DNA of 64,000 nucleotides, taken from the NCBI RefSeq assembly GCF_964275005.1, contig NW_027307657.1, positions 186,001-250,000 of the forward strand, written 5' to 3'. This DNA comes from Diadema setosum. Taxonomy: Eukaryota; Echinodermata; Echinoidea; Diadematoida; Diadematidae. Below the pieces are notes generated by a model. That model searched no databases, was not told the DNA's origin, and saw only the letters and a list, made by a program, of their open reading frames with translations. Positions 1 through 64,000 of this stretch are shown here, piece by piece (position 1 is the first letter of the stretch; each line of letters begins with the position of its first letter). Position numbers and translations under genes: made by a program.

Positions 1-650
1 TACAATTTGTAGGCTGCCATCTTGAATTTCAAGATGGCCGCCATAGCAAACAATATTTTGAACCATATCTCATACAGTGAGCATTGTAAAGGCTTCAAAT
101 TTGGTGCAAAATGGGTGTTTGTGATGTCAGACACTCTGATATATCATTTTCTGATATTTTGGATTGTTTTGATACAATTTATAGGCTGCCATTTTGAAAT
201 TCAAAATGGCCGCCATAGCGTTTTTACCCACATCTCACGTTACATTGTAGGAGCATCAAATTTTCAGTAATGCACATGCTTGAAGTGTCCAACGTTCCAG
301 TACAGCTGTTTCCTATTGTGGATCATAAGAAAAAAAAAAACAAACATATAATACCGTGGAATTTGCCAAAATTGTCATAGACCGAATTCATTTTCAGGTA
401 ACGCAGAACGACATCCATCTCTTAATTCAAAATGGCCGCCATAAATTCAGACTGTAACGACGAGGTTCAAATGACGTCATCAATCCATCCTCAGGGGCAA
501 AAACTGCGTGGGGGGGGGGAGGGGAGGGTCCCATACCACTTCCATAAGTGTGGGTAAACATGTAAGCGTTAACATCCCACGTCCCATAATAGCCAAGCGG
601 GTATCTGTATGTGGTTCGCGTACATGTGATTTGTTTTTGCCTCTCAGGCA
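1..650. repeat. Left inverted arm of foldback copy A
   Basis: Tandem degenerate units with palindromic cores near 12-42, 184-214 and a partial one near 424-440. The same order and spacing recur at 25012-25750 in copy B. The arm ends at about position 650, where the sequence departs from copy B because a LINE is inserted. Confidence 0.65.
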
Positions 651-2904
651 AAACATCCCGCAAGAAAGTGGTAGTTTCTTTGCTGTCAAATTTTCCTCCC
701 CACTAGTTGTAATCTAATTCACAATGGCTAATGAGGTTAATATAGACTCCTCATTTGTGACCGAGATTTCAGATTGTGCTGACAACCCTGGCTTTTTACG
801 GTCAATTTATACGGCCACACCTGAGTTGCGATTTGATTTTGATCGCAATGATCGGTTAGTTTACAACATCACTACTAATTATCACTCTGTGAATGAAATG
901 ATTGAACAAATGCAAAAGACTTCTATGAGTGAACTTCTTCTTTTGCATTACAATATCAGAAGTCTTAATAAAAAGATTGATCAGCTGAAAATATTTTTAA
1001 ATCAAGTGAAATCTGATTGTTCTGTTATTGGTATCTCAGAAACTTGGATAAACAATTTGCCGTCCTCGTTTTTGTCTATTCCTGGGTATACGTTTCATTC
1101 GAATAATAAGCTTGATAGGAGAGGGGGTGGTGCAGGATTTTTTGTTACAAACAATTTGAAAGTTAAAATATTGAAAGATTTGAATATAATGTGTGATATT
1201 TTTGGAATGTATTTTTATTGAAATCGAATATCAAAACAAAAGAATATTGTAGTTGGTGAAGTTTATAAACCACCGTCTTCCAATTTCCGGGACTTTTTTA
1301 TGCTTTTTCTGATTTGTTGCTAACGCCTTCCCTATACCAAAAAAAAAAATATATATATATATTTTCATTATGGGAGATTTTAATTTTAATTTGCTTCAAT
1401 ACAATGAAAATGTTCACTGCCAAGAATTTTTAGATCTGATGTTATCCAAATACCTTATACCGTTAATAAGAAAACCTACCCGTGTGACTGACACATCATC
1501 CACGTTGATAGACAATATTTTTTGTAATACTATTTCGTCTGTATTATCTGGTGTCATAGTATCCGATATATCTGATCATTTCCCGATATACGCAAAGGTT
1601 CCTCTCGCGAAAAGTTGTTGTCTTAAGTCTCAAGGATTTACTTTTTGTGAATTTTCTGAAAGAAACATCGATAGACTCAGGGAGAGATTGTTGACTGCTA
1701 ACTGGGAAGAAGTCTTTGGCGTTAACAATGATGTAGAAACTGCATTTAATATTTTTTTTTGATAAATTTTCTATGCTTTATGATGAAATTATTCCTTTAC
1801 GACAATCCACCCTTTCTACCAATAAAAAAGCACCAAGAATGCCTTGGATCACCAAATCCCTCCTTACATGTAAGTCTATCAATCATAAGAATAATTTATT
1901 TTGTAAATACAAGAGGAATCCAAATGATAAAACGAAAGGTAAATATGCTCGTTATCGTAATATTCTTACAACTACTTTGAGACTTTTCAAGAGGAGTTAT
2001 TTCACAAGGCAGTTTGACCTTTACAAAAACGATACCAAGAGCACGTGGAAGGTGATTAATAAAGTTCTCAGAGTTAAAGATAAACCAGTACAAATGAAGG
2101 AAATATCCCAGCATGGCATCTTGATCCAAAATCCGATACATGTTGCTAATGCGTTTAATGATTTTTTTTTGTTGATTTAGGCCCCAGTCTTGCTAGTAAT
2201 ATCCCAGTAACAGATAAAGAATTTCATTATTTTTTAACTGATCCAAATCCTCAATCTGTGTTTTTTACTCCCATCCAAGAATACGAGGTGAAGGATATAG
2301 TTCTTAAGACAAGTTAAAAGCAAAAAAGGGTGCTGGACATGATGGTATTACGAATTTTTTACTGAAAAATATTATATCCGCAATAGTGTCTCCTTTAACA
2401 TAGAATTTGTCCCTTGTTACTGGCGTAGTGCCTAGTCAAATGAAAATTGCTAAAGTTATATTAAATTTTTTGCCATGTTCTTATTCCTTAGGTTCTTGTT
2501 TTTTTTTCCTTTTGTTTTTCATCTCTTTTATATTCTTTTTCCTGTGTACCTTGATAATTTAGTTTTTATATAGTTTCGTCATTATTACTTTGTGTCCTAT
2601 CTCCATTGAATGCATATCAAATTTACACTGGTATATTTTCTTGGAACCTGCGTTTACAAGCTTTGCTTTTGCGGTTCCATCATATTTCACAAGTTATAGA
2701 GAATTGTCTTATGTACATTATATACGCTGACACACTTTCTGTCCATGACCCGATTTATAACATATTTTGTATCTTGCTTGGTTTGTATTCTTTTTAAATG
2801 TATTTCGATGAAATGTATCTCAAGTTAAATATGAAAATAAATATGCTGGAACTGTTTACTGTGTCTCGAGTGTAAGACCGGTGCAGTTTCAATTATTCAA
2901 TTCA
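651..2904 (+). mobile_element. LINE (CR1/jockey-type), internally deleted, inserted in foldback copy A
   Basis: The insertion is defined by comparison with copy B. There the sequence runs from CTCTCAGGCAA directly into TTATTTGGTGTC (about 25740-25765), while here 2.25 kb separates the two halves (about 650 and 2905). The inserted DNA starts with a short leader, then ORF2 with an apurinic-type endonuclease, then a linker and the first reverse-transcriptase motif, and ends in an AT-rich 3' region containing AATAAA-like signals near 2835. The catalytic part of the reverse transcriptase, with its YADD box, is absent, so a large internal deletion has occurred. No ORF1 is present, so the copy is also 5' truncated or began at ORF2. 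Confidence 0.75.
724..2450 (+). pseudogene. LINE ORF2 remnant: endonuclease plus start of reverse transcriptase
   Basis: Non-LTR retrotransposon ORF2, which nicks target DNA and copies its own RNA there. Frame one (724-1221) begins with ATG and carries the exonuclease-endonuclease-phosphatase motifs LHYNIRSLNKK, IGISETWI and RRGGGAGFFV. After a frameshifted stretch, 1370-1762 carries the MGDFNFNLL motif and SDHFPIY near its end, both typical of the endonuclease C-terminal half. The frame at 1773-2180 holds the linker (PWITKSLL, KYKRNPNDK, TWKVINKVL). Around 2320-2360 a fragment reads KKGAGHDGI, the first RT block. Breaks include the stop at about 1219, a frame change near 1760, another near 2170 and loss of everything after about 2460. 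The reading fits the CR1/jockey/L2 assemblage; the exact clade was not assigned. Confidence 0.8.
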
Positions 2905-3056
2905 ATTATTTGGTGTCGTGGAACCTCGCCAATAGTTATATTTAATCCCAGTTATTAAATATTTGTACAAAAGCAAGCACTGATACGATTAAAGATGATC
3001 TTCAAAAACTTGACGCTGCCTCGAGAGAATGAAGACAAACAAAGAAAAGTCTCGCA

Positions 3057-3188
3057 ATGGCAAGAAATACTATGGTCACCCTACCAGGCAACTCATTCAC
3101 AAGCTTGTTTGTTGACCAGAAAATGAAACAACTCATCAGGGAGCTCATAATTTCTGGATGTATTTTTGGAATAACACAGAATGAATAA
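3057..3188 (+). other. 43-codon block conserved between foldback copies A and B
   Basis: An open 43-codon stretch with the sequence feature SLFVDQKMKQLIRELI. Copy B has an indel-free counterpart at 26109-26240, also 43 codons, with about 11 amino-acid differences. The frame is blocked upstream by a stop in copy A. It may be a remnant of a once coding interior, or simply well-aligned non-coding DNA. No family was recognised. Confidence 0.25.
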
Positions 3189-3482
3189 GGATTATCAATG
3201 AGTAGGTTTTCCTGATTGCCCTTGTGTGTGTCATCCTCTATTATCAAGACTTCCAAGATGCTTACTGCTGTACCGCCAATGATTCTAAAACTACAAAGGA
3301 GCAATAAAAGCTCAGTTCTGTGACACTTGGACGCATCAGAATTCCTCAGCATTTCAGAACACCAATACACGAGAATAATCTCAAAAATTGTCACTGCATT
3401 GAAACTGATGAATGTGTTGTTTGGCAATCAGGCATCGGAAACATTCAAGGAGGATATTCTAGAAAGAGATGAAAAGCAGGGC

Positions 3483-3925
3483 ATTCAGACGCAAAAAACC
3501 CCAAAAAAACACATTATACTAGATCGGTATAGCTATACCAAAACGGTATATGTATGCGATGAATTTATACGTCTGAAAGCTGACTAACGAAACCACGTAT
3601 AACGAAACCACGTATAACGAAACGACGGTCAGAGCATCGTTTCGAACTAGAACTCGATAACGAATCAGCACTCCGGGTCCGTTTGAAGGTATGGCGACCA
3701 TAGAACGGTATAAGTGGGCGGGGCTTAATGGGAGCGCAAACGAAAGGTGACCCCACAGCTGTCAATCACGATGACTAAACAGCATACGCATTGGGAGACT
3801 GCACATCTATACGACGTTTCCCACAACGGTCGAAATTAGTGTCTGAACGGTCTGTCGGCTATACGATGATTCTTTATACGTCGTTTCGTTATCGAGTTTT
3901 GGTATAAAATGGCATGCGTCTGAAT
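3483..3925. mobile_element. Short non-autonomous inverted-repeat DNA transposon (MITE-like) in copy A
   Basis: Bounded by ATTCAGACGCA (3483-3493) and its exact reverse complement TGCGTCTGAAT (3915-3925). Further inside, ACCAAAACGGTAT near 3538 and GAGTTTTGGTAT near 3894 extend an imperfect terminal repeat. Two direct GAAACCACGTATAAC copies lie near 3589-3620. Copy B has no such insert and reads straight from the GGATATTCTGGAAAGA block to GAAGTTTTTATGTT, which confirms the insertion. Flanking AGGG-like duplicates are possible. There is no coding capacity. Confidence 0.65.
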
Positions 3926-5689
3926 AGGGGGAAGGAGAGTTTTCATGTTCTGCACTAACATGACTATTGTATCTGAAAGAATTTAAAAAAAATCTATGTG
4001 GGATAATATGAAAAAGGCCAGACATTGAGCTCTTGCAATTGAAATGCACCGTGTAAGATTGAATCAAAAGTCGTTAAGCTTAAGAGGACCACTACCTTCT
4101 TATAACACTTCTACCGGTACAACAGTCTGATAGACCTGTTATTATCCAGTCATTACTGCACGATACAATTATCGGAAGTTAAGTTCTACTGTTCTAAGTA
4201 ATTCCACAATCACTCTTCATCTCACAATTTTATGGCCTTCTCCTCATTTTCACTAACAAAGGTTCATTTTTCATACACATGCCTTGGAAACCCACAAAAC
4301 TGAGCCAAATAATCAGCCTAAAAGTTGAAATATTGATCAGTCAATTCAATCTGACACAGAACGGGGAAAAAAAAGAAACAAATGGTCTATCCAAGATGCC
4401 ATGGGAACTGTCATCCGTCACAACGGGGAAGCAGATATCCTCATTCCATTGCATGTATTAGACGCTACTTCAAGAGTAATAGGGAATTTCAGAAGTATTG
4501 ATGAATATTATGTATAGACACTAATATTTTCATTCTCCTAATGGATGTTTTTAATACTGCATCGCATCTTGTCTGCTCCATCACTGGAATAGGAGACGAT
4601 AAAGTACAATTGACATTGTTGACAGATTATGCTCTGCAAATTGTTGCGAAAAACAAAGGTCTGCTTGGTCACGCCTTTCATGGTGCAGGCTGAAGTTGAA
4701 AATTTGAAGACGTCTCAAAGAGAAGATGGATCAAGAATTCTCTATGCCTTGAATCATGCAGAATGTACAATGACGCAGTCCGATGCCTTCCAGAAGTTGG
4801 GCGTGGATGACTTCAACCTGGACAATCTCCCGCTTTGATCTTGTATAGAGTCTTGATACAACACATCCAAAGAGCAAACCTCGTAAACCATCACAACCTA
4901 ATCTGTGCCTCTTTTTACAGGGGAATATAATGATTATGGTACATTGTATAGCTATTTCCAGGGGATATACATAAACTCTGCAATTAAATGCTTTGAGCTT
5001 CCTACACCAACGGTAGCAACAGAATTCATTATCATGTTCATATGGCAAGAAATACAAAAGTCATTGTTTCTAGAAGAATTTAGAACCAATTCTCCCTTGT
5101 GTACAGCCCTATACTAGTGGTGTAACTTCAAAAACACATGGAGGGAATGAGCCTGGAAGATATTAACTAAGCAAATTTCAGATAAATTTTCTAGTACACG
5201 GCTAATAGTGTTTATTTAAACTCTACAACCAAATCGTCTAAATGGGGGCATTTAGTCACTCAGACACAGTTACTGAAGCACTTGAAAGTCATTTGCTTTG
5301 ACACCAGAAGCACATGATTTCCCATTCGCAAGTTTTACCCAAATGCAATGCTCTTAAAGGAATGTTTCCCATGGCAGCCAATTTGCATTTCAACATGGCA
5401 GTATACCTACAGGAAGCAGTCCTATGCAATAATAATACTATTTATTGAAGTGATTGACTAACACATAGGTCCTGTATGAAAGTGCTCCAGCATGCTTGAG
5501 TTTGCATGGGAAAGATCTTACAGTACCAAATATGGGTCGAAATCCCTCTTGAATTTCAAGAGTGGCAGCCAACGCGAATAATCCACTATTACAGAATGAA
5601 AAATCATGTGTGTGTGTGAGCGTGTGTGTATGTGTTTGTAAAAGAATGTGCAATGTACAACTTGTACACCATCATAAACATTGATATGC
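3926..5689. other. Inner unique region of foldback copy A, no gene seen
   Basis: Only short open frames occur here (for example 4279-4461 and 4629-4838 on the plus strand). None shows a recognisable domain. Copy B lacks most of this interval, which there is replaced by TA microsatellite and another insertion, so copy B is an internally shortened relative. A GT-rich microsatellite lies near 5606-5640. Confidence 0.4.
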
Positions 5690-6551
5690 ATAAAAGTTCC
5701 TTGTAACCACAGATATTAGCTGAAAAGCAGCAATTTTGAACGATAGAATGGCAGCCTCAAAAATGATCTGCAATTTTAGGGAGGGGATCAAAGAGCATCT
5801 GAATGTTCAACCGTTGAGCCCGGTTTATGCCCGAAATATGAACTTTCTTTATTGTTTACAACATGAAACAAGGGTCAAAATATACATTCTGGTATGGTGG
5901 CCATTTTGAATTTCAAGATGGCCACCTACAATATCAAAATGGACGATCATTTCAGAAAAACATGTTCAGAAAGTCTGATAGCATACGCATGCTCTTTGCC
6001 CCAAGTTAGAACCTTACACAATGCATAGGAAATGAGAAATAGGCCCATATTACATTTGCTATGGTGGCCATCATCAAGATGGCCACCAACCAAAATGATC
6101 CATCATTTAAAACAAAAATGTATATATATATTAGCATCTCTGACATCATAAGCATGCTTTTTGCCCCAAATTTATGCTTTTCGTAATGCTTACAACCTTA
6201 GATACACTAAATATACATTTAGCTATGGCGGCAATTTTGAACTTCAAGATGGCAGCCCTCAAATTGTATTAAAACAATATACAATATCAGGAAATGGTGT
6301 ATCAGAATGTCTGACATCATAAACATGCTTTTTGCATCAAATTTGAATCTTATATGATGCTCACATTATGAGAACTGGGTCAAAATACAGGTAGCTATGG
6401 CGGCCATTTTGAAATTCAAAATGGCGGCTGAAGACGTGGTTGAAGAAAATGGAACCAAAGTTTTTTGGATTCAGCACCCCCACATTGACCACGTTAGCTA
6501 AACAAAGTCAATTTTGGCACGAAAATATCACGAGATATAGCAGACCGTACT
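5690..6551. repeat. Right inverted arm of foldback copy A
   Basis: Four palindromic units at about 5896, 6063, 6227 and 6399 (spacing 164-172 bp) followed by a unique end that finishes in a sequence complementary to AGTACG (end near 6551). It aligns with 28755-29668 of copy B and, inverted, with the left arms of both copies. Confidence 0.7.
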
Positions 6552-6620
6552 AAAGCAAGTAGCATCCACAGCCACCAGCGAGCGACAGGTAGATCAGTTA
6601 CTTGAGTACTTCAGGGAGGC

Positions 6621-6775
6621 ATTTTATGAAGGAACTTGTCGGATAAAATGTCCGACAAGTCAATTATATCCGACAAGTTCAGAGAAATCGGCCAATCAGA
6701 CTAACGAATTTCTCAAAACTTGTCGGATAGAAGAGACTTGTCAGATATTTTATCCGACAAGTTCCTTCATGAAAT
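6621..6775. mobile_element. 155-bp inverted-repeat element (MITE-like)
   Basis: The first 29 bases (6621-6649, containing GAAGGAACTTGTCGGATAAA) and the reverse complement of the last 29 (6747-6775) differ at one base. The CTTGTCGGA / TCCGACAAG motif recurs four more times inside, so the whole element can fold on itself. There is no coding capacity. It is a single copy in this window. Confidence 0.6.
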
Positions 6776-7762
6776 GGTACCCAGGAGTGATCGCGGTGCG
6801 GTGAGCTGTGTGTAATAAGTTCTGGGTTGTAATCCAATGGCATGAATAGGTCGTAGAGGGAGGTAGACAGGTTTACACTTTTCAAATACGACCCGATAAT
6901 GATCGGACTGTTGCTGGTCAGCGACGGCTAGCCTGGAAACACTCAACTGCACATTACATGAATATAAGACCAATTTGAGGCTAAAAAAAATCCACACAAC
7001 AATAGATATATAATGTACTCTTACATGAATACCACAAGGATTAAAACAATCATTCCCCCGGCATTCCCCCTAATCAGTTGCTAGCCATCCCGAAAGTAAG
7101 TTCACCTGTATGACTGATCGGCAAGACATGACAAAATATTTTCTCAACCAGGTATAGGTGAAGAGATGTACAAAATTGAATAGTTCATAAATTTAGTAAA
7201 TATGAACATCAACATGCTTAGATCTCTCCTTTTCCAATCATTTGCAATAGCATTAAACATATTAATTTTCAGTTATCCTTTTCTTTCGAGACCCAAATTC
7301 GTAAAATAAAACCATAATTTCATACTTATTCCATCAACTATATCATTGATTAAACAACCCCTTCTTTAACAAATCCTCATTAAATATCACTCCATTTGTT
7401 ATACTTTATAAAGTGTTCTTTATATAATGTATATGATTTAAAAGTTAATACGGTTATTCTTATTGTCTTTAAAATGTCTACATTTATCCATTTCTTGCCA
7501 CATTTCTAACATTCCTTATAAAAATAATTGAAATTTCATATTCATTTTTATCAAAATCATAGTCATACACAAGCGCTCACCAATTCTCAAGAGACGTTCG
7601 GGGGCTCCTGCATTCGTGGTGACGCGGATGTGATAGCAATACCTCTTTATTTCTTGCAAGCTTAGCTAGAGGTTAGTACACTATTCAGGGTGTCTTTTCC
7701 CCCCTACACTATGTTGCGAATTCAATTCCAATACAGAGACTTAAGAATAGATGTACACGTAC
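6776..7762. other. Non-coding interval downstream of the last recognised exon
   Basis: AT-rich DNA with no recognised gene. A minus-strand open frame at 6767-6997 was considered as the next exon of the ZU5 gene, but it does not continue the required phase (see rejected list). Confidence 0.35.
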
Positions 7763-7888
7763 CTGTTCCTCATTGTGCTTTCCAGAAGACCTGTACCATA
7801 AAAGCAAGTCAGTGTCCATGTCCACATAGGAGAAGCGGTCGTCGCTTGTGATCATGAGCTTGCTTTCATGCCGCTTGTGCTGATGGGT
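7763..7888 (-). CDS. Exon of ZU5-domain gene (most 3' seen)
   Basis: A 42-codon exon. The acceptor has a strong pyrimidine tract (TTTTTCTTTTACATTGATTC followed by AG) and the donor is CAG|GTACGT. It encodes THQHKRHESKLMITSDDRF and then YVDMDTDLLLWYRSSGKHN. It starts and ends in phase 0, compatible with the exon at 10291-10511. By position it lies just after the ZU5 domain, where UNC5-like and PIDD-like proteins carry a UPA domain; the match to UPA is not clear by eye and is only a suggestion. The gene must continue beyond it, since a donor follows and no stop is seen. Confidence 0.7.
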
Positions 7889-8934
7889 CTGAATCAATGT
7901 AAAAGAAAAAGTCAAACATAAGTGTTAAAAGTTAGTCTGAAACGAAAGAATAACATTCTAAAAGAACAAAGTGTAAATTTTATCAAAATCGAATCAATTA
8001 AGTTATGTAATCGCGAAGTTTCGCGAAAAAATTCTATGTAATGTTTAATTTGGAACACTTAAAATATTCAGTTTATGTTAATATTCAAACATGTGGGTTG
8101 ATGATGTCATGCACTCACAATTTGATCACGTACAAAAATATGATGAAAATTCAATATTTCTGCTTTAAGATATAAGTATGAAATAATATGATGCCATTCC
8201 TTGTTGCAGTATCTTCAAAATAATAACTCAGACATTATTTAGGGTTTAAAACAGGGGCCTAATTGCGTTTGGACGAAACCATGGAAATTTCAGATTTTGT
8301 GTTAGGCAAGTTGTGAGGTAAATTGTGAGGCGATGACATTATCAATTCACTCATTTGCATATTCATATCTCTTTATACTGTCTGTTCAAGAACTGTTTTG
8401 TGAAAATTATCTAAACTTAACATTTCATAACTTCCTTAATTTTCATCCGATTATAAGTTTTCATAGTTCTGCATATAACATTTTACTTTTTTATCCCACT
8501 ACATTTTCCCCTTGCAAAAAGGAAGCGAAGTCATTGTCGTTGTTAAGGTCACTTCACAGGTCTCAATGTGACTATACGAGTGAGAGACCAACATCAACTA
8601 AAACTGCAGCAATTGAAACTAAACAGTAAACATCTAATGCGCTCCATGGATTGTTGTTTGATTGTTGCTACGGAAGTTGAGACTTTAGTTAAGATGCAAG
8701 TATTTTCAGAAACACCTACTTCAAGAGCCAGCGATTGTGAAACTGATTAAGACAAGAACTCTGAGATTGGTCAATAAACATCATATTACAAACAAACGAT
8801 GTACATACAGGAACTTAAAGGTGAGACATCACAACCGTACACCTAGGAATGCATAGAGATACAAAACATTTGTTCTGATTTGCTCAATATCAATGAATTA
8901 TCCAACCCGGTAATGTATGCCCATATTTGTTTGT
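7889..8934. other. Intron sequence, no further feature
   Basis: AT-rich intron DNA of the ZU5 gene. Plus-strand open frames at 8333-8629 and 8568-8750 show no domain and no splice context. Confidence 0.35.
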
Positions 8935-9012
8935 TTGTTCGCTTTAATCATGGCTAAGCCAAAACACAGAATATTCTGTGCTTATTTTAGTCGACGGGGG
9001 GCAATTTGTCAA
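8935..9012 (+). mobile_element. SINE 3' body fragment
   Basis: The stretch ATCATGGCTA ... GTGCTTATTT ... GGGGCAATTTGTCAATCAGT matches the 3' body of the tRNA-derived SINE at 22660-22742, and its end also matches 22436-22478. The tRNA-like head is missing, so this is a 5'-truncated copy. Confidence 0.55.
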
Positions 9013-9039
9013 TCAGTTGTAACTTGCTCAAGTGGTTTC

Positions 9040-9128
9040 ACATGGGCTTCGAACTGGAGACCTCTTCATCAATATGTGTATTGTAAGCATAACACGGAGC
9101 CCATCAAGCTAGCTCAATCAACTAGAAA
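9040..9128 (-). mobile_element. tRNA-like SINE head, minus strand
   Basis: On the minus strand the sequence shows an A-box-like TAGCTTGATGG (near 9110-9100) and a B-box-like AGTTCGAAGCC (9055-9045), spaced as in a tRNA-derived promoter. It abuts the plus-strand SINE fragment. Its cloverleaf is poor, so it is a retroposon head or a tRNA relic rather than a working tRNA gene. Confidence 0.4.
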
Positions 9129-9269
9129 TGTCGCTATGGCGACTGGTATGCCTCTGCCATAATGCATGATTCTCCTAATAGGTCTAGATAGTACATGTGG
9201 ACAATGTGTGATTACATTTTCACAAAATTGGCAAAATATTAAAATGACAAGTTTGTCACAAATGTGTTG

Positions 9270-10255
9270 AATGTTCACCTTCCTTGACCTAGGTTTAATT
9301 GGATGAATAAGAGAGCATGTATTTGGAATTTAAGGACTATAACTTGACTTTGACCCATTCATACGTTTATACATTGAGTAATTTTCAAGGTATGGAGAAA
9401 AAGTGCAATTCTGTATTGAATAGTAAATTGTTACCATTTTCATCTGGCCTTTGACCCTAAAATTCATAAGATAATCACTGTCAAGCAGAACATGCATACA
9501 TATGTAGTACGTTTCAAGATAACTTGAGCCACTTCCGAGATATGGAGGAAAAACTTAGTTCAGCACTTTCACTTGATCTTTGACCTTTTGACCTTTTGGG
9601 CAAAAACAAAAGAAAAAAAAAGCTTTCCAGAGAATCTCTATTAGGTTATACATGCATACACCAAGTGTAAAAAAAAAAATAATCCTGCTGGCATGGCATA
9701 AGCATGAGGGAAATAGTAAAATTTTGAAGTGTTGCCCTTGATCTTTGACCCCTGACCTTTGACCCCATGAACCCTAAATTCTCTCTGCTAGTCATTACAT
9801 GTCTATATACTATGTTCCATGAAGATGCCTTGAACAATTTCCAAGGTATAGAGAAAAAAGGTGAAGTTTTAATATTTTACTTGACCTTTTGACCTTTGAC
9901 CTCATGACCTAAACTTTCACTAGAGAATCTTAATTTGGTAATACATGTATACACTAAGTTTCAAGAAAATATCTTCAGGCATTGCATAGATATGGTGGAA
10001 AAAGTGAAATTTTATGTATTTGACCTTGACCTGAAATTGACCTTTGACCTTCAGCATGTGGACCCAAAAGTTGATAGGCACAACCTCACCCCCTAATACA
10101 CATACATGCCAAGTTTCATTAGGATACCTCAAAAGGTTTTGATAGTTATCCTGTCCACAAAATTCATTACGGACGGACGGAAGGACGGACGGAAGGACGG
10201 ACGGACAACCCGAAAACATAATGCCTCCGGCACCACTTCGTGGCGGAAGCATAAA
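9270..10255. repeat. Degenerate tandem repeat rich in TGACCTTTGACC, with GACG-repeat end
   Basis: About six degenerate units of 140-180 bp. Each has an AAGTTTCAAGA-like part, a TATGGAGAAAAAGTGAA-like part and a run of TGACC/TTTGACC words. Perfect TGACCTTTGACC occurs at 9753, 9890 and 10038. The block closes with a GGACGGAC simple repeat (10171-10203) and a short palindromic end (GCCTCCGGCACCAC ... GTGGCGGAAGC) just before the exon at 10291. It has the look of a dispersed invertebrate repeat lying in an intron. Confidence 0.6.
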
Positions 10256-10290
10256 AACAATCATGGAAACACAATAAAGACCTCTGTTAC

Positions 10291-10511
10291 GCCCTCAATA
10301 TTCTTGTAGACCAACACGTCCAAAGTGTTCAGGCCATGCGCTTTTGTTGTCCTTGGTAGACAGGGCACACACTGTAGGTGGACAGATTCATGAACTGCCT
10401 TGTTGTATGCCATTATAGGCCATCCGTTGGACAAATGTGTCAGGGAGACATCGAATGATTTCCCACGAGTAACGAATGCTTGAGTCGGTGTCATCTGACG
10501 TGTCATCATCC
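10291..10511 (-). CDS. Exon of ZU5-domain gene
   Basis: A 221-bp exon. The acceptor follows a pyrimidine-rich stretch (TTTTCCTTTCATTCCCATG ... AAG) and the donor is GGC|GTAACA, which is weaker than consensus. The exon begins with two bases that complete a glycine codon started by the ZU5 exon, then reads MMTRQMTPTQAFVTRGKSF and later HESVHLQCVPCLPRTTKAHG. It ends in phase 0. It lies between the ZU5 exon and the 7763 exon and should form the region just after ZU5. No named domain was recognised. The repeat block ending near 10255 sits only about 35 bp downstream of the donor. Confidence 0.65.
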
Positions 10512-11059
10512 CTTCGAACATGGGAATGAAAGGAAAATATTCATTTATGATAACATACTGATACTATTAACAGTAACACTGATTCTGATTATAAACGTGA
10601 TTTCGACCTTCATTATTTTTTTCGAGAACACAAGATTTTATGCTCTCCCAGAGGCCCGTGCCGTTATCATTATTATCCAAGATTGCTTTAGGACACCATG
10701 AGAATATCGTCCGTAAAGCGTGTCTACAGATGGACATAGCGAATGGAAATCTATCTCTTGCTTAAGGTAAAGTCCGGAGACATTCCAACTGATATGGCGT
10801 TTACTACGATCTAAAATTAGATGCGATACAACCTCGTATTTTACACGCTAGAATTGTGCGAATATATTTATGATTCTTTAATTTTCTTTTTCATAGAGAA
10901 ACAATTGTCATACAAAAAGAGGAACAAAACATCAGTTCTTTTACAACATCATTTTCCGTATGGATCTTTATTCAAATGCATATTGAATCCACCGATCTTC
11001 ACCACAGACATTAATGATTAGCCTTTGACTTTGACCCACTTTACATGACCGAATTGTTT
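10512..11059. other. Intron sequence, no feature seen
   Basis: AT-rich. Plus-strand open frames at 10480-10701 and 10821-11021 have no domain and are judged random. Confidence 0.3.
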
Positions 11060-11756
11060 CATGTCATTTCGATTCATTTATTTCTGTAACTCGTATCCAA
11101 CAAGGCAAGCAAATGATGTACACTTATTTAACCCCAAAACACTCTTAACACATAAATCCGTAAGACACGCTGGCCCAGACATTTAGAATAAATTACCCCA
11201 TGAATTGCGAAACAACAAGTCTATACACTCATTCAAAAAAGCATGCAGTTAGAAATGTATTAATCACACAGTACCAGCACGACCAGTGATGTTCTATATA
11301 GAAAACCCAGCCAACCCATTTTTTATCCCTGGCTTAATTCAAACGTATTGTGATTTGATCTGGCAAGACTATCTGGAGGTTTCTATTGTCGTCCTCCCTT
11401 TCTTACTTATTTTGTCCCTCTCTTTGTTATCCCTCTTTTCCACGAGCATCATGTTGGACCCCCTTCTCTTATTGTTAACGTATTGTATCAACGGTTGGAA
11501 AGGGTAAATGTTATAGCTTATTATTGACAACCATTTTTATATGGTTATTCATATTACTGGTACTGTAATTCAGTCATTAACGTATTAGTAATAACATTTG
11601 TTGGTATTGTAGACACTAGCTTTTGTGAGTGTCATATTTGTATACGATGTTAGATCACATTGCTAAAAACGAATTGCAAATGATGCCATACAGAGAATAA
11701 ATCAAATCAATCAAATCAAATCAAATAAAATAAAATGAAATTGAATCAAGTACCTA
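11060..11756 (+). mobile_element. LINE 3' end (5'-truncated copy)
   Basis: At about 11124-11252 a frame reads KTLLTHKSVRHAGPDI, a stop, then NKLPHELRNNKSIHSFKKAC and a stop. This is the typical end of jockey/CR1-type ORF2 proteins (W/N-x-LP-x-x-[IL]R, then a SFK motif). A 3' UTR of about 440 bp follows and closes in a degenerate AATCA/AAATA simple-repeat tail (11695-11750), the usual 3' end of such elements. One internal stop shows it is an old dead copy. Confidence 0.65.
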
Positions 11757-12785
11757 ACAAACCAAACAATCACTTGATTCGCATAACGTAGGGAAAATAC
11801 TTTATAAGTGTAGCACAGTTTAAGCTATACATGCTAACAAAAATGATATTTCGACAGTTTTATTTACATGATTCAAGCCATTCAAAGATTGAGGGGTGAA
11901 GTCAAGGTGCAACAGCGGATGACATGATAACATTTACGTTCTATTCTATCAGGAAAGCAATAGAAATATTTGTTTTGTTATGTATTTACATCTGCCCTTC
12001 CTTAAATCCTATCATAAACTGATTACAGAACTGGAGAATTTTACTTTAGAATCGAAGCTTGCTCTTACAATACGCAAGTTTTTCTTTGGATAAAGTGCTC
12101 CCCTGCAATCTTTCGATTATAGTTACGTGTGGTAAGATTGGAGCATTAGGAGTACACATTGTAGGAAGAGTTATTTCTCAAAGGTATTTGACTTCGTACA
12201 ATATGCTGGTTTCTTTAAATATAGCTGGCATATAAACACACACACACACGTAAACACACACACAATCACACACAATCAAATTGCGTTTTGCTGCTTTAGA
12301 TCTATCAATGGTGATGCTCAGATATTTAGAACTGCCTTTTCCATATTGTTAACCTATTGTTCTCAATTCTAATTTATCAAATCTGCCGAATTACTCCTTC
12401 ACCGTGATTCGGTATCTTGACCAAATCCTGGTGAAATATGGTCATTTCATTACGGAAGTGAAAAAGTTCTTACTTGATTGTTTCCCTCCTTATCAGGCTA
12501 TTTCACAGTCCCAAAATAGAACCTTTTTGTGACAATCGGACTAACCCACTTATGTTTTGTATCATCTGTCTCCTGCTCTTAAACTGAACAAGAGTTAGCA
12601 TTTTATTATGAGTAGTAGCCCCTTCTCCTTCTTCTTCTCATTCTTACGAATAAGATTTAAGATCTTCTTTCAACATTGATAGCAGAGTCATTTTCACCGG
12701 TTCCTGCGCTTGTGAAATTTGTTAACCTCTATACAAGCAGTCGCAGATTCATTGCCAGATTTTTTCATTGATGTATGTGTGTGTG
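11757..12785. other. Intron sequence with a short CA repeat
   Basis: No gene or recognised repeat apart from an interrupted CA microsatellite near 12237-12275. Confidence 0.35.
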
Positions 12786-12793
12786 CGCGTGAG

Positions 12794-12875
<82 letters not shown>
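12786..12875. repeat. TA/GT compound microsatellite
   Basis: A TA run (about 12793-12850) passes directly into a GT run (12851-12876). Open frames spanning it on both strands translate the repeat and are not genes. Confidence 0.9.
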
Positions 12876-12876
<1 letters not shown>

Positions 12877-13836
12877 TAATTTTACAAAGTACACAGGACA
12901 CCTGACCTTCGGACTGCGTACAGGCTGCACACTGTCGGCAACTGTGATCGATCAGCAACTCTTCCCCTATTACTTGGTTCCAAATGGTTCTCAATGCTCG
13001 CCACGGTTTTTGTATCCTTTTTATTTTTGTTTGTTTCCTTTTGTTTGTTTGTTTGTTTGTTTTGTTTGTTTCTGATTGTTTTTTGTTTTTTGCTGTATAA
13101 GTAGGCAACAGTCCTCGCTCACGTGTGACCGGGGCATTGAGAAATTTCAGAAATCTATTGGCTAAACATCACTTATCCAAAACCTCAATAACATTTGACG
13201 TTAATGTATTTGAACTTTTACCGCCTTAAACTCGTTCAACTTAGGAACCAATTATACCAAGGGTCCTTCCCTTAAACATATGACAAAATTGTATTACCAC
13301 TGGACATCCGACCTGAACGGTTGGCTTACAACTGACATACCAAAACGTCACTGAACTTCCACTTTTGCTGTCAATGATAATGACAATGATTACAGGGAAA
13401 AACCCAACAGTAATAATGCTGACGTATTAGCTTGAAATTCATAATAACACATTTGAACAGAAGAGGAAGAGTATTCCGATTCTTTTTACCGAGCATTGTG
13501 TATCGAAAATTTGAAATGAAGCATCATCCAGTTAATTCATTACGATTAAAAGATTCTTGTTTAATCTGAAGGGAAATCATGCTAACTTAAGGAATGTGAT
13601 ACTTCACTGTCCATTACTCGATATAATGAAAATAACAGCATTTGTGTGGAAGTCTTCTCTTCGATCTTAAATGCTCTGATAGCCTGATCGAATGTAGCCT
13701 TTAGGTAGCATGTACATACAAAAAAAAAAAACACCAGTCATGATTTTGTTTTAAAAAAGTCATCAAGTTTCCCATAAGCGAGAAGTTCTGGACAAAACAA
13801 ACAAACAAACAAACAAAAAACCGTCAATATCATTAC
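12876..13836. other. Intron sequence with GTTT-type simple repeats
   Basis: A TTTG simple repeat lies at about 13020-13090. The rest of the interval shows no gene. Confidence 0.35.
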
Positions 13837-14128
13837 CATCTTCACCACCGAGGTAGAGGACAGACTTCACGAGGGAATAACTTATTTGGCCTACACAATG
13901 AGGAATCTCGAGGTGCACAGGTTTCAGAAATTTCAGTCCTTGTGGAGAACACTGGAAGCCATAGCTAACGATCATCTCATCGTCTCGAAGTATGAGGCTT
14001 TCTGGTTTCTCCGTGAGGATTGTCAGTGTTATGACTTCGCTAGTGCCCTCTGCCAGAGCTCCGGGAGGGATGGAGAGTGATATACCAAACGTTTCATTCC
14101 GAAGCTCACCTCCACGGTGATCAATTAC
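13837..14128 (-). CDS. ZU5-domain exon
   Basis: A 292-bp exon, 97 codons plus one base. The acceptor is TTTGTTTAG and the donor is GATG|GTAATG. It encodes almost exactly one ZU5 domain: GGELRNETFGISLSIPPGAL near the start, then YGFQCSPQGLKFLKPVHLEI and PHC. These match the family signature (GG-x-L, the G-[VI]-SL-x-IPPGA loop, the CGP/CSP-x-G-L-x-F-x-KPV strand and the closing IPHC). ZU5 is a beta-sandwich interaction module on the cytoplasmic side in UNC5 receptors, ankyrins, PIDD and ZO-1. It enters in phase 0 from the 24063 exon and leaves in phase 1 into the 10511 exon. The domain call is secure; the protein's identity is not. Confidence 0.88.
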
Positions 14129-15594
14129 CTAAACAAATGGAGGACAAAACTAAAGTAGTAAGCACCGAATTATAATGTTATACAACCTCGGCGTAGGAAC
14201 CTGTTCAATGACATACCAAAAAGACACGCCAGGATCGGCTGTGTTTATTTCTGGTCAGTAGTACCAGCTTTCATGGTTACTGCAGTTGAAATTTCTTGCA
14301 TCAGCACCAGTAGAGCTGCCGTAACCGTGACCGCGACTGCAACTATGACCAGAGAGGTCGACCTTCTTCTTCAAGTCCGGTACAGTTCGCCGCTGGCGGA
14401 TTATCGTACCTTTATTGATCTCTCGGAAGGTTCAACAGAGAGCAATAAAGAAACAGATGTCACGATAATCTAATTTCGAACAGGATTTGCTTTCTTCGTA
14501 AGCCATCCATACTATTCAATTTCTTTAACAGGAACTTTAAACTTTCTTTCTCATTTGGACTGACACATATCCATCATTTCGGGGGGATTCCTAAGAAAGT
14601 TTGGAGGAAACCCACTAGCTTTCTCACGATAACCACGCTGGATTGTTTCCGATAAGGGACACGTCTTTTGCCTAATTAACATAAATATCTATGGTATCTA
14701 ACAATGAGTCTTTGTGTAAGAGAAAAGATCAAAGCTTTCAAGCACAGGCACCAGTTTGGAAGGAGAGCATGCAGCAGACCGTCAATTTTGACGTTGACAT
14801 ATGAAAATTCTTAAATAGCAACACAAGTATGAGTACTATTCTAGGCTATGCAAACGATTTCCGAAAGACGCAAATGTCGAAAAACTATCTAAGTCCAGAA
14901 TTCGTATTTTGGACTGTAAATGATGGGCAAACCGATGCGGGCGTGGGAAGCAAGGTCAATTTTACGCGGGCGTAGTCTTCAGTTTGGCGGAAGTTTCAGG
15001 AAAAAAAAGATGAAATTTCTCCCAAAAGTTTCCAGCATACCCAGTAGTGGTTTGCTCGTAATTTGTTTACGAAAATATTTTGAAAGCTTCATCATATGGA
15101 CACAACCTACTCGAGACGTGCGCGATATGCGGAAAACCTTCGCGACACCCTAAACAGATTCCGATAGTTTATAGATATGTATATATATATATATATATTT
15201 ATTTATTTATTTATTCATATATATATTTGCCAAGATCGTCCAATCATTTTTTTCGACCTATCCGCGAATTGTTCGCATACATATTTTGAGACATTTTCAC
15301 GAATGTTTGGTGCATGTATTGCTTTAGTGTATATCTGCACGACGTCACGTTTGACTTAACAGCTGTCTTGACTGCATACTGACTTCGTTTATTCCACTGG
15401 CCACATTCGTATTATACATCTACACATGCTACCAAAAAGTAACTTGACATTGTAAGTAAAGTAAAAGAAAGGAACATTAATCAATCGAGCACTGCATGCC
15501 ATATGAATATATGAAAAACTGAGTTAAATTGTGGTTTAGAAACCTACAGAAAGGAAAACAGATGTTTGTTGGGGTACGCCCTCATAAAAGAATT

Positions 15595-15635
<41 letters not shown>

Positions 15636-17439
15636 CACACACTCAACGCATTGCACCTGAACAAGAAAAAAATCCAATAACAAGAAGATTTAAAAGACAG
15701 GAAGAATTATTAAAGAAAGAGAAGAGGTCATGTTCAACTTTAACTCAAGACAGCTATTAATTCCTTTGAAAATATTTTGCTTGTAAATAATGTTGACGTG
15801 TTCTCGTGTGCGGACTGGCCGAAGTTCAGCTATGGTACACACGACGTTCACACATAGGAAACATACAACCTATGCACAAACCGCGCAACAAATGATTCTA
15901 TTGTTGGGACACATTTGGAGAAAAACTCCGAATGTTGAATATTGTATTTTTCTTCAACATTAGCATTCTTCGGAAATGATTCACTTGCTCAGTTAAGACA
16001 GCTGTGAGCCCCAGGCGCAATAATCATTGCATCGCAGTAATATCTCTGGTAAAAAAAAAAGTGACAACAACAAAACAATGCTGAAATCATTATTTTTTGG
16101 ACCTGCAGGTCCGTGCTCCTGCTAAATAGGATTCCCACTAATTATGGCTCCAATCTGACATTTGGATATAAAGAAGAATGAAGGACGGAAATGGAAAGCC
16201 ATTGCAATTTTAACTTACTCAACCCTAAAAACACTGGGGTCTGATTGAGCGCAACCCCCCTCGACATTTTTCACGATAAAATCTGTAAAGTAAAAATTTC
16301 ACGCCGCTACATTTCATAACTTTTCTTTTTCTTTTTGCAAGTCTTGGGCAACTTGTGAGACCAAATTCGCGACGCCCGGGCACGCGGTTCCAAAGTTCTC
16401 CAATATTTTTTAGTGCATTTCAGACCAAAAAAAAAGAAGTTCAAAATCGTGATTTTATGTACTAATCCACTGCAAATTCTTTTTCTTGCCAAAATTAATA
16501 AATGTGTGTTATTTTTACTTTCACTGATTGAAATCAAGTAATCTCATGTTTATAATTGGAAATGTGTTCCCGACGGTATCCACCGAGAAAATATCAGAAA
16601 ACAAACGACCGAAATACACTGAACTATATCCAGTCCAAATTTCAAGCTTATAACTTTTTATTATGTAAAGCATGTTACCAATGTGCTTAATGCATATTAG
16701 GATTACACTTAATTTCCTCACACCAAGCATGATTCACTACATCAAAATTTAGAAGTAAAACTTCTTCAAATCCATTTCTTTTGACCAGTTCTCTTCCCAT
16801 ATCGCAAACATAAGTAACAGGACAAGAAAAAAAAAAAGAATAACTTATCTCCTTATTATCTCCCACGGACTTTCGACATCGATTTTATCCCCTTTATCCT
16901 TCATAAAAAAAAAACAGCTGTTCCCCCGAAAACAAACGGGAATAAAAGTCGTTGCGATCTATCAACGTCACAATATGTGATTCTTTAACTTCCTGTCAGT
17001 GTTGTGACAGACAATCATAACAGTTTTGATATTTTGCAAACAAGTAAGTAGATTTTGATGGAAGAGATTCTCACACATCAAACCAAATCCCCGCTTATGC
17101 AATCATGGAGGACTAATTAGCTACCTGATGTACTCTTTCTAAACCATTCCCTGCGCATCTTTACTGGTGACCTCCACCCCTAAAAGTGATAAAACATAAT
17201 GTAGACAAACAAAAACGGACAATAATCTCTGAACATCTCAGTGTATTGCATGATTATATGATATTATATGCCTATCACGCCTTCTCAATATCCAGACCGA
17301 CGCCGACCTTGAAGACGACCTCATCGAAAAAGACTTGGGTGCCATGAGCGAAATCCAGGGATAGTTGATAAGTTGATTGTTCTTCAGAAAAAAAGCTGTA
17401 AGCTGTAAGGTATATTACAAATTCAAACTATAGAAGTCC
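14129..17439. other. Intron sequence with microsatellites
   Basis: No exon or intact element was recognised. Simple repeats are a TA/ATTT tract at 15178-15230 and a CA tract at 15597-15632. A short plus-strand stretch at about 17281-17362 reads DADLEDDLIEKDLGAMSEIQ before a stop, but it has no supporting context. Confidence 0.35.
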
Positions 17440-18149
17440 AAGTTTGCCATTGTTTATTCAACTTCATATTTTGCCATTTGAAAAATTAGTTATGTTGAGT
17501 TGCTTGATTTTTATGTTTAAGACACAAGGTGATCCGAAATCTTTCATGAAGGATGCGTTTGTGTTAAATTCTACCGTTCATGCGCGTAAAACGCGTAAAA
17601 GTAATCTCATTCATCAACCCTTTGTAAGAACTCAAACTGCCCAAAATTCATTTGTATATGTTTGTATTAGAGAATGGAATAATTTGCCATTGAGAATTAG
17701 GTTAGCCTCAACACTATCCAACTTTAAACGTACATGTCGCATCTATCTTGAGGGAAATTTGTAAAACAAGAATTGATCAGGGAAGCTGAATTTAAAAGTA
17801 TAGTAAAATAGAAAGTATCTTTCTGCAATTTCATGTGAACTACATGTATGTGCATGAGCGTTTTTGTGACACGTGTTTGTGTGATTGAATGTGTGTGTGT
17901 GTGTGTGTGCGTGTGTATGTGTGCTTGTGTTGCATCTGTCCTATGTAAATATGTTACTATTATACTTCTTGTTAATATGCTTAAAACTTTACTATGTTTT
18001 GTTTTATATATTTATCCGGGACCCCTTTTTTACAAGCTCTGCTTCTTTTGGGGTCCCAAACCATTCATTATTCTTAATGCTGTATCCTTTTGTAAAATGT
18101 CAAATGTTCAATGAATTGGTTAAATAAAACTTGAACTTGAACTTGAACT
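17440..18149 (+). mobile_element. LINE 3' end with TTGAAC tail
   Basis: The frame at about 17516-17764 reads KTQGDPKSFMKDAFVLNST, then IREWNNLPLRIRLASTLSNF and KRTCRIYLEGNL before the stop. The WNNLP...LSNFK signature is the C-terminus of CR1/jockey-type ORF2. A 3' UTR with a GT microsatellite (17889-17925) ends in three tandem TTGAAC hexamers (about 18128-18147), the short tandem-repeat tail used by such LINEs. The 5' part is missing, as expected from incomplete reverse transcription. The next LINE starts immediately after the tail. Confidence 0.75.
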
Positions 18150-18150
18150 A

Positions 18151-19140
18151 GTCCGCCATTTTGTCCTCACCCGCACCCGCATTGTACTTGACAAGGACAA
18201 TGACATTTCTACTGCCAGCGACCAGTCGTCTCACAATAGCTCAGTTCATCAGCCGAGAGATCGCCATTGTCAACTGTGCGCCCTTCCCCGTGACTCTTCT
18301 GGCCCTCTTTGTATGAAATGCAAATGCCTGCCTCAAAGAGTTGACGACCTATCAATGGAATTACGTAAAGTGCAGCACGCCATCGATGCCTTGTTAGACA
18401 TCCCCAAGACTTCAGCATCAGCCGCACCCCAAACTGCACCCCCCCCCCCCTCAAGTGAACCACCGACACCGCCAGGGACCCTACGAACACAACGTCTCCA
18501 TCAAAATCCGTCAACTTCTCGTCAGATGCCCCCAAATCGTCAACCACCTCCCAACCGTCATCTCGCCACAGCAACAACCACGCCCCCACTCGGCAACAGG
18601 CCTCCCGGTCAACCGAGCTTGCATCCATACTATCCTCACTCCAACCTACCCCTCCGACAACAACGGTTCGACTCCCATCCGCCTCCCCAAGGTCCTCCTC
18701 CCCACGGCCCATCCCTCCATCAATATAGCATGTATCATCTCAACCATTCACCCCACCCCCATGACGTCTCGCGTGTACCATCCCACCCAGCCACTCTAAA
18801 AGCGCACAACTACCGACATCCAACGCCTCCCTTACAGTTACGCTCTCGACAGACCATCGTACGCACCAGTGCTCCGTGCCCCACCCCTTCAGTTGTATCC
18901 CAGCTACCATGGAATCCCGCTCGGGTGTCAAAACTCCGGAGAGCCCAATCACAGATCGCAGTCATGTCGGCATGGTATGCAACTTCAGTGTAGTCGATGT
19001 ATGCAATACGGTCACAAAGCGAAACTTTGACTGTTCTAGATTGTCTGCCAAGAAGAGAGTGCCCGGCAGACTGTTAATGGGTCATGCTATGCTCGACATG
19101 AGGGTAATGACAGAGAGACAGGCAGAACAGATAGAAGTAT
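18151..19140 (+). pseudogene. LINE ORF1 remnant (Cys-rich N-terminus, Pro-rich middle, CCHC knuckle)
   Basis: ORF1 proteins of LINEs bind the element RNA. The frame is open from the left edge through 18993. It contains a Cys cluster, CQLCALPRDSSGPLCMKCKC (about 18267-18326), then a short helix-like part (DDLSMELRKVQHAIDALLD) and a long Pro/Gln/His-rich tract. After a frame change, a CCHC-type knuckle CSRCMQYGHKAKL lies at 18989-19027. The codon that should give the last Cys (19028-19030) is TGA. ORF1 then overlaps the ORF2 start. Confidence 0.65.
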
Positions 19141-21769
19141 GAAATGTTTTAGTTCTGATAAGTGTAAATATAATGTTGATCAAACTTTAAAATGCATATC
19201 TTTGAATGTGAGAAGTGTTGTTAATAAGATGGAACAATTACAGGCAATCATTGACATTGAAAATCCGGATATTATGTTTTGTACTGAGACGCACTAGGGG
19301 TGTAACGTTGTATCAGCTCAGATTTTTCCACAAAATTACACCGTGTTAAGGAGATACAGAAATAGACATGATGGCGGTGTACTTATTGCTCATAAGCAAG
19401 AGATATGTGTAACACATCGCCAAGATTTAGAAACAAACTGTGAAATACTCTGGTGTGAAATGTCTTCTCCAAATAATAAATCGTTGTTTTTAGGTGTATT
19501 TTACAGGCCGCAAAATAGTTGTATGATCAATATGTATGAATTAGGAAAATCTCTGTCACAAATAACCGAAAATGGTAAGAAAAATAAGCAAATTATACCG
19601 ACAGGAGATTTTAATCTCCCACAATTGAAGTGGTCAGACGGGTTTGTTACTGATTTGGATGATTCTCAGCTGACTGATCAAATGTTACATATAATAGAAA
19701 TGAATTCTTTTTATCAACACATCTCGGAACCAACAAGAATTACAACAACATCTAGTAATACACTAGATTTGTTATTTTCAACTGATACAAATATGATAAG
19801 TAACGTGAAAATTACTTCAGGTATAAGTGATCATGATGCCATTGTTTTTAAGATTCTTTGTAACACACAGATAATTAATCTGAATGATAGGATGATTAAT
19901 CTTTACTCAAGAGCTAACTTTGATTCTTATAGAAATGATCTGTCGCAAGCGCAAATGCACGGTGAATCATGTAATGACATTGAGTCCAATTGGAAAATAT
20001 GGAAGAGTAGCCTACTAGATGCAGTTGAGAAAACATACCTAAACGCAATGTAACTATTGGTTCTTATGTACCATGGATTGATAAAGAAGTGAAGAAAATA
20101 TTTAAAAAACGTAAGAAGTTATATGATATTGCTCAAACAACGAACGCTAAGTATGACCGTGAGAAATTTTCACAAATAAGACGGGGAGCTAAGAAACTGT
20201 TGAAACAAAAATAGAGACATTATTTTTGTAACAACTTATGTGAGGATATAAAGCAAAATCCGAAAAGATTTTGGAAGTTTGTTAAATCAAAGAAGTTTGA
20301 ACAAAAGACGATATCACCATTGGTAGTAAATGGAACTCACGTGACAGATGACAAAATGATCGCACATGTTTTAAATACACAGTTTCAGTTTATATTCAAT
20401 GATTCTCAGTTTACTTATACCCGACTGAACGATTTGTTTTCTTGTGTTCCAGTCATGGAAAATATTGTTTGTGATGTCGCTGAAGCACGTACATTATTAC
20501 AGAATATTGATGTCAGTAAATCCCAAGGACAAGACGGTTTGCCAGCAAAAATATTGAAAGAAGGGTCTGAACAATTGCTTGTAGCCAGCTCCTTACGTCA
20601 GCTATTCAATGAATCTTTGTCCTCGGGAAAGCTGCCAGTTGACTGGCGAAGAGCTAACATTTGCCCTATATTTAAGAAAGGTGCGAAAAACGACCCAAAT
20701 AATTAGCGTCCAATTTCCATGACTTCTATTGTGTGCAAACTACTTGAAAAGTTTGTACGTCGTCGACTTGTTAATCACCTGTCAGTGAACAATATATATT
20801 GTGTGACGGTCAGCACGGTTTCCATGAAAAGCGCTCATGTGAGACACAATTGATAGACTATCCACGATTGGTCAAGTACAATGGACTCTGGGTCTCAAGT
20901 GGACATCGTCTTTTTAGATTTCGCACAGTCTTTTAGAAATAAAATTACAAAGGTACGGTGTAGTAAACTCCAATTTGAAATGGATCATGAATTTTCTTGA
21001 ACATAGACAGCAGAGCGTTGTGCTCAACGGGGAATGTGCCGACTGGGTTGATGTTAAGTCTGGTGTCCAACAGGGAACCATCCTTGGTCCAATCTTGTTC
21101 TTATGTTTTATAAATGATATTACTAATGATATATCTTCCACTATTCGTCTTTATGCAGACGATTGCATTTTGTATAGGCGTATCAATTCACTTGAAGACT
21201 GTGACGATTTACAAGGAGATCTTGATGCTCTGGGTAAATGGTCTAAGACATGGCATCTTGATTTTAATGTTAATAAATGTAAGATTATGAAATGTCACAG
21301 AAAAGAACAAAATAATTATGATTATGATTATGTTTTATATGGAAAGAAATTAAGTATAACTCATTCAGAAAAAATATTTAGGAATAATTATTAATGACAC
21401 ACTTAACTGGAATCATTGTAATGAAAGGTATGTTAAATGTAGTAAAATTACTGGTGTTATAAAAAGGATTTTTTTTACATTGTCCTTCACATGTTTTAAT
21501 CAGTTTATACAATTCACTTATACGTCCATGTTTTGAATATTGTGCTGCTGCATGGGATCCATACAGATCATCTCACATTAATGTACTTGAGCGTGTTCAG
21601 AAGAGGTTTGTTAGATTATTGTTTCATGAGTTGGAAACAAGTTATGATATTTCAAATGTTCTTTGTATCTCAAGACTTCACAAAAATGGAATTCATTGCC
21701 AAGTAACATTGTAGCCAGTACATCTCTTTCCCGCTTTAAATATCTATTAAGACAGTTTTTAGGTATGTG
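19139..21769 (+). pseudogene. LINE ORF2 remnant: endonuclease and reverse transcriptase
   Basis: Begins with ATG at 19139 (MKCFSSDKCKYN). Endonuclease motifs are CISLNVRSVVNKM, IMFCTETH (followed by an in-frame TAG near 19297), PTGDFNLPQLKW (about 19600) and SGISDHDAIVFK (about 19819). Reverse-transcriptase motifs are SKSQGQDGLPAKILK (20515-20559), WRRANICPIFKKG, a block-2 RPISMTSIVCKLLEKF after a stop at about 20704, VQQGTILGPILF (about 21065-21100) and the catalytic YADD (about 21154-21165). The end (21700-21769) reads WNSLPSNIVASTSLSRFKYL. Several stops and frame changes (for example near 20051, 20212, 20704 and 21390) show that it is dead. Clade is CR1/jockey-like, not resolved further. 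Confidence 0.85.
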
Positions 21770-22260
21770 AATTCATTTTACAATGTATTATGTATAACAT
21801 ATAAGTCTCATTTGGTGAATGTCTAACCTTATTTTGTCTGGTGCAATATTAATGTGCATTTTCTATGATACAGAATTTTTTCTTTTTAAATGTATTCATC
21901 CATGTTTTAATATTCCGCTAGTATGCCCTGCAATATGGTTTGTTGTTTTAGATGATTATTCCTCTCTTGCAATATCACTTATTTACATATTCATATCGGT
22001 TATCCATTTTTTGTGTAATATATTGCTGTTCTGAAGGCCAGAGCTTGATTTCGTTGTTATTTTACAATGACTGTATTATATTTATACCTAAATATAATTT
22101 AGATTTTTGTATTTCAATGTTGCGATCATATTTTTTGATTTGTCTAATTTTGGTGATGATGTACTTCAGGGGTGCAGACATGCATGGGTATTCGTACCTT
22201 TTTTTGCACCCCTAGACATTTTGTTTTTAATTTGTCTGAATAAATACAATATGATACAAT

Positions 22261-22559
22261 TAATTTTACCACCCGCAGCGTTTAGTAGCCTGTTTATGAG
22301 CTAAATCCGAAAGAAAAAAAAATAAAAAGAAATGAAGTGCACAAAAGCAGCCGGAGTCATGATGTTATTGAAAAAAAAAAATATATATATATAAGGACTA
22401 TTAGAAAATTCAAGATATTTCTAACAACATTTTATTTACGTTGATGTGGGGCAATTTGTCAATCAGTTGCAATGAAAACATCTCGACGGAACAATTTCAT
22501 GAATTTGAATAACAAAGCAGTACCCGCTGCATGCTATAAGGATTAGAACCAACACTTGC
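22261..22559 (+). mobile_element. SINE 3' fragment and AT-rich spacer
   Basis: 22436-22478 repeats the 3' body of the adjacent SINE (TTTACGTTGATGTGGGGCAA, then TTTGTCAATCAGTTGCAA). Upstream there is a poly-A/TA tract near 22370-22395. The fragment lacks a tRNA-like head. Confidence 0.45.
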
Positions 22560-22745
22560 TGTCGGGCGAAAGCTCGGTGGTCTAGTGAAGATGACGCCTG
22601 TCCGGTGATCAGGAGGTCGTAGGTTCGAATCCTGCTCGAGTATGTACGCCCATGATTTTTTTATCATGGCTACTACTAAAACACTGATCAATTCAGTGCT
22701 TATTTACGTCGATGTGGGGCAATTTGTCAATCAGTTGCAACATTA
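22560..22745 (+). mobile_element. tRNA-derived SINE
   Basis: The head has a polymerase III A box (TGGTCTAGTG, 22578-22587) and a perfect B box (GGTTCGAATCC, 22622-22632), 34 bp apart, in a sequence about one tRNA long. It is followed by a body containing ATCATGGCTACTACTAAAAC and the shared end GGGGCAATTTGTCAATCAGT. The cloverleaf acceptor arm does not pair well, so this is a retroposon and not a tRNA gene. Two related fragments lie at 8935-9012 and 22436-22478. Confidence 0.75.
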
Positions 22746-22788
22746 GAATACTTGACTACCAATTATTCTTTACACATTGCACATGTAA

Positions 22789-23874
22789 AGGCCGTGTCAC
22801 ACCTTTCCGGGAAAGCCTTGCGTGCGACTTGCGAAGAACAATTTTTACTACCCGGAAGTCCACGCAGATGACCCGCACATGACAGTACCTAGCACGTATC
22901 TCACCCGTAGTCGCCCGGAGGTGCGCGCGGAAATCCTTTTTACCCGCAACCATGTTTAGGCCCTGTCACACCTTTCCGAGCAAGCTACGCAGGCTTGTTG
23001 CGTGTAGGGATTTTCAAGTATGCCGGACGATTTCTGCTGACGGGCAAGGATCTGGGCGAGTTTTGCATGTGTCTTACTTGCTGGACGCGTTCTACTTTAA
23101 GTTATACTTGCGGGTATTATGTGTGACGTGCGTGCCAGGCGCGTGGGGGCTGACAACTCAGTGAAGGAATTCCTCTGAACGAATGGCAGAAGGCCCACGG
23201 AATGTCATTATCTTGGCCGCATACGGGGACTGCGAAGTACCTGCATGGGAATTGCTTGCGAGGTGCTGCCGCTAAGGGCCTCCTACTTGCGTTCTGCGTG
23301 GACCTCTGAGGGCAATCCCGCGACTCATCCGGAAAAAGTTTTGGTCATGCTCAAAACTTGGCTGCGGGTAAATTGGACATGCGTGCGCACCTCCTGATAA
23401 CTACGGGCAAGATACACGCTAGGTACTGTCAGGTACGGACCAACTGCGGTGAAGTCCGGGTAACAAATTTGTTTCCCCGCAAGTCAACCAGCAAAAATTC
23501 CCTAGATATGGTATGGCAAGGCCTTGAGCATGCTCAAAACTTGTTCCGAGTGAGTCGCGGGTTTCGTCCGCAGATACACGCAGAACACCAGCAGGAGACC
23601 CTTACCTGTAGCAATTTGCAGGCAACTCCAACGCAGGTACTTTGCAGTACCCGTAAGTCGCTCGTAACAGAAAACGGATAGGTTTCAAAGCTCTCACGGA
23701 GGTCACACGGAATAAGAGCAAGTAGAAGGTAACTAACACGCGTCTAGCAGGCAAGACACAAGTGCAACACTCGCAAATCATTCTTGTCCGCCCGCAGAAA
23801 ATTCCCCTGCGTGCTGGAAAATCCCTACTTGCAGCAAGCCCGCATAGCTTGCCCGGAAAGGTGTGACACGGCCC
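22789..23874. mobile_element. Non-autonomous Harbinger-like DNA transposon
   Basis: Starts AGGCCGTGTCACACCTTTCC and ends in the reverse complement of GGGCCGTGTCACACCTTTCC, with both sides flanked by TAA (22786-22788 and 23875-23877). A three-base TWA target duplication is the mark of PIF/Harbinger elements. The interior is GC-richer than its surroundings and built of degenerate words such as CTTGCGTG and CCCGCA. A second copy of the terminal motif lies near 22961, suggesting a tandem or nested terminal repeat. There is no transposase. Confidence 0.65.
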
Positions 23875-24062
23875 TAAGGTTTGTCACCTTACAAAATGTA
23901 CAGTCACATGCTGTTGTAGATATTGATATTCTTTATTTTTACACAAATAAGGAAATGAAAAGAAATGCAATGAAATGAAATTTGTTCGAAATCAACGATG
24001 TCTTTTAACTTTCGTGCTGACAAGTTATACAAAAACAAAATACTGTAATAGGTCGTACTCAC

Positions 24063-24229
24063 TCGTGTACATGTCATAAGGGCAGACCCCGCGGATGTCG
24101 TACTATCAGACTCGCCTTTCGATGGTGCTGATTGCAAAGGCTCGACGGTAATCCGTTGGATTGCTCCTTCCCCTCTCACACGTACGGACCCATCAATTGA
24201 TTTACGGTCGTCCTCAAACAGGTAGGGAT
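24063..24229 (-). CDS. Exon of ZU5-domain gene
   Basis: A 167-bp exon between a strong acceptor (TTCTTTTATCTTTCAG) and a consensus donor (CGA|GTGAGT). It completes a codon with its first two bases, then reads PYLFEDDRKSIDGSVRVRGE, later ITVEPLQSAPSKGESDSTTS and ends MTCTR in phase 0. The Ser/Thr/Pro-rich part looks like a linker just before the ZU5 domain. The phase matches both neighbours (29821 exon upstream, 13837 exon downstream). No domain of its own was recognised. Confidence 0.7.
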
Positions 24230-24290
24230 CTGAAAGATAAAAGAATGTCCGCTCACCTTTCATTACTGATTTCAATTCCCTCGGTTTAAG

Positions 24291-24576
24291 ACCGAGCACG
24301 GTAACTGTCCATTTTTTTTTTTTTTTTGTTATGGTCCGCCAAAAGGAATCATGTCTGGTCCTGATACAATATCACTTCCCCGCTGATAATTTTGTTACAA
24401 AGTAAATCTTCAACTGGTGATTTTGTTGCTCTTCATTTTCACATAAGAATTAAAATTGTGGATGTTTTTATACCGAATTACAGATTTATTACTTTTTTTT
24501 TTTAAACCGAACCAAACATGGTTCGTTTTGACGCACCATAGTATAAACCCGGACCGTTGCCGTTACCGTGCTCGGT
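24291..24576. mobile_element. Short inverted-repeat element (MITE-like) in intron
   Basis: Ends CCGAGCACGGTAAC (about 24292-24305) and its exact reverse complement (24562-24575) enclose 285 bp with poly-T tracts and no coding capacity. It lies 60 bp upstream of the exon at 24063-24229. Confidence 0.55.
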
Positions 24577-24869
24577 GTACCATAAAACATGATTAATGTA
24601 GACGCATAATTAGTGGAGTACTAATATGCACAGCTTTATACACAAATATAGGTACCTATTGCACTAACCCATAGATATATTCACACATATCAAAACATTC
24701 AGTATACTCACCAGAAGAAAAACAGTGCCTGACCCAAAATATACTTTAATTTCAGGTAAGTCATTTTCTTTTTTATCATGTTCCCGTACCGATCTCTTTA
24801 TCTTACCATATTTGATAATAATGTATGCCTCGAACAGCCCAAACAATTAGAGTGGTATCAATGCATATG
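24577..24869. other. Intron sequence, no feature seen
   Basis: AT-rich DNA between the short inverted-repeat element and foldback copy B. Confidence 0.3.
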
Positions 24870-25750
24870 AGTACGGGCTACTATTTGATCCCGTGAGATG
24901 TTTGTGCCAAAATTGATTTTTTTTTTTTTGGCTAACTTTGTCAATTTAGGGTGGGGGCTGAACCCGAAAAACTTTGGTTCCATTTTTTCCGACCACGTCT
25001 TCAGCCGACATTTTGAATTTCAAAATAGCCGCCATAGCAAATTGTATTTTGAATCACATCTCATAAAGTAATTATAGTGAGCATTGTAGAAGCTTCACAT
25101 TTTTTTGGTGCAAAATGCCTGGTTGTGATGTCAGACATTCCGATATATCATTTTCTGATATTGTGGATTGTTTTGATACAATTTATAGGCTGCCATCTTG
25201 AAATTCAAAATGGCCGCCAAAGCGTTTTTACTCATATCTCATGTTGCAATCATTGTAGGAGCATCAAATTTTCAGTAATGCACATGCTTATGGTATCCAA
25301 CGTTCTATTACAGCTGTTTCCTATTGTGGATCATTAGAAAGGCCACCATCTTGAAATTCAAGAGGCCTGATGGTGGTCTTAGAAAATCATATAATACTGT
25401 AGTGGTAAGCGCTTTAGACAAATTTTCAAAAATTTCCTAGTAAGACCGAATTCATTTTCAGGTCACGCAGAACGACAGACATCTCTTAATTCAGAATAGC
25501 AGCCATAAATTCAGACTCTAAGGACAAGGTTACAATGACGTCATGAAGTCATCCTGAGGGGCAAAAACTGCGTAAGGGGGGGGGGGGCGGGGGAGGGGTC
25601 CCATACCATTTCCCATAAGTGTGGGAAAGCGTGTAAGCGTTACATCCCACTTCCCATAATAGAAAAGTGGGTATATGTGGCTCGCGTACCGCGTGCTACA
25701 GCCATGCGCTTAATACACACGTGATTTGTTTTTGCCTCTCAGGCAATACA
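24870..25750. repeat. Left inverted arm of foldback copy B
   Basis: A unique outer end of about 140 bp, then units with palindromic cores near 25012, 25188, 25343 and a degraded one near 25490. A G-run lies at 25577-25600. Confidence 0.7.
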
Positions 25751-26108
25751 TTATTTGGTGTCATGGAACCTTGTTAATAGTTATATTCAATCCCAGTTAT
25801 TAAATATTTGTACAAAAGCAAACATTGATATGATTAAAGGTGATCTTCAAAAACTTGATGATCCCTCGGATAGGACATAAAATGGAGGTCCCGTGTATGA
25901 GAGAGTCACAACTCATGCACATAAAAGATCCCACTTCATTCATTCATCGCAAAGAGCAGGGTGTTAAACCCGGTGAAGTGGTCCCACCCCACATCCACTG
26001 GACCCCATGGAAGACCAGCTTAGCATAGCTGAATATGGGTTATCAAGCCATCTTCTCAGATGGAAATGAACAAGCAAACAAACAAGACAAACAAGGAAAA
26101 GTCTCGCA

Positions 26109-26240
26109 ATGGTAAGAAATGCCATGGTCACCATACCAGGCATCCCATTCATAAGCTTGTTTGTTGACCACAAAATGAAACAACTCATCAGGGAGCTCAT
26201 AATTGCTGGATGTACTTCTGGAATAACACAGAATGAATAA
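26109..26240 (+). other. 43-codon block matching copy A 3057-3188
   Basis: Starts ATG and ends TAA at the same positions relative to copy A, with no indel. It contains ISLFVDHKMKQLIRELIIAG. The substitution level looks neutral. Function unknown. Confidence 0.25.
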
Positions 26241-26292
26241 GGAGTGTCAATGAGTAGGTTAGTGTCCTGTTTCCCTTGTGTGGATCATCCTC

Positions 26293-27659
26293 GGCTTGTG
26301 CCGAAAGGGTGGGTTGGGTGGTGGCGCGTCGCGTTAATGGGAACACCACCCTTTGTCCAAAGCCCCCCCCCCCCCCCGGTTTTGCCGAAAGGGTGCGTTG
26401 GGAGCATTGGGTCGCGTCGCGTTGACTGGAACCCCACCCTTCGTCCAAAGCGCCCCCCCCCCCCCGGTTTTGCCGAAAGGGTGCGTTGGTAAAAGACGAG
26501 TTTTGAATTTATATTTAACCTTCAAACAACCATTTCAAAGAGGCTATCGTTCGGATCGGTTTACACTCTATTACCACTTGGTCTACAGCCATTTGGTCTA
26601 ATAGACTGTTTAATATCAATTGGTCTAATAACCAGTTGGTCTGGTCATCATTTCGTCCAATTGCTGTTTGGTCTAATTGTTATTTGGTTTGATTACTATT
26701 TCGTCTACAGTCAATTCGTCTAATAATAGCCATTTGGTCTATTTCTGGTCTAACACCAATTTATATCATCAAATACCGATTTGGTCTATTATGAGTTGGT
26801 CTAATTTCATTTCGTCTAATCAGCAAATGGTCTAAAATAAAACCAAATTTGTCCAATATAAATTTGGTGTACACATCATCAAATTTGGTCCATTGCCCAG
26901 TTGGTGTAGCCTTAGTCTGTCTATCATCATTTAGTCTACACCCATTTAGTCTAATAACCATTGATCTTATTGTCATTTGGTCTAATAGCCAGCCTTCTGG
27001 TCTAATCAGGTACCATTTGGTCCAATCATCGTTTCGTCTATATGACCAACTGGGTTATTATTATTATTTATTTATTTATTATTATTATTCTTTTTTTTTT
27101 GGGGGGGGGGGGCTTTTTCTACGACTACGGACTACCCTCTGACCCTTCATTGAGGGAGAAAAAAATTTGTTCATACACATGAAAAAAGATTAGGGTAAAG
27201 TTTAGGGTTCCTCGCCCCTCCCCCATGGTGCCAGGCCAGCACCCCCAGCAGCTGGACTATAGATAAGCCACTGCACTGATTATCCACATGATCCATGCCC
27301 TATAATGTAAAACAGAAACGGATATTAGACCAAATGGATATTGGACCAAATGAACATTGGACGAACTAAATATTAGATTCGGACGATAGCCTCTTTGAAA
27401 TGGTTGTTTGAAGGTTAAATATAAATTCAAAACTCGTCTTTTAATATTACATGAGAAAAAGTACCAACGCACCCGTTCGGCAAAACCGGGGGGGGGGGGG
27501 CTTTGGACGAAGGGTGGGGTTCCAGTCAACGCGACGCGACCCAACGCTCCCAACGCACCCTTTCGGCAAAACCGGGGGGGGGGGGGGGGCTTTGGACGAA
27601 GGGTGGTGTTCCCATTAACGCGACGCGCCACCACCCAACCCACCCTTTCGGCACAAGCC
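26293..27659. mobile_element. MULE-like non-autonomous transposon nested in copy B
   Basis: Flanked by perfect 9-bp direct repeats ATCATCCTC (26284-26292 and 27660-27668). Copy A shows the unoccupied site (CATCCTC at 3232-3238). The ends, beginning GGCTTGTGCCGAAAGGGTGG, are inverted repeats of about 263 bp (26293-26555) and 280 bp (27380-27659), nearly identical apart from C/G-run length and one short insertion. Each arm itself contains two to three tandem units of about 90 bp (GCCGAAAGGGTG ... CGCGTCGCGTT ... CCACCCTTCGTCCAAAG, C-run, GGTTTTG). A 9-bp duplication and long terminal repeats fit Mutator-like elements. There is no transposase. Confidence 0.75.
26560..27060. repeat. Degenerate TTTGGTCTAAT-type short tandem repeat
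   Basis: More than twenty imperfect copies of a 12-20 bp word around TTTGGTCTAAT or TTTCGTCTAAT, with variable spacers, fill the inner part of the MULE-like element. Confidence 0.65.
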
Positions 27660-27954
27660 ATCATCCTCAATTATCAAGACTTCCAAGATGCTTACTGCTG
27701 TAGCAATAATAGCTCATTTCTGTGGTACTTTAGATGCATCAGAATTCCTCAACAATTTAGAACACCATCACACGAGGGTAATCTCAAAAATTGTCACTGC
27801 ATTATTGAAACTGATGAATGGGTGTTTGGCAATCAGGTATCGGAAACATTCAAGGAGGATATTCTGGAAAGACATAAAAAGGGAAGTTTTTATGTTTTGT
27901 ACTAAGAATTTGTATCTGAAAGAATTAAAGTACATATATATAATATATATATAC

Positions 27955-27980
<26 letters not shown>

Positions 27981-27985
<5 letters not shown>

Positions 27986-28669
27986 CGTGCACCTCAAAAC
28001 GAACATAAAGTCGCACACACTGATTTTGCGTGAGTACTGAAAATAAGTGAAATGGGTCAACCTAGCCGAACTTGACTTTTTCATATTTTCTTAAAGAGCG
28101 GGTCTTCTTTTACATTATACTAAAATTTGGTATCATAAAACGGGCAGGAAAGTGTGTTTTTTAAGCAGTCTATCTCGAACATTTTTGGCAGAATAGTGTG
28201 ATTAGGTGCGTCTTTCGAATCCCTTTTTCATTTCTGTAAAACCTTGTCCACACTCTTCACTTTCAACTCTAATAACTTTTGAAAAGATAGTGCTACTGCT
28301 TTAAAAGTTAGCATTAATTATGGATAGAATGTGTTAATGAGGCATGCTTAATTTCAGTTTAATCTGATAATCCCTTCATTGTTGTTACTCTAGTGGTTTA
28401 CTTCCTGTTTTTTGTCCCATTCATCGCACAGCCAGCACGGTTTGGTAAAGATTAAGCGCTTGAATAGACACTGTACTTCAGAGCCTCTTTTCTCAGTTCA
28501 TACTTTTCCTGAGTTTGTGCTTTCTTTCCAATATTTAGATAGGTTAAGAGAGTCCATTTGATTTGAGTTATACATCATTTTAAAGCTTGAAGTCTGGTCT
28601 TTCAGAATATGGTCTTAACTAAAAACTCATATCTGGCGACTTTTTGTTTGTTTTGAGGTGCACTGTCAC
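27981..28669. mobile_element. TA-flanked inverted-repeat DNA transposon
   Basis: Starts GTGACCGTGCACCTCAAAAC and ends with the reverse complement of GTGACAGTGCACCTCAAAAC; the terminal repeats run about 34 bp with few mismatches. It sits inside a TA microsatellite (27941-27980 and 28670-28732), consistent with a TA target duplication of the Tc1/mariner type. Only 689 bp and no transposase. Confidence 0.65.
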
Positions 28670-28681
28670 ATATATACATAC

Positions 28682-28733
<52 letters not shown>

Positions 28734-28754
28734 CCTTCGGAAAAACGAGCTGTA

Positions 28755-29668
28755 ACCTAAACATTGATATGCCTAAAAGTTGCTTGTAACCACAGATATT
28801 AGCTGAAAAGCAGTAATTTTGAATGATAAAATGGCAGCCTCAAAAATGATCTGCAATTTTCGGGAGGGGATCAAAGTACATCTGAATGTTCAACATCATG
28901 AGTCCGGTTTATGCCCGAACTTTCTGTATTGTTTACAACATGAAATATTGGTCAAAATATACCTGGTATATCTGGGTCTGGTATGGCGGCCATTTCGAAT
29001 TTTAGGATGGCCACTGATAGTATCTATAAATGGGCCATCGATTCAGAAAAAAAAATGTTTTAGAAAGTCTGATAGCAAAAGCTTGCTCTTTGCCCCAAGT
29101 TAGAACCATAAACAATGCATACGATATGAGATATAGGCCAAATTACGTTTGCTATGGTGGCCATTTTGAATTTAAAGATGGCCGTCAACCAAAATGATCC
29201 ATCATTTCAAACAAATATGTATATATAACCATGTCCGAAATCATACGCATGCTTATTGCCCCACATTTATACTTTCCATAATGTTTACAACCTGAGGTAC
29301 AGGTAAAAATACATTTAGCTATGGCGGCCATTTTGAATTTTAAGATGGCAGCCCTCAAATTGTATTAAATATCAAGAAATGGCGAATCAGACTGTCTGAC
29401 ATCATAAACATGCTTTTTGCATGAAATTTGAATCTTCTATGATGCTCACATTATAAGAACTGGGTCAAAATACCGTTTGCTATGGCGGCTGAGGACGTGG
29501 TCGAAAAAAAATGAAACCAAAGTGTTTTTTTTTTTTTTTGTGTTTTTTTTTTTTTTTTGTGTTTTTTTTTAATTCAGCATCCCCAAATTAACCAAGGTAG
29601 CCCAAAAATCAATTTTGGCACGAAAATCTCACGGGATCCAATATTTCGACATTATAGCAGAACGTACT
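28755..29668. repeat. Right inverted arm of foldback copy B
   Basis: Palindromic units near 28990, 29156, 29321 and 29485 and then the unique outer end. A poly-T block with three runs (29526-29570) interrupts the outer end. Confidence 0.7.
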
Positions 29669-29820
29669 ATATGGAGTAATCAGTCTCTTTCTTTTTCAAA
29701 GTATACAACACGTACAACGTCAAACTGATTTGGTATGGGTGAGAAAGATGGAGATTTTTATTTCTAATGTACAAACATTGTCATTTTTTTTTTAGATTGA
29801 ATATTGATAGAAATACTTAC

Positions 29821-29941
29821 ATGGCACTACACGCAGGTCTATTTTGAGTGCTGTGCCAATCCTTACGCGTTCGAACAGTTCGAGTGAGAAAGGGAAGACC
29901 TTTTCCACGACCATGTACTGCAGTTCCCTGAGATCCAGTAT
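29821..29941 (-). CDS. Exon of ZU5-domain gene (most 5' seen)
   Basis: A 121-bp exon with acceptor CATAATTCACAG and consensus donor CCAT|GTAAGT. Read in phase 0 it gives ILDLRELQYMVVEKVFPFSL, then ELFERVRIGTALKIDLRVVP, and it ends in phase 1, matching the two-base start of the 24229 exon. The segment has the hydrophobic pattern of a folded domain, but no family was recognised. Upstream exons are not visible between here and the Penelope-like block and may lie beyond it. Confidence 0.6.
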
Positions 29942-31103
29942 CTGTGAATTATGCTTGAAAAGTATATTTACAAGACACATTTAGTGTATGATTATGAAAC
30001 ATGCAACGCAGGCATGGCAGGTATATTTGTCTTCAGTTAATCTCATAGTACATTGCTGATAAGGTGTCTTTTGGTGATAGTTCCCAATACACTCCAGATA
30101 ATACTAGCCTTTCAATATTCCTCTAAGACCTATGAATGATATAATAACTTTACGTAAGTTTCAAAAGAGTGACCCATTTAATAGAGACATGTTATATGAT
30201 TTATAAGCAGCATGAAAGAATAATCAAGGGAAAAAGAATTAATATAAATAAATTTACATAGACATTTAATATACACGGATACGGTGGCGGGCCGCCAAGC
30301 GTAAATTTGCCAGCCAATTTTGCGCCACGCGTAAATTTGGATGGTAAACAGCCGTCATGCGTAATTTCCATTGTCGCCATTCTTTCTATCGCGCCATGCC
30401 TTAGTTTTTTTTTTTTTTCTCCTTTGTTTTGTCCCTCTCCCCCTTTAAAAACATCTTTGCGGCTTCTTTAGCACGCATTCTCGACAGTCACTCGCTAGTC
30501 GCTTGAGGTTTTTGAGGAAAGATCTTCGATCGCGTGCGACGTCCCACCCGTATCTCACGCCATTAACGATTCCACTTTGCATGCCAGACCACGCAGGTGC
30601 ACAGTGAGCGCCATATTATTCAACGTTCACCCGTCCAAGATTCCGCTGCGCAAAATTTAAAGGTATAGAATCCCATTTGCAAACATCATGAAACTTCATG
30701 AAACTTTACATGAATAAACAGTAAACATTGTACTATACTGATTATGTGTAGTAAATATCATAGTCAAATGTTTTGTGAGAAAAAAAAAATAGTGAGAAAT
30801 GAAAAACCAACCCCTATTTCATTTGAGAGATCTCTGGTTTGAGAAACACAAGCACCGACGGTTACAGCAATCTGATTTCAAACGTAAAACGTTGAGCGCC
30901 ACTTGCTGGTTGCAGCAAGTATAGTAATAACCTAAGTATGTCGACACTGACTCAGCTCCAAATCCGCTGCATGTATTATATAGACTCTGTGCACGTACAC
31001 ACAATAAAGTATGTGTACACCATTACACACACAACCGAGATTCTCCGCTGCGATCGCTCATGCACATAACGAAAGTTCAAAAGTTCAACGTAAAGTACTC
31101 AAT
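29942..31103. other. Non-coding interval, short GCGTAAATTTG repeats
   Basis: Three imperfect copies of a word around CGCGTAAATTTGG lie at 30296-30372. A TATATAATA motif on the minus strand near 30975 could suggest a promoter, but no convincing exon follows. No gene is called. Confidence 0.3.
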
Positions 31104-31249
31104 GCATGCATAATAATAATAACAATAGTGAGACTCTTATAAAGCGCACATTTCTACCTAAAAAAGATACTCAAGGCGCTATAGAACAGAGTACATATTG
31201 TGTCACGTTACAACAGTATCACAGAAACTAAGACAATAAACCAACAAAC
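31104..31249 (+). mobile_element. Retroposon-like repeat at ATA tract
   Basis: An ATA trinucleotide run leads into CTTATAAAGCGCACATTTC and CTCAAGGCGCTATAGAACAG, a pattern common in marine invertebrate dispersed repeats. It directly abuts the target site of the Penelope-like block. The family is not certain. Confidence 0.35.
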
Positions 31250-31261
31250 AATAGGCCTATA
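31250..31261. repeat. Left target site duplication AATAGGCCTATA
   Basis: Identical to 50704-50715. The two copies lie exactly where the Penelope-like sequence begins and ends. The site is itself nearly palindromic. Confidence 0.8.
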
Positions 31262-31309
31262 AGATAGAAGGGAAGAGGAAGAGGAAGGAGTTGAATGTTG
31301 GAGAATCAT
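31262..31309 (-). CDS. PLE reading frame start, truncated by array end
   Basis: Sixteen codons from the first ATG of the PLE frame (31309-31307), ending at the left target duplication. It is the outer 3' end of the left arm, so the element RNA that was copied ran past a unit boundary into the next unit. Confidence 0.7.
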
Positions 31310-31954
31310 GGAGATAGGGAAGAGCAGTGAAGATTCATGAAACCAAGAGAACGAAGTCGGCGAACAGTGTGACTATGGAATGCGAATGAATGGAGAAAGG
31401 ACGATTAACAGAAATAAGGAGGGGTAAGCAGAGGAGAAGTGAGAATATGCGGAGAGAAGGGAAAGAGAGAGAGGGGGGGGGGCAATGAAAAGAAGAAAAG
31501 AACAAATTGAAATTCAAGACGTAAATTAGAGGGAGCTATTGTAGATCCTAGAATTAAATGCTGCTGCGGAAAAGAAAAATAAATGGAGAGGAAATTGATG
31601 ACAGTTAAATCCTGAAAAGGTTCCTGTGGGAGAAATGCAAAAAATGAGAAATTAAAATAAGGTTAAAGTGTAGACCTGAGGAGAGAAGACAAGAGAAATA
31701 ACCTGTAAAGAAATGTGTAAATTAAAACTAGTGGTCCTGAAAAGGACCGTTGGGTTGTATGGAAGGAAGAAATAAAAGAAGAAGAAAAGAAGAAAGAAGA
31801 GAACAGAACAGAAAGAAAGGAAAAGATAAGTAGTGTAGAAACAGACAAAAAGTGTAAGAGAGAGAGAGAGAGAGAGAGAGGAAAGAGAAATGAAACACTG
31901 AGTAAAGGTACACAGCTAGTGAAAGTAGAGCAAGAAGTCTAGTTATAAGAATAA
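31310..31954 (-). promoter_or_regulatory. PLE inter-frame leader (pseudo-LTR-like), left arm unit 1
   Basis: A 645-bp spacer between the stop of one frame and the ATG of the next. On the coding strand it begins with a CTAGTTAT/ATAACTAG hairpin just after the stop, then a CT microsatellite, then pyrimidine-rich DNA with three acceptor-like CAG sites and a C-run. In PLEs such repeats carry the promoter and often a leader intron; that role is inferred here. Confidence 0.5.
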
Positions 31955-34900
31955 CTAGGAGAACCGAGGAACTTGACGTTTCGGGCAGGTTGACTGTCCT
32001 TCGTCAGAAGTGAAGCGTGATCTGAGGAGAGGCGGGCTATGTATGGAGAATGCGGACCTAGATGGAAGAGGTCGGTCAAGGCGGGCTCGCAGGCGGGCTG
32101 AGCGTCGGCTGTTGGTGGAGTGTTGTGGTCGTTGATGCGTTCTATTGTTCTTTGGGTGTGTTAGTGGGGGAGTACATTTGTGATGGCTAACTTGGCTGTT
32201 AGTAGGTCGTGCCCGGAGATTGGAGTCCGGGTTGGTAGATGGGGTGGACGCCTGTGGTGTGAATGAATTGTGTCGGTGAGGGCGTCTTCTGGAACCAGCG
32301 ATAGGTGTGGTCGTGAGTGGAAGGCGCGGTTGACGTCGTGGGCGCTGTTGTGAAGAGGTGGGGGAAGAATTATGAGAGGAAGAAGTAGAGGGGGGAATGT
32401 GCTGTGGAGAGAGTGTGTTGTTGTTGTCATTGTTGCTGTTTGATTGTTTGTTGATGAGAGGAAGCCAGATGTTGTTGATGTGGAGTCCAGTATCCTGTGT
32501 AACAGTGTCGTGTGTGTGAATTTCTATGGCTTCTCTGATGCGTCGTGTGTTCCAGTTTTTGATGGATGTGATGAGTTTGCTGTCTTCCCAGTTGATGCGA
32601 TGTTGCGACTGTTGAGCGTGTTTCACGATGGCTGACTTTTCCCATTCCGAACGTCTGTAGCATGTTTTGTGTTCTTTCAGTCTGGTCTCTAGCGATCTCC
32701 CTGTTTCACCTATGTAGACTTTGCCGCATTCGCATGGGATACGGTAGACACCTGGTTGTTTGTGTCTGGAGTGCTTGTCTTTGTGTGAGTGCAATGAATT
32801 GTGAAGTTTGTTGGAAGATGAATGACGGACCTGGATGTTGGCGGACTTGAAGATGCGTTGTAGTTTGTGCGAGGTGGCGCCGAGGTAGGGAAGATTTACA
32901 GTTGTGATGGGCTGTTCCTTGGCTGCTTGGTTGGGATGAGAAGGTGCTTGAGTGTTGATTTTGTGCTTGGGGTATTGGTTGATAGTGGTGAGTGTGTCTG
33001 TGATATGTTCGAGTTCTTGTCGAAGATGTTCTTTGTCGCTGATTTGATGAGCACGTCGGACGAGAGCGTTCGGTACTGACTGACGGACTGCTGGATGATG
33101 GAAGGAGCGGTAGTGAAGATATCTGTCTGTGTGAGTGGGTTTGCGGTAGACCTGGTGAGAGAAAGTGCCAGCGTTGGTCTTTGTGACGAGAACATCGAGG
33201 AAGGGGAGAGAATGGTTGTGTTCCGTTTCCACTGTGAATGAGATGTTGGAATGTTGTTCGTTGAGGTGTGTGAGGAAGTCGTCCAGTTGATCTGCTTGGT
33301 GTGGCCAGATGGTGAAGATGTCGTCGACATACCGGAGCCAGAGTGAAGGTTTGTGTTGTGCCGTGGCTAGTGCGTGACTTTCGAAATGTTCCATGTAAAT
33401 GTTGGCAATGATCGGTGAGAGGGGGGAGCCCATGGCTGCGCCTTGTTGCTGTTTGTAGTGTGTGTCCCTCCATCGGAAGGAGGTAGAATTGAGACATGTG
33501 AGGAGGAGGTCGTGTATCTGTTGTGGTGTGAGTTGTGTTCTGGAAGAAAGAGAAGGGTCATCGGTGAGACGTTGTTTGATGATGTCACAGGCTTCGTTGA
33601 CAGGAACGCTGGTGAAGAGTGATTCTACATCAAAGCTGACGAGGGTGTCTGTAGGGTTGATAGTAGTTTGAGAGAGAATGTCAATGAAGTGTTTGGAATT
33701 GTTAATGTGGTGTTCTGTGTTGCCAACGAGTGGCTGTAGAATGTCTGACAGGTGTTTGGCTGTTTCGTAGCAAGGGGAACCTCGTGTAGAAATGATGGGG
33801 CGGAGAGGCACTGATGGCTTGTGAATTTTGGGTTGCCCGAAGAGGATGGGACATCTGCTGGAGGAGGCACGGAGTCTGAAATAAAGCTGTTGAGGAAGGG
33901 CATTTGATCGATGAAGTTCGAGGAGCTTGGCGTTGAGTTTCCTCTCGGTGGCAGGAGTCGGGTCACGTTTCAGTTCGGTGTATGTGGGGGTGTGAAGGAT
34001 GTCTTGTATCTTTTGTTCGTATTGTGTTTTGTCCATGACGACCGTGGCGTTGCCTTTGTCTGCTTGAATGATATGGATGGATGCGTTGCTTTGTAGAGTC
34101 TTCACCGCTGTTCGTTCTTCTTTGTTGAGGTTGGGCTGCGGTGGCTTAGCTGTGGAGAGAGCTTGAGTAACAAGGAGTCGAATGTTGTCGGCTGCGGCTT
34201 TGTTCAGGTATCTGAGCTTGGGTTCCGTTTGTTGTATGATTTCTGTGAAAGGAATCTTCTTGGGTGGTGTTGCGAAGTTAAGCCCAAGGGATAACACGTT
34301 GTGTTCGGCTTGTGTGAGGTTGTGCTGGCTTAAATTGACAACTGTGTTGCGGGCGGCGGGCGGCTTGTCTCGTGTGTATGTATGGGTATGGCTGTTATGT
34401 AGTGTGTTGAACTTCCGTATCTGCTTCTCTCTGGTGCGAAGGAAGGTGGTCCTTGCTGTGTGAGAGTTGAAGGTCTGTATCTTCTGGAGGTCGGCATGAT
34501 GTAGTGTTTGTGACAAGTGTGTTTGTGAGGTGTTGATTTGTTGATCGATTGTGTGAAGTTCTTGTCGAGTATGGGCAATGCGTTCTCTGGTGAGGGAGAG
34601 GCCGGCTTGGTGAAGAATACGTCGAGCACGTGGAGTTTGTATGGTTGATTTCAGCTGTAGACCAGGAGGGATGATACTGTGATCTCGGCATCTTTTCAGA
34701 AAGGTGAGATGATTGGAGAGTTTAGATTGTTTGACTAGGTTCCGTTGAAGTAGGCGAGAAGATCGTTGAGTTTGCTCCCCGTAGAGCTCGGTTATGTGTT
34801 GTTTGAAGGTTTGCATGGTGAAGTTAATTAGGAAGAAAGATTTGCGGTGACACCATGTGTATGTAGTCCTTAACCGGATCGTAGTTTGGAAGAAGAGCTT

Positions 34901-35146
34901 AGAAAGAGGAGAAACGAAGAGGGAAGCGACATATGGGGGTTGTGAGGAGGGCAAAAAGTGAAGAGTGGGAGACAGTAATGGGCTGGAAGTTGAAGTTGCA
35001 CTAGTGGAGACAGTAGAGAAAGGAACACAGAGAGTGGTAAGGAAGAATAGTGTGAGAATCAAGTAAGATGTTCGGACATCGTTAGAAGGGGAAAGATGAG
35101 ATAGAAGGGAAGAGGAAGAGGAAGGAGTTGAATGTTGGAGAATCAT
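31955..35146 (-). CDS. PLE reverse transcriptase with GIY-YIG endonuclease, left unit 1
   Basis: A 1063-codon open frame. The first about 110 residues are Ser/Thr/Leu-rich and may be untranslated leader; Met111 (MQTFKQHITELYGEQ) is a likelier start. Domains in order: a coiled N-terminal part; the PLE-typical ADKGNATVVMD (residues about 362-372); the RT palm with FDVESLFTSVP (catalytic Asp506), QGAAMGSPLSP (about 568-578) and YVDD (606-609, catalytic Asp608/609); RT thumb; then a GIY-YIG nuclease with GVY at 799-801 and VYIG at 810-813, the CECG/H/C zinc-binding pattern, and conserved Arg, His and Glu. The C-terminus is Ser/Pro/Arg-rich and ends within a ribozyme motif. The enzyme would nick target DNA and prime reverse transcription there. 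All motifs are intact. The clade within EN-containing PLEs was not assigned. Confidence 0.92.
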   Translation of the reverse strand: MILQHSTPSSSSSLLSHLSPSNDVRTSYLILTLFFLTTLCVPFSTVSTSATSTSSPLLSPTLHFLPSSQPPYVASLFVSPLSKLFFQTTIRLRTTYTWCHRKSFFLINFTMQTFKQHITELYGEQTQRSSRLLQRNLVKQSKLSNHLTFLKRCRDHSIIPPGLQLKSTIQTPRARRILHQAGLSLTRERIAHTRQELHTIDQQINTSQTHLSQTLHHADLQKIQTFNSHTARTTFLRTREKQIRKFNTLHNSHTHTYTRDKPPAARNTVVNLSQHNLTQAEHNVLSLGLNFATPPKKIPFTEIIQQTEPKLRYLNKAAADNIRLLVTQALSTAKPPQPNLNKEERTAVKTLQSNASIHIIQADKGNATVVMDKTQYEQKIQDILHTPTYTELKRDPTPATERKLNAKLLELHRSNALPQQLYFRLRASSSRCPILFGQPKIHKPSVPLRPIISTRGSPCYETAKHLSDILQPLVGNTEHHINNSKHFIDILSQTTINPTDTLVSFDVESLFTSVPVNEACDIIKQRLTDDPSLSSRTQLTPQQIHDLLLTCLNSTSFRWRDTHYKQQQGAAMGSPLSPIIANIYMEHFESHALATAQHKPSLWLRYVDDIFTIWPHQADQLDDFLTHLNEQHSNISFTVETEHNHSLPFLDVLVTKTNAGTFSHQVYRKPTHTDRYLHYRSFHHPAVRQSVPNALVRRAHQISDKEHLRQELEHITDTLTTINQYPKHKINTQAPSHPNQAAKEQPITTVNLPYLGATSHKLQRIFKSANIQVRHSSSNKLHNSLHSHKDKHSRHKQPGVYRIPCECGKVYIGETGRSLETRLKEHKTCYRRSEWEKSAIVKHAQQSQHRINWEDSKLITSIKNWNTRRIREAIEIHTHDTVTQDTGLHINNIWLPLINKQSNSNNDNNNTLSPQHIPPSTSSSHNSSPTSSQQRPRRQPRLPLTTTPIAGSRRRPHRHNSFTPQASTPSTNPDSNLRARPTNSQVSHHKCTPPLTHPKNNRTHQRPQHSTNSRRSARLRARLDRPLPSRSAFSIHSPPLLRSRFTSDEGQSTCPKRQVPRFS
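31967..32012 (-). ncRNA. Hammerhead ribozyme motif, left unit 1
   Basis: On the minus strand the core CUGACGA (32007-32001), a stem GGACAG/CUGCCC with loop UCAAC, then GAAAC and GUC (31977-31975). Stem I can form between CACUU before the core and AAGUU after the cleavage site. ACGU in GAAACGUC is self-complementary, the arrangement seen in dimeric hammerheads with minimal stem III. Hammerheads are known in PLE repeats. Confidence 0.7.
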
Positions 35147-35792
35147 GGAGATAGGGAAGAGCAGTGAAGATTCATGAAACCAAGAGAACGAAGTCGGCGA
35201 ACAGTGTGACTATGGAATGCGAATGAATGGAGAAAGGACGATTAACAGAAATAAGGAGGGGTAAGCAGAGGAGAAGTGAGAATATGCGGAGAGAAGGGAG
35301 AGAGAGAGAGGGGGGGGGGGCAATGAAAAGAAGAAAAGAACAAATTGAAATTCAAGACGTAAATTAGAGGGAGCTATTGTAGATCCTAGAATTAAATGCT
35401 GCTGCGGAAAAGAAAAATAAATGGAGAGGAAATTGATGACAGTTAAATCCTGAAAAGGTTCCTGTGGGAGAAATGCAAAAAATGAGAAATTAAAATAAGG
35501 TTAAAGTGTAGACCTGAGGAGAGAAGACAAGAGAAATAACCTGTAAAGAAATGTGTAAATTAAAACTAGTGGTCCTGAAAAGGACCGTTGGGTTGTATGG
35601 AAGGAAGAAATAAAAGAAGAAGAAAAGAAGAAAGAAGAGAACAGAACAGAAAGAAAGGAAAAGATAAGTAGTGTAGAAACAGACAAAAAGTGTAAGAGAG
35701 AGAGAGAGAGAGAGAGAGGAAAGAGAAATGAAACACTGAGTAAAGGTACACAGCTAGTGAAAGTAGAGCAAGAAGTCTAGTTATAAGAATAA
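35147..35792 (-). promoter_or_regulatory. PLE inter-frame leader, left arm between units 1 and 2
   Basis: Same content and length as the other spacers: post-stop hairpin, CT tract (GA on plus strand, 35696-35720), acceptor-like sites and a G-run on the plus strand near 35310. It shows that the units are true tandem copies with no host DNA between them. Confidence 0.5.
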
Positions 35793-38700
35793 CTAGGAGA
35801 ACCGAGGAACTTGACGTTTCGGGCAGGTTGACTGTCCTTCGTCAGAAGTGAAGCGTGATCTGAGGAGAGGCGGGCTATGTATGGAGAATGCGGACCTAGA
35901 TGGAAGAGGTCGGTCAAGGCGGGCTCGCAGGCGGGCTGAGCGTCGGCTGTTGGTGGAGTGTTGTGGTCGTTGATGCGTTCTATTGTTCTTTGGGTGTGTT
36001 AGTGGGGGAGTACATTTGTGATGGCTAACTTGGCTGTTAGTAGGTCGTGCCCGGAGATTGGAGTCCGGGTTGGTAGATGGGGTGGACGCCTGTGGTGTGA
36101 ATGAATTGTGTCGGTGAGGGCGTCTTCTGGAACCAGCGATAGGTGTGGTCGTGAGTGGAAGGCGCGGTTGACGTCGTGGGCGCTGTTGTGAAGAGGTGGG
36201 GGAAGAATTATGAGAGGAAGAAGTAGAGGGGGGAATGTGCTGTGGAGAGAGTGTGTTGTTGTTGTCATTGTTGCTGTTTGATTGTTTGTTGATGAGAGGA
36301 AGCCAGATGTTGTTGATGTGGAGTCCAGTATCCTGTGTAACAGTGTCGTGTGTGTGAATTTCTATGGCTTCTCTGATGCGTCGTGTGTTCCAGTTTTTGA
36401 TGGATGTGATGAGTTTGCTGTCTTCCCAGTTGATGCGATGTTGCGACTGTTGAGCGTGTTTCACGATGGCTGACTTTTCCCATTCCGAACGTCTGTAGCA
36501 TGTTTTGTGTTCTTTCAGTCTGGTCTCTAGCGATCTCCCTGTTTCACCTATGTAGACTTTGCCGCATTCGCATGGGATACGGTAGACACCTGGTTGTTTG
36601 TGTCTGGAGTGCTTGTCTTTGTGTGAGTGCAATGAATTGTGAAGTTTGTTGGAAGATGAATGACGGACCTGGATGTTGGCGGACTTGAAGATGCGTTGTA
36701 GTTTGTGCGAGGTGGCGCCGAGGTAGGGAAGATTTACAGTTGTGATGGGCTGTTCCTTGGCTGCTTGGTTGGGATGAGAAGGTGCTTGAGTGTTGATTTT
36801 GTGCTTGGGGTATTGGTTGATAGTGGTGAGTGCGTCTGTGATATGTTCGAGTTCTTGTCGAAGATGTTCTTTGTCGCTGATTTGATGAGCACGTCGGACG
36901 AGAGCGTTCGGTACTGACTGACGGACTGCTGGATGATGGAAGGAGCGGTAGTGAAGATATCTGTCTGTGTGAGTGGGTTTGCGGTAGACCTGGTGAGAGA
37001 AAGTGCCAGCGTTGGTCTTTGTGACGAGAACATCGAGGAAGGGGAGAGAATGGTTGTGTTCCGTTTCCACTGTGAATGAGATGTTGGAATGTTGTTCGTT
37101 GAGGTGTGTGAGGAAGTCGTCCAGTTGATCTGCTTGGTGTGGCCAGATGGTGAAGATGTCGTCGACATACCGGAGCCAGAGTGAAGGTTTGTGTTGTGCC
37201 GTGGCTAGTGCGTGACTTTCGAAATGTTCCATGTAAATGTTGGCAATGATCGGTGAGAGGGGGGAGCCCATGGCTGCGCCTTGTTGCTGTTTGTAGTGTG
37301 TGTCCCTCCATCGGAAGGAGGTAGAATTGAGACATGTGAGGAGGAGGTCGTGTATCTGTTGTGGTGTGAGTTGTGTTCTGGAAGAAAGAGAAGGGTCATC
37401 GGTGAGACGTTGTTTGATGATGTCACAGGCTTCGTTGACAGGAACGCTGGTGAAGAGTGATTCTACATCAAAGCTGACGAGGGTGTCTGTAGGGTTGATA
37501 GTAGTTTGAGAGAGAATGTCAATGAAGTGTTTGGAATTGTTAATGTGGTGTTCTGTGTTGCCAACGAGTGGCTGTAGAATGTCTGACAGGTGTTTGGCTG
37601 TTTCGTAGCAAGGGGAACCTCGTGTAGAAATGATGGGGCGGAGAGGCACTGATGGCTTGTGAATTTTGGGTTGCCCGAAGAGGATGGGACATCTGCTGGA
37701 GGAGGCACGGAGTCTGAAATAAAGCTGTTGAGGAAGGGCATTTGATCGATGAAGTTCGAGGAGCTTGGCGTTGAGTTTCCTCTCGGTGGCAGGAGTCGGG
37801 TCACGTTTCAGTTCGGTGTATGTGGGGGTGTGAAGGATGTCTTGTATCTTTTGTTCGTATTGTGTTTTGTCCATGACGACCGTGGCGTTGCCTTTGTCTG
37901 CTTGAATGATATGGATGGATGCGTTGCTTTGTAGAGTCTTCACCGCTGTTCGTTCTTCTTTGTTGAGGTTGGGCTGCGGTGGCTTAGCTGTGGAGAGAGC
38001 TTGAGTAACAAGGAGTCGAATGTTGTCGGCTGCGGCTTTGTTCAGGTATCTGAGCTTGGGTTCCGTTTGTTGTATGATTTCTGTGAAAGGAATCTTCTTG
38101 GGTGGTGTTGCGAAGTTAAGCCCAAGGGATAACACGTTGTGTTCGGCTTGTGTGAGGTTGTGCTGGCTTAAATTGACAACTGTGTTGCGGGCGGCGGGTG
38201 GCTTGTCTCGTGTGTATGTATGGGTATGGCTGTTATGTAGTGTGTTGAACTTCCGTATCTGCTTCTCTCTGGTGCGAAGGAAGGTGGTCCTTGCTGTGTG
38301 AGAGTTGAAGGTCTGTATCTTCTGGAGGTCGGCATGATGTAGTGTTTGTGACAAGTGTGTTTGTGAGGTGTTGATTTGTTGATCGATTGTGTGAAGTTCT
38401 TGTCGAGTATGGGCAATGCGTTCTCTGGTGAGGGAGAGGCCGGCTTGGTGAAGAATACGTCGAGCACGTGGAGTTTGTATGGTTGATTTCAGCTGTAGAC
38501 CAGGAGGGATGATACTGTGATCTCGGCATCTTTTCAGAAAGGTGAGATGATTGGAGAGTTTAGATTGTTTGACTAGGTTCCGTTGAAGTAGGCGAGAAGA
38601 TCGTTGAGTTTGCTCCCCGTAGAGCTCGGTTATGTGTTGTTTGAAGGTTTGCATGGTGAAGTTAATTAGGAAGAAAGATTTGCGGTGACACCATGTGTAT

Positions 38701-38984
38701 GTAGTCCTTAACCGGATCGTAGTTTGGAAGAAGAGCTTAGAAAGAGGAGAAACGAAGAGGGAAGCGACATATGGGGGTTGTGAGGAGGGCAAAAAGTGAA
38801 GAGTGGGAGACAGTAATGGGCTGGAAGTTGAAGTTGCACTAGTGGAGACAGTAGAGAAAGGAACACAGAGAGTGGTAAGGAAGAATAGTGTGAGAATCAA
38901 GTAAGATGTTCGGACATCGTTAGAAGGGGAAAGATGAGATAGAAGGGAAGAGGAAGAGGAAGGAGTTGAATGTTGGAGAATCAT
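35793..38984 (-). CDS. PLE reverse transcriptase with GIY-YIG endonuclease, left unit 2
   Basis: A second complete 1063-codon frame. It differs from unit 1 by one amino acid that I can see (HITDALTT in place of HITDTLTT, codon near 36830) and one silent change near 38198. All RT and nuclease residues are intact (FDVESLFTSVP, YVDD, GVY/VYIG). It lies between two spacers in tandem with units 1 and 3, on the same strand. Confidence 0.92.
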   Translation of the reverse strand: MILQHSTPSSSSSLLSHLSPSNDVRTSYLILTLFFLTTLCVPFSTVSTSATSTSSPLLSPTLHFLPSSQPPYVASLFVSPLSKLFFQTTIRLRTTYTWCHRKSFFLINFTMQTFKQHITELYGEQTQRSSRLLQRNLVKQSKLSNHLTFLKRCRDHSIIPPGLQLKSTIQTPRARRILHQAGLSLTRERIAHTRQELHTIDQQINTSQTHLSQTLHHADLQKIQTFNSHTARTTFLRTREKQIRKFNTLHNSHTHTYTRDKPPAARNTVVNLSQHNLTQAEHNVLSLGLNFATPPKKIPFTEIIQQTEPKLRYLNKAAADNIRLLVTQALSTAKPPQPNLNKEERTAVKTLQSNASIHIIQADKGNATVVMDKTQYEQKIQDILHTPTYTELKRDPTPATERKLNAKLLELHRSNALPQQLYFRLRASSSRCPILFGQPKIHKPSVPLRPIISTRGSPCYETAKHLSDILQPLVGNTEHHINNSKHFIDILSQTTINPTDTLVSFDVESLFTSVPVNEACDIIKQRLTDDPSLSSRTQLTPQQIHDLLLTCLNSTSFRWRDTHYKQQQGAAMGSPLSPIIANIYMEHFESHALATAQHKPSLWLRYVDDIFTIWPHQADQLDDFLTHLNEQHSNISFTVETEHNHSLPFLDVLVTKTNAGTFSHQVYRKPTHTDRYLHYRSFHHPAVRQSVPNALVRRAHQISDKEHLRQELEHITDALTTINQYPKHKINTQAPSHPNQAAKEQPITTVNLPYLGATSHKLQRIFKSANIQVRHSSSNKLHNSLHSHKDKHSRHKQPGVYRIPCECGKVYIGETGRSLETRLKEHKTCYRRSEWEKSAIVKHAQQSQHRINWEDSKLITSIKNWNTRRIREAIEIHTHDTVTQDTGLHINNIWLPLINKQSNSNNDNNNTLSPQHIPPSTSSSHNSSPTSSQQRPRRQPRLPLTTTPIAGSRRRPHRHNSFTPQASTPSTNPDSNLRARPTNSQVSHHKCTPPLTHPKNNRTHQRPQHSTNSRRSARLRARLDRPLPSRSAFSIHSPPLLRSRFTSDEGQSTCPKRQVPRFS
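35805..35850 (-). ncRNA. Hammerhead ribozyme motif, left unit 2
   Basis: Same core as in unit 1, with CUGACGA at 35845-35839 and the GUC cleavage triplet at 35815-35813 on the minus strand. Confidence 0.7.
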
Positions 38985-39632
38985 GGAGATAGGGAAGAGC
39001 AGTGAAGATTCATGAAACCAAGAGAACGAAGTCGGCGAACAGTGTGACTATGGAATGCGAATGAATGGAGAAAGGACGATTAACAGAAATAAGGAGGGGT
39101 AAGCAGAGGAGAAGTGAGAATATGCGGAGAGAAGGGAGAGAGAGAGAGGGGGGGGGGGGGCAATGAAAAGAAGAAAAGAACAAATTGAAATTCAAGACGT
39201 AAATTAGAGGGAGCTATTGTAGATCCTAGAATTAAATGCTGCTGCGGAAAAGAAAAATAAATGGAGAGGAAATTGATGACAGTTAAATCCTGAAAAGGTT
39301 CCTGTGGGAGAAATGCAAAAAATGAGAAATTAAAATAAGGTTAAAGTGTAGACCTGAGGAGAGAAGACAAGAGAAATAACCTGTAAAGAAATGTGTAAAT
39401 TAAAACTAGTGGTCCTGAAAAGGACCGTTGGGTTGTATGGAAGGAAGAAATAAAAGAAGAAGAAAAGAAGAAAGAAGAGAACAGAACAGAAAGAAAGGAA
39501 AAGATAAGTAGTGTAGAAACAGACAAAAAGTGTAAGAGAGAGAGAGAGAGAGAGAGAGGAAAGAGAAATGAAACACTGAGTAAAGGTACACAGCTAGTGA
39601 AAGTAGAGCAAGAAGTCTAGTTATAAGAATAA
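38985..39632 (-). promoter_or_regulatory. PLE inter-frame leader, left arm between units 2 and 3
   Basis: Same spacer structure, with the longest G-run of the left arm (plus strand, near 39149). The length variation among spacers is confined mainly to this run. Confidence 0.5.
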
Positions 39633-40830
39633 CTAGGAGAACCGAGGAACTTGACGTTTCGGGCAGGTTGACTGTCCTTCGTCAGAAGTGAAGCGTGATC
39701 TGAGGAGAGGCGGGCTATGTATGGAGAATGCGGACCTAGATGGAAGAGGTCGGTCAAGGCGGGCTCGCAGGCGGGCTGAGCGTCGGCTGTTGGTGGAGTG
39801 TTGTGGTCGTTGATGCGTTCTATTGTTCTTTGGGTGTGTTAGTGGGGGAGTACATTTGTGATGGCTAACTTGGCTGTTAGTAGGTCGTGCCCGGAGATTG
39901 GAGTCCGGGTTGGTAGATGGGGTGGACGCCTGTGGTGTGAATGAATTGTGTCGGTGAGGGCGTCTTCTGGAACCAGCGATAGGTGTGGTCGTGAGTGGAA
40001 GGCGCGGTTGACGTCGTGGGCGCTGTTGTGAAGAGGTGGGGGAAGAATTATGAGAGGAAGAAGTAGAGGGGGGAATGTGCTGTGGAGAGAGTGTGTTGTT
40101 GTTGTCATTGTTGCTGTTTGATTGTTTGTTGATGAGAGGAAGCCAGATGTTGTTGATGTGGAGTCCAGTATCCTGTGTAACAGTGTCGTGTGTGTGAATT
40201 TCTATGGCTTCTCTGATGCGTCGTGTGTTCCAGTTTTTGATGGATGTGATGAGTTTGCTGTCTTCCCAGTTGATGCGATGTTGCGACTGTTGAGCGTGTT
40301 TCACGATGGCTGACTTTTCCCATTCCGAACGTCTGTAGCATGTTTTGTGTTCTTTCAGTCTGGTCTCTAGCGATCTCCCTGTTTCACCTATGTAGACTTT
40401 GCCGCATTCGCATGGGATACGGTAGACACCTGGTTGTTTGTGTCTGGAGTGCTTGTCTTTGTGTGAGTGCAATGAATTGTGAAGTTTGTTGGAAGATGAA
40501 TGACGGACCTGGATGTTGGCGGACTTGAAGATGCGTTGTAGTTTGTGCGAGGTGGCGCCGAGGTAGGGAAGATTTACAGTTGTGATGGGCTGTTCCTTGG
40601 CTGCTTGGTTGGGATGAGAAGGTGCTTGAGTGTTGATTTTGTGCTTGGGGTATTGGTTGATAGTGGTGAGTGTGTCTGTGATATGTTCGAGTTCTTGTCG
40701 AAGATGTTCTTTGTCGCTGATTTGATGAGCACGTCGGACGAGAGCGTTCGGTACTGACTGACGGACTGCTGGATGATGGAAGGAGCGGTAGTGAAGATAT
40801 CTGTCTGTGTGAGTGGGTTTGCGGTAGACC
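39633..40830 (-). CDS. PLE frame, 5'-truncated central copy of left arm
   Basis: Encodes residues from about 666 to 1063 of the PLE protein: the RT thumb (VYRKPTHTDRYLHYRSFHHP), the linker and the complete GIY-YIG nuclease. The RT palm is absent. It begins at the palindrome centre, where it faces its mirror copy. An ATG-initiated 418-codon frame runs across the centre into antisense of the other arm; its first 20 or so residues are an artefact of the junction. Confidence 0.85.
39645..39690 (-). ncRNA. Hammerhead ribozyme motif, left unit 3
   Basis: CUGACGA at 39685-39679 and GUC at 39655-39653 on the minus strand, in the same context as the other copies. Confidence 0.7.
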
Positions 40831-40889
40831 TGGTCTACCGCAAACCCACTCACACAGACAGATATCTTCACTACCGCTCCTTCCATCAT
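40773..40889. repeat. Centre of the 19-kb palindrome
   Basis: The two arms meet at base 40831. From 40830 leftward and 40832 rightward the sequence is perfectly complementary (GCGGTAGACC, T, GGTCTACCGC at the core). The core ACCTGGT is the complement of ACCAGGT present in intact units, so the joint lies in a seven-base near-palindrome. There is no spacer. Confidence 0.95.
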
Positions 40890-42029
40890 CCAGCAGTCCG
40901 TCAGTCAGTACCGAACGCTCTCGTCCGACGTGCTCATCAAATCAGCGACAAAGAACATCTTCGACAAGAACTCGAACATATCACAGACACACTCACCACT
41001 ATCAACCAATACCCCAAGCACAAAATCAACACTCAAGCACCTTCTCATCCCAACCAAGCAGCCAAGGAACAGCCCATCACAACTGTAAATCTTCCCTACC
41101 TCGGCGCCACCTCGCACAAACTACAACGCATCTTCAAGTCCGCCAACATCCAGGTCCGTCATTCATCTTCCAACAAACTTCACAATTCATTGCACTCACA
41201 CAAAGACAAGCACTCCAGACACAAACAACCAGGTGTCTACCGTATCCCATGCGAATGCGGCAAAGTCTACATAGGTGAAACAGGGAGATCGCTAGAGACC
41301 AGACTGAAAGAACACAAAACATGCTACAGACGTTCGGAATGGGAAAAGTCAGCCATCGTGAAACACGCTCAACAGTCGCAACATCGCATCAACTGGGAAG
41401 ACAGCAAACTCATCACATCCATCAAAAACTGGAACACACGACGCATCAGAGAAGCCATAGAAATTCACACACACGACACTGTTACACAGGATACTGGACT
41501 CCACATCAACAACATCTGGCTTCCTCTCATCAACAAACAATCAAACAGCAACAATGACAACAACAACACACTCTCTCCACAGCACATTCCCCCCTCTACT
41601 TCTTCCTCTCATAATTCTTCCCCCACCTCTTCACAACAGCGCCCACGACGTCAACCGCGCCTTCCACTCACGACCACACCTATCGCTGGTTCCAGAAGAC
41701 GCCCTCACCGACACAATTCATTCACACCACAGGCGTCCACCCCATCTACCAACCCGGACTCCAATCTCCGGGCACGACCTACTAACAGCCAAGTTAGCCA
41801 TCACAAATGTACTCCCCCACTAACACACCCAAAGAACAATAGAACGCATCAACGACCACAACACTCCACCAACAGCCGACGCTCAGCCCGCCTGCGAGCC
41901 CGCCTTGACCGACCTCTTCCATCTAGGTCCGCATTCTCCATACATAGCCCGCCTCTCCTCAGATCACGCTTCACTTCTGACGAAGGACAGTCAACCTGCC
42001 CGAAACGTCAAGTTCCTCGGTTCTCCTAG
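40832..42029 (+). CDS. PLE frame, 5'-truncated central copy of right arm
   Basis: The mirror of the left central copy: residues about 666-1063, RT thumb plus complete GIY-YIG nuclease (GVYRIPCECGKVYIGETG), with no RT palm. Truncated at the same base as its mirror copy. It is followed by a ribozyme motif at its end and by the standard spacer. Confidence 0.85.
41972..42017 (+). ncRNA. Hammerhead ribozyme motif, right unit 1
   Basis: CUGACGA at 41977-41983, stem GGACAG/CUGCCC, GAAAC at 42002-42006, GUC at 42007-42009. Predicted cleavage falls after 42009, 20 bases before the end of the stop codon. Confidence 0.7.
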
Positions 42030-42673
42030 TTATTCTTATAACTAGACTTCTTGCTCTACTTTCACTAGCTGTGTACCTTTACTCAGTGTTTCATTTCTCT
42101 TTCCTCTCTCTCTCTCTCTCTCTCTCTTACACTTTTTGTCTGTTTCTACACTACTTATCTTTTCCTTTCTTTCTGTTCTGTTCTCTTCTTTCTTCTTTTC
42201 TTCTTCTTTTATTTCTTCCTTCCATACAACCCAACGGTCCTTTTCAGGACCACTAGTTTTAATTTACACATTTCTTTACAGGTTATTTCTCTTGTCTTCT
42301 CTCCTCAGGTCTACACTTTAACCTTATTTTAATTTCTCATTTTTTGCATTTCTCCCACAGGAACCTTTTCAGGATTTAACTGTCATCAATTTCCTCTCCA
42401 TTTATTTTTCTTTTCCGCAGCAGCATTTAATTCTAGGATCTACAATAGCTCCCTCTAATTTACGTCTTGAATTTCAATTTGTTCTTTTCTTCTTTTCATT
42501 GCCCCCCCCCTCTCTCTCTCTCCCTTCTCTCCGCATATTCTCACTTCTCCTCTGCTTACCCCTCCTTATTTCTGTTAATCGTCCTTTCTCCATTCATTCG
42601 CATTCCATAGTCACACTGTTCGCCGACTTCGTTCTCTTGGTTTCATGAATCTTCACTGCTCTTCCCTATCTCC
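42030..42673 (+). promoter_or_regulatory. PLE inter-frame leader, right arm between units 1 and 2
   Basis: Starts with the CTAGTTAT/ATAACTAG hairpin, which overlaps the stop codon (about 42028-42047), then a CT tract, pyrimidine-rich DNA with acceptor-like TTTACAG, CCCACAG and CCGCAG, and a C-run near 42503. Confidence 0.5.
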
Positions 42674-45600
42674 ATGATTCTCCAACATTCAACTCCTTCC
42701 TCTTCCTCTTCCCTTCTATCTCATCTTTCCCCTTCTAACGATGTCCGAACATCTTACTTGATTCTCACACTATTCTTCCTTACCACTCTCTGTGTTCCTT
42801 TCTCTACTGTCTCCACTAGTGCAACTTCAACTTCCAGCCCATTACTGTCTCCCACTCTTCACTTTTTGCCCTCCTCACAACCCCCATATGTCGCTTCCCT
42901 CTTCGTTTCTCCTCTTTCTAAGCTCTTCTTCCAAACTACGATCCGGTTAAGGACTACATACACATGGTGTCACCGCAAATCTTTCTTCCTAATTAACTTC
43001 ACCATGCAAACCTTCAAACAACACATAACCGAGCTCTACGGGGAGCAAACTCAACGATCTTCTCGCCTACTTCAACGGAACCTAGTCAAACAATCTAAAC
43101 TCTCCAATCATCTCACCTTTCTGAAAAGATGCCGAGATCACAGTATCATCCCTCCTGGTCTACAGCTGAAATCAACCATACAAACTCCACGTGCTCGACG
43201 TATTCTTCACCAAGCCGGCCTCTCCCTCACCAGAGAACGCATTGCCCATACTCGACAAGAACTTCACACAATCGATCAACAAATCAACACCTCACAAACA
43301 CACTTGTCACAAACACTACATCATGCCGACCTCCAGAAGATACAGACCTTCAACTCTCACACAGCAAGGACCACCTTCCTTCGCACCAGAGAGAAGCAGA
43401 TACGGAAGTTCAACACACTACATAACAGCCATACCCATACATACACACGAGACAAGCCGCCCGCCGCCCGCAACACAGTTGTCAATTTAAGCCAGCACAA
43501 CCTCACACAAGCCGAACACAACGTGTTATCCCTTGGGCTTAACTTCGCAACACCACCCAAGAAGATTCCTTTCACAGAAATCATACAACAAACGGAACCC
43601 AAGCTCAGATACCTGAACAAAGCCGCAGCCGACAACATTCGACTCCTTGTTACTCAAGCTCTCTCCACAGCTAAGCCACCGCAGCCCAACCTCAACAAAG
43701 AAGAACGAACAGCGGTGAAGACTCTACAAAGCAACGCATCCATCCATATCATTCAAGCAGACAAAGGCAACGCCACGGTCGTCATGGACAAAACACAATA
43801 CGAACAAAAGATACAAGACATCCTTCACACCCCCACATACACCGAACTGAAACGTGACCCGACTCCTGCCACCGAGAGGAAACTCAACGCCAAGCTCCTC
43901 GAACTTCATCGATCAAATGCCCTTCCTCAACAGCTTTATTTCAGACTCCGTGCCTCCTCCAGCAGATGTCCCATCCTCTTCGGGCAACCCAAAATTCACA
44001 AGCCATCAGTGCCTCTCCGCCCCATCATTTCTACACGAGGTTCCCCTTGCTACGAAACAGCCAAACACCTGTCAGACATTCTACAGCCACTCGTTGGCAA
44101 CACAGAACACCACATTAACAATTCCAAACACTTCATTGACATTCTCTCTCAAACTACTATCAACCCTACAGACACCCTCGTCAGCTTTGATGTAGAATCA
44201 CTCTTCACCAGCGTTCCTGTCAACGAAGCCTGTGACATCATCAAACAACGTCTCACCGATGACCCTTCTCTTTCTTCCAGAACACAACTCACACCACAAC
44301 AGATACACGACCTCCTCCTCACATGTCTCAATTCTACCTCCTTCCGATGGAGGGACACACACTACAAACAGCAACAAGGCGCAGCCATGGGCTCCCCCCT
44401 CTCACCGATCATTGCCAACATTTACATGGAACATTTCGAAAGTCACGCACTAGCCACGGCACAACACAAACCTTCACTCTGGCTCCGGTATGTCGACGAC
44501 ATCTTCACCATCTGGCCACACCAAGCAGATCAACTGGACGACTTCCTCACACACCTCAACGAACAACATTCCAACATCTCATTCACAGTGGAAACGGAAC
44601 ACAACCATTCTCTCCCCTTCCTCGATGTTCTCGTCACAAAGACCAACGCTGGCACTTTCTCTCACCAGGTCTACCGCAAACCCACTCACACAGACAGATA
44701 TCTTCACTACCGCTCCTTCCATCATCCAGCAGTCCGTCAGTCAGTACCGAACGCTCTCGTCCGACGTGCTCATCAAATCAGCGACAAAGAACATCTTCGA
44801 CAAGAACTCGAACATATCACAGACACACTCACCACTATCAACCAATACCCCAAGCACAAAATCAACACTCAAGCACCTTCTCATCCCAACCAAGCAGCCA
44901 AGGAACAGCCCATCACAACTGTTAAATCTTCCCTACCTCGGCGCCACCTCGCACAAACTACAACGCATCTTCAAGTCCGCCAACATCCAGGTCCGTCATT
45001 CATCTTCCAACAAACTTCACAATTCATTGCACTCACACAAAGACAAGCACTCCAGACACAAACAACCAGGTGTCTACCGTATCCCATGCGAATGCGGCAA
45101 AGTCTACATAGGTGAAACAGGGAGATCGCTAGAGACCAGACTGAAAGAACACAAAACATGCTACAGACGTTCGGAATGGGAAAAGTCAGCCATCGTGAAA
45201 CACGCTCAACAGTCGCAACATCGCATCAACTGGGAAGACAGCAAACTCATCACATCCATCAAAAACTGGAACACACGACGCATCAGAGAAGCCATAGAAA
45301 TTCACACACACGACACTGTTACACAGGATACTGGACTCCACATCAACAACATCTGGCTTCCTCTCATCAACAAACAATCAAACAGCAACAATGACAACAA
45401 CAACACACTCTCTCCACAGCACATTCCCCCCTCTACTTCTTCCTCTCATAATTCTTCCCCCACCTCTTCACAACAGCGCCCACGACGTCAACCGCGCCTT
45501 CCACTCACGACCACACCTATCGCTGGTTCCAGAAGACGCCCTCACCGACACAATTCATTCACACCACAGGCGTCCACCCCATCTACCAACCCGGACTCCA

Positions 45601-45866
45601 ATCTCCGGGCACGACCTACTAACAGCCAAGTTAGCCATCACAAATGTACTCCCCCACTAACACACCCAAAGAACAATAGAACGCATCAACGACCACAACA
45701 CTCCACCAACAGCCGACGCTCAGCCCGCCTGCGAGCCCGCCTTGACCGACCTCTTCCATCTAGGTCCGCATTCTCCATACATAGCCCGCCTCTCCTCAGA
45801 TCACGCTTCACTTCTGACGAAGGACAGTCAACCTGCCCGAAACGTCAAGTTCCTCGGTTCTCCTAG
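42674..45866 (+). CDS. PLE reverse transcriptase with GIY-YIG endonuclease, right unit 2 (frame split)
   Basis: The same protein as the complete units, but one extra T near 44922 splits the frame. The first part (to 45115) keeps the whole RT with FDVESLFTSVP, GAAMGSPLSP and YVDD. The nuclease follows in another frame to 45866. It is otherwise identical to its neighbours as far as I can see. The single difference could be a real mutation or a consensus error in a collapsed repeat. Confidence 0.85.
45809..45854 (+). ncRNA. Hammerhead ribozyme motif, right unit 2
   Basis: CUGACGA at 45814-45820, GAAAC at 45839-45843, GUC at 45844-45846, with the same stems. Confidence 0.7.
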
Positions 45867-46513
45867 TTATTCTTATAACTAGACTTCTTGCTCTACTTTC
45901 ACTAGCTGTGTACCTTTACTCAGTGTTTCATTTCTCTTTCCTCTCTCTCTCTCTCTCTCTCTCTTACACTTTTTGTCTGTTTCTACACTACTTATCTTTT
46001 CCTTTCTTTCTGTTCTGTTCTCTTCTTTCTTCTTTTCTTCTTCTTTTATTTCTTCCTTCCATACAACCCAACGGTCCTTTTCAGGACCACTAGTTTTAAT
46101 TTACACATTTCTTTACAGGTTATTTCTCTTGTCTTCTCTCCTCAGGTCTACACTTTAACCTTATTTTAATTTCTCATTTTTTGCATTTCTCCCACAGGAA
46201 CCTTTTCAGGATTTAACTGTCATCAATTTCCTCTCCATTTATTTTTCTTTTCCGCAGCAGCATTTAATTCTAGGATCTACAATAGCTCCCTCTAATTTAC
46301 GTCTTGAATTTCAATTTGTTCTTTTCTTCTTTTCATTGCCCCCCCCCCCCTCTCTCTCTCTCCCTTCTCTCCGCATATTCTCACTTCTCCTCTGCTTACC
46401 CCTCCTTATTTCTGTTAATCGTCCTTTCTCCATTCATTCGCATTCCATAGTCACACTGTTCGCCGACTTCGTTCTCTTGGTTTCATGAATCTTCACTGCT
46501 CTTCCCTATCTCC
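45867..46513 (+). promoter_or_regulatory. PLE inter-frame leader, right arm between units 2 and 3
   Basis: Acceptor-like CAG sites lie at 46116-46118, 46195-46197 and 46255-46257, each after a pyrimidine tract; a C-run lies near 46340. The hairpin sits at its start. Confidence 0.5.
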
Positions 46514-49500
46514 ATGATTCTCCAACATTCAACTCCTTCCTCTTCCTCTTCCCTTCTATCTCATCTTTCCCCTTCTAACGATGTCCGAACATCTTACTTG
46601 ATTCTCACACTATTCTTCCTTACCACTCTCTGTGTTCCTTTCTCTACTGTCTCCACTAGTGCAACTTCAACTTCCAGCCCATTACTGTCTCCCACTCTTC
46701 ACTTTTTGCCCTCCTCACAACCCCCATATGTCGCTTCCCTCTTCGTTTCTCCTCTTTCTAAGCTCTTCTTCCAAACTACGATCCGGTTAAGGACTACATA
46801 CACATGGTGTCACCGCAAATCTTTCTTCCTAATTAACTTCACCATGCAAACCTTCAAACAACACATAACCGAGCTCTACGGGGAGCAAACTCAACGATCT
46901 TCTCGCCTACTTCAACGGAACCTAGTCAAACAATCTAAACTCTCCAATCATCTCACCTTTCTGAAAAGATGCCGAGATCACAGTATCATCCCTCCTGGTC
47001 TACAGCTGAAATCAACCATACAAACTCCACGTGCTCGACGTATTCTTCACCAAGCCGGCCTCTCCCTCACCAGAGAACGCATTGCCCATACTCGACAAGA
47101 ACTTCACACAATCGATCAACAAATCAACACCTCACAAACACACTTGTCACAAACACTACATCATGCCGACCTCCAGAAGATACAGACCTTCAACTCTCAC
47201 ACAGCAAGGACCACCTTCCTTCGCACCAGAGAGAAGCAGATACGGAAGTTCAACACACTACATAACAGCCATACCCATACATACACACGAGACAAGCCGC
47301 CCGCCGCCCGCAACACAGTTGTCAATTTAAGCCAGCACAACCTCACACAAGCCGAACACAACGTGTTATCCCTTGGGCTTAACTTCGCAACACCACCCAA
47401 GAAGATTCCTTTCACAGAAATCATACAACAAACGGAACCCAAGCTCAGATACCTGAACAAAGCCGCAGCCGACAACATTCGACTCCTTGTTACTCAAGCT
47501 CTCTCCACAGCTAAGCCACCGCAGCCCAACCTCAACAAAGAAGAACGAACAGCGGTGAAGACTCTACAAAGCAACGCATCCATCCATATCATTCAAGCAG
47601 ACAAAGGCAACGCCACGGTCGTCATGGACAAAACACAATACGAACAAAAGATACAAGACATCCTTCACACCCCCACATACACCGAACTGAAACGTGACCC
47701 GACTCCTGCCACCGAGAGGAAACTCAACGCCAAGCTCCTCGAACTTCATCGATCAAATGCCCTTCCTCAACAGCTTTATTTCAGACTCCGTGCCTCCTCC
47801 AGCAGATGTCCCATCCTCTTCGGGCAACCCAAAATTCACAAGCCATCAGTGCCTCTCCGCCCCATCATTTCTACACGAGGTTCCCCTTGCTACGAAACAG
47901 CCAAACACCTGTCAGACATTCTACAGCCACTCGTTGGCAACACAGAACACCACATTAACAATTCCAAACACTTCATTGACATTCTCTCTCAAACTACTAT
48001 CAACCCTACAGACACCCTCGTCAGCTTTGATGTAGAATCACTCTTCACCAGCGTTCCTGTCAACGAAGCCTGTGACATCATCAAACAACGTCTCACCGAT
48101 GACCCTTCTCTTTCTTCCAGAACACAACTCACACCACAACAGATACACGACCTCCTCCTCACATGTCTCAATTCTACCTCCTTCCGATGGAGGGACACAC
48201 ACTACAAACAGCAACAAGGCGCAGCCATGGGCTCCCCCCTCTCACCGATCATTGCCAACATTTACATGGAACATTTCGAAAGTCACGCACTAGCCACGGC
48301 ACAACACAAACCTTCACTCTGGCTCCGGTATGTCGACGACATCTTCACCATCTGGCCACACCAAGCAGATCAACTGGACGACTTCCTCACACACCTCAAC
48401 GAACAACATTCCAACATCTCATTCACAGTGGAAACGGAACACAACCATTCTCTCCCCTTCCTCGATGTTCTCGTCACAAAGACCAACGCTGGCACTTTCT
48501 CTCACCAGGTCTACCGCAAACCCACTCACACAGACAGATATCTTCACTACCGCTCCTTCCATCATCCAGCAGTCCGTCAGTCAGTACCGAACGCTCTCGT
48601 CCGACGTGCTCATCAAATCAGCGACAAAGAACATCTTCGACAAGAACTCGAACATATCACAGACACACTCACCACTATCAACCAATACCCCAAGCACAAA
48701 ATCAACACTCAAGCACCTTCTCATCCCAACCAAGCAGCCAAGGAACAGCCCATCACAACTGTAAATCTTCCCTACCTCGGCGCCACCTCGCACAAACTAC
48801 AACGCATCTTCAAGTCCGCCAACATCCAGGTCCGTCATTCATCTTCCAACAAACTTCACAATTCATTGCACTCACACAAAGACAAGCACTCCAGACACAA
48901 ACAACCAGGTGTCTACCGTATCCCATGCGAATGCGGCAAAGTCTACATAGGTGAAACAGGGAGATCGCTAGAGACCAGACTGAAAGAACACAAAACATGC
49001 TACAGACGTTCGGAATGGGAAAAGTCAGCCATCGTGAAACACGCTCAACAGTCGCAACATCGCATCAACTGGGAAGACAGCAAACTCATCACATCCATCA
49101 AAAACTGGAACACACGACGCATCAGAGAAGCCATAGAAATTCACACACACGACACTGTTACACAGGATACTGGACTCCACATCAACAACATCTGGCTTCC
49201 TCTCATCAACAAACAATCAAACAGCAACAATGACAACAACAACACACTCTCTCCACAGCACATTCCCCCCTCTACTTCTTCCTCTCATAATTCTTCCCCC
49301 ACCTCTTCACAACAGCGCCCACGACGTCAACCGCGCCTTCCACTCACGACCACACCTATCGCTGGTTCCAGAAGACGCCCTCACCGACACAATTCATTCA
49401 CACCACAGGCGTCCACCCCATCTACCAACCCGGACTCCAATCTCCGGGCACGACCTACTAACAGCCAAGTTAGCCATCACAAATGTACTCCCCCACTAAC

Positions 49501-49705
49501 ACACCCAAAGAACAATAGAACGCATCAACGACCACAACACTCCACCAACAGCCGACGCTCAGCCCGCCTGCGAGCCCGCCTTGACCGACCTCTTCCATCT
49601 AGGTCCGCATTCTCCATACATAGCCCGCCTCTCCTCAGATCACGCTTCACTTCTGACGAAGGACAGTCAACCTGCCCGAAACGTCAAGTTCCTCGGTTCT
49701 CCTAG
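46514..49705 (+). CDS. PLE reverse transcriptase with GIY-YIG endonuclease, right unit 3 (complete)
   Basis: A complete 1063-codon frame, identical in translation to left unit 1 as far as I can see. Met111 is at 46844. ADKG is at about 47597, the motif-A Asp506 codon at 48029, YVDD at 48329-48340, GVY at 48908 and VYIG at 48941. The TSDEGQSTCPKRQVPRFS C-terminus is encoded by the ribozyme sequence. Intact and probably recent. It lies in tandem with the split unit upstream and a truncated frame downstream. Confidence 0.92.
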   Translation: MILQHSTPSSSSSLLSHLSPSNDVRTSYLILTLFFLTTLCVPFSTVSTSATSTSSPLLSPTLHFLPSSQPPYVASLFVSPLSKLFFQTTIRLRTTYTWCHRKSFFLINFTMQTFKQHITELYGEQTQRSSRLLQRNLVKQSKLSNHLTFLKRCRDHSIIPPGLQLKSTIQTPRARRILHQAGLSLTRERIAHTRQELHTIDQQINTSQTHLSQTLHHADLQKIQTFNSHTARTTFLRTREKQIRKFNTLHNSHTHTYTRDKPPAARNTVVNLSQHNLTQAEHNVLSLGLNFATPPKKIPFTEIIQQTEPKLRYLNKAAADNIRLLVTQALSTAKPPQPNLNKEERTAVKTLQSNASIHIIQADKGNATVVMDKTQYEQKIQDILHTPTYTELKRDPTPATERKLNAKLLELHRSNALPQQLYFRLRASSSRCPILFGQPKIHKPSVPLRPIISTRGSPCYETAKHLSDILQPLVGNTEHHINNSKHFIDILSQTTINPTDTLVSFDVESLFTSVPVNEACDIIKQRLTDDPSLSSRTQLTPQQIHDLLLTCLNSTSFRWRDTHYKQQQGAAMGSPLSPIIANIYMEHFESHALATAQHKPSLWLRYVDDIFTIWPHQADQLDDFLTHLNEQHSNISFTVETEHNHSLPFLDVLVTKTNAGTFSHQVYRKPTHTDRYLHYRSFHHPAVRQSVPNALVRRAHQISDKEHLRQELEHITDTLTTINQYPKHKINTQAPSHPNQAAKEQPITTVNLPYLGATSHKLQRIFKSANIQVRHSSSNKLHNSLHSHKDKHSRHKQPGVYRIPCECGKVYIGETGRSLETRLKEHKTCYRRSEWEKSAIVKHAQQSQHRINWEDSKLITSIKNWNTRRIREAIEIHTHDTVTQDTGLHINNIWLPLINKQSNSNNDNNNTLSPQHIPPSTSSSHNSSPTSSQQRPRRQPRLPLTTTPIAGSRRRPHRHNSFTPQASTPSTNPDSNLRARPTNSQVSHHKCTPPLTHPKNNRTHQRPQHSTNSRRSARLRARLDRPLPSRSAFSIHSPPLLRSRFTSDEGQSTCPKRQVPRFS
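49648..49693 (+). ncRNA. Hammerhead ribozyme motif, right unit 3
   Basis: CUGACGA at 49653-49659, GAAAC at 49678-49682, GUC at 49683-49685. Cleavage would fall 20 bases before the end of the stop codon at 49703-49705. Confidence 0.7.
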
Positions 49706-50351
49706 TTATTCTTATAACTAGACTTCTTGCTCTACTTTCACTAGCTGTGTACCTTTACTCAGTGTTTCATTTCTCTTTCCTCTCTCTCTCTCTCTCTCTC
49801 TCTTACACTTTTTGTCTGTTTCTACACTACTTATCTTTTCCTTTCTTTCTGTTCTGTTCTCTTCTTTCTTCTTTTCTTCTTCTTTTATTTCTTCCTTCCA
49901 TACAACCCAACGGTCCTTTTCAGGACCACTAGTTTTAATTTACACATTTCTTTACAGGTTATTTCTCTTGTCTTCTCTCCTCAGGTCTACACTTTAACCT
50001 TATTTTAATTTCTCATTTTTTGCATTTCTCCCACAGGAACCTTTTCAGGATTTAACTGTCATCAATTTCCTCTCCATTTATTTTTCTTTTCCGCAGCAGC
50101 ATTTAATTCTAGGATCTACAATAGCTCCCTCTAATTTACGTCTTGAATTTCAATTTGTTCTTTTCTTCTTTTCATTGCCCCCCCCCCCTCTCTCTCTCTC
50201 CCTTCTCTCCGCATATTCTCACTTCTCCTCTGCTTACCCCTCCTTATTTCTGTTAATCGTCCTTTCTCCATTCATTCGCATTCCATAGTCACACTGTTCG
50301 CCGACTTCGTTCTCTTGGTTTCATGAATCTTCACTGCTCTTCCCTATCTCC
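49706..50351 (+). promoter_or_regulatory. PLE leader at outer end of right arm
   Basis: Same spacer as elsewhere. It is the outermost leader of the right arm and is followed by the start of another reading frame. Confidence 0.5.
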
Positions 50352-50703
50352 ATGATTCTCCAACATTCAACTCCTTCCTCTTCCTCTTCCCTTCTATCTC
50401 ATCTTTCCCCTTCTAACGATGTCCGAACATCTTACTTGATTCTCACACTATTCTTCCTTACCACTCTCTGTGTTCCTTTCTCTACTGTCTCCACTAGTGC
50501 AACTTCAACTTCCAGCCCATTACTGTCTCCCACTCTTCACTTTTTGCCCTCCTCACAACCCCCATATGTCGCTTCCCTCTTCGTTTCTCCTCTTTCTAAG
50601 CTCTTCTTCCAAACTACGATCCGGTTAAGGACTACATACACATGGTGTCACCGCAAATCTTTCTTCCTAATTAACTTCACCATGCAAACCTTCAAACAAC
50701 ACA
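50352..50703 (+). CDS. PLE reading frame start, truncated by right array end
   Basis: 117 codons from the first ATG, ending just after Met111 (MQTFKQH) where the right target duplication begins. The left arm stops much earlier (48 nt into the frame), so the two arms have different 3' ends. Confidence 0.75.
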
Positions 50704-50715
50704 AATAGGCCTATA
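50704..50715. repeat. Right target site duplication AATAGGCCTATA
   Basis: An exact copy of 31250-31261, placed at the end of the PLE sequence. It joins host DNA of different content (TACGTACACATACT). Confidence 0.8.
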
Positions 50716-50814
50716 TACGTACACATACTATACACACAGGTATACATTATACAGCATTTTATACACGTATAGGTACATGTACTATGTACGTACGAGTACA
50801 TTGTATAATATTAA

Positions 50815-51170
50815 ATGGGTTAGTCAAATACCGGTTAGTGATTGGCTAAACACAGTCACGTGATGGAGGTACATTCGTTATGTTCGCCCATGGGCGAACA
50901 TTCTTGTTATGTTCTCCCACGGGAAAACATTTTCAATTAACAAATACCCGCGCGCACAGTGAATTTGGCTCTGCGCGCGCGAGCTAGCGCGATCGAGTGC
51001 GTTGTGCGCGTGCTGGACCTTTTACGCTAAGCGTACCATGATATCGATAATAAGGTACACGGCATAGAGCTGTATCTCTATGGTGGTACACGGTGTGTGT
51101 GGTGTACGGTTTGATGCGCCACTTTCAGAGCGTGAAATCAATTGATAATGATTGTATTTGACTAACCCAT
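50815..51170. mobile_element. MITE-like element with central palindrome
   Basis: Ends ATGGGTTAGTCAAATAC and its reverse complement, 356 bp apart. Inside, 50880-50901 is a perfect 22-bp palindrome (TGTTCGCCCA mirrored about CATG), followed by a similar imperfect one (TGTTCTCCCACGGGAAAACA). An ATA microsatellite follows at 51171-51190. Confidence 0.6.
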
Positions 51171-52189
51171 ATAATAATAATAATAATAATAAACGTTCGA
51201 CCCTCAGGGTTGGAAATTTCAAACACTTTGGGAACATTCGGTATGTTCAATTCCCCGCTAATCATCATCTACAAAGTATATACTGTACTGCGCTGCGAGT
51301 ACATTACGATTGCGCTGCCTGCATTTCGCCAAGTATGCTTGCTACCAAGCCTTTATTTTCAGAATGGTCTATTATTCGTTTGCGAATTAGTTGCTGAAGT
51401 AAGAGTATTGATGGTGGACGTTCAGAAAAATGCTGCTATAAACGATGCTTAGGCCAAAAAAAAAAAAAAAGTGTTTGTTTGCCTTTAATTGTCAAAACCC
51501 AAGAGAGTCGGTAGGTCGTTTTTTTTTTTGTTTTTGTTTTTGTTTTTTTTTTTAATACAGGGTACCCTTTTTTCCATGTCAATGCACTCAAAACTCCAAG
51601 AGATTCATTCAAATTTACGTCTTGCCAGGGCCCGGTACGCGAGGCAGAAACGCTCACTGACAAACACTTATAACGTTCATCTTTGTTAAATTTTGCAAAC
51701 AGCTCCAAAAAAGTACCTTCCAGTGAGATGCTGGCAACTGAACTCCAAACACTTTTGGTGCCATGACAGCTGGTAACGGATGCTGCAAAAGTAGCCATCT
51801 TGTGAAGGGCTGCACACTAACCCATTTTTTCTGCCGGTCCGACCTGTCTCTGTCGGACCGGTAAATGCCCCGTTTTACCATTTTTTACAGGTCCGAACAG
51901 AAAATTTACTGGTCAACAACGACAACATAAAAAAACATTAAATGACTTGCAAACTTATTTCCTTGTTTTTTTATGGATGTACCCCCCCCCCCCATGTACA
52001 TTTTACAGATTAATTTTTTTTTAAACTTGCATTATTTATTGCACAAGAAATTTAAAGACAGGAAAAAATTAGAATGTTTGTGAATTAGTGTAAAATGGTA
52101 ATGAACAAAATCAGATTGTATCAAATGCGTTTGTGACTTTTTCTAAACATCAGCGCACGAACTTGCTGCGTAACGTGCTCTTGGTGGTC
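51171..52189. other. Non-coding interval, A/T-run rich
   Basis: Holds an ATA tract, poly-A and poly-T runs and a diverged repeat around GGTCCGACCTGTC (51838-51860). A minus-strand open frame at 51436-51798 (MATFAASVTSCHGTKSV...) ends in an A-rich tail and was not accepted as a gene. Confidence 0.3.
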
Positions 52190-53790
52190 AGTTGGATTGC
52201 GATGATTTAATGAATTATTTTAGCTGTGATATTTTCTGATGCACGCGATACAAGGGGTTCTTTATTTTTCTCCCGATAATCTCTTCGCATTTGTGCATGC
52301 GTTCTTGAAAGGTACACGACACGCAGGGCCGAATTCGCAATCCTTTTTGCGCACATTTCCACCTCAAATATAAGCGGGATTGTGACGATTTCATAAATTA
52401 CTTCGGCTGTAATATTTTACGATGCACGCGCCAAAAGGGGTTGAAAATGCGTCCTTTATTTTTTCCCGATAAACTCTTCGAATTTCGTAAGTGCGTTCTT
52501 AAAAGATGTACCACACGGCCGCATTCATGATACTTTTTTGCGCCTATTTCTACCTCAAATGTCAGCGGGATTGTGACGATTTCATAAATACTTCGGATGT
52601 AATCTTTTGTGATGCACGCACCAGCTAGAATGGTTGAAAATGCGTTATTTATTTTTCTCCCCATAATCTCTTCGCATTCCGTAAATGCGTTCTTAAAAGA
52701 TATACGACACGGCCAAAAATCATGATTCTTTTTGCGCCTATTGTTTCCTCAAACTTCAACGGGATTGCGATGATTTTATGAATTATTATTCGGCTGTAAT
52801 CTTTATGATGCACGGGCCAAAAGGGGTTGAAAATGTGTCCTGTATTTTTCTCCCTATAATCTCTTCGCATTTCGTACATGCGTATACGACACGGCCGAAT
52901 TTACGATCCTTTTAGCGCCTATTTCTACATCAAATATCAGCGGGATTGCGATATTTCGTTTAATTATTTCGGCTGTAATCTTTTGTGATACATGCACCAG
53001 AAGGGTTGAAAATGCGTTCTTTATTTTTCTCCCGATAATCTCTTCGCATTTGTGCATGCGTTTTCAAAACTATACACTGCATGCAGGGCCGAATTCGAGA
53101 TTCTTTTTGCGCCTATTATTGTTTACTCAAATTTCAACGGGATTGCGAAATTTTCATGAATTACTACTCGGCTGTAATCTATATGATGCAAGCGCCAAAA
53201 GGGGATGAAACTGTGTCCTTTCCGCGTTCTTAAAAGGTATACGACACGGCCGAATTCACGTTCCTTTTTGCGCCTATTTCTACCTCAAATATCAGCGGGT
53301 TTGTGGCGATTTCATTAATTACTTCGGATGTAATCTTTTGTAATGCACGCACCAGAAGGGTAAAAATGTGTTTTTTATTTTTCTCCCTATAATCTCGTCG
53401 CATTTACCGTGCGTGCGTTTTGATAACCAACACGGCATGCAGGACTGAATTCAAGATCCTTTTTGCGCCTATTATTTCCTCAAATTTCAACGGGATTGCG
53501 TTGATTTCATGAATTTTTATTCGGCTGTAATCTTTTATGATGCACGTACCAAATGTGTCCTTTATTTTTTTTCTCCTCTATAATCTCTTCGCATTTCGTA
53601 CATGAGCTTTTGAAAGGTGTACGACGCGGCCGGCCGAATTTATGATCCTTTTTGGGACGATTTCTACCTCAAATATGTAAGCTGGACTGCGATGAGTTCA
53701 TGATTTTTTTTTTTCCCTAGTATTATCTCTTCACATTTTGTGCATGCGTTCTTAAAAAGTACACGGATGGCCGATTTCGTGATCCTTTTT
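52190..53790. repeat. Degenerate satellite, about 190-bp unit, 8-9 copies
   Basis: The word TCTCTTCGCATTT (or a close variant) recurs near 52280, 52469, 52670, 52861, 53041, 53396, 53585 and 53727. Each time it is followed by TGCGTTCTTAAAAG, ACACGGCCGAATTC, TTTTTGCGCC, CCTCAAAT, GCGGGATTG and TTCGGCTGTAAT in order. One unit near 53220 has a deletion. Units differ at many sites, so the array is old. It is not coding. Confidence 0.85.
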
Positions 53791-55420
53791 GCGCCCATCT
53801 TCATTGTGAGATCATTCTGAACGAATGAAAATATTCATTTGTGAAATGACTGTGTAAAATGAAACTGAACGCAATCAGATCCATTTACTGCATCGCTGAA
53901 TATCGAATATGTTTTTACTTTTCTAAAAATCGACACAAGTAAATTAGTTCTAACATGTCAACTGCCACGCTGCTGCGAAGCCGGGATCGGATCGTGAGTA
54001 AAATGACCCAGAAATGCGTGCGCTTCTAATTCTATCAATGCTTCTTGTCTGGCATGACCGCCGATCGCAAGCAAACGAAAAGCAGTTACACTGCATACAT
54101 GCTTTGCATGTATTGCATGGCATGGCAGTGCGTGAGCAGCGCCAATGCGCAAGCTAGCGCGAATGTCGCCAGTGTGCAGCCCTGTACTAAGTGCATAATA
54201 ATACATGCATTGACTGGATTTCGTTCGCGTGCACGCATGTGAGCCAAAAAGGTAGCTACATTGTAGCATGCAATGCAAGCTATAAAACGTAGCCTGTGGA
54301 CCGACGCGGCCCGACCACAATTACGACGGGTCGATGAGATGAAAAAACAAACAAACATTTTTAGACTTTTTTTTTATTCTTTCTCTAGCTTAAAATGGAT
54401 AATTTTGGGTTTAAAACCATTCACAAATTTGTAGAAGATGAAATTTGTGGGAAAAAAATAAACTTGAAAGAGCAAAAAAAAAAAAAAAAAAAAAAAACGC
54501 GACCCGAAATTTCCGTGATTTTCGGTCGGTCGCGAAGGGCAAACAAACCATTTTATTTTTTGGCCTTATCATGCTGCACACAATATCTCGATGATTCAGT
54601 TTACGGACCTTTCCTCATGATAATTGAATAATCATGGTTGATCGATAATTTTCTAATGATGCATGAACTCCACTTTTATGGTGCTGCATGCGAGAGTGCA
54701 TTTTGAATTTTAGCTCGTCTCCTGTCTTTTGCAAGCTGGCAAGCCAAATCCGTTGCTTACGATACGCATTGGACACAGTCATATCATCAACATCAATTTT
54801 ATGGCATTTTTGCCATCACTATTCAAAGTCTCATTTCAAACTGCGTCTGTCTCACAATCATTATGAATTATGATCTGTGTGATCAGACATCTCTAAATTA
54901 ATTGTCACGTTTGTGGGCCGGTAGAGCCTCAGCCTACATTATGCGAGGGGGGGGGGGGGGAAGAGCCAAGATGGCTTCCTGACCGTCAAAACCATTTTTC
55001 TCCTGGTTGGTAAAAACTTGAATAACGAGTGAAAATAACAATCATGATACGTAACGATAATCCCAATGATTTCAATGATCATATAATTAAAAAGCATGTA
55101 CGATTACTATCGTTATCGTTATTGAATAGTAAAATAATATAAAAGTAGTCTTGTAAATAAAAGGTCGTCATCGTTTCGCTGGTCGAGACTCGAGAATTTT
55201 CTTTTATTGCATGTAACTCCAGCCTTATGGCGCTGTGCATTTTGATTGTCTCTGCTAGCAACTTATCTATATATACCATGCATCAACATCGATTTCACCT
55301 CAGTTTTACAGTATCGGTAGGTATCTACTGTTGTCAATTTGCACAACGTCTTAGTTTTCAAAACGTCCGTACGTACGCGTCCAACATGTGCAACATGCCG
55401 CACGCACACACAACACAAAA

Positions 55421-55459
<39 letters not shown>

Positions 55460-55679
55460 CCTTACACAGCACTGGAACATGTATGTAATAAGTACATTCT
55501 TTATAACGTACCCACCGTCAATTCCAAAATAATACATGCAGTCAGCCTGCTAGCATTTTTCCATATATTATGGATATAAGCCTATATCGCCCATTGCGTG
55601 TGTGTCTGTGCATGTGAGTATTCAAAGTTTTTGTTTGACGTGTATGAGCGCGCGTGCTTGTTGGGGGCACTTGTTCACA
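53791..55679. other. Non-coding interval with microsatellites
   Basis: Poly-A at 54475-54497, a G-run near 54948-54960 and a CA tract at 55424-55457. Open frames at 53958-54358 on both strands overlap each other and show no domain. Confidence 0.35.
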
Positions 55680-55956
55680 AAATACACACACATTGCACAC
55701 ACATACACACACACACACACACATAGTAGTAGTAGTAGTAGTTTATTCTTTAAAAATCACACCCGTCACACGGACGGCCGGCCTAAAAAGGCCTATGAGT
55801 GATACATGTGTACATCAAACATTATAAATAATACAAAATATATAAATGAATCATGTAGGACATACATACGTTCACACATGACTCCATGTATACTATACCG
55901 TAACACAAAACATGTTCACTGGTTTCTCCATACAGCCATGATACCTTGCATATATA
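55680..55956. repeat. CA/AGT microsatellite with flanking dispersed repeat
   Basis: CA units (about 55684-55723) pass into AGT units (55724-55741), then TTTATTCTTTAAAAATC and a GGCCGGCCTAAAAAGGCCT palindrome. On the minus strand this resembles the 3' end and tail of a retroposon; the family was not identified. Confidence 0.4.
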
Positions 55957-57899
55957 AAATGTCCGACCTATAAAGATGTTCATACCTTTTGATTCTTTTA
56001 ATGGATACTCTCAACATACCTTTAAGCAGGAGCAGTGAAGAGATTTTGAAATTTGTGTGCAATTGTATGGTGTTTTACTGGCCCCACAACCTGCTTACCC
56101 TTTATAATGTATCCACCTTACAAAGCCTTATGTGACAAAAAAAAATAATATACATAATATCGTGATACGTATATATTTTTGGAAAATGCTGAAATAGACC
56201 CTTTGTTGTGAGTAGACATCAGTTATATAATAGCTCAAATCATGCATCATACTGGCTGATAGACCAATTTGTTTGATATTTGTATGAAATAAATTCATTC
56301 CAAATACTGGTCAGTTCAGGAATCATAGATTGTGACTGAAACATGTGCAATGCTTATTAGGCCTACATCATACTTAATTTATGTAGGCTTTAGTCTACTA
56401 TAGAGTGTGATGCATGATTTCATGTGTAATTGCCACGGTTTTGAAAGACAACTAAATCATAAACATTAACTACATTGTTCTTTATATGGTATGTGACACC
56501 CTGAAAGTGTAATATCTTTACTGAGGAGTTGACAAAAATTCTGATATAAAAGAGAACACACGAACACAACATGTAAATGCTCTCAATGTGCATGCTATTG
56601 TTAAAGAAATTAAGCTAGCATAACTTTCAGCTGGTAATTTCATGTTTCAATGTTGTGTGTATATGTCCAGGGTTAATGACAATCATACTATGATGTGCTG
56701 TTTGCAGTATATGTGACACCATAGGTTGAGTTTTGTTTGTGTTGGGCTTGGGAACTGAAGATGAAGTATCTCCAGAAATAAGGAGTTGACAAAAGTGCTG
56801 AAGGAATAAAGGGACCACAAGACCAAATTAATGCTCTCAGCCTATATGCTATATAAAAAGAGAGCTATTTCAGTAAGCTGATGATTTCATGTTTTAACTT
56901 GGTGTGTAGACCTACTGGCCACAGTCAATGGCAGTGTTTGCAGTATGTGCACCATTTGTGTGGGTATGGGAACTATCACAAATAAAAAAGTACCAGTACA
57001 ATGTATCTCCAGAAATAAGAAGTTGACCACCAAAAAAAAAAAAAGTGCTGAAGAAATAGGAAGAACACAAGATCAAAGTAAATGCTCTTAGCCTGGTTAT
57101 TTTCATTACAGAAAGTTAGCATTCTATTGTGAGGCTTGATGTTTCAAGGAAGTTCAGCAATATAACATGTATATAATCTATAATAGAACACCATAATTAT
57201 GTTCATTACTCTTATTGGTATGCAAATATTTGTCCAAAACTATGAGGTCACATCCACTACTGAGTATGAAATTGGATAGATATCATTTCAAAAACCATTA
57301 AGCTCCATTTCTTAATGTAACGTTGCAGGTATTCCGATTTGGAATTTATTAGAGTCAATAAAGGAAATGTTGCCATGGATGCTGTAATCCTTGCCTATAT
57401 TTCATGCATCGTAGGGTGGTTTAAAGCAGCCAAATACATGACAAGTTTTTAGTTTGAGGTTTTCAAAAGAATCTTATATCATATGAAGATTGAAACTTGT
57501 TATTTGTATTCAAAAGAGGATATCAAGCAGGAGAAAAGACAGTAATCCAAGCTATATCCGACTTCCTCTTGTTGACATAAACTTTATTAAAGGCATGTTT
57601 ATGCACTGTTGATGAAAAATTAATGTTTACTTAAATCTGTTATACAAATGGCCATTAGTTGTGGTTGGTCTGAAACTGAAGTCTACTGACAACAAAGGCT
57701 TTATTTCAGCATTTTCTGGAAAGCTGTATTTGTTTCTCATAAGGTGAATACATCATACAGAATAAGTAGGCTGGGTGGCCAGTAAAACATAATACAACTT
57801 CACGCAAATTTCAAATTTCTTCAGTGTTCCTTATAGGTGTATTGATAGTATCCATGTAAAACATTCAAAAGGTATGAACATCTTATAGGCCTGACATTT
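55957..57899. mobile_element. Old foldback-like element with diverged long inverted arms
   Basis: The left arm (about 55957-56340) and right arm (about 57560-57899) are inverted copies, roughly three quarters identical by eye. Landmarks in order are AAGATGTTCATACCTTTTGA, TTTGAAATTTG, TGTTTTACTGGCC and AAAATGCTGAAATA; the right arm shows the complements in reverse order. The middle holds about three degenerate tandem units of roughly 240 bp, starting near 56510, 56770 and 57010 (GAGTTGACAAAA, AATGCTCTCA, TTTCATGTTT, TTTGCAGTAT). No coding capacity. The divergence of the arms suggests an old insertion. Confidence 0.55.
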
Positions 57900-57965
57900 A
57901 TTTTATTAAGTGCAAGATATAATGTCTGCATTAATAGTATTGAGAAAGCTCAGTACATAGAGTCA

Positions 57966-58023
57966 TGTGTGTGTGTGTGTGTATGTGTGTGAGTGCGCGC
58001 GCGTGTGTGTGTGTGTGTGTGTG
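57966..58023. repeat. GT microsatellite
   Basis: An interrupted GT/GC dinucleotide run. Confidence 0.9.
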
Positions 58024-58097
58024 GTGAATTTCTGGATGCAAACACCCTGGGTCCCAGGGTTTAACGGGTAGTTTGCAGGCACAAACGCTTGTTGAGC

Positions 58098-58216
58098 GTC
58101 AAGGAGTCTGCGCCAAGACTACTACATGCACTAACTGGCACTGTCCCTCGGACTGTTGGGAGACGCTACAGTACAGGGCCTATGGGACAGTGTAGTCTTG
58201 GCGCAGACTCCTTGAC
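58098..58216. repeat. 119-bp hairpin with perfect 25-bp inverted ends
   Basis: 58098-58122 (begins GTCAAGGAGTCTGCGCCA) is the exact reverse complement of 58192-58216. A second pair, CACTGTCCC (58139-58147) and GGGACAGTG (58184-58192), nests within it. It could be a miniature transposon or a hairpin-forming transcript. No target duplication was found. Confidence 0.65.
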
Positions 58217-59403
58217 CAAAAACGAGGTTTTGTACATGCAAACAAGCGGTCTGGCAACCCCTTTCCCAACCAGATATTTTGTCAGTTTTTATATTTTGAT
58301 TATGTACACACATAGGACATTCATTTTTTAATAGGCCAAGTTTGGTCCATGGGCTCCATGGGGTAAATTACACCCGCCGGAGGGCCTTTTCGGGGGGGGG
58401 GGGGGGTTCCCTGTGGGCCGAACCCGCCCTCAGGGACCAGGCTGACGCCCATTTTTTTTCAATGAGGAGGGTGGTCCCAGCAACTCTGAGGGGTCAAACC
58501 TTTTGGGCTTGGTGGGGTAAATTGACCAGCAGCCAGCTCCTAGTTTAACAGCCCTGAGCTTACATTACAAAATTACATTGTTATTCAGTGGGCCAGATAA
58601 TAGTGAAAACAGGTGCATACAAGTACTGTACCTATGTCAATTAAAGAATTTCTTTGATTTCTGAATCTTTCATCATACAATATTATGAAGAATAATTGAT
58701 GACCAAATTATTCCCTTTAATGAATATGATTGGCACTATCCCCCCCCCCCAAAAAAAACAACCATATTGATCCCCTTGACCAACAATAACATCGCCAAAC
58801 AAATCTTCCAACTTTTCTTGAAGTCCACATCTCACGACCTTCACAGAGTTCATGCAGTTTTATTTAGTGTTTGGACGTTAGAAGTGGCACATCACAAATC
58901 ATACATCGGCGAGCTGGCGATTTGTAGCTCGCCATTTTCAATCTCAAGAATAATATTCAAGTCATCATCGAATCTGGGCACAACAAAGTCCAAAACACCA
59001 CGTGAAAGTAGGTCCTACAGAATGATGACTCCAAACATAACTTTCAGCCAGTCAAAAACGTTGCACGAATCAGCTGTGCAACAATGCATACAGCTTCACT
59101 GAAGTATCGCATTGCATTGTGATCAAACTGTACGCTCTTTGATTGTGATAATGTGTTTTGTGCAGAAATGCAGGCATCTCTGTGCACATAATTATGGTAC
59201 ATTGTACATGTTGTAGATCGCACTGTATTCACGGTGCAATGCACACAGCTGGCTGCAGATCGATCGATCCCACAGAACTCTTTTCTGTGATCGATCCCTT
59301 AGTTTTCATGCATACGCAATGAGCTTGCGAGAGATAGGGCATTACGTCAGCATACCTAATGTGAACTTTTGACCCTACGCACTGTCAAACCATTCTGGAC
59401 GTT

Positions 59404-59435
<32 letters not shown>

Positions 59436-59641
59436 TTTTTCGGGCGTACAGACAGGTTTGTTGGCATCGAGCGGTTACAAGGGATAGCGCGATAAGCTAT
59501 GGAGCGGCACACTGTGGTGCATGCGTAATGATAAAAAACGTCCAGAATCTGGGCTACATCACTACAGGCAGACATACCTGTGCACTCTGTGCAGACTGCC
59601 ATTCCATAGGTTGACTGAAGTTGCCAAGTCATTTTTTTTTT
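58217..59641. other. Non-coding interval
   Basis: G-run near 58395-58408, C-run near 58741-58750, poly-T near 59431. Open frames at 58767-59102 and 59369-59632 show no domain. Confidence 0.3.
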
Positions 59642-62600
59642 TTAGTAAAGCCTGGGCAAATTGGCCAGTGTCTTGTAAAGGCTTGCAATAAAATTTTCTG
59701 AATGTCTTCTCAGCCACCCATCCAGCCCTTTCTGACATAGGCACTCACTCCTTTGTGCTGCCGACGTAGAGGCCGCCCTTGTGGAGTGAGCACTGAATAT
59801 CTGTGTATCGATACCAGCGTCATGTAGGACAGTCTTAATCCAACGTCCAATTGTTTGCTTTGATGCACGACGGTGGGTCTTCTTATAAGCTACTAATAAA
59901 TGTCTCTCCATCCCTCTTAGATTCTGTGTCGGCTGCACATACTCTTTCATATAATTCACTACGCACAATCTCCTATCCGGACTCCGTACGCATTTAGTGT
60001 TACACTGAATTCCGTATTTCCAGGCTTGTTTTGTTTCAGTGTATTCTCAAAAGAAATCTCAACACATGATTTTTTTTCCGCCTCATTCTGTCCAGGTGGA
60101 TAACATGAGACTACACCCTTTGTGCAGAAACAAGTGCTATCAGCATAATCAATTTCTGAGTAAGTTGATTCGGATTAAGTGCCTTGGATGGAAATAGCTT
60201 TCTGAAGTAGTCCAAGACCACTTTAACATCCCAGATAGAAGAGTAGTGAGGTGCAGGCGGCATTAAATGAAAAACTCCTTTCATAAACCTATTTACAAGT
60301 GGGTGCGACCCAAGAGGCTGTCGTCCACCATCAACTATGAGAAACGTGGAAAGGGCACTCCTGGCTGTATTCAGGCTACTGTATCAAACTTTTTCTTTGT
60401 CTAACATATTTGCAAGAAATGCAAGGACAGCACAATTTCATTCCATTTTCTGATGTACACCTGGTACTCTGCTTTAGTGGATCCTTTCCACGAAGCCGCT
60501 ATGATGTCTTTTGTCCTTTTTGCGAGGCCCTGCTCTGCGTAAAGTCCCTTCCAAGCCTGCAACATAATAGAGACAAGTGATTATACAAATGATGTGGGGT
60601 GCCTGAAACTGGTTGACATAATAATGTCTTACTCTTTCGAATTAACATGGGTTCCTAAACCAGCATACTCTTAGGAATAGGGTACCAAACCTGTGTTGGC
60701 CAATTGGGCACCACTAAAATCCCACATGCCTTATCCTTCTGAATTTTCTGCAAGCACATTGGCACTAGACTGAATGGGGGAAAGGCATGAAAAATCCCAT
60801 CGGCTCCAATCAACTGTGAAGGCATCTACTGCCCAGGCCTCCGGTTCAGGCCTCCAAAAATATATCGATCTACCTGAGTATTTAAGCGGGAGGCAAACAT
60901 GTCAATTTCAGGCACACCAAATCCCCTGATTATTCGTTGAAATATGTTCTTATTCAACATCCATTCTGTACTCTCCGAGAATTTTCGAAACATGCGGTCT
61001 GCTTCAATATTCAATCGCCCGGGTAGGTGAGCAGCTGTAAGCCAGATGTCCTTACTAATACACCATTCCCAAATATCAATGGCCATTTGATTATATTCAG
61101 GAGATTTTGTGCCACCCATATGGTTCAGATATGCGACAGCAGTAATGTTATCTGCCCTAGCTAACAAGTACATGATTGCTCCTTTTCTCTGAGCAAAAGG
61201 CTTTTAGCCCATGGCCAGCTACCATTTCTAGCACTTTATCTTTATTCTGTTTTGACTCTTTCAACTCATCACTATTCCATCTACCACCTGTTGAAGTACA
61301 CACATTTGTTGCCCCCAGCCTTTACCACTGTGGATTTCCACCTCTGGTTTTGCCCTCTGCATTGGGCTAAATTGTGACTCCAGGTTCAATATCCACCATT
61401 GAATTTCATGGATGCTTTCTCTTGACAAGGTCATATGCCTATCGAAATGTCCCTTGTTCCTTGTAAGGCCAAGAATCTTGTCTTTCTCTAAGGCTCTATA
61501 ATATAGAGGGTCATATTGTACTGCTGGGAATGATGCCACTAGTTGTCCGATAACCCTCGCAGCTTTTCTGATAACAGGTTTCTCAGTAGCCAACAGTTCC
61601 TTACAAAACTGCTTTATGTTCTCATGTTTTTCTTTTGGAAGCCTAACACCCATATCCAGAGTGTTCAGATTGAAACCCAAAAAAGTATATCTCACAAGTA
61701 TTAAAAGTTCTAGAAATGATTTTTCAGGGTGAACAATAAACCCCAAATTTGATAGCAACTTAATAGCTGCGCTCACTGCTACCTGCATTTTTTTTTCAAT
61801 GATAAGTGTATCATCTAGATATCCAATCACAATGTGGCCCTGCTCCCTGAGCGTTGCCAAAACAGGCTTTAGCAGTTTTGTAAAGAGCCTTGGTGCTGAG
61901 CTAAGCCCATTGGGAAGTGCTTGAAATTGCCATAACCTTCCCTGCCATGTGAAACTCAGGAATTTTCGAGAATCTTTGTGAATAGGAACCGTGAAGTATG
62001 CGTCTCGAAGGTCGACTAAAGCTGAATAATCTCCCGGAGAAATAATTAGAGGGTAGAGCTGTCTTAATATTGTCCATCTTAAAATGCTCATATAAAATAG
62101 TCTTGTTTAATTCTGTCAAATCCAAAATGATCCTGAGGCCTCCATTCTTCTTTGCCCTTGTGAAAATATTTGATATGAATTCCCCTTCTGCATGTTCACA
62201 TGCTTCTATGACATTTTTCTCAACCAACTTGGTGATTTCTTCTTGAATCACAGTCATTTCCTCCGAATTTCTTTGGAATTCATGGAGATGTTTTTCCCTA
62301 CAAGGGGGATATTTAGCTGGGTCAGATTCAAGCTTGTAGCCCTGTACAGCTTGCAAAATATATGTATCAGATGTAAGCTCTCCCCAGTTGTTCATATGAA
62401 GCTTCAGTCAACCTCCGACTGCAATATCATTGACATTAGATGCTCTTATCGTTTCCCTTACCTCATCACTGTTTGGGAGTTGCTCTATTGCACCCTGCCC
62501 TGCACCTGGCCAAGCTTTCAGAACTGTGGGGCTTGGTGTCCTTCTCGAGACGCTGTCGGGGTAAACGTATGGGGAGCTTCTGGAGTCCTCTTCCTCCACT

Positions 62601-63784
62601 GGTTTTGTTGGCCTTAAAAAAAGACCTAGATGTATTGTGCTCCCTGACGAGTCCGAGTAGGATGTCCGCGACACCCAGCCATCTTCCTTGTATCTGCGTT
62701 GAGACCCCTGGCTTGGGTAGGGGTGATAGGCCGGCTTGGGTTTTTTAAACCCGCCTCTCATCACTCCGGCCGCCGCTTTGTGTTGGTCTTGCAAGTCTTT
62801 TGCTTATTTGCCCAGGTCATCCCCAAAAAGGTACTTGGTTACAGGGTTTGTGGGTTTACAAAGATGACTAAATTTCGTGTTCAGATCCGGCTTTATCAAT
62901 TCTTTACGGAGGGCATTCATCTCAAAGCTTGCGTTGCATAACAAAGCAATAATTCGTCTTGCTGTTCGGGAGACATGTTGCTTGGATCGAACAGGCTGAC
63001 ATAAGTCGAGATACCTCTTGTTAGGGATTTTTGAACCCTCTGAAGCTTCACATCCCTCGTACGAACAGAGGCAGAGAGGTTGCCCAAGATCGTCTGATTT
63101 ACTTTCGGGGTGTCGATCCCTCGACAGTTCGACGGCACTGGGTATTTGCTACTTGTCTCATCAAGCAATTTCTCTTCCAGATGATGGCTCATCAAGTAGT
63201 TCGCAGAGCTTGCTAGCTCCTCATCAAGAGGCTGTCCAATATCTGATGCCACCGCAAATTTAGCAGCAAAAGCTGGTACTGTCTGTGCTTCTGTCCTATC
63301 CACGCACGACTCCAGCTCTGAGCTATGCCCTGCACTCAAGGCATGCACCATGCCATCATCGTCAATATCCATTTCTTCTGTATGTGCCATGTCATAATCT
63401 GCACTAGAAGTTGAAGCAGAGGCATCACTTCGACTGCGATCAAGATGTCGGTCTGGCATGTTCCATGCCTGCCACCCCTTCCCTTTTGCTGGGAAGAGCC
63501 TCCATGAACTGACAGAGCAAGCCTTCGAGTCTATCAAGATGACTGTTTACTGTCCCAAATTTATCATTTTTCAACTTTGACGAGTTGGAATTTGTAGTAA
63601 TCCGAGGCTGATTCGCCGCTACCGTCGAGCGGTCGGCAGCCTCCATCATCGCCGGTACACCCCGTCCACGGCCCGTGTTGGCAGCCGTCCCTTTCGCTGC
63701 CGCTGCGCGGTCAGCTGGGCTAACTCGAATATTCTGCAGCTGCGCGGTCAGTTTTCTTTTCTTTGTTTTCCTTTTCCGCGGCAA
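59642..63784 (-). mobile_element. DIRS-type tyrosine-recombinase retroelement, fossil
   Basis: Minus strand, parts in element order: a gag-like region (about 63784-62408), a reverse transcriptase with RNase H (about 62395-60826) and a tyrosine recombinase C-terminal part (about 59968-59642). The RT shows DLRDAYFTVPIHKDSRKFLS, LPNGLSSAPRLFTKLLKPV and YLDDTLII. The RNase H part shows ADNITAVAYLNHMGG and AAHLPGRLNIEAD. The recombinase shows AHSTRAASTSAA. This order and these motifs are typical of DIRS1-like elements, which integrate by recombinase rather than integrase. The element is broken, with several interruptions, and looks moderately old. Its terminal repeats were not resolved. Confidence 0.8.
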
Positions 63785-64000
63785 CGCCAGCGGATCTTCT
63801 ATCCTTTTGTTTTTTTTTTCTTTATTCTGATAAGTCCGAAAGAAAGAATTTCCACGGAATTCTTGAAAATTCGGAGGTTGTGAAGATCCTTTTCACACAC
63901 ACACACACACAAAACGCGCCAACAAATTGCCACACACGTGACCAGCGGGATCAGACATGTACAGTCTCGATCGGACTTACGTGATAAAATCTTCATTTTG
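63785..64000. other. Window end, non-coding
   Basis: A poly-T run and a CA microsatellite (63893-63912) flank the fossil element. Nothing else is seen. Confidence 0.3.

Follow-up and report, generated by a model that had tools for sequence, protein, structure and literature searches.

A ~19-kb near-perfect palindrome of a Penelope-like element in the sea urchin Diadema setosum and the outer ends of two-arm insertions in its family

Two-arm insertions of a Penelope-like element (PLE) in the genome of the sea urchin Diadema setosum follow a quantitative rule: each of the 25 with two canonical outer ends, out of 27 examined, combines an outer end at unit position ~3838 (3837-3842) on one arm with an outer end at ~3805 (3801-3814) on the other. 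We regard this one-of-each-start rule as the most useful result of our analysis, which concerns a stretch of 64,000 nucleotides (the window; NW_027307657.1, C31:186001-250000) and its relatives in a searched genome of ~913 Mb in 102 contigs. Within the window, positions 31262-50703 consist of tandem 3838-bp PLE units in two opposed arms whose 3' ends face outward. They form a near-perfect palindrome of ~19 kb that carries several ORFs, was apparently made in one step and bears on the origins of large inverted repeats and tandem arrays. This array, a rare outcome, lies outside the rule, and we lean towards reading it as a recent single insertion in which the cDNA of the right arm folded back and was copied to make the left arm.

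On PLE integration, the portions of the in vitro study of a lizard PLE that we draw on report two start sites and the extension of both strands, not their joint use (PMC11167929), and the pattern of one start per arm in 25 of 25 canonical two-arm insertions turns this joint use into a specific, testable claim. Our searches of open-licence papers did not find a quantitative rule of this kind.

Anatomy of the array and identity of the element

The left arm (31262-40833, antisense) comprises ~2.5 units and the right arm (40829-50703, sense) 2.57, with seamless joins between tandem units that are ~99.9% identical and differ by a few bases only (Table 1). The original prediction of two tandem arms of one PLE in opposite orientation, with 3' ends outward and 5'-truncated ends at the centre, is confirmed by the mapped units. 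The symmetry that it claimed holds for the sequence of the arms and fails for their length: in a global pairwise alignment, the mirrored arms are identical at 9564 of 9568 aligned positions, with four short indels, but the right arm is 304 nt longer at its outer end. The array thus ends at unit position 3838 on the right and at ~3534 on the left, where the 33-bp tail is missing. The 5'-truncated ends of the arms join at 40828-40834 with no foreign bases, and both inner ends correspond to the same unit position (1639). MicroRNA matches at this centre were rejected as artefacts of the palindrome that fall below their cut-offs.

Table 1. Features of the array, in coordinates of the 64,000-nt window
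Feature	Position	Strand	Basis or remark
Target-site duplication AATAGGCCTATA (12 bp), left copy	31250..31261	.	exact match to 50704-50715
Left arm, outermost unit, without 3' 304 nt (unit ~3534 to 1)	31262..34794	-	
Open frame for the same protein as the 953-aa ORF, left arm	31955..35209	-	1084 codons stop to stop
Left arm, complete 3838-bp unit	34795..38632	-	
Open frame for the same protein as the 953-aa ORF, left arm	35793..39047	-	1084 codons stop to stop
Left arm, inner 5'-truncated unit (3838 to ~1639)	38633..40834	-	
Centre, 7-bp imperfect palindrome ACCTGGT	40828..40834	.	common to both arms, centre base 40831
Right arm, inner 5'-truncated unit (1639 to 3838)	40828..43025	+	
Right arm, complete unit	43026..46865	+	extra T at 44922 breaks reading frame
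ORF, 953 aa from ATG: RVT_1 reverse transcriptase, then GIY-YIG-like region	46844..49705	+	RVT_1 1.7e-11; homologues, alignment
Right arm, outermost complete unit	46866..50703	+	3' end = unit position 3838
Histone-type 3' stem-loop, element 3' UTR	49907..49952	+	Rfam RF00032, 35.1 bits, cut-off 34
Further RF00032-type stem-loops	42231, 46068	+	
Further RF00032-type stem-loops	31708, 35546, 39386	-	
33-bp tail (unit 3806-3838), outer right border	50671..50703	+	between family 3' ends ~3805 and ~3838
Target-site duplication AATAGGCCTATA, right copy	50704..50715	.	exact match to 31250-31261

As had been proposed, an exact 12-bp duplication, AATAGGCCTATA, stands at both outer borders with unlike host DNA beyond them, and it occurs at no third place in the window on either strand. 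Genome-wide, this 12-mer has 787+829 matches, far more than the 29+20 of its reversed control. At one match per ~0.56 Mb, however, chance would not put a copy precisely at each of the two borders. We rejected the idea that the element targets this enriched 12-mer, since the other duplications in the family are of unrelated sequence. Among the 40 of 1178 candidates that were scored, the first 102 bases of the right flank are matched only at the window locus, in line with one allele having been assembled.

Besides the centre base, the mirrored arms differ by three substitutions, all of them on the left arm: among the other loci whose flanks match exactly, 10, 22 and 2, respectively, share the right-arm state and none the left-arm state. 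The left-arm units also carry private substitutions. Since the differences between tandem units are private to single segments, they are uninformative for ordering the arms, and this approach was dropped. The alignment of the two arms contains no copying errors common to both at mirror positions.

The element is probably an endonuclease-bearing PLE of the Penelope/Poseidon type. Its Penelope-like identity, which like the single insertion and the target duplication stands as first proposed, follows from the tandem units, the pLTR-like redundancy, the tail and the short duplications. Tandem or partial-tandem units that form pLTRs are present in the window and at several other loci (e.g. C8:36415986 and C7:14808879). 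The optional 3' tail of 30-40 bp, a PLE trait, is represented by two classes of 3' ends 33 nt apart, located 12 nt before the ORF and 22 nt into it.

There are four complete copies of the PLE frame in the window, three of them open from stop to stop and the fourth with an extra T. Among 7992 scored candidates, 716 proteins are homologous to the 953-aa protein at E<=0.001; the top homologue is from Diadema antillarum (96% identity over 85% of the query), and the next-ranking ones with a named source are from other urchins and from sea stars. The Pfam GIY-YIG model gave no score on the whole 953-aa protein or on its C-terminal region, and among the 120 homologues listed, one (P0087) carries PF01541. 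By eye, a C-terminal motif, GVYRIPCECGKVYIGETGR...H...H, which we take to be GIY-YIG-like, aligns, with substitutions, in all 11 chosen proteins. Monomers generated by a hammerhead ribozyme, a feature of other PLEs, were considered and rejected, given that Rfam found no hammerhead up to E 1 in 31000-51000 and that the unit contains no CTGATGA.

Outer ends and arms across the family

Mapping covered the window and 24 other loci. Thirteen of them, one being the window, have two arms, and 12 have a single arm. The 3' end was readable in 11 of the single-arm loci: seven end at ~3838 (one of them at 3833) and four at ~3805 (3803-3814). Furthermore, a 38-mer near the 3' end of the element has 140 exact matches genome-wide, of which 100 were listed and used. 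Among these 100, neighbours less than 15 kb apart form 20 head-to-head, no tail-to-tail and 10 same-strand pairs. Six of the head-to-head pairs had been mapped earlier, and the outer ends were read for the other 14, including one on C11 that also belongs to the mapped two-arm loci. Head-to-head insertion is therefore normal in this PLE family, so that the palindromic arrangement is common as such; the original prediction had singled out a symmetric multi-unit palindrome inserted in one event as the unusual part. What is odd about the window is the size of its arms (~2.5 units each), its exact centre and its non-canonical left end.

The listed 38-mer pairs and the mapped loci together yield 27 two-arm loci, a partial census of one genome that is biased to young copies, and 25 of these have two canonical outer ends. 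Each of the 25 has a candidate duplication of 8-16 bp beside its ends, counting bases shared with the element; the one at C12:39304216 is only A-rich, and those at C3:37008286, C4:41666476 and C11:6768314 were judged by eye. The C11 locus, whose left end lies near C11:6768314, was covered outside 6768335-6773299 and scored by its outer ends, and the right end at C3:37008286 was set to 3838 by eye, as BLAST ran 12 bases past it. If each arm chose its end independently at the frequencies of the single-arm loci, one would expect discordant ends at ~46% of the loci, and the chance of seeing them at 25 of 25 would be near 4e-9. The two exceptions are the window and C3:8991347-9000746, which has outer ends at 3484 and 3752 and unequal inner ends, and at which no target duplication was found.

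Large arrays also occur within the rule. The locus C4:41666476-41676867 is a near-symmetric array of 10.4 kb with arms of 5242 and 5142 bp (99.6% identity) and one-of-each ends; the differences between its segments are private to one segment. Likewise, C3:37008286-37018538 is near-symmetric, with more than one unit per arm and one-of-each ends, its right arm being interrupted and partly covered. One arm of C19:10915384-10924006 contains an internally repeated block. Centres were mapped for 13 of the 26 two-arm loci other than the window, and in all 13 the inner ends fall at unit positions at least 126 bp apart.

Where comparable stretches were available, the two arms of a locus resemble each other more closely than they resemble the other mapped loci in 7 of 14 cases (the window, C1:22145032, C4:41666476, C8:1812465, C19:10915384, C19:3123403 and C3:46078472). 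At C1:22145032, for example, the arms share 99.7% identity, against 98.0-98.4% with other loci. In the other seven (C2:45169660, C3:37008286, C3:8991347, C6:4571897, C11:6774559, C19:32877907 and C20:33993742), another locus ties or wins, or the picture is mixed. These sequence comparisons support a probable single source per insertion for half of the two-arm loci compared. The seamless joins between units point to a template that may have been tandem or circular, or to strand transfer via a repeated pLTR.

In the simplest reading of the one-of-each pattern, a staggered cut would leave the duplicated bases as 3' overhangs, both overhangs would be extended, and the two halves of a dimer would be assigned the two start sites. 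As far as the available portions of the lizard study go, an Anolis PLE protein acts in vitro on both strands, which it cuts and extends at internal, non-homologous sites; the purified protein uses two adjacent internal start sites with the genomic tail as the sequence between them, and no difference in these sites was observed between the strands (Frangieh et al., PMC11167929). We tentatively propose that a PLE dimer acts on a staggered double cut with protomers that are each assigned one start site of a pair spaced by 33 nt, which would generate one tailed and one tail-less end; if the tailed side primed alone, a multi-unit cDNA might fold back to give a giant near-perfect palindrome as in the window. 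This proposal is possible rather than probable.

Origin of the array in the window

Starting from the observed anatomy, the duplication and the two 3' end positions of the examined family members, we infer the following steps of insertion. The enzyme would make a staggered double cut that leaves the 12 bp as 3' overhangs, and the right 3' end would prime reverse transcription at the internal start site 3838. About 2.57 seamless units would then be copied, either with a tandem transcript or circular RNA as template or by strand transfer between repeated pLTRs, until synthesis halts in ACCTGGT at 40828-40834. At this point, the end of the cDNA would switch onto its own strand via GGT/ACC, copy back 9.57 kb and halt 304 nt short. 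Finally, the short left end would be attached to the target end on that side, and the second strand would be filled in. The usual route in the family would do without the fold-back, both target ends being primed, one at 3838 and one at 3805.

The left end at ~3534 corresponds to neither end position of the family and lies 271 nt from the nearer one (3805); it was made at insertion, because it directly abuts the intact duplication. We favour fold-back copying, with some reserve, because a single primed cDNA that copies itself predicts both the exact centre and a left end that is short and odd, while two independent cDNAs predict neither. The shorter left arm agrees with a copy that stopped early. 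The three substitutions on the left arm also fit, but they are too few to weigh (the probability of three of three falling on one arm is 1/4). The parts of a study of Adineta vaga considered here suggest self-priming, in that case with an antisense template, as the origin of palindromic Penelope junctions (PMC3846280).

Several points speak against fold-back copying. It requires a hairpin whose loop is a single base, which would not readily form in cis, and assembly could affect the centre. A direct sign that one arm templated the other is absent, as no mirror-position copying error is common to both. Moreover, the arrays at C4:41666476-41676867 and C3:37008286-37018538 obey the one-of-each rule, which means that dual priming can yield large palindromes, and the non-canonical ends and unequal centre of C3:8991347-9000746 mean that odd ends can also arise otherwise.

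The main alternative is accordingly dual target-primed reverse transcription, in which both 3' ends of the staggered cut prime multi-unit cDNAs that are then joined centrally via ACC/GGT. This mechanism, suggested in the original prediction as priming at both nicks, fits the family well: it appears to be the standard route, with both canonical ends in 25 of the 27 two-arm loci examined, and it matches the extension of both strands at internal, non-homologous sites described in the consulted parts of the lizard study (PMC11167929). The near-equal arms of the C4 array, each of more than one unit, are in line with it, and base pairing, with one mismatch, would be possible between two cDNA ends that read ACCTGGT. 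It fits the window less well, as it needs two coincidences: an unusual left start, 271 nt from the nearer site, and two RNAs or enzymes that stop at the same base, against inner ends that differ by at least 126 bp in the 13 other mapped loci. For this array, we therefore consider dual priming rather unlikely.

An assembly error inside the array, affecting the number of units and the exact centre with the outer borders being right, is improbable. The units are ~99.9% identical, the array matches many long reads in length, and no second allele in the assembly backs the structure, the 102 right-flank bases being matched only here among the 40 of 1178 candidates scored. Yet a fold-back read artefact would repeat one flank, whereas the flanks differ and carry the duplication; the opposed outer arms demand a head-to-head junction somewhere, and the left-arm units have private substitutions. 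Still less credible is an ordinary two-arm insertion that was later enlarged, e.g. by unequal exchange or inverted duplication between arms, and homogenized by gene conversion: the internal repeat block at C19:10915384-10924006 indicates that arms can be rearranged, but internal change leaves the non-canonical left end that touches the duplication exactly unexplained, and the near absence of differences leaves little time.

Comparison with known systems

In LINE-1 twin priming, two primers at one break give rise to inverted segments that are joined by microhomology and flanked by a target duplication. Twin-primed LINE-1 arms represent different parts of one RNA, whereas the arms in the window repeat the same sequence.

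Closer parallels are found in the Penelope elements of Adineta vaga, as described in the consulted parts of PMC3846280. These include direct pLTRs with an adjacent inverted pLTR and partial tandems, head-to-head as the commonest inverted arrangement, duplications of 8-10 bp around some whole inserts, a 31-bp tail that is optional on one inverted pLTR, and palindromes at inverted junctions, read as self-priming. Long tandem and inverted structures of Pen3 and Pen4 are said there not to have been assembled whole (PMC3846280). The typical inverted part in Adineta vaga is a single pLTR of ~0.2 kb (PMC3846280), whereas the window has arms of ~2.5 units each, which meet base for base and of which one outer end is no normal start.

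The Poseidon element PAc of Anolis carolinensis resembles the urchin element in its tandem pLTR units, the extension of both target strands, an AC-rich start region and two internal start sites that are as far apart as the tail is long, according to the sections of PMC11167929 used here. The same sections place the main start of PAc 111-118 nt into the ORF (PMC11167929), whereas the two ends of the urchin element are found 12 nt before the ORF and 22 nt inside it, and they describe a hammerhead ribozyme (PMC11167929), whereas none was found for the urchin element by Rfam in 31000-51000 or as CTGATGA in the unit. Lastly, while the in vitro data reported there reveal no difference in start site between the strands (PMC11167929), all 25 canonical two-arm insertions in the urchin use one of each.

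A stem-loop in the PLE 3' UTR

The 3' untranslated region (UTR) of the Penelope-like element (PLE) contains a predicted stem-loop of the type found at the 3' end of histone mRNAs, which Rfam scores at 35.1 bits, barely over the cut-off of 34, and which it also recognizes in five further unit copies within the window. Across the mapped genome copies that hold this region, the stem-loop is nearly constant, the exceptions being one copy altered in the stem and another in the loop. It may subject the retrotransposon to histone-like RNA processing, a notion for which a narrow literature search returned no match.

Features of the window (positions in window coordinates)
Feature	Position	Strand	Remark
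Histone-mRNA-type 3' stem-loop, GGTCCTTTTCAGGACC	49907-49952	+	Rfam match, PLE 3' UTR
Diverged tandem array, ~190-bp period	52194-53802		beside PLE insertion
~90-bp tandem repeats carrying runs of C or G, present as an inverted pair ~90% alike	26289-27660		
Predicted tRNA-Asp gene	22570-22644	+	

The inverted tandem-repeat pair perhaps represents the ends of another mobile element.

Copy ends and target sites

Two separate insertions, L011 (C7:14808879) and L012/L046 (C3:46079004), share a 5' end at position 3065 of the 3838-bp unit, 2 bases past the stem-loop, and a third copy, L042 (C18:28059291), is broken at unit positions 3069-3073. Such an end could reflect a reverse transcriptase stop or the end of the RNA. 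The 12-mer AATAGGCCTATA, duplicated at both outer borders of the window insertion, is about 33 times commoner genome-wide than its reversed control (1616 versus 49). Another two-arm insertion, at C19:10915384-10924006 (L017/L032/L036), is rearranged, its minus arm including an internally repeated 2.2-kb block interspersed with short pieces.

Genome-wide matches to the histone stem-loop model

A genome search with RF00032, the Rfam model for this stem-loop type, in which 75 of 148445 candidates were scored, listed 72 matches above the cut-off, at 37.4-46.5 bits; PLE copies are absent among these listed matches. The majority form one cluster on contig C3, which we take to resemble histone genes.
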